64,000 nucleotides of DNA. Origin: Aporrectodea caliginosa. Lineage: Eukaryota; Annelida; Clitellata; Crassiclitellata; Lumbricidae. Below the pieces are notes generated by a model. It searched no databases. It saw nothing but the letters and a program-made list of their open reading frames with translations, and was not told the origin of the DNA. The position numbers were made by a program, and so were the translations under genes. This document shows positions 1 through 64,000 of the stretch, piece after piece. The stretch covers positions 248,001-312,000 of the forward strand of contig JACEVL010000271.1 of the NCBI GenBank assembly GCA_020284085.1. Reading direction: 5' to 3'. Position 1 is the stretch's first letter; every line of letters starts with the position of its first letter.

Positions 1-640
1 ATTGATGAAAGAGATTCTTTGCTTAAATAGAAGTTGGATTGATGACAGCTCTAATGGACATTGGTAGACTGCATACTTACCAACGGCACTGAAAAGACGG
101 TATTAATTTACCAACTTAAACTGGTTTTACCACTGATCGTTTCATCGTTTTATATACATGGCATTTTAATAGGCCTACCAATGTCTATGATAACTGCCAT
201 CAATCCAACTTCTATTTATGCAAATATTATATTCGTCAATCCGACTTCTAGTTTCACAAGATACTATTTTCATCAATCCAACTTCTATTTCAGCAAGAAT
301 TATTTTAATCAATCCGACTTCTCGTTTCACAAAACCAAACTATTTTTCATCAATCCAACTTTTACTTTAAACAAAATTATTTTCATCAATCCAACTTCTG
401 TTTAAGGAAGAGTTATCATCATCAATCCAACTTCAATTGTATGTATTTTGCGCACCTATGCATCACGCTTAATGGGCTAGCAATCCTTTTATTGGTCAAC
501 GATAGTTAATTGTCGATTCCGTTTGACGAACAGTCTGTTGACGAACAGTACGTTGACGAATCGTCCACTTGACGAATAGTCCTTGAAGAACAGTCCGTTG
601 ATTAATCGTCCGTTGACGAAACGTCTGCATATCCTTCTGG
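1..640. mobile_element. Partial terminal-repeat-array element (right part)
   Basis: Positions 1-50 carry GGATTGATGA-type units. A non-repetitive core follows at about 51-190. Units in the opposite orientation (TCATCAATCCAACTTC, about 30-36 bp each) run from 200 to 440. A GTTGACGAACAGTCC-like array lies at 520-635. The order (inward array, core, inverted array, GACGAA arm) is that of the 9-bp-duplication elements at 32663 and 42247. The left arm lies outside the window, but a copy of it sits at about 17797-18334. No coding sequence is supported here. Confidence 0.6.
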
Positions 641-789
641 AGAAGATCAAAGGCTCATATCCTAAGAAAAAGGGCAGCACTGCAAATATCAGATAAAGAA
701 CGATTTACTCTTAAGCATTGATAAGAAATTGGGTACTTGTTTATTTATCCGACCACCAAAATTTATCCAACTTATTTACATGGTCAATT

Positions 790-1015
790 TAAAATGGAGA
801 CTGGATTGAGTAATTGGAGGTTGGATTGATGAAACTAATTACGTGGTTAAGTGGAAGCGGGACTGATGAAAATAATTCTATGTTTAAAATAACCGTTGGA
901 TTGATGATACTCATTCTTTGCTTAAAATGAAGCTGGTTTGATGAAAATAATTCGTTACGTAAATGGAAGTTGGATTGATGGAAATAATTCTTTGCTTAAA
1001 TAGAACTGAAAAGGA
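790..1015 (+). repeat. Degenerate minisatellite, GGATTGATGAAAATAATT units
   Basis: About five imperfect units of roughly 36-45 bp contain (A/G)GATTGATGAAAATAATTC. They lie 3' of the unit 1 NHL exon. The same type of array lies 3' of the unit 2 NHL exon (22870-23070), and a remnant lies 3' of the unit 4 NHL exon (46090-46140). The array therefore travelled with the gene unit or was there before the duplication. Confidence 0.7.
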
Positions 1016-1164
1016 ACTAAATTAAGTGGAATAAAGTTTGGTGGTCGGATAAAAAAGAAGTAGGCCTACAAGCAATTGAAGAATGTAAACACAAATGCAA
1101 ATTTAGCTTAATTTCAAATTTAAAGATGCCATTCACTTAAGTTGTAGTCATAAGCAACTAATTA

Positions 1165-2024
1165 TTAAAAATCGAAATTCAAAATCCTTTGATTGTTCGG
1201 ATCATTGTTAGCCACAATTAGTCGGCCATTTGTCTCATTCAGAAGAATCCTCGCTGGATATCGTATACCGTGTATTCCATCTCTTGAGAGAATTACTCTC
1301 TTAAATTCCAAATCTCGATCCAGTAAAAGAATTCGATGGTTTAACTCATCAGCGACCATCACGAATCCATTTCCATCGACGGACATATAGCGTGGATTAT
1401 CCATTAGTCCGATGGTAGATCCACATTGTCCACCTAATGACTTTTTAAGTTTTCCATCTGCATCCACTATACACACTCTATGCAGATCATTATCATCAAA
1501 GCCATGACTGATCATGATATGACCATTGGTCAGTTTAATAGCATGCCATGGATGACGTATTCCTGCATCTGACAATAGATTTATTTCACGGATCAATTGT
1601 CCATCTGGTGAATATTCATTTAATTTATGTTTTACAAAAACAGTTAAAATTACATTCGATTCATCTGTAACAGACAGACGACCATAATCGTCTCCTGTTG
1701 ACCAACTCTTGATTAATTTTCCATTTGGATCAATTCCCAAGACTTCATTCGACTGATCTTGGAATGTTTGATTGGAAATGTAAAGACATTTATATCTGTT
1801 GCAGGATCCTATGTCGAGTGGATAAATTAATCCCTTCAAATTCCATCGACGACTGAAGCTCAATATAAGTTTATCATAAACTTCAACGACTGAACTCCTT
1901 TCAGTCACAACAAACAATTCTTTGTCTAAGATCGCCAAACCTTTAATTTCTTTCCTATCTACGTTTGCAGCTTTTGCTATGAGCGTCTGAACTAAAACTG
2001 GATCTGATTTGTATCGAAGTTCGT
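1165..2024 (-). CDS. Unit 1 exon 4: NHL-repeat domain
   Basis: A last coding exon of about 286 residues ending in a stop at 1165-1167. The acceptor is TTTTATTTTCAG just upstream of the Asp-Glu-Leu-Arg-Tyr start, phase 1. The residues form repeated NHL-type blades: Pro, then Val-Asp-Gly-Asn-Gly-Phe-Val-Met-Val, then Asp-Glu-Leu-Asn-His-Arg-Ile-Leu-Leu-Leu-Asp. Similar turns occur at Asp-Pro-Asn-Gly-Lys and Ser-Pro-Asp-Gly-Gln. About six blades are expected from the length. This copy has no internal stop, unlike units 2 and 4. Its role would be substrate or RNA recognition by the TRIM protein. The open frame continues to 2046, but the splice acceptor argues that codons 5' of 2024 are intronic. 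Confidence 0.85.
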
Positions 2025-2224
2025 CTGAAAATAAAAATAGATCCATTAAGAATCTAATTATTTATAGGACTATTTCATAATAGTAACCGTGAGTACTAAT
2101 GCATACGGCAAAGACGACAAACGTGATAATGATAAGTGGACGATATAGCGACCGAGACAGATTGCGGAAACTAGAGTGACCAAGAGATACAGGCGGATCA
2201 ACATAGACAGTCGCACAGGGAAAG

Positions 2225-2226
2225 GA

Positions 2227-2257
<31 letters not shown>

Positions 2258-2335
2258 GACAGACAGAGACAGACAGACAGAGACAGACAGACAAAGACAG
2301 ACAGAGACAGACAGAGAGAGTCAGAGAGAGTAAGA
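2225..2335 (+). repeat. GA/CAGA microsatellite
   Basis: GAGA followed by CAGACAGA-type repeats, about 110 bp, in the intron about 200 bp upstream of the unit 1 NHL exon. Unit 2 has only a short GGGAAAGAGAGAG tract at the equivalent place (24300-24315), so the expansion is specific to unit 1. The open frames across it are low-complexity artefacts. Confidence 0.9.
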
Positions 2336-2424
2336 AATATGAAATGCATCTAGTTCATTATCAAGACTGACCGCTGGACAATGCACTTAAGATTTATCAA
2401 CAGAGTATAAAAAGCCGTGTCACC

Positions 2425-2813
2425 AAGTCTTCTTCTTTCCTTAGTGACCTATCTCAAGCACTTTTCCTTACCTCTACATATAATCGCTCAACGTTTTCTA
2501 AACTGTTGTTAGAATTAAATTGACACAGTTAGTTTGAATGTTTCTTCTTATTTCAAACACAGTTATTTAAAACTCAACACTACAATGCCAATGTTCTTCA
2601 TCAACACCACTGAACTGTAACTCCTAACAGTTCCTTCTTAATACATACAGCTCTCTCTACTGCATTAAAACAACGGTACTGTTCAAAAGACTGCCGTCAG
2701 CAAGTTTCAACTTTGGCGCGCTATCGTGCAAAGAGACAATCTACCGTCAGCCAATGTTTACTTAAGGCCAGGCGCTCGCTAGCCGCCCGCTCAAATATAA
2801 CATATATATAGGC
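2425..2813. other. Inserted sequence of unknown type in the unit 1 intron
   Basis: Unit 2 keeps the intron continuous from its equivalent of about 2424 to that of about 6395. In unit 1 this stretch and the elements that follow lie between those points. I see no long open frame or terminal repeat. A TATAAAAAG word lies just upstream at about 2408, and the pyrimidine-rich start could suit a solo LTR, but no matching ends were found. Confidence 0.3.
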
Positions 2814-2815
2814 TA

Positions 2816-3836
2816 CAGGGTGGCGCAAAGAAAGTGGGACCGCCTAGTATAATTTCAAATAATAAATTTTTTTAACTTTTCTTCTAATAAAAAAACAAGT
2901 AAATTGTTGCCAAATACTAATTTATACCAAATCAGAAATCAAATTCAATGTGCCTTCTTCGATTCTCAACAGTTTTTTTAAACGACTGCGCCACTCGTCA
3001 ATGTTTCTGTTTAGAAACCGTTGAGAGAATTTTTGCCACTCTTCAACGTCCTGTTGCAGTGTCCAGCTTTGACGATTACATATCGCTCGAATATGCGGAA
3101 GCAGTCCATGTATTGAGACGTGATCACAATAATACTCACAGTTCACTTTAGTTCCAGATTCAACAAACATCACACTGTTATTTCCCATCCGAGATACACC
3201 GACCGAAACCATGATGCCACCACTGAAATGTTCTCGCTCGCGTACGAGTTTCGTTGCTGGAACTTGTTTTTTCTTTCTTGCATCAGAATAAACGCGATCA
3301 TTTTGAGAATTAACCGGTGTGGCGAGAGTCAATGTCTTTGCATCTGTAAAGCAAATGCTTCGTACACTTCTCTCGTTTGGACATGTGCCAAGTAACTGTT
3401 GACATCGCTGCAGGCGTTTTATTTTGCAGTGTTCGTCTATAACCCGCCCTATTACGCGTTTGTACGGTTGAAGTTGCAAATCTTGCTTTATAATGCGTTG
3501 CACTGTTCTTCGTGATAATTATGTCAGTTTCTTTTTCAATTTCCCGTGGACTCTTGTGGCTGTGAAGATCATCACAAATCAGCTCACTCTATCACACGCC
3601 GAATATTCCGTGCTGTTCTAACGAACTGGGCGGCCGCTTCCTGATTTACGCGCTGTCGTACCATCGGCATCAATTTTTTTACAAAGTCGATTGAGGCTTG
3701 TTTTATTCCAGGCTTTATTTGGAAACCCAGTAATCATTCGCCTAGCTCCCCATAATTTTACAGTTTAAAAAACCGCCCAAAACAAAATTTTGCACAAGAT
3801 TTCAAGAGGCGGTCGCACTTTCTTTGCGCCACCCTG
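2816..3836 (-). mobile_element. Tc1/mariner-type element, degenerate
   Basis: A 1021-bp element between inverted ends CAGGGTGGCGCAAAGAAAGT (2816) and its complement ending at 3836, flanked by TA on both sides (2814-2815, 3837-3838). TA duplication and about 31-bp terminal inverted repeats fit Tc1/mariner. It carries a transposase remnant on the minus strand. It lies in the unit 1 intron before the NHL exon and is absent at the matching place in unit 2. Confidence 0.88.
2922..3503 (-). pseudogene. Mariner-like transposase fragment
   Basis: A 193-codon open stretch. It keeps a block like the first catalytic Asp region (Phe-Thr-Asp-Ala-Lys, then Gln-Asn-Asp-Arg-Val-Tyr) and the second Asp region (Trp-Thr-Leu-Gln-Gln-Asp). 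It then jumps to the C-terminal Asn-Ile-Asp-Glu-Trp-Arg-Ser-Arg block. The segment that normally carries the third acidic residue is missing, and the N-terminal DNA-binding part is out of frame or lost. The protein would be inactive. The assignment rests on family patterns from memory. Confidence 0.75.
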
Positions 3837-3904
3837 TATATAAATAGTTGCATTGGCCGCCTAAATAAACCTGACATATTATATATATATATATAATATG
3901 TCGT

Positions 3905-4190
3905 GGGGCGCGGTGGTGTAGAGGTATGTTCGGTGCCTTGCAGCCGGAGGGTTGCGGGTTCGAATCCACCTCAAGAGGGTATATTTGGGCCTTGCAGCCG
4001 GAGGGTTGCGGGTTCGAATCCACCTCAAGCCGTCGCGTAGGGACCCTGGGCAAGTCCTTCACTCGCAATTGCTCATGCGCTTCGACGTGAAACTCCGATT
4101 CAGTGTCCGCGCTGTAGTCGGGAGCGCCTCTGAGTAGAAATCTTGAAGGGGCGCTATATAAATATCTGAAATGAATGAATGAATGAATGA
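3905..4190 (+). mobile_element. tRNA-derived SINE with an internal duplication
   Basis: The tRNA-like head has a box A-like GTGGTGTAGAGG and box B GGGTTCGAATCC. A unique body and the 3' module CTTGAAGGGGCGCTATATAA follow, ending in (GAAT)n. The segment GCCTTGCAGCCGGAGGG through box B occurs twice (about 3935-3975 and 3991-4025), separated by a short spacer, so this copy carries two box B motifs. A second copy without the duplication is at 35088. The 3' module matches the LINE tail at 17070-17112, which suggests mobilisation by that LINE. Confidence 0.85.
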
Positions 4191-4196
4191 ATATAT

Positions 4197-6307
4197 TAGG
4201 GTGGCCCAAAATCATTTTTTATCGAAAAGTCAAGATTAGAACCCACCATTGCAGTCCATCTATTAAAAAACTAACATACTGAAAATTTGAACAAAATTGA
4301 ACCATATTTAGGGGTTGCGCAAGCCACCCAAAGTTATGTTATGTATACTTGAATTCAGCACTGCGCCTTGATGGAAAACAAACATCAGTTCAAAGTACTA
4401 ACAATGTATTGACCGTTTCAGCGTTTAAAGTCTGTGATTAAATTTAGCATTTTGGATAGGCTATCTGCTAGTTTTAAAGGGAAAACGTCAAAAATATTTT
4501 GATTTGTCTTCATTAAGTGGTCGTTTCAGCACTGACAGCGGGACCATCCAAACTTGCCAGCAATGTTTTCTTGTTCGAATCAGGAAATTGATTTCGATGG
4601 GCATTAACAACTTGAAGCCAGTAGTCTTTCCGATCTTCGTCATTTGTCAGGATTGAGTTGTACTCATGGATTAGCTTTACACTTTTCTCTGCGGTGTCGT
4701 TGACTACTTTGAGTGCCATGACGACTGCCTGTGATTCAAGATAATCTTCATTTTCATTCCAACTTTCCGGTGGAATGCTGCAGTGGTGACCTGCCTAATT
4801 TCTTGGTTTCCGTATTCAGTCAATTGCAGAAGTCGAGACAAGACAGGAAGTTTTAAACCATGCTTGGACGTACACATCACAGACAAATAGAAGGAAATTG
4901 AAAATACCTCTGTCATCAACTGGCTTCAGTTTGAAAGAGATCGAAACAGTTTACTGATCGAAACATCTACATCTTGAATGAATAAATCTCCAGGCGCTAT
5001 AAAGTGAATTCCTTGAGTTGGTGCTCCACCTAAAAAGATGATTACTAATTCAAAAGGTTCGTTATAATCATCTCTTTGATGATTGGCCGCCAGCTTTGTT
5101 TCAGCAAAAGCAATAATTATAACTCGCTCCCCGAACTCAGTAATCCACTGCTGTCTCAAATCTACTCGAGTCATTTCGACGCCAATGGTCAAGAAAACGG
5201 TGAAGTATTAGAATGTCTGGACCAGTTGAGGAAGCAATTTTCATGACACTGAATGCCTTTTCAGGAGCAATAATTAACATCACGACCTGCTAGATGAAGT
5301 AAGTTCCGACCAAGTCCCTTTTCTACCAGAGTTCACGTCCCAGCTTTCTGTCCAGTATTGCTCGTTGTGGTGTCAAATCACATCCCCTTAATCTTCCTTC
5401 TCAGGTACCAATGACAGTCATCTGTGTAGATGATCACGGCGCTTGCCTGAGCTTCTCCAGTGCCTGAGTTAATCTTCGGGACACGAAGAAGTTGCTCTGT
5501 TCCAATGCCAGACACAATATAAGCAGCCGATCCTATTCCATCTCGTAGCCAGTGATGTCGGACAACAGCTTACCGTCTCAATTAACAACCATTGCACAAT
5601 CTAGAGAGAATTCATTTTTGATCATAGAAGCACGCTCTTCTTGATAAAATCTTCAAGCTTGGCGAATAGAACTGCGACTAATACGCGAGCCCTTACTTCA
5701 TGACCTAGAGATTGAACAGTTGCAGCCAATAGATGTGAATGTGTTGCTGCCATGCTAGTGACTTTTGTTTGATCCAAAGCTGCAACTTCCTGCTTAGTCA
5801 CCGAGACTCTCTTGCTGAGCTGTGTAGATGATGATTGATGTTTTTTCATCCTCTTTTATAGACTACCACAACATGTGTAACTGCCTTCGTCAGGTGTGTA
5901 GTTATCACTGCTGCTCGACTCCAGATCCTAATGTGCTGGTTAAAACTTCCATATCATTCTTTGATATCTCACGCTGCTCTTATGTAGGTCTTTGCTTTAA
6001 TAAATTTCTTTACCATTTTATGAATCAAGACTTTATCCTCTCGTGCGATATAACCCCTTTGACCTTCTCTGTGAGCTACTTGGAAAGCCCAGTCTTCTGG
6101 AACCTTGATGAGACTTTGAGCGCCCATCGCAGAGCAAAATGACACAAGGTGCGTGAAACTTCTAATCACTTGCGCAACCCCTAAATATTCTCAAATTTGG
6201 ATGAAATTGCACCTGAATTATTTTTTTATATAGTGGACTCCATTGGCACCTTCTAATAATAAAAAACTGAAACTGTATTTTTTGCCATGTAACCGTGGAC
6301 CAGTCTA
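4197..6307 (-). mobile_element. 2.1-kb inverted-repeat transposon with decayed transposase
   Basis: Starts TAGGGTGGCCCA and ends TGGACCAGTCTA. The subterminal inverted repeats are clearest at TTTAGGGGTTGCGCAA (about 4308) and its complement near 6170. Flanking octamers GAATATAT and ATATATAT match at 6 of 8 positions, hinting at an 8-bp duplication in AT-rich DNA. The right end is almost the same as that of the element at 14772, so they are relatives. It sits in the unit 1 intron before the NHL exon and is absent from unit 2. Confidence 0.75.
4513..5849 (-). pseudogene. Decayed transposase of a multicopy invertebrate type
   Basis: Blocks are spread over all frames of the minus strand. N to C they are: an Asp-Gly-Lys-Leu-Leu-Ser-Asp-Ile-Thr-Gly block near 5560; Val-Ser-Gly-Ile-Gly-Thr-Glu-Gln-Leu-Leu near 5500; Gly-Thr-Gly-Glu-Ala-Gln-Ala near 5450; Phe-Asp-Thr-Thr-Thr-Ser-Asn-Thr-Gly near 5365; a Phe-Leu-Gly-Gly block near 5030; and Ala-Leu-Lys-Val-Val-Asn-Asp near 4700. 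I recognise this order from a repetitive protein type common in invertebrate genomes, often left unnamed. The Phe-Asp-Thr-Thr block may hold a catalytic Asp. Several stops and frameshifts separate the blocks, so it is dead. I do not assign a superfamily with certainty. Confidence 0.6.
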
Positions 6308-7016
6308 ATATATATAATTATATATATATAATTTATATATATATAGAACTTATTAACACATGTTCTCATTATATATTCAAAACGTTTGTTCACAAGCCGC
6401 TTCTCCGAAAATGAATTGCTGCCTTAACAGACGACTGCACTCATGCTGGGACAAACTTTGTTTATGTTTTACTGAATAGACGAAAATTGTGCAATAATTT
6501 GAAAGAACTAAGAAATGAATGTATTTCGTTTTCTCATAAACGGTAATATTATATGCATTTTAACGTTGAACCCGATGCTACCTAAATAATTAAGTGTCAA
6601 CTGTTGAAGTATTAGCATTGTTACCTTTTGTTTGTAAACATAAATCAATGACCGGCGTCAGTAAAGATCATCCTAGTCTGAAAGTTGCAATGTAGCCTAC
6701 TAATAATTAATTCGTCACCTGCAATGAGGCTTGCAATAAATTTTTATCTTCATGTCAAGATGCCTTAAGGTGTTGAAAGATGCCTGAAGATGCCATAGGA
6801 TGTCATAGGATGTCTTTGCCGCCATAAGAAGTCGCTGAACTCTTGGAATCCACAATCTGTTGAAATGCGCTAGTGGAAAGTGTTTAATGTTTTTGTCGCA
6901 ACTGTCGGTTTTAAAAAGGTCTGTGAAAGTGCAGCTATAAAAATCTACAGACAATCCGCTGTTAGACAAATCTACAATATTTATTATTAGATGCGCATCA
7001 TTTATTAATCTTCTAC

Positions 7017-7118
7017 CTATTAATCGTTGCTTTTCTTGTATTTGTTTACTGAGTTGTTCTTTTACATCCATCCACGTTCTTTTCTGTTGTTCGATTATCA
7101 AAATCTTTTCATTATTAT
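7017..7118 (-). CDS. Unit 1 exon 3b: short heptad exon
   Basis: 34 codons between acceptor TTATCATAG and donor GTAGAAG, phase 1 at both ends. It corresponds in position to the single exon 3 of unit 2 (24969-25082) but is 12 nt shorter and more diverged (Trp-Met-Asp-Val-Lys in place of Trp-Met-Glu-Glu-Asn). Because 3a and 3b are both phase 1-1, the protein stays in frame with either or both. A LINE inserted 8 bp upstream of the exon's 5' edge displaced the natural branch-point region. Confidence 0.7.
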
Positions 7119-7134
7119 CTATGATAACAGCAAC

Positions 7135-8246
7135 TTAACATGGAATGAGCATATAAGAAATATTTCATCAAAAATTGCTAAGAATATTGGAATTTTATCT
7201 CGTATTTCCTATCTCCTACCATCTTACACTCGTACTACTCTATACTACTCACTCATTTACCCCTACCTTTCTTACTGCAATATGGTATGGGCCTCAACTT
7301 ATAAATCTCGGCTCCATAGCTTAACTATCCTGCAAAAACGCGCTGTCCGTTTCTTAGCAGGTGTTCCATATGGTTCTCACACTAAGCAACTATTTTCTGA
7401 GTTTGGATTATTAAGGGTTGAACAGATAAGGATCGCTCAAATCTGGGAATTTATGTATCGCTATGATCATGACTTGTTACCACTGGTATTCAAAGGCTTT
7501 TTTGTCGTACTTCCAGCATCCATTCTTACAACACGAGAGGTTCGATTTCCGATCGTCGTGACTATGCTCACACTAATACTCGTTTATTCTCTATCAAATT
7601 TACTGGTACGTTGGTGTGGAATAATATCCCTCTAGCTATTCGTTCTTCACCTAATCTCTTGATATTCAAAAAAAAGCTACGCTCCCTCCTAGTTAATGAA
7701 TTAATTGACTTAACTTAGTTGTATTTGTCTGTACTGCTATTTTAGTTAAGATTGTAGCCTATATTGTTTTGTTAATGTCGTTTAATGGTCTCTTCTTATG
7801 TTTTTGTTTGATTATTCCAATCTAAGTATCGACTGGCTGTAATTTAGCGGGATCCATGATCCCTTTTGGACCCCATGTAACCAGTATGCCTACATATCAA
7901 TTCATTGCCTTATTGTTTCATTGTTTTAATCTTTTCTTTTATTTCCATGTGTTTAACTGCACTTCCCACTCATTCCTTTTACTTTCGATATTTAGTTTAA
8001 ATTAGTTAAGGTTAGTTAAGATTTTTATGTTAATCAAGTCAACAACTGTTATACTATGTAAAGCATCTTTCGGTCGCCACATATTATGTTGAAATTGTAT
8101 AGAGGTGTCCCTACTTAGCGGGATCTTTGATCCCTTCAGGGCCTTCCTTGTGGCATTCAACAATCCATACTTAAAAGTGCAATCTGATTTGTAATATTAT
8201 TGTTTATTGTTGTTTGGCTACAAATAAACGATTGATTGATTGATTG
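7135..8246 (+). mobile_element. 5'-truncated CR1/L2-like LINE with 9-bp target duplication
   Basis: Flanked by AACAGCAAC at 7126-7134 and 8247-8255. The insert encodes the C-terminal part of a non-LTR reverse transcriptase protein: Ser-Tyr-Cys-Asn-Met-Val-Trp, then Leu-Gln-Lys-Arg-Ala-Val-Arg. A frameshift near 7560 moves the last block (Leu-Val-Trp-Asn-Asn-Ile-Pro) to another frame. The 3' untranslated region has a GGGATC..GATCCC hairpin, seen twice (7850, 8120), and ends in AATAAA plus (GATT)n. It lies antisense to the TRIM-NHL gene between exons 3a and 3b. Confidence 0.88.
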
Positions 8247-8254
8247 AACAGCAA

Positions 8255-8640
8255 CAATCAATTCTATATTCAAATCGAAACAAACTTTAGATAATAATGT
8301 ATTTTAGATCAGAGAAAGGACACAACAACCCAAAGCATGATGAACCTGAAGATTTTGTACAAATCTACAACATTTATTATTAGATGAGCATGAGTCTTCT
8401 ACCTGTTAATCGGCGCTTTTCTTGTATTTGTTTACTGAGTCGGTCGTTCTCCTCCATCCATGCTTTTTGCTGTTGTTCATGTTTTTTTTCGATCATCAAA
8501 ATCTTCTCTTTGTTACCTATGATAACAGAAGCATTCATGCAAGTCAATTTTGTATTCAAATCGAATGCAAAGCACAAACCATAGTTAATATGGTACTTGA
8601 GATCAGAGAAACAACACAACAACCTTAAGCAAGCTTAAGA
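8255..8640 (-). repeat. Tandem duplicate of the exon 3 region
   Basis: The sequence around exon 3a (upstream TCAGAGAAACAACACAAC, downstream TTTATTATTAGATG) is repeated around exon 3b: 8255-8330 matches 8535-8620, and 6970-7015 matches 8360-8402. Unit 2 has only one such region. A diverged exon duplication of about 350 bp was later split by the LINE at 7135-8246. Confidence 0.7.
8403..8516 (-). CDS. Unit 1 exon 3a: short heptad exon
   Basis: 38 codons, acceptor TTATCATAG and donor GTAGAAG, phase 1 at both ends. It encodes Ile-Glu-Lys-Lys-His-Glu-Gln-Gln-Gln-Lys-Ala-Trp-Met-Glu-Glu-Asn followed by Leu-Ser-Lys-Gln-Ile-Gln-Glu-Lys-Arg-Arg, a strongly charged coiled-coil segment. It matches exon 3 of unit 2 and unit 4 in length and near-fully in sequence, so it is the ancestral-type version in this unit. 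Confidence 0.8.
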
Positions 8641-9224
8641 TTTTTTATTTTCGCGTTGAATAAGCTTAGTCTACAGAATTTGAATAATACAAGCGACTGT
8701 TGTGTCTTTTTGTTATCTCTGGAACTGCAGTGAAATGATGACATAGTCAGAGGAAATTAACCTGTTGAACCAACTGTTATAAAGATACATGAATAAGTGC
8801 AAATAAACTATTCTCAAAAATAGTTTGTCTATAGATAGCGAGTCTAGATAGGATAAATGAACTGAGAGATGCTCGTCACAGAATACGATGCACGTGATCC
8901 ATGGAACTTGCTTGCTCTAGATATTTATGGAATACATGCTTCTATTTTTGCTATGTTCAGCTTTGTAATAATTATAAACAATTTCTGAATTACACTGATA
9001 CAATATTTCCTCTTTTGATTACAAGTCTACAACTCAGCCACAGCTGTTTCCAACTTTGTTTGACTTACTTCCGTTCATGACTTCCACAAATTTGTTGAAA
9101 CTTCGTAACGTTGTTTCTTGACCTTATTGAAAGAGTAGAAACGATCACAATATTTTGTAGGACCTTTGTAAAGTCTTAAAAATGCGCTATAGGCCAATTC
9201 TGTGCTTCTTTTTCAACACAGGAA

Positions 9225-9386
9225 TGTTTTCATCAATCCCACTTCCATTCAGAGAAACACTTTTTCTCATCAATCCAGCTTCCATTTTAAAGTGACAAAT
9301 TGACAATATAAAATAACATTGTAGACGAAATTTCGGTAAACGAAATGTGTGTAGACGAAAAGTCGGTAGACGAATTGTCGTGACAC
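9225..9386. mobile_element. Fragment of a GACGAA-arm element
   Basis: Two or three TCATCAATCC-type units (9230-9290) are followed by TAGACGAAATTTCGGTA-type tandem units ending GAATTGTCGTGACACC at 9386. That end matches the terminus of the intact element at 32663-33169. Unit 2 lacks the insert at the equivalent place (near 25730). The left arm is missing, so this is a truncated copy in intron 2 of unit 1. Confidence 0.65.
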
Positions 9387-9430
9387 CCTATATTAATTGA
9401 CTTTATACATACAAAGACATACATGCATAC

Positions 9431-9889
9431 CTGTTTTTGTAGTCTCTAGTTCCTTCCTAAGTTCCTTGGCGTTGGTTTCTAGTGTCGTCACTGTCACTTT
9501 AGGCCAATACATCTTCAATTCTTCAACTAATTTGTAATTGTTGGTCTGAAGTGAATTATTGGACATCTTCTCTGCTTTAAGTTCCTGCTTTAGTTTGTCG
9601 TTGTTGGTCTGAAGCGCATTGTTTGCGATTTTACTATTGTCCAACTCTTGCTTTAGTCTTACTATATGTGTATCATAATTAGCTGCCGCATTTCTCAGTT
9701 CTTCTTTCAGAGTCTTATTGGCCTGTATTTCCTTATTTACAGTAATTTTCAGCTGTTCATTTGCTAACCATAAACTTTCTTTCTTTGTCCTTTTGATTTC
9801 GATTTCCTTTCTCAGTAGATCATTCTCGTTAGTTTTTTCTACCAATAGACTTTGTTTACTTCTTTTCTTTGGCTTCGAGTCACCTTCTT
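9431..9889 (-). CDS. Unit 1 exon 2: heptad-repeat exon
   Basis: 153 codons between acceptor CTTTTATTCAG and donor GTATGC, phase 1 at both ends. It opens with an acidic then basic stretch (Glu-Glu-Gly-Asp-Ser-Lys-Pro-Lys-Lys-Arg-Ser-Lys), possibly nuclear or RNA-contact residues. A long coiled coil follows with heptad Leu spacing. It contains two units of the 21-residue repeat Ser-Leu-Gln-Thr-Asn-Asn-Tyr-Lys-Leu. Unit 4 has about seven. This exon is fully open in unit 1. Confidence 0.82.
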
Positions 9890-10149
9890 CTGAATAAAAG
9901 TGATAAAAGTTTGTAGTAGACTTAACATTCGTTTAATTTTCCTATTACTGTGACACACTTACGCACGAATAAGAGAGCAGTAATTGTAATAGACAATCTA
10001 ACCGCCTTAATTGTAATTGTAAACACGATGATTTATATCGCATTGTCGGTAGCAAGCTACTTACATGATGCTTTACAAAGACTAGTGTCTACTGTCAGCG
10101 CAAATTCTAATGTTCTGGATAACTTAGCAACTACAGTTTTAACTTTTTA

Positions 10150-10620
10150 GAGCAAGGCTTTTCGCTTATTGAATAGTCGCAGGAAGACTGTTCCAGGCAC
10201 GTGGGCCAGCGATAGAAATGGACCAACCTTCCGTCTTAATTTTTGGAACGGAAACAGCGGACTTCAATGATCGCAGCGACGCCCTGTTGGGATCATCCGA
10301 TAGCGGCCTGGTGTTGTCTGCGAGATACCGTGGTCCGCAGTTGTTCAGACATTTATGCACCAGGATGCAGAGTTTGAATTTGATGCGCTCGCCCATTCTG
10401 AGCCACTCACGCTAATCTTATATCGCGGTTGTATTGTGGTCGAACTTTCTTAATCGCAAGACCAGACGAGCAGCAGGGTTGATAACCGCTTGAAGCCGAA
10501 TGATAGTGCGCTGTGACAGGCTAGTAAAGGCGACATTGCAGAAATCAATTCGGCTAAGGATTAAACTTTGCTATGTTATCGGGCCTACTGCAGGCTCACT
10601 TGAGCTATATAGTGTAGCCA
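10150..10620 (-). mobile_element. CR1-like LINE 3' fragment in intron 1
   Basis: The minus strand encodes the C-terminal end of a LINE protein (Phe-Lys-Leu-Cys-Ile-Leu-Val-His-Lys-Cys-Leu, then Gly-Pro-Arg-Ala-Trp-Asn-Ser-Leu-Pro-Ala), with frame breaks upstream. The same fragment lies at the same place in unit 2 (26355-26755 and 27190-27365), so it inserted before units 1 and 2 duplicated. Confidence 0.8.
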
Positions 10621-10797
10621 AAGGAATATTATTATTATTATTAGTAGTAGTAGTATTTGGTACACGACATAGTAACAATGCAGTTCATCAGAGCAATTTG
10701 TAAATTAAACTACAATAAATGTGAAGTCAATAACCTTTGAGCACAAGCAAAAATTACTTTTATGGTACAAAAATGATTTACAACAGCAGTCACTTAC

Positions 10798-11940
10798 CTT
10801 CAATTTCACCAACCAAGTTGTCACGGTTTTCCTCCAGAAACTCTTCAAGTTCAGATTGTCTAAAGCAGAATCTAAAATCCGGAATTCTTGTTTCATTTGT
10901 AGGTTGGCACTGTTGTTCCAACTCAAACGCTCTAATAGATAAGTCCGAAACTGTGCGGCAGATGTCGCTAGCCGAACCTCTTTCGATTAATCGGTGACAA
11001 TAAGAATTGTAACTTTCTAAGTTCGATAGATAAGCATCAATAGCATCTGTTGCCATTTGGATTTCTTTTAATCTGCTTTGTCTTTCGGAGCATAGACCTT
11101 GTAGAAGACTACTTGCATGTTTATCACTTAACTGTTTTATTTCGTCTTCTCTCTTCTCTACATCACATTCTAGGCTTTCCACCCTTCGCTGCATTTCTTT
11201 CTTCATCTTCAATAGTTCCGCCTTTTTTACTTGAGCTTGAGCGATGCATCCATTCATAGCTTCAGTACTGTTTTGTATCTGCTTTCGAAAACCATCCACA
11301 CATTTGCTAACATGGCCACCTTTATGGCTATTATGGTCCTCGACGAAGCAAATGACGCATACAACTGTTTTGCAATCAGCACAATATACATCCAGAACCT
11401 TTTGTTCATGAACCTCACAAACCATTGGAGCTATACTGACCACCACATTTTGTCCACTTTCATATTCATCTATTGGCATCAATTTATGATTCTTTGTCAA
11501 TTTAAATTTCCTGTGTTCACTGCAACATTCTTCGCACAACTTGTGCTTGCATTCAATGCAATAGGTTTCAGCTGTTGGAATTTCTTTTCCTTCCTGTTCC
11601 TTACTTTCCTCTAAACACACAGAGCATAAGGCTTTCGTTACTGCAGACGGGTCTGAAACCTTTGACACTTGATCAGTCTGTCAATGAAGAAATTTTTGGG
11701 CAGTCCACGAAACCCTTCATTAGGAATCTTGAATAGTCGTCTACAGATTGGGCAAGGCATCTCATCTCCAGGTCCTTTGTTAGTTTTAAGTCCAGTCTCT
11801 CGAAGACATTTCATGCAGAATGTATGAATGCATGGCAATGCCTTCGGATCGGTGAAGACATCGGTGCATATACAACATGTTGTTATATCGTCGAGCTCTT
11901 CCCTGTTAATACCACCACTACTGGACTCTATAGCAGCCAT
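10798..11940 (-). pseudogene. Unit 1 exon 1: RING, B-boxes, coiled coil (1-bp deletion)
   Basis: Starts at the ATG ending at 11940 and ends at donor GTAAGT (GT at 10796-10797). A C3HC4 RING is readable in the first 100 codons (Cys-Cys-Ile-Cys, Cys-Ile-His-Thr-Phe-Cys, Cys-Pro-Ile-Cys). Near 11670 one base is missing relative to unit 2, and the frame shifts before B-box 1. From 11668 down, the second frame stays open for 292 codons and encodes both B-boxes and the coiled coil, so the lesion looks recent or could be a sequencing error. The two frames together equal the single 381-codon exon of unit 2. Confidence 0.85.
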
Positions 11941-12015
11941 CTTATTCTCTAAGTATAAAAATCTATAACACTTTCGGTTTCACAATTGACATTACTGCGC
12001 TATTTTTAATGTGTA

Positions 12016-13055
12016 GGGGAGAGTCTGCACCCTTGATCCTATTTTGTAACTTTTCTCATTTAATGAAAATGTGTTAACATTTTTGAATTTGGATCGAATG
12101 TGTCTAATAGACAATTTTAGTTTCAATCTAACGTTATATTCAATGTTCTATCATTCCATCATTTTTAATATGTTATGTGCCAAAAACGAAGGTGACTCAG
12201 ATGGGATCAAGGGTGCATGTATGTATGCACCCTTGATCCCACTTATATGCACCCTTGATCCTGTGTTTGCTCATTTGATCCTGGTGCTGGTTTATCCAAC
12301 AAAAGCTGTTTTGTTATTAACAGTAATATTTTAATGTTGATTACAAAAAGAAAATAACTATAATCTTATACTGCCTAAAAGACAACATCTGTACTGTCAG
12401 ATGACTTATAGACCTACTCGAGATTCAGAACACCGAGAACTTCATGAGCTTCATGATCGTCATCATCAGTGTTTTTTTCAATTTCAAAACTATGCACAAG
12501 TATGCTTAAAACTTACATTTTGTTTTACTGTATTTTTTAACTTTAGCTTACATTTTTAACATTTAATAGAAATTAACTATAAATTTATCATATGCACCCT
12601 TGATCCTATGGGATCAAGGGTGCATATAATAAATTTATAGTTAATTTATAGGATCAAGGGTGCATATGCACATAGGGATCAAGGGTGCAACATCAAACTA
12701 TTTTTACAATTTGCATAATAACTTTTTATAAACATCACCTAGAACCATGCAAAGTTGTTTGTACTACACTGAAACAAATATGTTCAAAGCTATGTCAGCA
12801 AAATTACTCCCCTAACACAAATAGCCAAACTGTGAGGTTCGTCAAAACAGCGAAAAAAATACTTTTGACCTACAAAAACTAACTTTTCCAATAGAAATAG
12901 AACAATTGCTTAAATCCTCTCTGAGACACATGAAGTGACGTTAAAGTAACATTTTTAATAGTTTTGCTCTCTGCTCGGTGATCTTGAGTAAGTAAGTACG
13001 GAGAAAACCCATTAGGATCAAGGGTGCTTTAGGATCAAGGGTGCAGACTCTCCCC
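12016..13055. mobile_element. 1.04-kb TA-flanked element with GGATCAAGGGTGCA repeats
   Basis: Perfect inverted ends GGGGAGAGTCTGCACCCTTG / CAAGGGTGCAGACTCTCCCC lie between TA dinucleotides (12014-12015, 13056-13057). Unit 2 preserves the empty site near 28785, where GTGTA runs straight into the conserved downstream sequence. The TA duplication suggests Tc1/mariner-type mobilisation of a non-autonomous element, since no transposase is visible. The word GGATCAAGGGTGCA or its complement recurs about nine times inside (for example 12206, 12228, 12248, 12595, 12608, 12650, 12676, 13016). It sits only 75 bp upstream of the unit 1 start codon. Confidence 0.85.
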
Positions 13056-13639
13056 TACACGTAGACGTGTCCTTTCAGTTCAGCATTGGCTTATAAGAGA
13101 AGTTTTGTTCAAGTGAATATAGGAAAATCTCTAACTAAATACCTATACGCAGCTGTAATATCTAAATTGTCATCGTAACAACTTACTGTCAGAACATATT
13201 CGTTGTACTCAGAGTTAGGGGTTGAAACGTTGATATTCTCTTAACTGCATTTAATTCAACAACGCCCATTATTACGCCGATGGCTTAATCGCTTGACTGA
13301 CCCTCAATACCTGTCCTTGCAGACAAGCAACTGTTACACTTTATTTAGCTCAAGTCAGACATTACAGATCAATTTCCTTAATTAAAAAAACCAATACGTT
13401 GATGTTTTATCCATTGTTTGAAATTTCGATTTAGTCTAATGATCAAGTCTGGATTTTCAAATGCTTACAATTTCCGAATAATATGAAAATTTACCGTTAG
13501 CGCCACAAACTGTTGTAGAACAAAACAGCAAAATTCATTTCGAGGTTAAAATAGCACTTGAAAAACAAATCATTGAGCACGAAGACTGGTAGGGCCTTCG
13601 CTATTTACTTCGTATATAACACTGAACCTCGATGTGCAA

Positions 13640-14067
13640 CCTATTATAACATAACATAACATAACATAGGTTTTTTATTGCTCCCAAAAAAGTACAATAA
13701 CAAATCATCATTATTTCAAATAATACTAAGTTGGGATACAAAAGGAGGACCTAAAGGGACCAGAGTCCCGCTAAGCAGGGCCACCTATGTACCAGTGCTG
13801 TTAGGTGGAGGTTGATAACATAATGTTCAGGATTGGGAGCCTATAGTTTACAGTTCAGTGGATCCAAATTAGGCCTACTATAATCAATTCGATTTTTTTT
13901 AACAAATTCAACCGTTGGCAGAGATTGGGCGAAATATTTAAAGGATTGATTGAGACCTGTAGTAATGTGGTTCAGCTTAGCATATGCGAGGCCCTTAGCG
14001 TCGCCAAGGGGGAAGGGGATTCGTGCAAATCCGGTGTTTTTTGTGGAATCCCATGTGGTTTACATAA
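13640..14067 (-). mobile_element. LINE 3' fragment, minus strand, with (AACAT)n tail
   Basis: In minus-strand direction it encodes the C-terminal end of a LINE protein near 13930-14060. A 3' untranslated region follows with the hairpin CCCTGCTTAGCGGGACTCTG, like that of the LINE at 7135-8246, and a TTATGT-type tail at 13640-13665. It is interrupted at 14067 by the foldback element. Confidence 0.7.
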
Positions 14068-14533
14068 TAGGGTGGAGTGAAAAAATAATTTTTTGGGCAA
14101 ACGTTTTCCAATAGTAATCAAAAGTTGCCATCATGTTAGTGTAAAGAGAGTACAAAATATTTTTGATTTTGTTTGGTGTCTTCTGCCGGCGGTAATATTT
14201 TACCATGTAAAATTCTTTGGAAACACGTCGTCCATGTAATGCATTTTTCTTGAACTGTGGCCGAAGCTTCAGATCGATCAACCACATCAGATCAGGCAGT
14301 TGCAGAAATCGCATCTGGTGTGATACAGGATTGTGGAACAGTAGCGCCTATTGAGTGAAGCGACGTCATTGACAGGAACAAAATTAGGAGAGAACGAAAG
14401 ACGTGTTAAAGCTCTGCTAAAGCGAAATTTGTCAGTATGACTGTGAGTGTTGAAGCCCTTTGCATTTCTTTCAACGGTCGAGAGGACCCAACCTTAGTTC
14501 ATAAGAATGTGAACAGAAAATTGCATCTCAGAG

Positions 14534-14763
14534 TTCATTCATTCATTCATTTCGGAAATTTATATAGCGCCTCTTCAAAATGCCTACTCAGAGGCACTCC
14601 CAGCCCAGCTACGGCTAATGATAAAGGACTTAAGCAGTTTGTAGAAAGCAGGCAGATAATTGAGGGTCAGTAACCTTAGCACAAGCGGGAACCCATTCCA
14701 AGTGGAGGGCCAACGACCGAGAAGGCTCGAAGCTATCTGACAAAAGAGTAGGCCCAAGTGACC
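14534..14763 (-). mobile_element. LINE 3' tail in the left arm of the foldback element
   Basis: Inverted copy of the LINE end at 16900-17112, with the same GCGCTATATAAAT module and (GAAT)n tail. It is cut short by the element at 14772. Confidence 0.75.
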
Positions 14764-14771
14764 AGGAGCAC

Positions 14772-16457
14772 TAGACTGGTCCAAACTTACATGGGGAAAT
14801 ATATTTTTTCAAAATATGCTGCTCCACAAGGCTGCCCCTGTTACACTTGACTAGAAGACTCTATGTTGAAAAAATTGAAGAGATCTGAGCATGTTTAGAG
14901 GTCGCTAGGTTTTGGCACTTTTTGTAGAAATTGCAAAAATTGGGCATCTGACGCGTTAATAGCTTCATTATGAATTAAAATAAGCACCCATGAACAACAA
15001 GCACCATCTTTCTAAATCATGATCAATATGCCAACTATATTTAAGTAACTAAAAGAATAATAAGCTTATTTACAAATAAAACACTTATTTCAAGTTCTTT
15101 CTGATAGATAAACGGTTGTTGGCTTATAACTAATTTTTAATTTTGCATGCCACCTTTTCATCACAATTCGTTTCATATCCTACAATTGTATTGTTCAATA
15201 TTGCTCTGTATGCTGCTAATTTAGCGTGATTTGAGTACTTTTTTCGTCTGTGAAGCCAGCCTTGAATATGAAATAAGCCTACAGCACATGTTTTTTCACT
15301 TTCTACAATAAAAGCTCGTACGTTACAAAACGGCACCTATGGTGAAACTGGCATCAACAAGGAGTTCCTCACAATGTTGTCTGTTAGGGATGCCTGACAA
15401 ACACTTTCTTGGGTCTGGACTCCCAAAAAATGGGGCAATCCTGAGGAATTTCATATTTCATTACCAGAATAGACTATAGCATTTGGTGAGGCCACGAAGG
15501 CAACAATAGTCGCTGCGTTGGTAATTCGGGAGGAGGCTAGAATCCCCGCACAGTGTGTGGATTCGGGTGTTCGCAAACTGTGGAAGCTGTATGAACACAA
15601 ATTTGTGCTGATTCAAGGAGTTACAGATTGAGTTCGATTTAATTAACTCTTTCAGTCATCATCTCCGCTATTTCTTCGAAGGGTGTCACTGAAGACATCA
15701 ACGCTGCTCTGGTAATACAATCTTATTTATCCACCTAATCCGCTATCTATGTAGCGTCTGGACAGGAAATCCTTCGACCACCAGATTCCACTGGAAGAGT
15801 ATGTAACAAGGAGATCTTTAAAACTGCTTGATCTTTTTACCATCCAGGGTCAAGAACATCCCACAGCCTTCCTATCAAAGTCCTTTACTCCCTGACCACT
15901 GGACCCTACTTCCCAGTCGATGAAGGCAAATGTCAAACTGTTGATGGTCGTCAATGACTGCGCAGAACGTGGAGTTTCTCTGATCCATTCTTACAATGAT
16001 ATACTAAGGATGAGTCACAGAAACAATACTTGCTGCAACTTGTCTCCAGTCATCGGACAAATTTTCTGTTCCAACAAAGGCGAAATGAAATAATAGTAGG
16101 TTGCGGGTTTCCAGCACATCAATGACGGGATTTATGCAGACTGGATTACTTCTTTAATTATCCAAAATTATATTTTATTACAAACGTAATGCATCCTGAC
16201 TAAGCAGTAACACTGCAGTATTAATTTCTAAATTGGGCTGTTTATTTTTCAAAATAATAACTGACTTGAAAATAATCAAAATTATACATGTTTTTTGACA
16301 AGTTCATACTATGTAGCAAAAAGTCGAAAAACATAGCGACCTCTAAATATAATCAAATCTTTTCAAAATTTTGCATACAGGCTCATGTTTTCATGTGTAA
16401 CAAGGGCAGCCTTGTGGAGCAATGTATTTCCAACTTTTAATTTTGTGGACCAGTCTA
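14772..16457 (+). mobile_element. 1.7-kb transposon nested in the foldback loop
   Basis: Ends TAGACTGGTCCA / TGGACCAGTCTA with a perfect 8-bp duplication AGGAGCAC (14764-14771, 16458-16465). Longer subterminal inverted repeats include CTCCACAAGGCTGCCCCTGT near 14820 and TTTAGAGGTCGCTA near 14896, with complements near 16410 and 16345. The interior (15340-16090) holds broken plus-strand blocks of the same transposase type as the 4197 element: Thr-Ile-Ala-Phe-Gly-Glu-Ala-Thr, Ala-Ala-Leu-Val-Ile-Arg-Glu-Glu-Ala-Arg-Ile-Pro, and Val-Val-Asn-Asp-Cys-Ala-Glu-Arg-Gly-Val. Many stops show it is dead. The 8-bp duplication fits hAT or P-type mobility. Confidence 0.85.
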
Positions 16458-16465
16458 AGGAGCAC

Positions 16466-17112
16466 CCCCTTAGCTCTAAAACCAACGAGATGTGTTCTCT
16501 ATTTTAAATCTTCGTCACTACCAACTCCGTCACTAGCGTGTTTACCTACTGTCCTTTTCCCATGATGATGCTGTGGTCCCTAATTGTCCACGCCTTTGTC
16601 ACCTGTAGAGTTGATCATTGTTGCTTGGTTCATGCTGGTCACCCTTCGGGTTTAATAGGGCGCCTTGGCCGGGTCCTTCGTGCTGCTGCTCAGCTTGTTG
16701 GCTATATTCCAAAATATGCCCCAGTCTCTACCTACATGCGAGATGTATAATTGCACTGGCTTCCTGCCTCGAAACGCATTTCCTATACGATAGCAACGCT
16801 TGTCTGGTAGTGTCCTCAAAGGTAGTGCTCCGTCCTACCTGTTCGACCTCTGTCGCCCGGTATCTGACATAGCCTCCCCGTCAAGCTCTGCGCTCTTCGG
16901 GTAAGGAAGAGCTCCTGGTCATTCGAGCTCACTCTGCGGTCAGACAGCGTCGAGCCTTCTCGGTTGTTGGCCCCTCCGCTTACTACCTCTGAATAATCTG
17001 CCTGCTTTCTACAAACTGCTTAAGTCGTTTACCATTAGCCTTGTCTGGGCTGGAAGTCTGAGTAGGCATCTTCAAGAGGCGCTATATAAATTTCCAAAAT
17101 GAATGAATGAAT
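16466..17112 (+). mobile_element. CR1-like LINE 3' end carrying the SINE-type tail
   Basis: The plus strand encodes broken blocks of the LINE C-terminus (Trp-Leu-Pro-Ala-Ser-Lys-Arg-Ile near 16755, Ala-Phe-Ser-Val-Val-Gly-Pro-like near 16955). It ends GCGCTATATAAATTTCC and (AATG)n. The same terminal module ends the SINEs at 3905 and 35088 and short tails at 41412 and 58560. A shared 3' end is how SINEs borrow LINE machinery, so this LINE family is the likely driver. Confidence 0.75.
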
Positions 17113-17796
17113 TAAATGTACGATGCAATTGTCCGTTAACCTTCTCATGAACTAAGGTTCTGTCCTTCCGACCGTTGAAAGAAATGCAAAGGGCTTCAAC
17201 ACTCACAGTCATACTGTTGTATGACACATCCTGTTGTAGCAGAGCTTCAATCGGCATTTCTTTCGTTCTCTCCTAATTTTGTTCCTGTCAATGACGTCAC
17301 TGCACTCATTAGGCGCTACTGTTCCACAATCCTGTATCACACCAGATGCGATTTCTGCAACTGCCTGATCTGATGTGGTTGATCGATCTGAAGCTTCGGC
17401 CACAGTTCAAGAAAAATGCATTACATGGACGACGTGTTTCCAAAGAATTTTACATGGTAAAATATTACCGCCGGCAGAAGACACCAAACAAAATCAAAAA
17501 TATTTTTATACTCTCTTTACACTAACATGATGGCAACTTTTGATCACTATTGGAAAACGTTTGCTCTAAAAATAATTTTTTCACTCCACCCTATTACATA
17601 AGTGTTTAACATCACCCTATTACAGCTACTGTAGAGTGACTACAGTCTCTTGCAGGCTGGGGTACGACTCAAGAAGTATCAGATCTTTGAAGTCATTTTC
17701 CCAAAACTCATAATTTCCGACATACCTGGTTATTGTTCAATATTCAGTAGGTGGACAAATGAAAGTCATGCTATTCATCATCACCAAAGTTCTAGA

Positions 17797-18334
17797 ACGT
17801 TTCGTCAACGGGCTGTTTGTCAAGGACTATTCGTCAAGTGAACGATTCGTCGGACGATTCGTCGGACGATTCGTCAACGGACTGTTCGTCCAGGAGAAAT
17901 AAACTTATTCCACTGGAATCAGAAGATATTATATAATTATATCCTATCCGGTGGGGATTATGTCCTCTCTTGGGGGATATTATATAAGCCATTTTCTTGC
18001 ACATTATCATGCGCTCTCAATTTAAACTGGATGTTGGATTGATGAAAATAATTATTTGCTAAAACAGAATTTGGATTGATGAAAGAAGTCCTTTGCTTAA
18101 ATGGAAGTAGGATTGATAAAAAAAGTGTTTGTTTAAATAGAAGTTGAATTGATGAAAGAGATTCTTTGCTTAAATAGAAGTTGGATTGATGACAGCTCTA
18201 ATGGACATTGGTAGACTGCATACTTACCAACGGCACTGAAAAGACGGTATTAATTTACCAACTTAAACTGGTTTTACCACTGATCGTTTCATCGTTTTAT
18301 ATACATGGCATTTTAATAGGCCTACCAATGTCTA
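17797..18334. mobile_element. Partial terminal-repeat-array element (left part)
   Basis: A TTCGTCAACGG arm at 17797-17900 is followed by GGATTGATGA-type units (18030-18190) and part of the core. It is the left-hand counterpart of the element at 1-640. Upstream, 17730-17795 resembles the 3' flank of unit 2 near 22650. The element therefore appears inserted in a second copy of the flank, and the copy stops abruptly at 18334. Confidence 0.65.
18148..18334 (+). repeat. 187-bp direct repeat of window positions 1-187
   Basis: I see no mismatch over 187 bp. Upstream the repeat runs off the left edge of the window. At 18334/18335 the sequences part. This marks a duplication or assembly junction about 18.1 kb away from its partner. 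Confidence 0.92.
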
Positions 18335-18867
18335 AGAAGGAACTATCGTCCAGTCTCGATCTTTCGATGAGCATAAATATGTAATTGTTTGGCGTTTAAA
18401 AATAGCATGCATGATAAATGCTCAGACCTGGCGCATATCAAGGCTGAGCTTGCTCAAGTTTTAAGCTCTTATTTCTATTGATACGCGATAAATGAATAAT
18501 TTTGTGATATCTGTTAGTTATGATACGTTTTCTTCGGCCGTCTTCCATAAAAACAGGAATATTCCACCATTCCACCATTCCACCATATCCACCAACTAGA
18601 TGTCTCAGACTGGCAGATTCCACTTCGTTCCTGTGCTGGATTTGAGGTTCTGCGGATGGTATGCTCGTTGATGCAAATGTCTTTTATCGTTTTAAATATT
18701 TTCGTTTCATACTTTAAAACTCTGTTAGGCTGAGCCTACTCGGCTGTTTTTTTTTAAATTGGCCTCGGTCAATAAGACCCAAACATAAAGAAATGATAGT
18801 TGACTGTAGAAAGCTATGCATCAATGTTTGTGTGCAGTATTGCGTAATCTGGTTTCTGTGGCTGACA

Positions 18868-18960
18868 TTTAAGTAAGTAAGTAAGTAAGTATATCCTTTA
18901 TTGAAAAACCAACTGATAACCGCATTTTGGTGTACAAAGATCATCAAATATAAAAAAAAT
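18868..18960 (-). mobile_element. LINE/SINE tail remnant with (TAAG)n
   Basis: (AAGT)n followed by TATCCTTTATTG, which on the minus strand reads as a CAATAAAGGATA poly(A)-signal-type tail ending in (ACTT)n. This is typical of CR1/L2-like 3' ends. No body is recognisable. Confidence 0.45.
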
Positions 18961-19039
18961 TAAGTATAAAGCATCCGTGTGACTAATACTCGACCATCAT
19001 TCCAAGGTTTGACATCTCTAATCCACAGGTTGTCAGCCA

Positions 19040-19319
19040 CAATCAGCTGCTTATTTGATTCGTTTAAAACATATCCGAATAATAGGAAATCGTAATTTGT
19101 CAACTTGTGACAAAAGTGCGTTAAGCAATTTCACTTCTGACTTCATTCTCAATTCACGTAACTCTGAATCCCCTAAACTTTATGTTCGTCTGGTTTCTCT
19201 AGATTTCTCTAAAGCCTTTGACACGGTCAGACACTCCTAAGTGGATGAACAGTTGGCCTTTCAAACCCTCCCTGTTAATATCTTTGACTTTCCCTCCTGT
19301 GTAATGGTAGTCACTGCCA
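19040..19319 (+). pseudogene. LINE reverse transcriptase fragment
   Basis: A 61-codon open stretch ends in Val-Ser-Leu-Asp-Phe-Ser-Lys-Ala-Phe-Asp-Thr-Val-Arg, the first catalytic Asp region of a non-LTR reverse transcriptase. The reading continues with frame problems to 19319, where the hAT element is inserted, and resumes at about 20831. Confidence 0.75.
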
Positions 19320-20822
19320 GGGGCGTCCATCCCCTTTTACGCCTATGAAGCATTCCCCCTCTTGTCATAAGATTGCCCCCCTCACGACGACGGTCCCAGA
19401 CGATTGGTCGACTGTGGACATAAGAGACAATCTTGATTATCAAAAGCAAAAATTTTAAGCACAATTTTAATGTTGAATTCTTTAACTTTTAGTTCAGTAA
19501 TCAAGCAACATTAATACATTATGCATTATAAAATAATATGAAGTCTTGTACGCAGACAGAGGTATACCGCCAGAGCGGCCAGACAGTACTAACATAAGTA
19601 CTAAAATTACAGTAGGTGCTTCTTTAGAGCAGCAGAGTGCGTAGCCAAGCGATCAACAATCCAAGTCCAGTTTTAGTGAGAGTAGTGTCTGGTTAACAGG
19701 CTAATGCTGTCAGAGGTGCAAACCAGTCATCAACCATGTTTGATCTCAGTCAATTTTTCACATTGCGGATGCGACTCATTACTGACTCAGCTGAGCAGCG
19801 GGTCACTGCAAGGGAAACCAGGATTTTGTACAAGCTGGTGAGCGTGGCATAGCCTGAAAGTTGCCATATCACACATAATGGCTTAACATAACTGCTTTCA
19901 ATCCACTGTACTGTCGACAGATGTGTCTTTTGCTCGTCACCATCGTCACTGCATGTGCCTGCATCATCTAGGTGAATCAGTTCCAGTTTTCCATCATCTG
20001 GAATCAATTGTCATTAAGAGGCACAATGTCTTGTACGGCGCGATATGCATGTCGACATTCCTCGAGCTGGGTTTGCACTACCTGTGGGTCAAGATCGTAG
20101 ACGTTACACAGTTTTAATATTATAGGCCTCCTGTCTGTCAGTACGTGATCCTCGGTTATCAACTTCCTTGGCGTAAAATGATTAATTTCTTCAAATATAG
20201 TCTACCTAGCATGTCATCATGGAAGCGGTCCTATAAAATTATTTGAGAAGCAACCGTATCCAGTGTTGTATGGTAAACACCAATAAGCTAGTGGTCTGTG
20301 CTACTGAGCACTACATTTACTATCCTTTTTTCAGTTTTCTCGTCATGTCGCCTGGGAGGTCGTCTTGCTGGATGAACCGGAAAGTTTACTTCAACATCGT
20401 AGGCCGTTGCAAATCGTTGTGCTTCTGTTCCTAGAAACTGTCATGAATGTTCATCTTCCCAGAGCAGTTTCAGTGTCTGACTGCATGCCCTGACATATCA
20501 GCTGAGCCGCAACTGCCATGTCAGCAGTCAGCAGAGGTTGATTGCAAGATTCTTGAACAGGGACCAGTAATCTGTATAATATAATGTACGATAGCCAAAT
20601 TATGAAATTGAAGACTAATCGTCAGCTCGGTCCGAGAATAGCACATCTATTGTATTATTTTTAAAACAAAGAAAAGAAAAGGATATTTGAAAAGAAAACA
20701 TATCGATTAATTTCTTAAATGGAAAAAACTGAGCACACGTTTAATGTAAAAAAATTTCTTCCCCCCCTGAAAAGGCTATGAAAATTTCTGCTTCATTCCC
20801 CCCCATAGGATGGACGCCCCTG
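19320..20822 (-). mobile_element. hAT element, degenerate
   Basis: Inverted ends CAGGGGCGTCCATCC / GGATGGACGCCCCTG, with octamers GTCACTGC (19312-19319) and GTCTCTGC (20823-20830), a target duplication with one mismatch. The C-terminal hAT domain is readable on the minus strand (19750-20007). It is inserted in a LINE reverse transcriptase fragment. 1503 bp, too short and interrupted for a working transposase. Confidence 0.88.
19750..20007 (-). pseudogene. hAT transposase C-terminal (dimerisation) fragment
   Basis: 85 codons. The block Leu-Ala-Val-Thr-Arg-Cys-Ser-Ala-Glu-Ser-Val-Met-Ser-Arg-Ile-Arg is the conserved end of hAT transposases. The upstream catalytic parts are not readable as one frame, so this is a remnant. 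Confidence 0.8.
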
Positions 20823-20950
20823 GTCTCTGCTTTAAGTTCCGCGGCGTGTTCTCTTCTCTGGTTTCTTCTTCTTATTCAATTGGTGCACAAACACGACAAT
20901 AAACACTCCCACACCATGGCCACCTTTTCAACCACTGGTGCACATTAATC

Positions 20951-22299
20951 TATTCGTTATATTTAATCGAGAGATTTTCGACATGAAACATTGGCACTCC
21001 GCATGATGAATCATTTTGCTGACGTTTTATTTATATTCTGGAGTCAGGAGAGATGTAGCCTGCATTTGGTTGATAAGAAAATTAGACCCACGAAGCACTT
21101 TCTCGCTTGTTGATGCGAATGTGAGGGACTTTAGGATATCGGGTCTTCATTGAAGCCTATTGTAGCCTGTAGGCTAAATATATTATGAAACTGAATCCCG
21201 GCTCAACTTCGGAATTAGGCTTAAACGTCACATTGTAAGTATGGCTATATCGATCAAAAATAGTTGCGACTTATCAACCAGTCAAATATCAACCCAGTGC
21301 TTCTCTAATCTCATCACTCGTTCTTTGACCTAGCATAGCCTTAGCGTCGTCCCTGTTCTTTAACATGACACGTCATACCTCTTCACCTGCTGCGAGTATT
21401 GGCACAAATCAGGCTGGCCATGGGGTCAAATCAGCATGGTTTCTGAGCTGCTTTTGTGTGAAGTGTTGGCGTATCATGTTGTGTTTGTGTCTGTCATTTC
21501 TAATGTTTAATTATTTTTAGTGTTCGTACACAGAGATTGGTTTGTTTGTAGAGTCCAGTCGTTAGTAATCAGCGCCAAGACTTTCATTTGAATTCATCAA
21601 TATTTGGTTCGTTAAAATATAAGTCAAAAATATCAGTGTTGGGGACATTTTAAGATCTCTATTGTTTATTAATCGGAGACTCATTATTCCGTATACCGTC
21701 GGCAATCTACTATATCCAGTTTGATAGGGTGTCTTTTTGCCGATTCGACGTCTGCGACTCATATGAAACATAGGTTTATCAGCGATTCATAGCACATGTG
21801 AAACTTTTAACAAATCATGGGACCCACATATGTATTGACTGCTGTCACATTTCTTCTTGAACGTAATACTGTAATTATGATACATTACATACATGCATGC
21901 AAACAGCCAAACAAGCAGACAGATAGATACATATGTATAGATCAAATCTTGTGTAGATTTTAAACATAAAATTTGTCATAAATTTAGTCCAATTCACTAA
22001 ATGACGTTATCTGTTATATATGTTCATCATCGGTTCTCTTCCGTCAATAGCCATCCGTCGAATATCTCCAAACAAATTTACAGTCACACATAGCATGATA
22101 TTATTTTCAAGGCTGATCGTCAATCGTACTACAATTACCGTTTGAGAATCCCAGTAACTGTTGTTTTCTGCTTGAGACGCTTTCCACAGTTTTTTATTAA
22201 GCTTACTAAACGCAAGATCTTTTTCATACATGTACCATTGTACCTACGTTCAGTTGCACTGATTATTAACGCTTTATAGGCCTATATGAAAAATTTAAT
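20951..22299. other. No recognised feature
   Basis: Small open frames at 21562-21771 and 22007-22231 (minus) show no motif I know and no splice or repeat support. I see no terminal repeats. Confidence 0.4.
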
Positions 22300-22560
22300 A
22301 TAGTATTTTCTGAAAACATCACCTATTAACTTCAACTCCGCAACTGGGCTTTGGAAGAGAAAATTATTTGGAACAGTGTCAGTCCCAATTACTTGATAAA
22401 AGAGGAGGGCGACGCTAATCATCTTCATTATGACTCACCGTCATCAAACAGAAACGATGCCTATAAGCTTCTTGTCTAAGAACTTATAGAACCACTGTAA
22501 TAATGATCAAGGCATCAGTCGATGGTAGAAATATTCTTTGATACAATATAAAGTTTACAT
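22300..22560. repeat. Conserved 3' flank of the TRIM-NHL units
   Basis: This stretch (for example ACTTCAACTCCGCAAC, GCATCAGTCGATGGTAGAAA) matches 46500-46720 in arm L and its inverted copies near 50480-50700 and 53330-53540. It lies downstream of the NHL exon in unit 2 and unit 4. The duplicated block is therefore larger than the gene. Confidence 0.75.
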
Positions 22561-23210
22561 AAAATAAAGTGAATAATAATTATTATGTTTTTTATCTAGA
22601 CATGCTAGAAACGAGAAAATCCTAAGTTTTTTCAAAATAATAATCTAATATTCAGTAGTTGGGCTACTTGGGCAAATGTAGAGCATGCTATACATCTTCA
22701 CCTCAATCTTAAAGGTTCATGTCCTAAGAAAAAGCCATGGGCGCCCTGTATGAGATAAGATATCAGCTGAGGAACGATTTACTTTTAGGCCTAAGTGTTA
22801 ATCAGAAATTGGGTATTTGTTTTACTTCCGTCCACCAAAATTTACCCAACTCATTTATCTGGTCAATTTAAAATGGAAGTTGGATTAGGCTAATGAAAGT
22901 AATTCTTTGCGTCGATGGAAGTTGGATTGATGAAACTATATTTTCTGTGCTTAGATCGAAGATGATTAATGAAAATAATTATAGGCTTAAAATACGTTGG
23001 ATTGATTAAACAAATTCTTTGATTAAATAGAAGCTGGATTGATGAGAATAATTCTTTGCGTAAATAGAAGTGAAAATAAACTAAATTGAGTTGGAAAAAC
23101 TTTGGTGGCCGGATAAAAAAAGAAAAAAAGAAGCACCAGAAATTGAAGAATGTTAGCACAGATGCAAATTTGCCCTAATTTCAAATTAAGTTATTGTAAT
23201 AAGCAACTAA

Positions 23211-24064
23211 TTATCTAAAATCGAAAATAAAAATCCGTCGATTGCTCGGATCGTTGTTAGCCACAAACAGTCGACTATTTGTTTCATCCAGAAGAATCAT
23301 CGTTGGATATCGTATACCGTGTTTTCCATCTTTTGAGAGAATTTCTCTCTTAAATTCTAAATCTTGATCCAGTAGAAGAATTTGATCGTTTAACTCATCA
23401 ACGACCATCACGAATCCATTTCCATCGACGGACAAATGGCCTGGATAATCCATTTGTCCGATAATAGATCCACGTTTTCCACCGAATGACTCTTTAAGTT
23501 TTCCATCTGCACCCACAATGCACACTCTATGCAGATCACCACCACCATGAGTGACCAGGAAATGACCATTGGTCAGTTTAATAGCATGCCATGGATGACT
23601 AATATCCTCCAAAGATAGATGGATTTCTCGTATCAATTGTCCATCTGGTGAATATTCATTTAATTTATTTTTATCATTAACAGTTAAAATGACATTCGAT
23701 TCATCTGTAACAGACAGACGACCATAATCGTCTCCTGTTGACCAACTCTTGATTAATTTTCCATTTGTATCAATTCCCAATATTTCTTTCGACTGATCGT
23801 GACCTTTTTAATCGGAAATGTAAAGACATTTATTTCAGTTGCAGGATCTTAAGTCAATGGGATGAATTAATTTCTTTAATTTCCATCGACGAATGAAACT
23901 TAATTTAATTGCATGGTAAACTTCAACTTCTGAATTTATTTCAGTCACAACGAACAATTCTTTGCCTAAGATCGTCAAACCATAAATCCGTTTCTTGTCT
24001 TTCTTTTCGGCTTTTGTTCTGATCGTATGAACTAAAACTGGATCCGATTTGTATCGAAGTTCGT
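23211..24064 (-). pseudogene. Unit 2 exon 4: NHL domain with two nonsense codons
   Basis: Acceptor CTATTTTCAG, phase 1. The whole exon keeps one frame (length 3n+2 as in unit 1) but has TGA at 23835-23837, where unit 1 has Arg, and TAA at 23808-23810, where unit 1 has Gln. The rest is closely like unit 1 and encodes NHL blades. The two point mutations without indels suggest recent decay. Confidence 0.85.
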
Positions 24065-24968
24065 CTGAAAATAGAAATAAAACCATTAAAACTCTATTTA
24101 ATATTAGGACTGTAACATAATTGTTACCAACTATAAATTTGATCGTGAGTGTTAATGCATGTGGCAACGACGACGAACGTGATAATACGGAAACCGAGAC
24201 AAATTGCGGCCAACAGAATGATACAGACACAGAAACGGTCATAGGAAACTAGAGTGACCAAGAGACACAGGCGGATCAACATAGACAGTCGCACAGGGAA
24301 AGGGAAAGAGAGAGTAAGAAATATGAAGTGCGTCAAGTGCATTATGGACAACGCACCTAAGATTTATCAACGGAGTATGGAAGGCCGTTTCTCCAAAAAT
24401 GAATTGCTGCCTTAACAGACGACTGCACGCATGAGGGGTCAAACTTTGTTTTCCTTCCACTTAATAGTAGAAAATTGTGAAGTAATTTGAAAGAACTAAG
24501 AAATTAATATATTTAGATTTCCGATAAACGGTCATAATATGCAGTTTAACGTTGAATCCGTTGCTACCTAATGTCAACTGTTGAAGTATTAGCGTCGTTG
24601 CATTTTGTTTTTAAACTTAAATCGGATTACCGGCCACCAGTATAGATAAAGATAGTCAAAATTTGTAATCTAGCCTTCTAATAATTCTCCACTTGCAATG
24701 AGGCCTACAAAAATGTTTTCTTTAGATGTCTTAAAATGCCATAACATGTTGAAAAATGCTATAAGTTGTCTGATGCCATAAGAACTCACTGAACTCATGG
24801 AATCCACAATCTGTTTGAAGTACGCTATTAGAAAGTCTTCAATGTGTTGTTGCAGATGTCGGATCAAAAAAGTCTGTGAAAGTACAGCTATCAAATATAT
24901 AGACAACTGGCTCTTATACAATTCTGCAATATTCATTATTAGATGGGCATGAGTTATTAGTCTTCTAC

Positions 24969-25082
24969 CTGTTAATCGGCGCTTTTCTTGTATTTGTTTA
25001 CTGAGTTGTTCGTTCTCTTCCATCCATGCTTTTTGCTGTTGTTCATGTTTTTGTTCGATGATCAAAATCTTCTCTTTGTTAT
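24969..25082 (-). CDS. Unit 2 exon 3: short heptad exon
   Basis: 38 codons, acceptor TTATCTATAATAG-type with AG at 25083-25084, donor GTAGAAG, phase 1 at both ends. Trp-Met-Glu-Glu-Asn-Glu-Gln-Leu-Ser-Lys-Gln-Ile follows a Gln/His/Lys-rich run. Open here, but it lies downstream of the exon 2 frameshift. Confidence 0.8.
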
Positions 25083-25784
25083 CTATAATAACAGCAGCAA
25101 TCATGCATGTCAATTTTATATTCAAATCGAATGTGAAACACAAACTTTAGTTAATAAAGTATTTTAGATCAGAGAAACAACACAACAGCCACAAGCAAGC
25201 TGAAGCTGAAGATTTTGATATCGGCGTTGAATAAGTTTATTGCTACAGAATTAGAATAATACAAGTGACTGCTATGTCTTTTTGTTATCTCTGGCACTGC
25301 AGTGAAGTGATGACATAGTCAGACGAAATAAACCTGCTGAACCAACTGGTATAAAGACACACAAATAAGTGCTAATAAACAATTCTCAAAAATAGTGTGT
25401 TTAAAGAAAGTTTCGTTAGGATAACTGAACTCACGCTTCACGTCAGCATAATACGATGCTTGCTCATAGATGCAACACTTGCTTCTATTTTTGCTATTTT
25501 CAGCTTTGTAATATAAACAACTTTTGAATCAACACTTAGACTAAATTTCCTCTCCTTATATCAAGTGAAGAATATCGGCCACAGCTGTTTCCAACTTTGG
25601 TGGACTCACTTACGTTCATGACATTCACAAATTTGTTGAAATGTCGTTACTTTGTTTCTGGACCTTATTGAAAGAGTTGAGAAGATCAAGAATAGTTTGC
25701 AGGACCTTTGTGAACCCTTAAAATGCGCTGTATTAATTGTCTTCATACAAACAGGTGCAAAGACATACATGCATACATGCTTAC

Positions 25785-26217
25785 CTGTTTTCGTAGTCTC
25801 TAGTTCTTTCCTGAGTTTCTCGGCGTTGGTTTCTAATGTCGTCACTGTCGCTTTATACATGTTTCAGTTCTTCAGCTAATTTGTAATTGTTGGTTTGAAG
25901 TGAATTGTTGGTCGTTTTCTCTGCTTTAAGTTCCTGCTTTAGTTTGTCGTTGTTGGTCTGAAGCGCGTTGTTTGCGATTTTATTATTGTCCAACTCTTGT
26001 TGTAGTCTTACTATATTAACTTCCGCATTTCTCAGTTCTTCTTTCAAAGACTTATTAATCACTACTTCCTTGGCTGCATTAATTCTCAGCTGTTCATGCA
26101 AACTCTCTTTCTCCATCCTTTCGATTCCGATTTCCTTTCTCAGGAGATCATTTTCATTACTTTTTTCCACTAATAGACTTTGTTTACTTCTTTTCTTTGG
26201 CTTCGAGTCACCTTCTT
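25785..26217 (-). pseudogene. Unit 2 exon 2: heptad exon with frameshift
   Basis: Acceptor TTTTTATTCAG, donor GTAAGC. It encodes the same acidic-basic start and heptads as unit 1, with two 21-residue repeat units. An extra base near 25865 places Thr-Val-Thr-Thr-Leu-Glu-Thr and the exon end in another frame. It is 26 nt shorter than unit 1 exon 2, partly from loss of residues around the Leu-Ala-Asn-Glu-Gln region. Confidence 0.8.
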
Positions 26218-26354
26218 CTGAATAAAAATGACAAACGTTTACAGTAGTAGACTTAATATTCGTTTAACTTAGCGAATACTGTGGCACACGTATCAGATCA
26301 GAGAGCAGTAATTGTAATAGACTCTGACAGCATTGTAATTGTAAACACAACTAT

Positions 26355-27365
26355 TTATATAGCATTGTCATGAAGCAAGCTACTTTTAAATATAGTGATG
26401 CTTTGCAATCTGCTTAATGTCAGCGCTGGCAAAATTCTAATGTTCGGGATTACGCTCTTAGCAAGTACAGTTTTAACTTTTGACAGAAAGAACTTTTCGC
26501 TCCTGACGTTAGTCGCTGGAAGACTGTTCAGGGCAAGTGGACCAGATACATGAATAGACCGACCACTAATTTTAGTTTTAGTTATTGGCAAGAAAGCATC
26601 AGCGGACTTAAATGATTCGCAGCCGCGACTTGTTGGGATCATCCGATAGCGGCCTGATGTTATCTGCGAGATGGCGTGGTGCGCAGTTGTTCAGACATTT
26701 CTGCTTCAGTATGCAGAGTTTGAATTTGATGCGCTCGCCTATTCTGAGCCGATGAAGCTCTCATCTGTGACCTTGCTCTGGCAAAAAAGGCTTTTGGCAA
26801 AAAATCTGGAAGTTTTGTGTATTTTGTGCTCCTATTGATAAGTAATCATTTCTGTTTAAAATGTTGAAAAATTATTATTCTATCTTGACGGGTTCACGAA
26901 ATATGAATTTTTTTATTTTTCTACTCGAAAGTACAATTTCAAGAAAACGCATGCATGAGTTTATTATCTTAATACAAACCCTAGATAGATCGCAAAGTTT
27001 ATGTGCACATTTCTCATGAAATATGTGAAATATTATTAAAATAATATTTTTTCCGTATAATATAAGATCCTATTTATTGATATATGCCAAAAACTGCGAC
27101 CTGGGATAAAAACTTAGCACCTGATTTGTGTACCAGCTAATTTGTTCAGTTTAATCACTGGCGACATCCGCCTCCTTTTGCCATTACAGGTCACATCTTG
27201 CATCGCGGTTGCAATGCGGTCGAACCTTTTTAGTCGCAAGACCAGACAAGCAGCAGCGTTGATGACCGCCTGAAGCCGAATGACACTGCGCTGTGGCAAG
27301 CCAGCAAAGGCGACATTGCAGAAATCGATTCGGCTCAGGATTAAATTTTGCTATGTTAATGGGCC
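26355..27365 (-). mobile_element. CR1-like LINE fragment in intron 1 of unit 2, split by an insert
   Basis: 26355-26755 and 27190-27365 match the LINE fragment at 10150-10620 in unit 1. The intervening AT-rich stretch of about 430 bp (26756-27190) is absent from unit 1 and carries no recognisable end repeats. Confidence 0.75.
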
Positions 27366-27565
27366 TACTGCAGGCTCACTTGAGCTAGTGTGGGCAACCG
27401 AATATTATTAGTATTGCAATATTATTTAGTACACATAATGACAATACATTGTCATCATAAGCAATTTGTAAATTAACTATTATAAATGCAGAAACCAATA
27501 ACCTTTTAGCACAAGCACAAATTAGTTTTATGGTACAATTATGATTTACAACAGCAGTCACTTAC

Positions 27566-28709
27566 CTTCAATTTCACCAACCAAGTTGCCACAGTTTTCC
27601 TCCAGAAACTCTTCCAGTTCAGATTGTCTAAAGCAGAATCTAAAATCCGGAATTCTTGTTTCATTTGTAGGTTGGCACTGTTGTTCCAACTCAAACGCTC
27701 TAATAGATAAGTCTGAAACTGCGCGGCAGATGTCGCTAGCCGATCCTTTATCGATTAATCTTTGACAATAAGAATTGTAACTTTCTAAGTTCGATAGATA
27801 AGCATCAATAGCATCCGTTGCCATTTGGATTTCTTTCAATCTGCTTTGTCTTTCGGAGCATAGACCTTGTAGAAGACTATTTGCATGTTTATCAGTTAAC
27901 TGTTTTATTTCGTCTTTTCTCTTCTCTACATCACATTCTAAGCTTTCCACCCTTCGCTGCATTTCTTCCTTCACCTTCAATAGTTCTGCCTTTTTCACAT
28001 GAGCTTGAGCGATGCATCCATTCATAGCTTCAGTACTGTTTTGTATCTGCTTTCGAAAACCATCCACACATTTGCTAACATGGCCACCTTTATGGCTATT
28101 ATGGTCCTCGATGAAGCAAATGGCGCATACAACTGTTTTGCAATCAGCACAATATACATCCAGAACCTTTTGTTCATGAACTTCACAAACCATTGGAGCT
28201 ATATCGGCCACCACATTTTGTCCACTTTCATATTCATCTATTGGCATCAATTTATGATTCTTTGTCAATTTAAATTTCCTGTGTTCACTGCAACATTCTT
28301 CGCACAACTTGTGCTTGCATTCAACGCAATATGTATCAGCTGTTGGAATTTCTTTTCCTTCCTGTTCCTTACTTTCCTCTAAACACACAGAGCATAAGGC
28401 TTTCGTTACTGCAGACGGGTCTGAAACCTTTGACACTTGTATCAGTCTCTCAATGAAGAAATTTTTAGGCAGTCCACGAAACCCTTCACTAGGAATCTTA
28501 AATTGTCGTCTACAGATTGGGCAAGGCATCTCATCTCCAGGTCCTTTGTTGGTTTTAAGTCCAGTCTCTTGAAGACATTTCATGCAGAATGTATGAATGC
28601 ATGGCAATGCTTTCGGATCTGTGAAGACTTCGGTGCATATACAACATGTAGTTATATCGTCGAGCTCTTCCCTGTTAATACCACCACTACTGGACTCTAT
28701 AGCAGCCAT
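27566..28709 (-). CDS. Unit 2 exon 1: RING, two B-boxes, coiled coil (intact)
   Basis: 381 codons plus one base from the ATG ending at 28709 to donor GTAAGT. RING C3HC4: Cys22, Cys25, Cys37, His39, Cys42, Cys45, Cys63, Cys66. B-box 1 is about residues 106-152 (Cys106, Cys109, Cys128, Cys131, Cys136, Cys139, His143, His152). B-box 2 is 175-210 (Cys175, His178, Cys187, Cys190, Cys195, Cys198, His203, His206). A coiled coil runs from about 214 to 330. This is the N-terminal ubiquitin ligase module of a TRIM protein, acting in cytosol or nucleus. An AG at the edge of a pyrimidine-rich stretch 8-10 bp before the ATG could be the acceptor of a 5' UTR intron. All zinc ligands are present, so this is the best-preserved exon 1 in the window. 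Confidence 0.9.
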
Positions 28710-29080
28710 CTTATTCTCTAAGTCGAAAAATCTACAACACTTTCGGTTTCACAATTGACATTACTGCGCTATTTTTAACGTGTACAGGTAGACGTGTCCT
28801 TTCACTTTAGCACTGGCTTATAAGAGATAGTTTTGTTCGAGTGAATATAGAAAAATCTCTAACAAAATACCTGAACGCAGCTGTAGTCTCTAAATTGTCA
28901 TGGTAGCAACTTACTGTCAGAACATGTTCGTTATACTCAGAGTTACGGGTTGAAATGTTGATATCCTGTTGACTGCTCTTAATCGCTCGATTGACCCTCG
29001 ATATCTGTCCTTGGAGATAAGCAAACACTAACAGTTAGGTCTACACTTTATTTAGCTCAAGTCGGACATAAAGCTTAGAT

Positions 29081-29274
29081 CAGGGCTTTTCAGTGTGCAG
29101 TTCTACACAAAACGTGCAGTTCTATATGAATTTGTGCAGCTGTAAGAGCAATTTTGTGCAGTTAAAAATAGGTAAAAAAAGGTCATTGTCATCCCATTGG
29201 GAATAATTTACTATGACTTTTTGAAAAAGAGAGAAGGGGTTGTGCAGTTCTAAAAATTCCTTTAAAAATCCCTG
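29081..29274. mobile_element. 194-bp hAT-type miniature element
   Basis: Ends CAGGGCTTTTCAGTG and AAAATCCCTG, with flanking octamers GCTTAGAT and ACTGAGAT (6 of 8 match). The word GTGCAGTTCTA occurs several times inside. It is upstream of unit 2 exon 1 and absent from the matching unit 1 region near 13370. Confidence 0.65.
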
Positions 29275-29719
29275 ACTGAGATGCCTTAAAAATAAAAACG
29301 CATAGGCCTACGTTGATGTTTTGAGTTTGGCTTGAAAGTTTGATTTAATGATCAAATCTGAATTTTCACAGGCTTCTTTAACTTCTTTAGAGAACAATTA
29401 TTTTGAAATACTTACAATTTGCGAATAATTTGAAATTTTGCCGGTTCAGATTGAGAACTATGGCGGAAATAGCGCCTTGTCTCTGCAGGTAGGCTATACG
29501 AGTCCGTTTTCTCTGCATACTATTACATGCAAACATAAGATATATAGGCTAGAGATTCAGCCTAACTAGCCCAGCTAGAAGAAACAATAAATATATTATA
29601 ATAATTACAAAAGTGAATAGTCATTAACACAGAGGAAGAGAAGTGCACATTTGGAAACTGAAAGCGAAGGGAGTCAGCATCAATCTTCGTAAGTTGGGAA
29701 AGACTACCTAGCCAGATCT

Positions 29720-30470
29720 TCGATGTAGGCTACTGTGTCTTATCTTATTTAAGACGGAGGCGATTTGAGGACAACCATCGGTCAAGAGCAGTAGAAGCTC
29801 TAGAATACGCTCAACCATGACAGCAGCTATGTCTGCAGGTCTATGAAGGTAAGCCTGCATGTCATCAGCATATTGGTTGGATTGTGGACCAAGGCCCCGG
29901 CCAGATCCGAGAAATACAAGATAAACAGAAAGGGAGCAAGAACCGAGCCCTGATGTAAGCCGTAAGAGAGGGGGACCTAGCAGAGCGAGTAGGACGAAAA
30001 CTACAGCGACAGAGCGATCGGTAAGGAATGAGTGGATGATGCGAATCCAGAGTAAGTGCAGAGTCAGTAATCCCAAATGAGTTAGACAGTCGGTCAAGAA
30101 GGATGGCGTGATCGACAGTGTTGAAAGCGGCACTAATGTCATAGAGTGAAAGTAGAGTGACATGGCCACGATCAACGGCATGATATACATCAGCCCGAAG
30201 ACTCACCATTAGAGATTCCGTCGAGTAGAATTTCCTAAAGCCAGATTGAAGAGGATGCATTACAGAGCGTAGGTCGAGGTAGTGGACTAGCGGTACAGAC
30301 ACACATTTCTCAAGAAGCTTCGAGAGGAAAGACAAGTTTGAGATAGAGGCTAGAGCGGTACGGTAATTTGAATGGTAGCCCGGGTCAAGACATTATCGCT
30401 TGATAGAAGGAAAAAACACAGCCCTTTTGTGCAATGCAGGTGCGTAGCCCTGGGCCAGCGAGAGTTACAT
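29720..30470 (-). mobile_element. LINE reverse transcriptase fragment
   Basis: Minus strand, two overlapping frames. It starts from an Ile-Ser-Asn-Leu-Ser-Phe-Leu-Ser-Lys-Leu-Leu-Glu-Lys block, then Leu-Gln-Ser-Gly-Phe-Arg, Tyr-Asp-Ile-Ser-Ala-Ala-Phe-Asn-Thr-Val-Asp-His (first Asp region), and Gln-Tyr-Ala-Asp-Asp (the YADD catalytic box) near 29870. A frameshift near 30060 separates the two. It is a CR1-clade-like remnant. Confidence 0.85.
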
Positions 30471-31499
30471 AGTATTGTTCAACACAGAACAATTTCGTCT
30501 ATGAATTCATTAACTAATAATGGAGGAAGTTCATAAAGTTCGCATAACTTCGAAGTCCAGTAATAATGAGTTGACGGATGGCATCAGGTTGAAAAGGCTT
30601 CCACGAAGAGAGAACAGCTGCAGTGAACATGTTATTAACAAATTTCGCAAGTGAGGGTAAACACTAAACAGAACAGAAATCTTGAACTCCCAACCAGTTA
30701 CAAAGATTTTAAAATAATATATTATAACTGATTGCCAAACTCTTAAACAAATCCAATGGACAAAATAATATGTCCGATCCAGGTTTTTTGTTCTTAGGTC
30801 GAGAGCTGCTGTGTTGAATTTCTGAAGTGGCACGTATAAATTCGCAATTTTAAATATAATTACGCTACTTTGGGCAACTATTATTGGTGATGAGCTGTCT
30901 ACCATTGACATGCACTTAATACCGCGAACATCTTTTCCTGTTAGGTAACTATGGGGTCTTAACTGTGGAATGCGATGGTTCATGTGTATTCCCACCCTAA
31001 ATATTACTTTCACTTTCTAGAACAAAATTGTTGAGCACGATTTCCTGAACTGATTTGATAAGTTGACCGTACAACTCAGATCATATCTTAATGATTGGGC
31101 AATTTTGCAATGATGTATGGCTTATTCAGGGATTTGCTGTTATTATTTGCAGATGAATTGCCTGCCATTAACATAATCAAATATTGCACGTAACTTTATA
31201 CCCGCCATCATCTTGATCTGTTGGTAACTAGGATAGGCTACCCTAATTATTGGGACTTGTGTCCATTCAGGTCTTCCTATTGTTCCCATTGTTGAACATT
31301 CGTTCCGATTTGTCAATATAGACTGTCCTGCCAATATTTATTTCAACCGGATGTACACGCCATAGATATGTGCAATCGCCCATAGATTATTTGCGGACGG
31401 TTCCGTAGAAAAGAAATAACGGCACCGTCCGGACGGTTCCGTAGCCAGTGCGATCTTGATAACAGTCTAACATTCAGGACCTTAATTTGATTTTGGTAG

Positions 31500-32377
31500 G
31501 AGGTGATGGGGGAGTGACATTTTCTATGACGCTGGAAGGACTTTCTAAGAATAAATGCAGCTTTGAAGTCTTCGGTATTGCAATTCTTGAAAATGAACTG
31601 TTCGTTGTGGCCAATGACAATGTAACCGTGGTCTATGATCTGTCAACATTGAAGTTTAAGCGAAGATGGAAAGTGCCAAGAAAAGGGACGTATGACGACA
31701 TCAAAGAATGTAATGTCAATAAATGTTTGTATATGATGAAAGTCGATTTAGAAACGCATAATGAAATCATTAGAATTGATCCAAACGGAAATGAAATTGC
31801 AGCATGGTCAGTGGACAAAGCGAGAGGTCAGCTCTCTGTGACAAGTGAATCAAATGTCCTACTAACCGTTTCAAGCTTAAATCAATTACACGAATACACA
31901 CCAGATGGAAAACTGGATCAAGTCATTGATCTACCTTGGAATTCTGGAATAGAAAAACCTTCGCATGCCATAAAACTTACTTCAAATCATTTCTTAATCT
32001 GCCACGGAAATGATGAAGGCCCTTTAACTAGAGTCTGCATCATGAAAAAGGCGGGCAATGTTTTGAAGTATTTTGGTGACCTATGGCAAAGAAGTCAGTT
32101 GGGTTATCCCATTTACTTAGACAGAGACGGAACTGGAAATATTCTCGTTGTTGACCAATGCATAAGACGATTGTTGCTCTTGAGTTCTGATTTAAAATTT
32201 AAGCGGTGTCTCATTACTCGTGAGTCTCTTTACCCAGATACCAGTACTCCAAAGAAAGTGTGTTTCGACAAATCAAACGGCAGAGTTCTTATGGTCGAGC
32301 ACGTTATAAAATACAATAATTATATAAGGGAGAAAATGATTCAGGACAATGATACCGTGTCAGTTTTCAAGGTATAG
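31500..32377 (+). CDS. Unit 3: orphan NHL-repeat exon
   Basis: An open stretch of about 292 codons ending in a stop at 32375-32377. A phase 1 acceptor (TTTTGGTAG) at 31498-31499 matches the family's exon 4 boundary and is more likely than an upstream start. It is clearly diverged from units 1, 2 and 4 but collinear: Leu-Phe-Val-Val-Ala, Ile-Asp-Pro-Asn-Gly-Asn-Glu, Gln-Leu-Ser-Val-Thr-Ser-Glu-Ser-Asn-Val-Leu-Leu-Thr-Val, Ile-Leu-Val-Val-Asp-Gln-Cys-Ile. No RING, B-box or heptad exon is found upstream on this strand within the window. It is either an exon left after rearrangement or part of a gene with distant 5' exons. The open frame despite divergence suggests past or present selection. Confidence 0.75.
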
Positions 32378-32555
32378 AAGTTTAAAGAATTTAATTGCAC
32401 TTATGTTTGCTGCAAGCGGTGTGATATACATTTACGTTAATGTGTAATGTACATTGTATGGTAAACGCAAACGACTTCTAACAGTTGGAAACAGACCTTG
32501 AGGAAATACATTCATAGAAACTTTGAAAGTACTCACGATTAGAAGGACTTGTATA

Positions 32556-33882
32556 CAGAGCTTCTCATTTGAAAATAGAAGGCGATTGGAAAATCGATCG
32601 CGCTGGATTGCGTAGGCGATCGGTGCGCGATCGACGTCTACTCGTCGAGAGCTTTCGTGTACGGTGTCACGACAATTCGTCTACCGACATTTCGTCTACG
32701 ACACTTCGTCTCCAGACATTTCGTCTACCGACATTTCGTCTACAAAGTTATTTTATATTGTCACTTTAAAATGGAAGCTGGATTGATGAAAAAAACTGTT
32801 TCCCTAAATGGAAGTGGGATTGATAAAAACATCCCTGTGTTGTAATAGAAGTTAAATTGATTTAAATAATTTTTCCAGTAGGGCCTATATAGAAGCTGGA
32901 AATCAACCTGAATGCATGGATGAAAATAAGTTTCCATTCAATAGAAGCTGGATTGATGAAAATAATCTTGTCAGTAATTAGAAGCTGGATTCCTGAGAAT
33001 ATAATAGCACGTTTTAGCGAAACTATAAGAAAGCGGCCTCTGTTGATTAGCCGTAATGGATAAAGATACACTTGTAGACGAAATGTCGTTAGACGAAATG
33101 TCGTTAGACGAAGTGTCTGTAGACGAAGTGTCGTAGACGAAGTGTCGGTAGACGAATTGTCGCGGAACCTTCGTGTACGTCGTATTTTGTGTATCGTATT
33201 CGTATGGCTGTATAATATATTATAGCCTAATTTAGCCTACAGTACGTATACCATTGACGCAAAATGACGTGTAACGGCTAATTTAAGAACGTTGGTTGAG
33301 CCTTCGGCATGCGTTGAGCAATCAGTTTTGGCTTGACCTTTCAGCCGGCAGTCCAGTCGAATTTTGTCGGCGTGCTTTCTGCAGGACTTGCAGTAAAAAA
33401 TTTCACAATCCGACGGTTTTCTATCTTGACTAGCCTACAACCACATCGAACGAGTCACCTAGCTAATTTCGATGGCATGCAGAAACGTGCTAAACTGTAC
33501 ATCATTATTCCACTTCGGCACCGTAAGCGCCATTGTTGCTTTCACTAATTTCCGAAATTAGTGACGTTACCAACTTACAAATGACGTTACGCGGGAGTTG
33601 CCCCCCGTGTTGTTATGACCAATCATATTGAACGAAATTGGAGCGATCACTCAACAGTCATTAGGTCACGAAACCCTACGTTCCGAACGCATTCACCTCC
33701 GCCGCAAGTAAGCACAAAATTAAAGTAATGTAAATTAGGTAAATAAAATAATGGCTCCAGTTTCCTCTTGGAGTAAATCGATCGTGCTCGATTTGCGCGA
33801 TCGATTTATCGATCCACCGGACCTTTGCTAGGCGATCGACCAAGGAGATCGATCGATCGATCGCCTCAAATGAGAAGCTCTG
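32556..33882. mobile_element. 1.3-kb non-autonomous hAT-type element
   Basis: Ends CAGAGCTTCTCATTTGA and its complement, followed inwards by GGCGAT and clustered GATCGATC words. Perfect 8-bp duplication CTTGTATA (32548-32555, 33883-33890). The terminus resembles hAT ends. No transposase is readable. It contains a second element at 32663-33169. Truncated relatives lie at 47953-48329 and in R1 and R2. Confidence 0.88.
32663..33169. mobile_element. 507-bp element with GACGAA-repeat arms and 9-bp target duplication
   Basis: The left arm GGTGTCACGACAATTCG continues as (TTCGTCTACCGACA)-type units to about 32750. The right arm, 33072-33169, holds TAGACGAAGTGTCG-type units and ends GTCGCGGAACC. The interior carries GGATTGATGA-type minisatellite units (32770-32990). 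A perfect 9-bp duplication TTCGTGTAC lies at 32654-32662 and 33170-33178. The relatives at 48042-48051, 49141-49150 and 51989-51998 show the unoccupied site. A 9-bp duplication fits Mutator-like mobility, but no transposase is present. Confidence 0.88.
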
Positions 33883-33944
33883 CTTGTATATATGTGTACA
33901 AAACAAATGCAGTCAATTCTATAATTATGTGGAAATATTACATT

Positions 33945-34090
33945 GTAGCGTGGTGGTTGAGGTAGGCACTAGACACCTAACTTTCTGTGCGGTGCTACTG
34001 GTCCCTGTCCATCGATCGCACCGGTCCCTACTGGGGGTTGCTGTTACCAGGATGACCGCCACAGGAGAGATCGTCGTCACATAATGTCTG
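33945..34090 (+). mobile_element. Possible degenerate tRNA-like SINE
   Basis: GTGGTTGAGGTAGGCACTAG resembles a box A plus D-arm of a tRNA-derived SINE and lies just after the hAT element. A good box B is not visible. Confidence 0.3.
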
Positions 34091-35087
34091 TCAGTCCGAC
34101 TTTTGCTGTTGACAAAAGATTTGAACACTTTTATTTCCAATTAAACAACAAAGATAACGTCTTCGGCAGTTCTGGTCGGCTTCAAAAGTATATTCCCGCT
34201 TCGTGTGGATCGTTCAGAAATGAATCCAACGGAAGATATGTCGAAGAGGGAAAACTAAGCAGTAGGCTACAGATAATCCCGTCCGCTTCTCTCAGATCGT
34301 CCATTTACCTGAATCAGTTAAATGGCACTCAACGGTACCGGTAGTACTATTCTTACGCTAAGGTTTACTTCAGCTCTGCGACTAGGCTATACTCAAAATT
34401 ACTCGAATTACGATACTGATCAACGCTAATGAAAAATAATACAGGCGAACCTTATTAATCAACACTAGTTACAAAAATCCTCCGTTTTCTTATGATCTGT
34501 TTCTCCGTGTGTGTTCCCAGTTCAGTTTATATAGGGCAAACGCTGTATCGAGTCACGCCGCGTTACAATATATAAATATATATAATCTATATTCGTGTTT
34601 ATTATTAATTCAAATAATTAAATAATTAAATACATTAAATTATTTTCAAACAAGATCTGATACACCGCACTATGATTACAAGTCATAGTATAAACTGATG
34701 ATTACAAGTTACTACAGGAGTCGAATTTAACTGTATGGCAGCCATACAATGCGCCCATACTACTGCTCGATTTACGCACGTCCTACTGCTCATTAATTTT
34801 TACCAACGTTATCTAGCGAATGAAAGTCTGAGTCGACCCTTTGAGGGTAATGGGTATCGATCCCGCGTCCAAGCTGATCTGCTAACCCCTCCCATATAAT
34901 TCGTTTATTATCGATTCAGTTGTCAAATCATATACAGGTACAAGTAAACACGGATAGGAAATTATAATAGGAAATAATATTTGGAAGAATCTGGGACTTT
35001 ATGTTGATTGCTTCGTGGGACCAGTCAGTGGGTTACTGATCAGATTTCTGCATAGGACACAAGGCACAAACTCCATACGAAAATCCG

Positions 35088-35316
35088 TCGGGCGCGGTTG
35101 TGTAGCGGTATGTTCGGTGCCTTGCAGCCGTAGGGTTGCGGGTTCGAATCCACCTCAAACCGCTGCGTAGGGACCCTGGGCAAGTCCTTCGCTTGCAATT
35201 GCTCATGCGCTTCGGCGTGAAACTCCGATTCAGTGTCCGCGGTGTAGTCAGGAGCGCCTCTGAGTAGAAATCTTGAAGGGGCGCTATAACAAGTGCTCAT
35301 ACATACATACATACAA
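35088..35316 (+). mobile_element. tRNA-derived SINE
   Basis: Box A-like GTTGTGTAGCGG, box B GGGTTCGAATCC, the same body as the SINE at 3905, and the tail module CTTGAAGGGGCGCTATAA followed by (CATA)n. It lacks the internal duplication of the 3905 copy, so it is closer to the standard form. Confidence 0.85.
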
Positions 35317-37289
35317 AATTCTAATCGTCCTTAGGTGGTAACTCAAAGTCATGAGATCGAGGGCAGAGACTGTATCGACGCCGGACCTTGGGCGGAAACA
35401 GGCTCCATAGCACGTGGGAATGGGAGATTTTTCAGCCAACGGCTCGCAGCAGCTGGTCTTCTACTCCCTCCTCGACTGGTGATATTTTACTTCAGGAAAT
35501 AATTTGTTGACTTCTATTTCAGTTCTTGTCTCCTCAATTTCAGTTTTAATTTACATTACAGCTCCTAAATTCTTTAGTTATACTTCTAATTACAGTTTAT
35601 TTTAAATAATTTCAGCTCTCATTACAGATCTTGTTTGAAAATAATTTAATGTAGCCTATACTTCTTTATACAGCTAATGTTAAATTAAACAAAGTTCGAA
35701 CAATTTCACTATAAGATGCGTTGATTTAATTTTAAAGAACCCTCTTATTTCTAGTGACCTCTGCAAGGGGTATTGGGGTTCCTTCAGCCAGCTGTTAGAA
35801 TTCCTCGTACGGAAAATATTCATTCTATATAAGCCTGAGAAGCCGGAGCTGCAAGAGATCTTCTGCAAATGGGGCAATTTTGCCGTAGACATATCGTATA
35901 ATTTCTCTCCAAAATATTATTTGTAATGATTAATACACTAACCAGGCAATTTGAATTTCGGATCTATTGGCCATAGTTTGTGTCATTTCACAAAAAGAAA
36001 GATGATCGACCATTGTTAGCGCCTACTGTATAGCCTAATACACTAGCATAATTATTTACAGCACTTAAGCCTCTTTGCTGATGTTCCGCCGAATAGTTTA
36101 GGCATTCCTGCATCGTTTGTGTTTTCTCGGTGATCAGTGATCACAGTCGCTGAATCAGAATAGGTCGCATGAAAATTTCGTGTCAGCCTCGATTTTGCTT
36201 TGTCCCTTACTGAATATATTTCTTGGTATTCTGGAAATCAAATTGTTTAAAATTTAACCTAAAAGTGCAGTTCCGCACTCATCCGTTTTATGGGCCAAAG
36301 CATTGCATACAGATTTGTCTATTTCTTCGATATAATTATGTGAAAAATCCAATACGTGGTTTTCTTGCTTCAGTCTGGTGAGCATAGACTGAAAAGAGTT
36401 ATTGAAAAGACGTTATTGAAAAGCAGTGAGCTGAAGCTGCTGTTATTGAAACAAGCCAGTTATTGAAAAGAATGGCCGACAAAACTTGGAATTTCATGCC
36501 TTCATTCGAGCCAGCTTACATCTCAATCCTATAATCGGAAAAATATTAACTGATTATTATGCACCAGTTTATTGCGACATGCATTTCAGTGTGATGATTC
36601 CGTCTTCTACAGAGCGTAAACGTGCTGTTTTAAAATTTTATAATGCCTGTGTCAAAGTGGCACTGCCACTTTGGTCTATAGCGTATAGGGTAGGCGGGCG
36701 GGCGGGCTATGGGGAAAACCCCTCCCTCATTCAACTGAGCTCTCGTGGTATGGCAACATGAAAAAGTGAGTGAAAATACGACAAAGTCTTGTACTGTCAG
36801 CCAAGCTTACAAATATCACAATGATTTCGTGTTCTACATTTTTTCACGTGTTGTAACGAGTTCTTACACCTTAAAAATTTGCGATAACTTCTAAAGTGGC
36901 ATCTTGCGAATAGAAGTTTAAGCATTTCCATCGAAACGCGTGATGCTACTTCATTCATTCCTGGCCACGACGCAGACTCTACACAATTACTCATCAACTG
37001 TATAAGATTTGCATTTTCATACTTACTTACCGCTGTGTATACAGCATGGGTTCGCCGTTTGGTGAAACGACCAAACTGACTCGGTTTTCTAACCTTCCTT
37101 GCATTGACTTTAAAGATTTTGGTTTCATATTACCCCTCTCTTCCGCTAAACACTATTAAAAATTCAGCTGTTAAACACCAACATTTTACACGTCTCTCTT
37201 GCTCTCTCTCCAAAAACTAGTTAATGCTCTTCTCGCCAAGCGAAAATAATGATTCGGCTCTTATTCGGAGCGATTAAAATTGTCAATTA
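35317..37289. other. No recognised gene
   Basis: AT-rich sequence with short open frames that show no motif. TTATTGAAAAG recurs at 36395-36470. A GGCGGGCGGGCGGG tract lies at 36690-36705. Confidence 0.4.
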
Positions 37290-38075
37290 CGGAGAGTAAG
37301 TCTCTCTCTCTCACCCTCCTACCCTCCACGGCCCCTCTCACAAAATTCTTCGCTTCATCTCTCTCTTTCTAACGCTCTCTCTCTCTCTCTGCTCTTCTCT
37401 CATCTTCGCAACCGCTAAGACTCCTCCTCACCCAAAATGCTTCTCTCCATATCTATCACATATTCTCACTCTGTAACTGCTAAGCCCCTCTCTCCCAACA
37501 ACGCATCTCAACATCTCCTTCACTTTCAAAGCCTCACCACTTAGCCCATCGCCCAAAACACTTCTCTGATTCTAAGCATCTCTCTGCCCCTCTACACCTC
37601 TCTGCTTCTCAGCCTCTCTCTGCTTCTTGCATCTCTCTGCCTCTCTACACCCTCTGCTTCTTAGCATCTGTCTGCCTCTCTACACCTCTCTGCGTCTTAG
37701 CTTCTCTCTACCTCTCTGCTTCTCAGCCTCTCTCTGCTTCTCAGCATTTCTCTGCCTCTCTACTCCTCTCTGCTTCTTAGCTTCTCTCTACCTCTCTGCT
37801 TCTTAGCCATGCTCTGCCTATGTGCTTCTTAGCATCTCTCTGCCTCTCTACACCTCTCTGCTTCTCAGCCTCTTCCTGCTTTCTCGCTCTCTCTACGCCT
37901 CTCTACTTAGTCTCTCTGTTTCTCTATACCTCTCTGCTTCTTACACCTCTCTGCTTAGCCTCCCTGCTTCTTAGCATCTCTCTGCCTCTCTACACCTCTC
38001 TGCTTCTTAGCATCTCTGCTTCTTAGCATCTCTCTGCCCCTCTACACCTCTCTGCTTCTTAGCATCGCTCTGAAG
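37290..38075 (+). repeat. CT-rich minisatellite
   Basis: Degenerate tandem units of about 35-45 bp built from CTCTCTGCCTCTCTACACCT and CTCTGCTTCTTAGCATCT, most regular from 37575 to 38070. The strand bias is almost complete (C/T on plus). It ends about 85 bp before arm L of the inverted duplication begins. Confidence 0.88.
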
Positions 38076-39786
38076 TTTACAATTTTAGTCATCATACAGT
38101 AAAAAGGATGTAAGTTTCGCTCAGTCTAGTGAGCAAAAAGGTTGATGAAGACTGCTGCTTAGCATTAAAAGATTAAATGTCTACTAAACATGCTCCTTCA
38201 CATGGTAAAGCTGCCAGATCTGAAAAAATTCATACGTCTATTATTCTCTAATTTGAACTATAACTAGCAATATGCGAAAAACGCCACGCGTTTGAGGTGT
38301 ACAGACATTTCTAGTGAGCAAAAAGGGCTGATGAAGAGTGCAACTTAGTATTAAAATTTATATGTCTGTCAAGCATGTAATGAAAGAGGACGAGCCGTCT
38401 TTCAAAAATGCAAAGTCAGCTAAGCTTCTCCATCTATAGTGATATTTTTACTGTAAAGACGGATGCTAAATTCACTTTAAGCGATGAATATGTGAGCAGT
38501 TGCAAGCCAAGAGCTCTGTGCAAGTGTAAAAGGGCATAATGCAAATGAATATTCAATGGGCTTGCCGCTTTGGTCACCCTTGTTATACGAGGCAACCCCA
38601 AAGAATGTCTTGCTGCCTAAGAGTAAAAGGTTTTAGCTCTAATTCAATGCAAGCGCACAAAACCATCGCAATTTGTACCTACTGAATAATAAATTGGTCT
38701 TAGTCAGCCTTGAAAAACAAGGCGAGCTCAAAGAATAGCGGCCTAAATGTAAAATGCGTTTCTGCCTCAAAAGAGGCTGCAAGTACTAAATATTCAACGC
38801 TAAATGGTCAGGCAAGAGCTGTAATGGCATGCCAGCGCAAACACTGGCTGCCTTGGCTTCCACACTAAGTGCTTGCGCGCCTTGGTGGGTGACGAAGATG
38901 GAGTTGCAAGGTTTGTAGTTGTAGGCTTGAGCCTAAAATGTGTGCGTGCCTAAGAGAAAATGGTTGTATGGTCCAAAAGAATTGAATGCTTGCGTGTAAT
39001 GGCCTCTACCATTAAAGTTGACCTAAGTGTAAATTGCTATACGCCAAACAAAGCACATGTAAAAGAATGCAAGTGCAGCTACGAGAGCAAAGCCTAGCCG
39101 TGTTGGACTCCAAGCTTAAATGTGAGCTATGTGAAAATGGCCAAAACAAAGGCAGCTTGATTGTAGTATGAAAAGTTGCAAAAATGGGCGCCTTGCAATG
39201 CTTGAGCAAAGATGGATGATGAGTATGGGCGGTAGATGACGGCTAGTGAGTAAAAATTGAGTGCTACATGCAAGAATTGGTAGCTTGCTTGTATAAAAAT
39301 TGGCTGCACGCATATGTGTGTGAAAGGCCCAAATAGAATGCACAGCGTGCAAATAATGAATATTCAATGAGCTTTGCTAAGGCGTGCAGAGTGAAAGAAG
39401 AATGGAGGGGAGGGGTAGGCACACGTACGCCCCCTCTAAGAAGGGCAACCATTGAAAAGACCTTTGCGCAGCTTTAATGGCTGTCTGTTTTGCCTGAGGC
39501 GGTCGTTTGACCTTTGACCTGTACTTGGACTAGATTATTCTTATACCGGCATTGCAAAATTAAGCCAGTAATTGTAGTATGAAAATAAGCCAGTAATTGT
39601 AGTATGAAATTAAGCCAGCATTTGCATATTGATAACTAGTAACTCTAGTGTCTCAGTATCGCTCTCGCGGTCATTTCTTGACTTTTTTGAAACTGTCTTG
39701 AAGCGAAAGTCTTGTTCTTTTCTAGAAGCGGTCTCAATAGTTCTTGCACAAACTGTCTTTAGTTCTGAACTTCTTGCACTAAACAA

Positions 39787-40047
39787 TTGCCCTGTGCCGA
39801 TGTAATAACTAATAAGACGGAGGTGCTAACCACACCGGAAGTTTGGAAAGCAGTCTTTCTTGTTAACACTAGCTTAACAGATATTGCTACTTTACGTCGA
39901 TTTCTATCCGGACAAAATCATAAAATGTCTCATGAAGAACCTGAAATAGACAAATTTGCATTCAAGCAATTTAAAGTCATGAATAAACAAAAGAAATGGT
40001 GTGCCATTTGCCGCTGGTGTAAAGCTACCATACGCGAAACGATTTAA
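39787..40047 (+). CDS. Unknown 86-codon open frame, copied in R2 and D
   Basis: Encodes Ser-His-Glu-Glu-Pro-Glu-Ile-Asp-Lys-Phe-Ala-Phe and a C-terminal Cys-Ala-Ile-Cys-Arg-Trp-Cys. The start used is not a typical ATG context and an ATG lies within. The R2 copy (60069-60329) is identical in length. The D copy (63009-63269) has an extra A near 63070 that breaks the frame. I do not recognise it. It occupies the place upstream of exon 2 where exon 1 would be expected, but it has no RING or B-box. It may be a transposon or chance frame. Confidence 0.35.
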   Translation: MPCADVITNKTEVLTTPEVWKAVFLVNTSLTDIATLRRFLSGQNHKMSHEEPEIDKFAFKQFKVMNKQKKWCAICRWCKATIRETI

Positions 40048-40523
40048 ACAAATCTAGTCGTCTCTCAACCTGTATGGCCTGAATCGCTTAGAAGATCTTA
40101 GAATGCCTGAAATATTTAATTTCTTTATACTATTCAGGTGATCGGCCTACAATTGAGACAACAATTGTTTTGGTGATTTGGGTCCAAGTTGTTTTTATTG
40201 TTTATTCTGTAAAGTGCCACCCTGTGGACTAAATGCCGAAAAGCGTGAGTGACTCGGTTTTGAACTGTCTTGGACCTTGTATCTCGGTCTAGGTCTAGTT
40301 CCCCACTGTCTCGGTCTCGGTCTCCAAATTTTATGTCTCGCATACAAGACTGATTAGAATTTACGTTGACAGTAGACAATTATCGCAGAAGTCGATGTTT
40401 TATAAATCATCATATTTACAATTGCAATTACAATTTTAGCTCTCTGATAAGTGCGTGTGTCACAGTAGTCGGGAAAATAAACGAATATTAACTTTTCTAT
40501 AAACATTTGTCACTTTTATTCAG

Positions 40524-41278
40524 ATGAAGGTGACCCGAAGCCACAGAAAAGAAGTAAACAAAGTCTATTAGGAGAAAAAACTAACGAAAATGATCTCCTG
40601 AGAATGGAAATCGAAATGGAAAGGACTGAGAAAGAGAGTTTGCTGTTTGCAAATGAACAGCTGAGAATTAATGCATTCAAGGAAGTACAGGTTAATAAGA
40701 CTTTGAAAGAAGAACTGAGTAATGCGGAAGCTAATATAGTAAGACTAAAACAAGAGTTGGGCAAAAATAAAATCGCAAACAACGCGCTTCAGACCAACAA
40801 CGACAAACTAAAGCAGGAACTCAATGCAGAAAAACGACCAACAATTCACTTCAAACCAACAACGACAAACTAAAGCAGGAACTTAAAGCAGAGAAAACGA
40901 CCAACAATTCACTTCAAACCAACAATGACAAACTAAAGCAGGAAGTTAAAGCAGAGAAAATGACCAACAATTCACTTCAGGCCAACAACGACAAACTAAA
41001 GCAGGAACTTAAAACAGAGAAAACGACCAACAATTCACTTCAAACCAACAACGACAAATTAAAGCAGGAACTTGATACAGAGAAAACGACCAACAATTTA
41101 CTTCAAACCAACAATTACAAATTAAAGCAGGAACTTAAAGCAGAGCAAACGACCAACAATTCACGTCAGACCAACAATCGCAAATTAGTTGAAGAATTGA
41201 ACACATATAAAGCGACAGTGACGACATTAGAAGCCAACGTCCAGAAACTCAGGAAAGAACTAGAGACAACGAAAACAG
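40524..41278 (+). pseudogene. Unit 4 exon 2 with expanded 63-bp heptad repeats
   Basis: Acceptor CTTTTATTCAG, donor GTATGC. After the acidic-basic start and heptads shared with other units come about seven 63-bp repeats, each encoding 21 residues (three heptads) of the type Asn-Asn-Ser-Leu-Gln-Thr-Asn-Asn-Asp-Lys-Leu-Lys-Gln-Glu-Leu. Units 1 and 2 have two. A frameshift near 40830 breaks the first repeat, and later repeats read in another frame (open from 40960 to 41322). At 21 residues per unit the coiled-coil phase is kept. Confidence 0.85.
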
Positions 41279-41411
41279 GTATGCGTGTATGTCTTTGCAT
41301 CTGTATGTATGAAGACAATTAATATAATATAGCGCAGTTTTAAAGGGTCCACCAAGGTCCTGCAAACTATTCTGATCTTCTCTACGCTTTCAATAACGTC
41401 AAGAAACAAAA

Positions 41412-41490
41412 TTCATTCATTCCAAACATTCCAAACATTTATATAACGCCCGTTCAAGATTCCAACTCAGAGGCGCTCCTTGCGTCATTC
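41412..41490 (-). mobile_element. LINE/SINE tail module
   Basis: On the minus strand it reads GAGCGCCTCTGAGTTGG, CTTGAACGGGCGTTATATAA and (GAAT)n, the same 3' module as the SINEs and the LINE at 16466. Inverted copy at 58560-58640. Confidence 0.7.
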
Positions 41491-41535
41491 TAAATAATGT
41501 TAGAGTCAATTTGGCCAGTAAGTCGAATACAGCTC

Positions 41536-41738
<203 letters not shown>

Positions 41739-42058
41739 GATGCGGGAAGATATACCGCTACCTACTGCTCTTCCCGCCAGTGATGTTACCACTTCACGAT
41801 AGACCCCCCCCAGATGAGTAGGAGAGTCAGCACTGGCAAGGACCCGCAAAAATAACGACTTCTCAATAAATTTATGGATGTCACGATCGGATGTAAGTCG
41901 ACGAGGTGTTGACTTGTAATCAAGAGGGTAAATTTAGTCTCAGTCACTTGGGCTGGTGTGTTGTTTTTCTGATCTAAAATGCTTTATTAACTAAAGTTTG
42001 TGATTCACATTCAATTTGAATATAAAATTGACATGCATGATTGCTGCTCTTGTCATAG

Positions 42059-42172
42059 ATAACAAAGAGAAGATTTTGAGCATCGAACACAAACATGAAC
42101 AACAGCAAAAAGCATGGATGGAAGAAAACGAACAACTTTGTAAACAAATTAAAGAAAGGCGTCGATTAAAAG
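42059..42172 (+). CDS. Unit 4 exon 3: short heptad exon
   Basis: 38 codons, acceptor TTGTCATAG, donor GTAGAAG, phase 1 at both ends. Same length as exon 3 elsewhere. Gln-Leu-Cys-Lys-Gln-Ile-Lys-Glu-Arg-Arg replaces Gln-Leu-Ser-Lys-Gln-Ile-Gln-Glu-Lys-Arg. Open, in a gene that is otherwise broken. Confidence 0.78.
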
Positions 42173-42246
42173 GTAGAAGACTAATTACTCATCTAACAAT
42201 AAAGGTTGAATATTTGTCTAAGAGCCGGTTGTCTGCAGATTTTGAT

Positions 42247-43838
42247 GGTGACCCGTCAGAACGGCCCAGGACAAATCGGCCCCGACAAAGCGGCCCCGAC
42301 AAAACGACCCCCGTCAAAATGGCCTCGACAAAACAGTCCAGTCAAATCGGCCCCCGTGAAATCGCCCCCCGTCATATCGGCCCCCGTCATATCGGCCCCA
42401 GTCATATCGGTCCCAGTCATATCGGCCCCATACAAAATATCCAATGTTGCCAGTACTTTTAAGCTTACGCTGACAAACTATGTTGAAATGAGCCCCCCGT
42501 CATATCGGCCCCCGTCATATCGGCCCCAGTCATATCGGCCCCAGTCATAGCCTATCGGCCCCATACAAAATATCCAATGTTGCCAGTACTTTTAAGCTTA
42601 CGCTGACAAACTATGTTGAAATGAGGCCTCAAGCGACTTTTCAGCTGGGCAATGGACTGCGGGGACCATCGGCTAATGCTAACTGGTTGGCGTATTTAAT
42701 TATTTAAATGCTTTCAATGACAACTATCATAGAGCCAACTTCTATTTACGCAACGAATTATCTTATATTATAATTCTTAGTCTGTTTACGATGTCCTTCC
42801 GTATGTATGTATGTATGTTTGGTTGTCCGGCTAAAGGCTCCGAAACGGAACGGTTTCGCGATTTGAAAAAATTTACAAAACATTATTACGCAACGTCTAA
42901 TTCAACGCGACTATTTTCAGCTAGCAATTTTATTTAAACGCCGATATATGGACATTTTAAATTTACAACTGTTTCGGCGAGGCTATCTTATAATACTGGC
43001 TATAGCATGCCCATTTGTCCACGTCACTAAATATGCAATATTAAATTACGTCACGCGGCTAAATATGCAATCTTACGTCACGCTGGCTAACGGAAAATAA
43101 AAAGCGTATTATAATTTAGAAATAACCCGTGTAGTACGGGGAACAAATAATATGCCTATTTCAGGTAGAGATAACCCGTGTAGTACGGGGAACAAATAAT
43201 ATTGCCTATAATTATAAGGTAGAGATAACCCGTGCAGTACACGGGCAAAGCAACTATGTTCACCTCTAAATATCGTTTCCATTCAGATATATGGACATTT
43301 TTTTAAATATTTGAAGCCCATCAGCAAATATAGTAAGTAAGTAGCCTTTATTTGCAGCCGTTAAAAATTACGCCTGGGGAAAACCCGGGCGAACGCCGGG
43401 TAAAAAATGCTAGTTTTTCATAAATCCAACTTCCATTTTAAACTGACCACATAAGTAATTTGGCAACGTAAACTACGATTTTACCAATTCGAGTTCTATT
43501 TACGCAAAGAATTCTTTTCATCAAACCAACTTAAAAGTATTTGGAACATGAGATATTTTGTGATGGGCCGATGTGACTGGGGTCGATATGACTGTGGCCG
43601 GTTTGACGGGGGCAGATATGACGGTGGTCGATATGACGGGTCACGGGGGTCGTTATGACAGAGGCCGAAATGACGGGGCTGTTTTGTTGAGGCCATTTTG
43701 ACGAGGGCCGTTTTGACGGGGCCGTTTTGTCGGGGCCGTTTTGTCGGGGCCCATTTGTCGGGGCCGTTTTGTCGGGGCCCATTTGTCGGGGCCGTTTTGT
43801 CGGGGCCGATTTGTCCTGGGCCGTTCTGACGGGGTACC
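42247..43838. mobile_element. 1.6-kb element with 17-bp-repeat arms and 9-bp target duplication
   Basis: Ends GGTGACCCGTCAGAACGG and CCGTTCTGACGGGGTACC. Perfect 9-bp duplication GATTTTGAT (42238-42246, 43839-43847). Both arms are tandem runs of units such as GGCCCCGACAAAACGGC and GGCCCCAGTCATATCG (left 42247-42440 and a second block 42490-42560; right 43562-43838 inverted). The interior has TCATCAATCC-type minisatellite units (43425-43530) and a Helitron-like insert. Unit 1 shows a near-identical empty site around 6940-6955. No transposase is seen. Confidence 0.88.
42761..43413 (+). mobile_element. Helitron-like insert
   Basis: Starts TCTTATATTATAATTC and ends with hairpin CCCGGGCGAACGCCGGG then TAAAAAATGCTAG, inserted between A (42760) and T (43414) without duplication. 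Removing it restores a complete ATCCAACTTC-type minisatellite unit of the host element. The interior has three copies of a repeat of about 50 bp with AACCCGTGTAGTACGGGG (43125-43240) and a (TATG)n tract. No Rep/helicase is present, so it is non-autonomous. Confidence 0.75.
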
Positions 43839-44267
43839 GATTTTGATAGCTGCACTTTCTCAGATAATTATTTTTAATCCGACATTTGCAACAAAACACT
43901 TAACATTTTCTAATTGCGCATTTAAACAAATTGTGGATTCCAAGAGTTTAGCGACAGCGACTTCTTACGGCAGAAAAGACATTCCATGGCACCTTATGTC
44001 ATCTTAAGGCATCTTTTAACATCTTAAGGAATCTTGAGACATCGAAATAAAAATGTCTTGTAACCCTCATTGCAGGTGAAGAATTACTAGTAGGCTACAT
44101 TACAATTTTCTGACTAGGTTTATCTGTACTGAGCGCCGGTCATTCGATTCAAGTTTAGAAACAAAATGCACCGATGCTAAAAAAATAGTTGACATTAGGT
44201 AGCATCGGGTTCAGCGTTGAAATGCATATAGACTATAATTGTTTATGAGGAATCGAAATATATTCAT

Positions 44268-44270
44268 TTC

Positions 44271-44361
<91 letters not shown>

Positions 44362-44362
44362 G

Positions 44363-44401
<39 letters not shown>

Positions 44402-44412
44402 TCATCATCATC
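44268..44412 (+). repeat. (ATC)n microsatellite, about 145 bp
   Basis: TCA/ATC trinucleotides with a few interruptions, in the intron before exon 4 of unit 4. R2 counterpart (TGA)n at 55638-55777 with different interruptions. The following 44413-44745 is an insert absent from units 1 and 2, with CATGGGCCGA near 44419 and 44460. I could not classify it. Confidence 0.92.
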
Positions 44413-45085
44413 AGGATCCATGGGCCGAAGGCCCGTAGGTGTCCAAAGCTTGCATCGGATCCATGGGCCGAGGCCCGTCCAATGCTTGCATTGGATTTCA
44501 TACGTATTTTTCTTTACGAACGGAGTATCTACACCCATCCGTTCGACCTTCGCACTTCTCCCTTAAAGAGAGTTCCAGGCTTAGGACTGGCTTTGATATC
44601 CACTATCTTGTGGTATCAGAGGCGGCGATGCCGCCCACGTTTGCCAGCTTTTTCAGAGTTTCTGCTGAGCCTGTCCACCTCGCTCGCGTAGCGCCCTAGG
44701 TGGTACTTCAGCCAAGACCTTCACCACTGATGGCAGCAATTCACTTTCGAGGACACGGCTTTTCATACTCTATTGATAAATCTACACTTCATGCACCTCA
44801 TATTTCTTACTCTATCTTTACCTTTCCCTTTCCTGTGCGACTGTCTATGTTCATCCGCCCGTGCCTGTTTGTCACTCTACTTTTCACTGACCATTTCTGC
44901 GCCTGTATCATTCTGTTGGCCTCAATTTGTCTCGGTCTTGATATCGTCCACGTATTATCATTACGTTCATCGTCGTTGCCGCATGCATTAGTACTCACGT
45001 TCCAATTTATATTTGTTTACAATTATGCAATAGTCCCAAATCCAAATATTAAATAGAGTTTTAATGGATCTATTTCTACTTTCAG

Positions 45086-45947
45086 ACGAACTTCGATACA
45101 AATCGGATCCAGTTTTAGTGAAGACGATCAGAACAAAAGCTGAGGAAAAAGACACGAAACAAATTCGGGGATTGACGATCTTAGACAAAGAATTGTTTGT
45201 TTTGAGTGAAAGGAATTCAGATGTTGAAGTTTACAATAAACGTAAATTAAACTTCAAACGTCGATGGAATTTGAAGGAATTAATTGATCCACTCGACATA
45301 GGATCCTGCGACAGAAATAAATGTCTCTACATCATCGATTACAAAAGGCCGTTTAAGTTTCACGAATGCAATCTTCAGAGTTGATCCAAATGGAAATTTA
45401 ATAAAGAAATGGTCAACAGGAGAAGATTATGGATGGGGTCTATCTGTTACAGGCGAATCGAATGTCATCTTAGCTGTTTTTTAAATATAAGTTAAACGAA
45501 TATTCGCCAGATGGACAATTGCTCCGTGAAATCAATCTATTGTCAGACGCTGGTATTCGTCGTCCATGGCATGCCATTAAACTGGCCAATGGTCATTTCA
45601 TGGTCAGTCATGGTGATGGTGGTCTGGATAGAGTTTGCATAGTGGATGTAGATGGAAAACTTAAAAAGTCATTCGGTGGAAAACACGGATCTACCATTGG
45701 ACAAATGAATCATCCAGTTCATTTGTCCGTCGATGGAAATGGATTCGTGATGGTCGTTGATAAGTCAAACCATCGAATTCTTTTACTGGATCAAGATTTG
45801 GAATTTAGGAGAGAAATTCTCTCAAAAGATGGAAAACACGGACTACAATATCCATCGAGGATTCTTCTGGATGAGAAAAAAGGTCGATTCTTTGTGGCTA
45901 ACAACGATCCGAGCAAGCGACGGATTTTGATTTTCAATTTTAAATAA
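45086..45947 (+). pseudogene. Unit 4 exon 4: NHL domain with two frameshifts
   Basis: Acceptor TTTCTACTTTCAG, phase 1. Compared with unit 1 and R2, two bases are missing near 45370, and another 2-bp loss near 45482 shifts the frame after Val-Ile-Leu-Ala-Val-Phe. From 45519 the frame is again open for 142 codons and encodes good NHL blades (Val-Asp-Lys-Ser-Asn-His-Arg-Ile-Leu). The 45482 lesion is shared by R2, so it predates the inverted duplication. The 45370 lesion is only in L. Confidence 0.85.
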
Positions 45948-46146
45948 TTCGGTGCTTAAGACAATAACTTAAGAGAATTACATCTTTAAATTTAAAATTA
46001 AGGTAAATTTGCATTTGTGTTTATGATCTTCATTTGCTAATACTTGTTTTCTTATGCAACCACCAAAATTTATTAAAATTATTGTCTTTTCACTTCTACT
46101 TGAGCAGAGAATTATTTTCATCAATCTTCCATTTTAAATTGAACAT

Positions 46147-46227
46147 ATAAATCAAATCAAATCAATCATTTATTTTGCAACCAGACAATCACTTTACAAT
46201 TGCAGATTTGCAAAATACACATAAAGA
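46147..46227 (-). mobile_element. Short LINE 3' tail, (GATTT)n
   Basis: On the minus strand it reads GATTGTCTGGTTGCAAAATA, a TAAATGATTGATTTG run and (GATTT)n, like a CR1 3' end. Copies in R1 (about 50993-51045) and R2 (about 53840-53898) differ in tail repeat number. Confidence 0.5.
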
Positions 46228-47084
46228 AGTTGGATAAATTTTGGTGTCTGGTAAAAAAGAATTACCCAATTTCTTGTTAATACATTAAAGTAAATCGTTC
46301 TGTTTCTGATATTTAGGCCTACAGGACGCTTTTTCTTAGGATATGAGCCTTTAAAGATTCTGGTGAAGTTGTCCAACTACTGATTATTAGATTTTAAACG
46401 GAGTCAAGTGTTTCTCTTTTCCAACATGTTTAGATTAAAAAAAACTTATTATGAAGATTAATTAATTTATTATTTTGATTCTATGTAAATTCTATATTGT
46501 GTCAAAGAATATTTCTACCATCGACTGATGTTTTGATTATTATTACAGTGGCTCTGTAAGTTCTTAGACAAGAAGCTGAAAGGCATCGTTGTTGCTTGAC
46601 GACGCTGTGGCATGACGAACATGATCAGCGTCTTCTTCCTCTTATCTATATCAAGAATTGGTTCTAGGACAGTTCCGAAGCGCAATTGCAGAGTTGAAGT
46701 TAATAGGCGATGTTATCAGGAATATTGTATTAAGTTTCTCAGATATAGAACGTTAATAACACTACTATGCATGATTTCTGATGTTCGGTCCAAAACATAT
46801 TTTTCTAAAAGATTTTAGTCTGCTGATTTCGAAAATGATATCCGTTTTTATGTATGACGTAGGGTTTTCCTGACAATCACCATTATCATATTCAACATGG
46901 CTGAATCTGTAAGCGGTTACTTTAGAAGACGTTGTGTTAATTCACCTGCAGGGTAAAAATTGCCGCGGGTTGGGGGGGGTCAACACCCCTAGTCTTTCTT
47001 AGGCTCCCATAGTAAAGTCTACATTTCACACCCAAACTGCACATAAATCAACGTCTAACCCCCAGTTATTTTTTACAATTCCCA

Positions 47085-47950
47085 TACTGTTCACCTGATT
47101 CATTTTGTTACATCTGTGGAAGCCAAACTTTGCATAAACCAAGACAGAACAGAACCGGGTTTTTGCAGAAAGCTTATTTTGGTATGAAGTTAGGAGACCA
47201 AGACAAATCATGGGCGCCTCACGTCGTATGCAAGACATGTGTGACACGTCTAAGAAACTGGAGCAAAGGTGTAAAGAAATCACTAAGCTTTGGAGTTGCT
47301 ATGGTCTGGTGCTAGTCTAGAAATCATGTTGATGACTGCTACTTTGTTTGGTAAATACTAAAGGCTACAATAACAAGAATAAAAAGGAAATTTCTTATCC
47401 AAATTTGCCATCGGCCTAGAGTCCGGTACCCCATGCTGGTTGCAGCCTTCCTGTTCAAGTACCAAAGGATATTGCGGACTGTATGACAGAAAGTGAGTCG
47501 AGTTCAGAAAGTGATGATGACACTGGTACAGACAACTATGTTTCAGACAATCCAGATATTGCTGAAACTTTCTCTCTGGCAGAGCTAAATGATCTCATTC
47601 GAGACTTAGACCTGCCAAAATTTTCGGCAGAACTTCTGGGATCACGCTTGAGAGCCAAGAATTTGCTGGCACCTAGCACGCCATTCTCGTGGTACAGAAA
47701 CCGTGAAGAATTTACATGCTATTTCTCAGAGATTGAATCTCTTGTATTTTGCTAAGATATTCCTGGATAAATAACAAAGTTGGGAGTCACTTACAATGCA
47801 AGTGAATGGAGAATTTTCATCGATTCTTCCAAGCGAAGCCTAAAAGCAGTTCTCTTGCATAATGGTAAGAGATATGCATCAGTGCCTGTTGGGCATTCTG
47901 TGCAGCTGAAAGAGACTTATGAAAACATGGCCATGCTTCTTCAGAATATA
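47085..47950 (+). pseudogene. Decayed multicopy-type Cys-rich protein
   Basis: Blocks in shifting frames. First come Phe-Cys-Tyr-Ile-Cys-Gly-like residues near 47100. Next is Lys-Leu-Gly-Asp-Gln-Asp-Lys-Ser-Trp-Ala-Pro-His-Val-Val-Cys-Lys-Thr-Cys (47189-47240), then Asp-Asp-Cys-Tyr-Phe near 47335. An acidic Ser-rich segment (47483) follows, then Phe-Ser-Leu-Ala-Glu-Leu-Asn-Asp-Leu-Ile-Arg-Asp-Leu, and finally Trp-Arg-Ile-Phe-Ile-Asp-Ser-Ser-Lys-Arg-Ser-Leu-Lys. I recognise this order from a repeated, mostly unnamed invertebrate protein type, probably transposon-borne. Stops at 47313 and 47755 break it. It lies 3' of unit 4 in L, with inverted copies in R1 and R2. Confidence 0.6.
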
Positions 47951-47952
47951 AA

Positions 47953-48329
47953 CAGAGCTTCTCATTTGAAAATAGAAGGCGATTGGAAAATCGATCGCGC
48001 CGGATTGCGTAGGCGATCGGTGCGCGATCGACCTCGAGAGCTTTTGTGTACGTCGTATTTTGTGTATCGTATTCGTATAGCTGTATATTATAGCCTATTT
48101 TATAGTACGTATACCATTGACGCAAAATGACGTGTGACGGCTAATTTAACAACGTTGGTTGAGCCTTCGGCATACGTTGAGCAATCAGTTTTGGCTTGAC
48201 CTTTCAGTCGGCAGTCCAGTCGAGTTTTGTCGGCGTGCTTTCTGCAGGACTTGCAGTACATTTTTTTCACAATCCGACGGTTTTCTTTCTCGACTAGCCT
48301 ACATCCACATCGAACGAGTCACCTAATTT
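47953..48329 (+). mobile_element. Truncated copy of the hAT-type element
   Basis: Begins CAGAGCTTCTCATTTG and follows 32556 onward but without the 507-bp insert, giving the empty target site at 48042-48051. Homology stops near 48329 without a right end. Confidence 0.8.
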
Positions 48330-49032
48330 GTAAATATGTACTTATGTTGCTGCTATTTAAGAAGTTTATATTTTTATACACTCTTATAGTTAAATTATTT
48401 TACAGGGTTTAAGTTTTTATTCTTACCAAGGTGGCCTATACCTTCACTAGCATAAATAGACGTACTAGAGATGTCGATAATATTACAGAGATGTAGTGAT
48501 ATTGGTGATGTTATTGACTACGTTTGTTTATAGTGCTTGATACCTACTAGAGATGTGTGTATGCATAGGGACATTTGTGACCGATGCTTTTAGCTGCTTT
48601 AATTAACCTAATAATTTACTTATATAACAAAGATTTGTACTCACCTAAAACGCTGCATGTTTAAAGTAATATATTATGCATCCATGCTATATGAATTTAA
48701 AGATGCCACTATATTGTTTTATCGGTTTGTGATTGATTTTGTGATGCTGAACTGTGTCTGTTGCCGCCCATATAAAATGGCACCGATAGTGACGATTTAC
48801 AACTGCAGTTGAAATGGATATTTTATTCTTCCGACATCTAGCTACTAAATTTTAAATACATCTGCTGAACATCAACACTGACCTTTTAAGCTTTATACAC
48901 CTAGCGAATGTATTTTTAACACTTTCTAAGTTTTTGTTAAATACTGCTGAACTCTGCCACTGAAGTGTAATCTTATATAGTATCTTATTCATAGGGGCTA
49001 TGCTTCTTTAGTTGTAATATTACAACTATAAT
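48160..49032. other. Spacer between arm L and inverted copy R1
   Basis: 873 bp. The first part continues arm L up to 48392 and is shared with R2. From 48393 to 49032 I see no gene and no repeat elsewhere in the window. Confidence 0.7.
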
Positions 49033-49246
49033 ACCAACGTTGTTAAATTAGCCGTCACACGTCATTTTGCGTCAATGGTATACGTACTATAAAATAGGCT
49101 ATAATATACAGCTATACGAATACGATACACAAAATACGACGTACACAAAAGCTCTCGAGGTCGATCGCGCACCGATCGCCTACGCAATCCGGCGCGATCG
49201 ATTTTCCAATCGCCTTCTATTTTCAAATGAGAAGCTCTGTTTATAT

Positions 49247-50110
49247 TCTGAAGAAGCATGGCCATGTTTTCATAAGTCTCTTTCAGCTGCACAGAATGCC
49301 CAACAGGCACTGATGCATATCTCTTACCATTATGCAAGAGAACTGCTTTTAGGCTTCGCTTGGAAGAATCGATGAAAATTCTCCATTCACTTGCATTGTA
49401 AGTGACTCCCAACTTTGTTATTTATCCAGGAATATCTTAGCAAAATACAAGAGATTCAATCTCTGAGAAATAGCATGTAAATTCTTCACGGTTTCTGTAC
49501 CACGAGAATGGCGTGCTAGGTGCCAGCAAATTCTTGGCTCTCAAGCGTGATCCCAGAAGTTCTGCCGAAAATTTTGGCAGGTCTAAGTCTCGAATGAGAT
49601 CATTTAGCTCTGCCAGAGAGAAAGTTTCAGCAATATCTGGATTGTCTGAAACATAGTTGTCTGTACCAGTGTCATCATCACTTTCTGAACTCGACTCACT
49701 TTCTGTCATACAGTCCGCAATATCCTTTGGTACTTGAACAGGAAGGCTGCAACCAGCATGGGGTACCGGACTCTAGGCCGATGGCAAATTTGGATAAGAA
49801 ATTTCCTTTTTATTCTTGTTATTGTAGCCTTTAGTATTTACCAAACAAAGTAGCAGTCATCAACATGATTTCTAGACTAGCACCAGACCATAGCAACTCC
49901 AAAGCTTAGTGATTTCTTTACACCTTTGCTCCAGTTTCTTAGACGTGTCACACATGTCTTGCATACGACGTGAGGCGCCCATGATTTGTCTTGGTCTCCT
50001 AACTTCATACCAAAATAAGCTTTCTGCAAAAACCCGGTTCTGTTCTGTCTTGGTTTATGCAAAGTTTGGCTTCCACAGATGTAACAAAATGAATCAGGTG
50101 AACAGTATGG
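49247..50110 (-). pseudogene. Decayed Cys-rich protein, R1 copy
   Basis: Inverted near-identical copy of 47085-47950, with the same stops. Confidence 0.65.
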
Positions 50111-51244
50111 GAATTGTAAAAAATAACTGGGGGTTAGACGTTGATTTATGTGCAGTTTGGGTGTGAAATGTAGACTTTACTATGGGAGCCTAAGAAAGAC
50201 TAGGGGTGTTGACCCCCCCCAACTTGCGGCAATTTTTACCCTGCAGGTGAATTAACACAACGTCTTCTAAAGTAACCGCTTACAGATTCAGCCATGTTGA
50301 TTATGATAATGGTGATTGTCAGGAAAACCCTACGTCATACCAAAAAACGGATATCATTTTCGAAATCAGCAGACTAAAATCTTTTAGAAAAATATGTTTT
50401 GGGCCGAACATCAGAAATCATGCATAGTAGTGTTATTAACGTTCTATATCTGAGAAACTTAATACAATATTCCTGATAACATCGCCTATTAACTTCAACT
50501 CTGCAATTGCGCTTCGGAACTGTCCTAGAACCAATTCTTGATATAGATAAGAGGAAGAAGACGCTGATCATGTTCGTCATGCCACAGCGTCGTCAAGCAA
50601 CAACGATGCCTTTCAGCTTCTTGTCTAAGAACTTACAGAGCCACTGTAATAATAATCAAAACATCAGTCGATGGTAGAAATATTCTTTGACACAATATAG
50701 AATTTACATAGAATCAAAATAATAAATTAATTAATCTTCATAATAAGTTTTTTTTAATCTAAACATGTTGGAAAAGAGAAACACTTGACTCCGTTTAAAA
50801 TCTAATAATCAGTAGTTGGACAACTTCACCAGAATCTTTAAAGGCTCATATCCTAAGAAAAAGCGTCCTGTAGGCCTAAATATCAGAAACAGAACGATTT
50901 ACTTTAATGTATTAACAAGAAATTGGGTAATTCTTTTTTACCAGACACCAAAATTTATCCAACTTCTTTATGTGTATTTTGCAAATCTGCAATTGTAAAG
51001 TGATTGTCTGGTTGCAAAATAAATGATTGATTTGATTTGATTTATATGTTCAATTTAAAATGGAAGATTGATGAAAATAATTCTCTGCTCAAGTAGAAGT
51101 GAAAAGACAATAATTTTAATAAATTTTGGTGGTTGCATAAGAAAACAAGTATTAGCAAATGAAGATCATAAACACAAATGCAAATTTACCTTAATTTTAA
51201 ATTTAAAGATGTAATTCTCTTAAGTTATTGTCTTAAGCACCGAA

Positions 51245-51600
51245 TTATTTAAAATTGAAAATCAAAATCCGTCGCTTGCTCGGATCGTTGTTAGCCACAA
51301 AGAATCGACCTTTTTTCTCATCCAGAAGAATCCTCGATGGATATTGTAGTCCGTGTTTTCCATCTTTTGAGAGAATTTCTCTCCTAAATTCCAAATCTTG
51401 ATCCAGTAAAAGAATTCGATGGTTTGACTTATCAACGACCATCACGAATCCATTTCCATCGACGGACAAATGAACTGGATGATTCATTTGTCCAATGGTA
51501 GATCCGTGTTTTCCACCGAATGACTTTTTAAGTTTTCCATCTACATCCACTATGCAAACTCTATCCAGACCACCATCACCAATGACCTTTACCATTGGAA
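51245..51600 (-). pseudogene. NHL exon 4 fragment, R1 copy
   Basis: C-terminal NHL blades of unit 4 exon 4, ending at the same stop as L. The 5' part is lost at the scrambled R1/R2 junction. Confidence 0.8.
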
Positions 51601-52086
51601 ATGGACCATTGGCCAAAAAATTTAAAAATTTGGGGAAAAGCCCAAAAGGTAACTATAAGAGTGTATAAAAATATAAACTTCTTAAATAGCAGCAACATAA
51701 GTACATATTTACAAATTAGGTGACTCGTTCGATGTGGATGTAGGCTAGTCGAGAAAGAAAACCGTCGGATTGTGAAAAAAATGTACTGCAAGTCCTGCAG
51801 AAAGCACGCCGACAAAACTCGACTGGACTGCCGACTGAAAGGTCAAGCCAAAACTGATTGCTCAACGTATGCCGAAGGCTCAACCAACGTTGTTAAATTA
51901 GTCGTCACACGTCATTTTGCGTCAATGGTATACGTACTATAAAATAGGCTATAATATACAGCTATACGAATACGATACACAAAATACGACGTACACAAAA
52001 GCTCTCGAGGTCGATCGCGCACCGATCGCCTACGCAATCCAGCGCGATCGATTTTCCAACCAGCCATTGATGTTCATTGTATTTTA

Positions 52087-52955
52087 TATATATTCTGAAG
52101 AAGCATAGCCATGTCTTCATAAGTCTCTTTCAGCTGCACAGAATGCCCAACAGGCACTGATGCATATCTCTTACCATTATGCAAGAGAACTGCTTTTAGG
52201 CTTCGCTTGGAAGAATCGATGAAAATTCTCCATTCACTTGCATTGTAAGTGACTCCCAACTTTGTTATTTATCCAGGAATATCTTAGCAAAATACAAGAG
52301 ATTCAATCTCTGAGAAATAGCATGTAAATTCTTCACGGTTTCTGTACCACGAGAATGGCGTGCTAGGTGCCAGCAAATTCTTGGCTCTCAAGCGTGATCC
52401 CAGAAGTTCTGCCGAAAATTTTGGCAGGTCTAAGTCTCGAATGAGATCATTTAGCTCTGCCAGAGAGAAAGTTTCAGCAATATCTGGATTGTCTGAAACA
52501 TAGTTGTCTGTACCAGTGTCATCATCACTTTCTGAACTCGACTCACTTTCTGTCATACAGTCCGCAATATCCTTTGGTACTTGAACAGGAAGGCTGCAAC
52601 CAGCATGGGGTACCGGACTCTAGGCCGATGGCAAATTTGGATAAGAAATTTCCTTTTTATTCTTGTTATTGTAGCCTTTAGTATTTACCAAACAAAGTAG
52701 CAGTCATCAACATGATTTCTAGACTAGCACCAGACCATAGCAACTCCAAAGCTTAGTGATTTCTTTACACCTTTGCTCCAGTTTCTTAGACCTGTCACAC
52801 ATGTCTTGCATACGACGTGAGGCGCCCATGATTTGTCTTGGTCTCCTAACTTCATACCAAAATAAGCTTTCTGCAAAAACCCGGTTCTGTTCTGTCTTGG
52901 TTTATGCAAAGTTTGGCTTCCACAGATGTAACAAAATGAATCAGGTGAACAGTAT
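52087..52955 (-). pseudogene. Decayed Cys-rich protein, R2 copy
   Basis: Third copy of the 47085-47950 block with a few substitutions and the same stops. Confidence 0.65.
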
Positions 52956-54100
52956 GGGAATTGTAAAAAATAACTGGGGGGTTAGACGTTGATTTAGGTG
53001 CAGTTTGGGTGTGAAATGTAGACTTTACTATGGAGCCTAAGAAAGACTAGGGGTGTTGACTCCCCCCAACCCGCGGCAATTTTTACCCTGCAGGTGAATT
53101 AACACAACGTCTTCTAAAGTAACCGCTTACACATTCAGCCATGTTGAATATGATAATGGTGATTGTCAGGAAAACCCTACGTCATACCAAAAAACGGATA
53201 TCATTTTCGAAATCAGCAGACTAAAATCCTTTAGAAAAATATGTTTTGGACCGAACATCAGAAATAATGCATAGTAGTGTTATTAACGTTCTATATCTGA
53301 GAAACTTAATACAATATTCCTGATAACATCGCCTATTAACTTCAACTCTGCAACTGCGCTTCGGAACTGTCCTAGAACCAATTCTTGATATAGATAAGAG
53401 GAAGAAGACGCTGATCATGTTCGTCATGCCACAGCGTCGTCAAGCAACAACGATGCCTTTCAGATTCTTGTCTAAGAACTTACAGAGCCACTGTAATAAT
53501 AATCAAAACATCAGTCGATGGTAGAAATATTCTTTGACACAATATAGAATTTACATAGAATCAAAATAATAAATTAATTAATCTTCATAATAAGTTTTTT
53601 TTAATCTAAACATGTTGGAAAAGAGAAACACTTGACTCCGTTTAAAATCTAATAATCAGTAGTTGGACAACTTCACCAGAATCTTTAAAGGCTCATATCC
53701 TAAGAAAAAGCGTCCTGTAGGCCTAAATATCAGAAACAGAACGATTTACTTTAATGTTTTAACAAGAAATTGGGTAATTCTTTTTTACCAGACACCAAAA
53801 TTTATCCAACTTCTTTATGTGTATTTTGCAACTCTGCAATTGTAAAGTGATTGTCTGGTTGCAAAATAAATGATTGATTTGATTTGATTTGATTTATATG
53901 TTCAATTTAAAATGGAAGTTGGATTGATGAAAATAATTCTCTGCTCAAGTAGAAGTGAAAAGACAATAATTTTAATAAATTTTGGTGGTTGCATAAGAAA
54001 ACAAGTATTAGCAAATGAAGATCATAAACACAAATGCAAATTTACCTTAATTTTAAATTTAAAGATGTAATTCTGTTAAGTTATTGTTTTAAGCACCGAA

Positions 54101-54965
54101 TTATTTAAAATTGAAAATCAAAATCCGTCGCTTGCTCGGATCGTTGTTAGCCACAAAGAATCGACCTTTTTTCTCATCCAGAAGAATCCTCGATGGATAT
54201 TGTAGTCCGTGTTTTCCATCTTTTGAGAGAATTTCTCTCCTAAATTCCAAATATGCATCCAGTAAAAGAATTCGATGGTTTGACTTATCAACGACCATCA
54301 CGAATCCATTTCCATCGACGGACAAATGAACTGGATGATTCATTTGTCCAATGGTAGATCCGTGTTTTCCACCGAATGACTTTTTAAGTTTTCCATCTAC
54401 ACCAACTATGCATACTCTATGCTGATCACGATCACCATGACTGACCACGAAATGACCATTGGTCAGTTTAATGGGCATGCCATGGACGACGAATACCAGC
54501 GTCTGACAATAGATTGATTTCACGGAGCAATTGTCCATCTGGCGAATATTCGTTTAACTTATATTTAAAAAACAGCTAAGATGACATTCGATTCGCCTGT
54601 AACAGATAGACCCCATCCATAATCTTCTCCTGTTGACCATTTCTTTATTAAATTTCCATTTGGATCAACTCTGAAGATTGGGTATTCGTGAAACTTAAAC
54701 GGCCTTTTGTAATCGATGATGTAGAGACATTTATTTCTGTCGCAGGATCCTATGTCTAGTGGATCAATTAATTCCTTCAAATTCCATCGACGTTTGAAGC
54801 TTAATTTACGTTTATTGTAAACTTCAACATCTGAATTCCTTTCACTCAAAACAAACAATTCTTTGTCTAAGATCGTCAATCCCCGAATTTGTTTGGTGTC
54901 TTTTTCCTCAGCTTTTGTTCTGATCGTCTTCACTAAAACTGGATCCGATTTGTATCGAAGTTCGT
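54101..54965 (-). pseudogene. NHL exon 4, R2 copy, frameshifted
   Basis: Acceptor TACTTTCAG, phase 1. It keeps the reading through Phe-His-Glu-Tyr-Pro-Ile-Phe-Arg-Val-Asp that L lost near 45370. It shares the loss after Val-Ile-Leu-Ala-Val-Phe (near 54570). An extra G near 54472 returns the downstream blades to an open frame. Confidence 0.82.
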
Positions 54966-55637
54966 CTGAAAGTAGTAATAGATCCATTAAAACTCTATTT
55001 AATATTTGGATTTGGGACTATTGCATAATTGTAAACAAATATAAATTGGAACGTGAGTACTAATGCATGCGGCAACGACGATGAACGTAATGATAATACG
55101 TGGACGATATTAAGACCGAGACAAATTGAGGCCAACAGAATGATACAGGCGCAGAAATGGTCAGTGAAAAGTAGAGTGACAAACAGGCACGGGCGGATGA
55201 ACATAGACAGTCGCACAGGAAAGGGAAAGGTAAAGATAGAGTAAGAAATATGAGGTGCAGGAAGTGTAGATTTATCATTAGAGTATGAAAAGCCGTGTCC
55301 TCGAAAGTGAATTGCTGCCATCAGTGGTGAAGGTCTTGGCTGAAGTACCACCTAGGGCGCTACGCGAGCGAGGTGGACAGGCTCAGCAGAAACTCTGAAA
55401 AAGCTGGCAAACGTGGGCGGCATCGCCGCCTCTGATACCACAAGATAGTGGATATCAGAGCCAGTCCTAAGCCTGGAACTCTCTTTAAGGGAGAAATGCG
55501 AAGGTCGAACGGATGGGGGTGTAGATACTCCGTTCGTAAAGAAAAATACGTATGAAATCCCAATGCAAGCATTGGACTCTGACGGGCCTCGGCCCATGGA
55601 TCCGATACAAGCTTTGGACGGACCTTCGGCCCATGGA

Positions 55638-55651
55638 TCCTGATGATGATA

Positions 55652-55690
<39 letters not shown>

Positions 55691-55709
55691 CTGATGATGA
55701 TGATGATGC

Positions 55710-55777
<68 letters not shown>
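55638..55777 (-). repeat. (TGA)n microsatellite, R2 copy
   Basis: Inverted counterpart of 44268-44412 with different interruptions (GCTGATG). Confidence 0.92.
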
Positions 55778-55779
<2 letters not shown>

Positions 55780-56211
55780 GAAATGAATATATTTCGATTC
55801 CTCATAAACAATTATAGTCTATATGCATTTCAACGCTGAACCCGATGCTACCTAATGTCAACTATTTTTTTAGCATCGGTGCATTTTGTTTCTAAACTTG
55901 AATCGAATGACCGGCGCTCAGTACAGATAAACCTAGTCAGAAAATTGTAATGTAGCCTACTAGTAATTCTTCACCTGCAATGAGGGTTACAAGACATTTT
56001 TATTTCGATGTCTCAAGATTCCTTAAGATGTTAAAAGATGCCTTAAGATGACATAAGGTGCCATGGAATGTCTTTTCTGCCGTAAGAAGTCGCTGTCGCT
56101 AAACTCTTGGAATCCACAATTTGTTTAAATGCGCAATTAGAAAATGTTAAGTGTTTTGTTGCAAATGTCGGATTAAAAATAATTATCTGAGAAAGTGCAG
56201 CTATCAAAATC

Positions 56212-57802
56212 GGTACCCCGTCAGGACAGCCAGAGCAAATCGGCCCCGACAAAACGGCCCCGACAAATGGGCCCCGACAAAACAACCCCGACAAATGGGC
56301 CCCGGACAAAACGGCCGGCGACAAAACGGCCCCGTCTCAAAACGACCCTCGTCAAAATGGCCTCAACAAAACAGCCCCGTCATTTCGACCTCTGTCATAA
56401 CGACCCCCGTGACCCGTCATATCGACCACCGTCATATCTGCCCCCGTCAAACCGGCCACAGTCATATCGACCCCAGTCATATCGGCCCATCACAAAATAT
56501 CTCATGTTCCAAATACTTTTAAGTTGGTTTGATGAAAAGAATTCTTTTGCTTAAATAAAAGTCGTAGTGGTAAAATCGTAGTTTACGTTGCCAAGTTACT
56601 TATGTGGTCAGTTTAAAATGGATATTGAAAAACTAGCTTTTTACCAGCGTTCGCGGGTTTCCCCAGGCGTAATTTTAACGGCTGCAAATAAAGGCTTCTT
56701 ACTATATTTGCTGATGAGGCTTCAAATATTTAAAAAATGTCCATATATCTGAATGGAAACGATATTTAGAGGTGAACATAGTTGCTTAGCCCGTGTACTG
56801 CACGGGTTATCTCTACCTTATAATTATAGGCAATATTATTTGTTCCCCGTACTACACGGGTTATCTCTACCTGAAATAGGCATATTATTTGTTCCCCGTA
56901 CTACACGGGTTATTTCTAAATTATAATACGCTTTTTATTTTCCGTTAGCCAGCGTGACGTAAGATTGCATAGTTAGCCGCGTGACGTAATTTTAATATTG
57001 CATATTTAGTGACGTGGACAAATGGGCATGCTATAGCCAGTATTATAAGATAGCCTCGCCGAGCCGAAACAGTTGTAAATTTAAAATGTCCATATATCGG
57101 CGTTTAAATAAAATTGCTAGCTGAAAATAGTCGCGTTGAATTAGACGTTGCGTAATAATGTTTTGTAAATTTTTTAAAATCGCGAAACCGTTCCTAGTTT
57201 CGGAGCCTTTAGCCGGACAACTAAACACATACATACATACATACGGAAGGACATCGTAAACAGACTAAGAATTATAATATAAGATAATTCGTTGCGTAAA
57301 TAGAAGTTGTGCTCTATGATAGTTGTCATTGAAAGTATTTAAATAATTAAATACGCCAACCAGTTAGCATTAGACGATGGTCCCCGCAGTCCATTGTCCA
57401 GCTGAACAGTCGCTTGAGGCCTCATTTCCAACATAGTTTGTCAGCGTAAGCTTAAAAGTACTGGCAACATTGGATATTTTGTATGGGGCCGATAGGCTAT
57501 GACTGGGGGCCGATATGACTAAGGGCCGATATGACGGGGGCCGATATGACGGGGGGCTCATTTCAACATAGTTTGTCAGCGTAAGCTTAAAAGTACTGGC
57601 AACATTGGATATTTTGTATGGGGCCGATATGACTGGGACCGATATGACTGGGGCCGATATGACGGGGGCCGATATGACGGGGGGCGATTTCACGGGGGCC
57701 GATTTGACTGGACTGTTTTGTCGAGGCCATTTTGACGGGGGTCGTTTTGTCGGGGCCGCTTTGTCGGGGCCGATTTGTCCTGGGCCGTTCTGACGGGTCA
57801 CC
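56212..57802. mobile_element. R2 copy of the 17-bp-repeat-arm element
   Basis: Inverted counterpart of 42247-43838, with flanking ATCAAAATC at 56203-56211 and 57803-57811. Arm units differ in number and sequence from L (56220-56500 against 43562-43838), so the arms change faster than the surrounding DNA. A second block at 57480-57560 is again present. Confidence 0.85.
56633..57284 (-). mobile_element. R2 copy of the Helitron-like insert
   Basis: Inverted counterpart of 42761-43413. It ends at CTAG (56633-56636) and starts at TC (57283-57284). Confidence 0.72.
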
Positions 57803-57876
57803 ATCAAAATCTGCAGACAACCGGCTCTTAGACAAATATTCAACCTTTATTGTTAGATGAGTAATTAGTCTTCTAC

Positions 57877-57990
57877 CTTTTAATCGACGCCTTTCTTTAA
57901 TTTGTTTACAAAGTTGTTCGTTTTCTTCCATCCATGCTTTTTGCTGTTGTTCATGTTTGTGTTCGATGCTCAAAATCTTCTCTTTGTTAT
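57877..57990 (-). CDS. Short heptad exon 3, R2 copy
   Basis: 114 nt with the same acceptor, donor and phase as 42059-42172. The coding sequence appears unchanged. Confidence 0.75.
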
Positions 57991-58297
57991 CTATGACAAG
58001 AGCAGCAATCATGCATGTCAATTTTATATTCAATTTTATGTGAATCACAAACTTTAGTTAATAGAGCATTTGAGATCAGAAAAACAACACACCAGCCCAA
58101 GTGACTGAGACTAAATTTACCCTCTTGATTACAAGTCAACACCTCGTCGACTTACATCCGATCGTGACATCCATAAATTTATTGAGAAGTCGTTATTTTT
58201 GCGGGTCCTTGCCAGTGCTGACTCTCCTACTCATCTGGGGGGGTCTATCGTGAAGTGGTAACATCCCCACTGGCTTGATCGGTAGGGAAGCTTGCAT

Positions 58298-58519
<222 letters not shown>

Positions 58520-58777
58520 ATTGCTGTATCAAACTGACTGGCCAAATTGACTCTAACATTATTTAGAATGACGCAAGGAGCGCCTCTGAGTTGGAATCTT
58601 GAACGGGCGTTATATAAATGTTTGGAATGTTTGGAATGAATGAATTTTGTTTCTTGACGTTATTGAAAGCGTAGAGAAGATCAGAATAGTTTGCAGGACC
58701 TTGGTGGACCCTTTAAAACTGCGCTATATTAAAATAATTGTCTTCATACATACAGGTGCAAAGACATACACGCATAC

Positions 58778-59532
58778 CTGTTTTCGTTGTCTCTAGTTCT
58801 TTCCTGAGTTTCTGGACGTTGGCTTCTAATGTCGTCACTGTCGCTTTATATGTGTTCAATTCTTCAACTAATTTGCGATTGTTGGTCTGACGTGAATTGT
58901 TGGTCGTTTGCTCTGCTTTAAGTTCCTGCTTTAATTTGTAATTGTTGGTTTGAAGTAAATTGTTGGTCGTTTTCTCTGTATCAAGTTCCTGCTTTAATTT
59001 GTCGTTGTTGGTTTGAAGTGAATTGTTGGTCGTTTTCTCTGTTTTAAGTTCCTGCTTTAGTTTGTCGTTGTTGGCCTGAAGTGAATTGTTGGTCATTTTC
59101 TCTGCTTTAACTTCCTGCTTTAGTTTGTCATTGTTGGTTTGAAGTGAATTGTTGGTCGTTTTCTCTGCTTTAAGTTCCTGCTTTAGTTTGTCGTTGTTGG
59201 TTTGAAGTGAATTGTTGGTCGTTTTTCTGCATTGAGTTCCTGCTTTAGTTTGTCGTTGTTGGTCTGAAGCGCGTTGTTTGCGATTTTATTTTTGCCCAAC
59301 TCTTGTTTTAGTCTTACTATATTAGCTTCCGCATTTCTCTGTTCTTCTTTCAAAGTCTTATTAACCTGTACTTCCTTAGCTGCATTAATTCTCAGCTGTT
59401 CATTTGCTAACTGCAAACTTTCTTTCTCTGTTCTTTCCATTTCGATTTCCATTCTCAGGAGATCATTTTCTTTAGTTTTTTCTACTAATAGACTTTGTTT
59501 ACTTCTTTTCTTTGGCTTCAGGTCACCATCAT
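58778..59532 (-). pseudogene. Heptad exon 2, R2 copy
   Basis: Same length (755 nt), splice sites, repeat number and frameshift as L, but with substitutions in the first third, such as Leu-Gln-Leu-Ala-Asn-Glu for Leu-Leu-Phe-Ala-Asn-Glu. In those positions it is closer to unit 1 than L is. Confidence 0.82.
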
Positions 59533-60068
59533 CTGAATAAAAGTGACAACATGTTTATAGTAGAGTTAATATTCGTTTAATTTTCCGACTACTGTGACAC
59601 ACTTACAAACGTATCAGAGAGCTGTTATTGTAACTGTTACTGTAAATATGACAATATATATAAAATCATCGGTAACAAGTTACTTCTCGGTGCGATAATT
59701 GTCTACTCTCAACGTAAATTCTAATCAGTCTTGTATGCGAGACATAAAACTTCGAGACCGAGACAGTGTAGACCGAGATCGAGATCAAGGCAGTTGGGAA
59801 CGAGACCTATAGACCGAGACACGAGGTCCAAGACAGTTCAACACTGAGGTGTTTAGGCATTTAGTCCACAGGGTAACACAGATAACAGAATAAACAATAA
59901 AAACCACTTGGATCCAAATCCAGAAACAATTGTTCTCTCAACTGTTGTCTACTACTAGGAGCAAGTCACTGAAGTCACCTGAATAGTATAAAGAAATTAA
60001 ATATTTCAGGCATTCTAAGATCTTCTAAGCGATTCAGGCCATACAGGTTGAGAGACGACTAGATTTGT

Positions 60069-60329
60069 TTAAATCGTTTCGCGTATGGTAGCTTTACACC
60101 AGCGGCAAATGGCACACCATTTCTTTTGTTTATTCATGACTTTAAATTGCTTGAATGCAAATTTGTCTATTTCAGGTTCTTCATGAGACATTTTATGATT
60201 TTGTCCGGATAGAAATCGACGTAAAGTAGCAATATCTGTTAAGCTAGTGTTAACAAGAAAGACTGCTTTCCAAACTTCCGGTGTGGTTAGCACCTCCGTC
60301 TTATTAGTTATTACATCGGCACAGGGCAA
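60069..60329 (-). CDS. Unknown 86-codon open frame, R2 copy
   Basis: Inverted identical-length copy of 39787-40047. Same comments apply. Confidence 0.3.
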   Translation of the reverse strand: MPCADVITNKTEVLTTPEVWKAVFLVNTSLTDIATLRRFLSGQNHKMSHEEPEIDKFAFKQFKVMNKQKKWCAICRWCKATIRETI

Positions 60330-61378
60330 TTTTTTAGCGCAAGAAGTTCAGAACTAAAGAGAGTTTGTGCAAGAACTATTGAGACCGCTTCTAGAAAAGA
60401 ACAAGACTTTCGCTTCAAGACAGTTTCAAAAAAGTCAAGAAATGACCGCGAGAGCGATACTGAGACACTAGAGTTACTAGTTATCAATATGCAAATGCTG
60501 GCTTAATTTCATACTACAATTACTGGCTTATTTTCATACTACAATTACTGGCTTAATTTTGCAATGCCGGTATAAGAATAATCTAGTCCAAGTACAGGTC
60601 AAAGGTCAAACGACCGCCTCAGGCAAAACAGACAGCCATTAAAGCTGCGCAAAGGTCTTTTCAATGGTTGCCCTTCTTAGAGGGGGCGTACGTGTGCCTA
60701 CCCCTCCCCTCCATTCTTCTTTCACTCTGCACGCCTTAGCAAAGCTCATTGAATATTCATTATTTGCACGCTGTGCATTCTATTTGGGCCTTTCACACGC
60801 ATATGCGTGCAGCCAATTTTTATACAAGCAAGATACCAATTCTTGCATGTAGCACTCAATTTTTACTCACTAGCCGTCATCTACCGCCCATACTCATCAT
60901 CCATCTTTGCTCATGCATTGCCAAGGCGCCCATTTTTGCATCTTTTCATACTACAATCAAGCTGCCATTGTTTTGGCCATTTTCACATAGCTCACATTTA
61001 AGCTTGGAGTCCAACACGGCTAGGCTTTGCTCTCGTAGCTGCACTTGCATTCTTTTACATGTGCATTGTTTGGCATATAGCAATTTACACTTAGGTCAAC
61101 TTTAATGGTAGAGGCCATTACACGCAAGCATTCAATTATTTTGGACCATACAACCATTTTCTCTTAGGCACGCACACATTTTTAGGCTCAAGCCTACAAC
61201 TACAAACCTTGCAACTCCATCTTCGTCACCCAGCAAGGCGCGCAAGCACTTAGTGTGGAAGCCAAGGCAACCAGTGTTTGCGCTGGCATGCCATTACAGC
61301 TCTTGCCTGACCATTTAGCGTTGAATATTTAGTACTTGCAGCCTCTTTTGAGGCAGAAACGCATTTTACATTTAAGCG

Positions 61379-64000
61379 TAGCATTAAAAGATTAAATGTC
61401 TACTAAACATGCTCCTTCACATGGTAAAGCTGCCAGATCGGAAAAAATTCATACGTCTATTATTCTCTAATTTGAACTATAACTAGCAATATGCGAAAAA
61501 CGCCACGCGTTTGAGGTGTACAGACATTTCTAGTGAGCAAAAAGGGCTGATGAAGAGTGCAACTTAGTATTAAAATTTATATGTCTGTCAAGCAAGTAAT
61601 GAAAGAGGACGAGCCGTCTTTCAAAAATGCAAAGTCAGCTAAGCTTCTCCGTCTATAGTGATATTTTTAGTGTAAAGACGGATGCTAAATTCACTTTAAG
61701 CGATGAATGTGTGAGCAGTTGCAAGCCAAGAGCTCTGTGCAAGTGTAAAAGGGCATAAGGCAAATGAATATTCAATGGGCTTGCCGCTTTGGTCACCCTT
61801 GTAAAACGAGGCAAGCCCAAAGAATGTCTTGCTGCCTAAGAGTAAAAGGTTTTAGCTCTAATTCAATGCAAGCGCACAAAACCATCGCAATTTGTACCTA
61901 CTGAATAATAAATTGGTCTTAGTCAGCCTTGAAAAACAAGGCGAGCTCAAAGAATAGCCGCTTAAATGTAAAATGCGTTTCTGCCTCAAAAGAGGCTGCA
62001 AGTACTAAATATTCAACGCTAAAATGGTCAGGCAAGAGCTGTAATGGCATGCAAGCGCAAACACTGGTTGCCTTGGCTTCCACACTAAGTGCTTGCGCGC
62101 CTTGCTGGGTGACGAAGATGGAGTTGCAAGGTTTGTAGTTGTAGGCTTGAGCCTAAAATGTGTGCGTGCCTAAGAGAAAATGGTTGTATGGTCCAAAATA
62201 ATTGAATGCTTGCGTGTAATGGCCTCTACCATTAAAGTTGACCTAAGTGTAAATTGCTATATGCCAAACAATGCACATGTAAAAGAATGCAAGTGCAGCT
62301 ACGAGAGCAAAGCCTAGCCGTGTTGGACTCCAAGCTTAAATGTGAGCTATGTGAAAATGGCCAAAACAATGGCAGCTTGATTGTAGTATGAAAAGATGCA
62401 AAAATGGGCGCCTTGCAATGCATGAGCAAAGATGGATGATGAGTATGGGCGGTAGATGACGGCTAGTGAGTAAAAATTGAGTGCTACATGCAAGAATTGG
62501 TATCTTGCTTGTATAAAAATTGGCTGCACGCATATGCGTGTGAAAGGCCCAAATAGAATGCACAGCGTGCAAATAATGAATATTCAATGAGCTTTGCTAA
62601 GGCGTGCAGAGTGAAAGAAGAATGGAGGGGAGGGGTAGGCACACGTACGCCCCCTCTAAGAAGGGCAACCATTGAAAAGACCTTTGCGCAGCTTTAATGG
62701 CTGTCTGTTTTGCCTGAGGCGGTCGTTTGACCTTTGACCTGTACTTGGACTAGATTATTCTTATACCGGCATTGCAAAATTAAGCCAGTAATTGTAGTAT
62801 GAAAATAAGCCAGTAATTGTAGTATGAAATTAAGCCAGCATTTGCATATTGATAACTAGTAACTCTAGTGTCTCAGTATCGCTCTCGCGGTCATTTCTTG
62901 ACTTTTTTGAAACTGTCTTGAAGCGAAAGTCTTGTTCTTTTCTAGAAGCGGTCTCAATAGTTCTTGCACAAACTCTCTTTAGTTCTGAACTTCTTGCGCT
63001 AAAAAATTGCCCTGTGCCGATGTAATAACTAATAAGACGGAGGTGCTAACCACACCGGAAGTTTGGAAAAGCAGTCTTTCTTGTTAACACTAGCTTAACA
63101 GATATTGCTACTTTACGTCGATTTCTATCCGGACAAAATCATAAAATGTCTCATGAAGAACCTGAAATAGACAAATTTGCATTCAAGCAATTTAAAGTCA
63201 TGAATAAACAAAAGAAATGGTGTGCCATTTGCCGCTGGTGTAAAGCTACCATACGCGAAACGATTTAAACAAATCTAGTCGTCTCTCAACCTGTATGGCC
63301 TGAATCGCTTAGAAGATCTTAGAATGCCTGAAATATTTAATTTCTTTATACTATTCAGGTGATCGGCCTACAATTGAGACAACAATTGTTTTGGTGATTT
63401 GGGTCCAAGTTGTTTTTATTGTTTATTCTGTAATCAGTGCCACCCTGTGGACTAAATGCCGAAAAGCGTGAGTGACTCGGTTTTGAACTGTCTTGGACCT
63501 TGTATCTCGGTCTAGGTCTAGTTCCCCACTGTCTCGGTCTCGGTCTCCAAATTTTATGTCTCGCATACAAGACTGATTAGAATTTACGTTGACAGTAGAC
63601 AATTATCGCAGAAGTCGATGTTTTATAAATCATCATATTTACAATTGCAATTACAATTTTAGCTCTCTGATAAGTGCGTGTGTCACAGTAGTCGGGAAAA
63701 TAAACGAATATTAACTTTTCTATAAACATTTGTCACTTTTATTCAGATGAAGGTGACCCGAAGCCACAGAAAAGAAGTAAACAAAGTCTATTAGGAGAAA
63801 AAACTAACGAAAATGATCTCCTGAGAATGGAAATCGAAATGGAAAGGACTGAGAAAGAGAGTTTGCTGTTTGCAAATGAACAGCTGAGAATTAATGCATT
63901 CAAGGAAGTACAGGTTAATAAGACTTTGAAAGAAGAACTGAGTAATGCGGAAGCTAATATAGTAAGACTAAAACAAGAGTTGGGCAAAAATAAAATCGCA
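61379..64000 (+). repeat. Direct copy D of the start of arm L
   Basis: Matches 38160-40780 in direct orientation and runs off the window. With R2 it forms a second palindrome with a spacer of about 590 bp (61378-61964). D agrees with R2 against L up to about 63010, then with L against R2 from about 63360. Confidence 0.9.
63747..64000 (+). pseudogene. Heptad exon 2, D copy (partial)
   Basis: The acceptor CTTTTATTCAG ends at 63746 and the exon runs to the window edge. It appears identical to the start of 40524-41278. Whether it carries the frameshift cannot be seen because the window ends first. Confidence 0.75.

Follow-up and report, generated by a model that had tools for sequence, protein, structure and literature searches.

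Introduction

Large repeated segments in inverted orientation have counterparts both in genomes, where the palindromes of sex chromosomes undergo gene conversion, and in assemblies, where false duplication of haplotypes is a known class of error. Among rearrangements, DUP-TRP/INV-DUP places one segment in direct, inverted and direct order with flanking sequence duplicated, its copies being nearly identical if the event is recent, and junction homology in the table rows shown in one report is mostly 0-4 bases, with a single case of 47 (PMC10766186). ODIRA also yields an inverted triplication, with turns at short inverted repeats that lie 40-80 bases apart, and the available portion of the same report indicates that later rearrangement may lengthen the spacer (PMC10766186). 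A further paper, in its accessible part, concerns triplications whose size, about 150 bases, is well below that of the block considered here (PMC13334657).

Comparable geometries also occur as artefacts. According to the available text of one study of multiple-displacement products (MDA), 337 of 406 inverted chimeras join segments less than 10 kb apart (PMC1855051), and at least two complementary bases at the junction are usual, though not universal. Structures with several inversions have been documented in amplified long-read data (PMC13265396), and for one assembly inverted duplications of artificial origin have been described (PMC6218980), as far as the excerpts of both sources extend. Fold-back long-read artefacts are delimited by a turn onto the opposite strand within 200 bases, and the accessible sections of the paper describing them also show one read whose arms lie about 2 kb apart and report that the unaligned letters between the arms of fold-back or chimeric reads are enriched in homopolymers and in simple or short repeats (PMC12870357). 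At real inverted duplicates, Nanopore sequencing can fail in such a way that the second arm is of low quality and shortened, as stated in the available part of another report (PMC7229812).

Arrangement of the repeated block

The window, that is, the whole stretch of 64,000 nucleotides of Aporrectodea caliginosa DNA analysed here, was compared with itself, and four blocks (L, R1, R2 and D) were recovered close to where the sequence-only reading had placed them (Table 1). That reading had described a block of about 10 kb in alternating orientation with spacers of 873 bp and about 590 bp; the alternation is borne out, with a copied unit of about 10 kb in forward, reverse and forward order, and the first spacer stands as described, the second being refined to about 583 bases. 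D is visible over its first 2.6 kb.

Table 1. Features of the repeated block, in positions of the window
Feature	Positions	Strand	Description
s	38157-38743	+	left end of L; its copy forms the R2/D spacer
L	38157-48392	+	from self-comparison
L, part common to R2	38744-48392	+	from self-comparison and alignment
L/R1 spacer	48160-49032	+	873 bases
Perfect 20-base palindrome	49009-49028	.	four bases ahead of the L/R1 turn
R1	49033-51649	-	inverted copy of L 45564-48159, garbled end included
R1, clean part	49033-51574	-	inverted copy of the end of L
R1, garbled end	51575-51649	-	L 45564-45617 with lengthened runs, 75 letters for 54
R2	51650-61374	-	inverted copy of L 38744-48392; reaches 61378 as an arm against D
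D	61376-64000 (window end)	+	direct copy of L from 38157
R2/D spacer, copy of s	61376-61958	+	about 583 bases
D arm, first part	61959-63004	+	R2-type
D arm, second part	63363-64000	+	L-type; continues past the window end

L (38744-48392) and R2 (61374-51650, inverted) are 96.4% identical by blastn and 97.6% identical over 9604 aligned bases, which contain 230 mismatches and 45 gaps; the difference of 2.39% is spread very unevenly, with up to 677, 580 and 516 bases between successive differences, and identity falls to 90.0% in some 400-base windows. The match between L 45583-48159 and R1 51615-49033, also inverted, is much closer (99.5%), with six mismatches and no internal gap in the 2538 aligned bases of R1 49033-51570. 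The remaining pairs are L 38157-40777 with D 61376-64000 (direct, 98.9%), R2 59279-61378 with D 64000-61959 (inverted, 93.8%) and R1 49033-51612 with R2 51883-54462 (direct, 97.5%). The bit scores of these five pairs, 3105-15950, rule out chance as the source of the matches. The left-end segment s differs from its copy by 10-11 mismatches over 583-584 aligned bases, and next to that copy the arms of R2 and D are separated, over 1239 aligned bases, by a single substitution and by one-base homopolymer indels, four in number. Two simple origins were tried and set aside: a single molecule read to and fro through missed adapters would not yield an L and an R2 that differ by 2.39%, and R2 is not wholly a raw read, given that its differences from L are mostly mismatches.

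Some boundary features bear on which of the joins are derived. R2 is cut at both ends where L is continuous. A 59-base unit at 38125-38182 straddles the position where L begins on its left side, and s contains another copy of it at 85% identity; the R2/D join cuts this unit, and thus the context of L looks original and the R2/D join derived. The first 233 bases of the L/R1 spacer are also present in R2, and its last 640 bases have no second full copy in the window. The palindrome in this spacer is one of four in the window that are perfect, gapless and at least 18 bases long. The remaining three are AT-rich repeats, and the one in the spacer could be the mark of a hairpin either in the organism or in the sequencing library.

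Two versions of the block

At informative sites, D carries the R2 letter at 13 of 13 positions corresponding to L 38848-39784 and the L letter at all 68 further on (L 40142-40720). The change falls within about 358 bases where the copies agree, one additional site is private to D, and the L-type part departs from L by one 2-base difference (alignment columns 1499-1500), with R2 letters there. R1, compared at 49 variable ungapped sites outside the 38 bases adjoining the R1/R2 join, has the L letter at 43, the R2 letter at two and its own at four. The switch in D and the site pattern of R1 together indicate that two versions, a and b, account for nearly everything, and these are presumably alleles.

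The reading that we favour, as a somewhat probable one suggested by sequence comparison, is that positions 49033-64000 represent a single diploid locus assembled into a chimera. On this view, L and R1 would carry haplotype a, R2 would be haplotype b reversed, and D would begin on b and pass to a within the tract of agreement. The joins may derive from inverted (fold-back) chimeric molecules or reads together with misjoins by the assembler, and would be absent from the organism. False haplotype duplication likewise involves two versions, about 2.4% apart here, with a switch in an identical tract; at this locus, however, the second version is inverted, so that chimeric joins are needed besides. 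The alternating orientation, the inverted joins of segments less than 10 kb apart, seen at both turns, and the multiple inversions are shared with MDA chimeras and palindromic long reads, although the arms here represent two diverged versions and not a single molecule, and R1 and R2 meet in a direct rather than an inverted join.

The sequence-only reading had kept both possibilities in view, an amplicon of palindromic or breakage-fusion type and an error of assembly. The sequence evidence leans towards the error; a breakage-fusion-bridge amplicon, which entails loss of sequence distal to the fold-back, would account for the fold-back geometry and the short spacers, and beyond that geometry nothing specific points to it, while the 2.39% divergence of the L and R2 arms and the mosaic composition of D make it a very remote prospect.

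A different natural origin deserves more weight. The block order corresponds to a real duplication, inverted triplication and duplication, by a mechanism other than breakage and fusion, in which L and D would be direct copies and R2 the inverted middle, gene conversion having made R2 and D alike close to the centre that they share, and L and D alike at a greater distance from it, and only R1 and its join to R2 having been poorly sequenced or misjoined. The direct, inverted, direct order, visible for the first 2.6 kb of D, and the duplicated left flank s fit the DUP-TRP/INV-DUP pattern as given in the accessible part of its description (PMC10766186); a right-hand flank copy would fall beyond base 64000. 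The near-identity of the R2 and D arms beside the spacer is what conversion between palindrome arms would yield, as in sex-chromosome palindromes, although here it stops within 1.0-1.4 kb of the centre, and the sites private to D (one) and to R1 (four) mean that three versions exist at a few positions. Against this origin stand the divergence of L and R2, which in a single recent event would need conversion or the use of both homologues and which departs from the near-identity of recent DUP-TRP/INV-DUP copies, the garbled R1/R2 join, and R1 itself, an extra partial inverted copy outside the simple three-copy order. A real triplication of this kind is the strongest alternative, though we think it unlikely. 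The spacers of 873 and 583 bases also differ from the 40-80 bases of ODIRA.

The join between R1 and R2

The garbled end of R1 reads as the onward sequence of L on the reverse strand, with its runs of identical letters stretched; it extends to 51649, so that there is no separate filler between R1 and R2. In all, 35 of the 40 native runs survive in their original order and five are missing, with none gained or mismatched, and the surviving runs are either lengthened (13) or equal (22), never shortened. For the last 37 letters, an equally good match at fixed length was found at three of 5000 random places in the window; an earlier, laxer test, in which lengths of 12 to 24 were allowed, gave equal matches at 25 of 3000 random places and in 31 of 2000 shuffles of the runs. 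No 60-base window exceeds this spot in mean run length, and only five of 63963 windows of 37 bases, all starting at 51611-51615, hold as large a share of letters in runs of at least three. Unpolished long-read letters can show such stretched runs, and by their composition the letters at this join look like raw, low-quality long-read sequence that was probably carried over from a read.

This join also bears on the proposal that serial template switching in the organism made every join, that of R1 included. All joins do lie inside one 10-kb template, and the perfect palindrome stands four bases ahead of the first turn, but we know of no mutational process that stretches runs in order as at 51575-51649, and this origin appears improbable.

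R1 is not a plain raw read, as its interior lacks any one-base homopolymer indel relative to L and holds four letters of its own. The clean interior, together with the long spacers, also disfavours a simple read artefact: neither turn falls within the 200 bases of fold-back artefacts, at least as the available description defines them (PMC12870357). Set beside the Nanopore failure at real inverted duplicates, R1 has a clean interior and a lengthened end, a comparison in which it is the assembly, rather than reads, that is seen.

Surplus of homopolymer indels

A second signal that may reflect read quality is the number of one-base homopolymer indels relative to mismatches, which is 17:230 for L/R2, 4:1 over 1239 bases for R2/D, 0:6 over 2538 bases for L/R1 and 2:14 for the L/D arm, compared with 9:770 in six control pairs elsewhere in the window and outside the block. 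Against these controls, from which five other pairs involving L or R2 were kept out (indels 0, 0, 1, 1 and 0), the surplus is significant for L/R2 (Fisher, p=7e-6) and for R2/D (p=2e-7). Outside tandem arrays the surplus in L/R2 is weaker but persists (11:205), with p=0.001 when all six controls are used and p=0.03 when the comparison is made with three of them that we picked as richer in noncoding sequence. The insertions in the L/R2 pair do not fall significantly on either side, with 12 in R2 and five in L (p=0.14), or seven and four outside tandem arrays (p=0.55), and the longer gaps of R2/D and L/R1 sit at the ends of aligned pieces. The surplus supports, without proving, the view that the reads underlying R2 and D were few or noisy.

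Weighing the readings

Overall, the case for an assembly chimera draws on the stretched join, on the one change of version within D and on the excess of one-base homopolymer indels. Other observations count against an artefact. As judged by eye, no bases are shared on the visible side of the L/R1 turn (the L side past 49032 is unseen), and at the R2/D turn two letters, 61376-61377, are compatible with either side, the letter after them agreeing with R2 alone; this is little compared with the complementary junction bases found in 93.5% of inverted amplification chimeras of less than 10 kb, a figure from the accessible part of that study (PMC1855051), and it resembles the low junction homology of DUP-TRP/INV-DUP. 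Likewise, no adapter remnant stands out at the joins, where adapter sequences gave no score that was conspicuous among those of 200 background places. A chimera would further require three rare joins within about 13 kb, and the lack of an indel surplus in L/R1 and the inexact copying of L in the L-type half of D also speak against it.

Gene content of the window

The sequence-only reading had described the block as carrying TRIM-NHL unit 4. RING/B-box and NHL-like parts are present in the units at about 1-12 kb and 23-29 kb. In the block there is a part resembling a coiled coil and an NHL part, the latter split over three frames in both L and R2, and a tblastn search with the RING/B-box ORF of unit 2 gave no match between 38 and 64 kb. 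The block does not resemble an intact TRIM-NHL gene.

Protein searches returned 97 and 120 matches for two TRIM-NHL-like ORFs, which belong to units 1 and 2, and 27 for one transposase-like ORF; the best named match by E-value to a TRIM-NHL-like ORF is a brittle-star protein at 28% identity. When unit 4 was compared with the 217 proteins matched by the ORFs of units 1 and 2, none of those listed was closer than 72.7%. Relatives of the unit-2 RING/B-box protein were confirmed in none of three matching stretches of viral contigs and none of 19 of genome contigs. The window contains no Rfam match at gathering scores and no tRNA detected by ARAGORN with the bacterial code, and a literature search on TRIM-NHL expansions brought up only general papers on bivalves.

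Implications

Conceivably, though with little probability, the locus is a real inverted triplication formed by template switching between both homologues, its three copies carrying haplotype a, haplotype b in reverse orientation, and b giving way to a, lying within an expanding family of TRIM-NHL-like genes and kept alike by gene conversion from arm to arm. Should the structure be real, the locus would offer a natural case of inverted triplication combined with haplotype mosaicism. If, as we favour, the joins are artefactual, the garbled 75-base join would serve as a marker of such error that can be detected without reads, and the copy counts of the gene family in this assembly would be inflated.

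Coding content and internal arrays of the repeated block

In unit 4, the TRIM-NHL-like content of the repeated block (38000-64000), the NHL frame is interrupted, and one of its breaks is common to the ~10-kb block L and its inverted copy R2, falling at the same query position (residues 141-142) in both. A tblastn search of this region with the RING/B-box ORF of unit 2, another TRIM-NHL-like unit of the window, returned no match. Within each block, the C/G-rich CCCGTCAAATCGGC-type arrays are oriented toward one another. GC skew is strong around the TCTCTGCTTCTCAGCATC-like array beside L, with a value of -0.30 for positions 36001-38000.

Arrays within and beside the L and R2 blocks
Feature	Location	Coordinates	Details
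Long TAA/ATT array	L	41536-41737	202 bases, 100% matches
Long TAA/ATT array	R2	58300-58516	217 bases, 95% matches
C/G-rich arrays (CCCGTCAAATCGGC and reverse kind)	L	42252-43843	14-15-base units
C/G-rich arrays (CCCGTCAAATCGGC and reverse kind)	R2	56236-57797	14-15-base units
TCTCTGCTTCTCAGCATC-like array	Immediately left of L	37563-38072	18-base units

Other repeats and mobile-element-like matches

The left part of the window contains a weak reverse transcriptase match (29865-30392; 28.7 bits, slightly under the Pfam cut-off of 29.6) and a transposase-like ORF (2922-3518) that lacks a Pfam match of its own, PF13358 being present in several of its 27 relatives from a protein search. Self-comparison of the window by blastn also identified an inverted pair (14065-14673 and 16980-17596; ~90% identity), one of the control pairs in the homopolymer-indel comparison, which has diverged further than the L/R2 block. 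Self-comparison likewise placed positions 1-187 in direct orientation with 18148-18334, 187 bases without a difference; the first copy is truncated by the window start, beyond which it may extend leftward.
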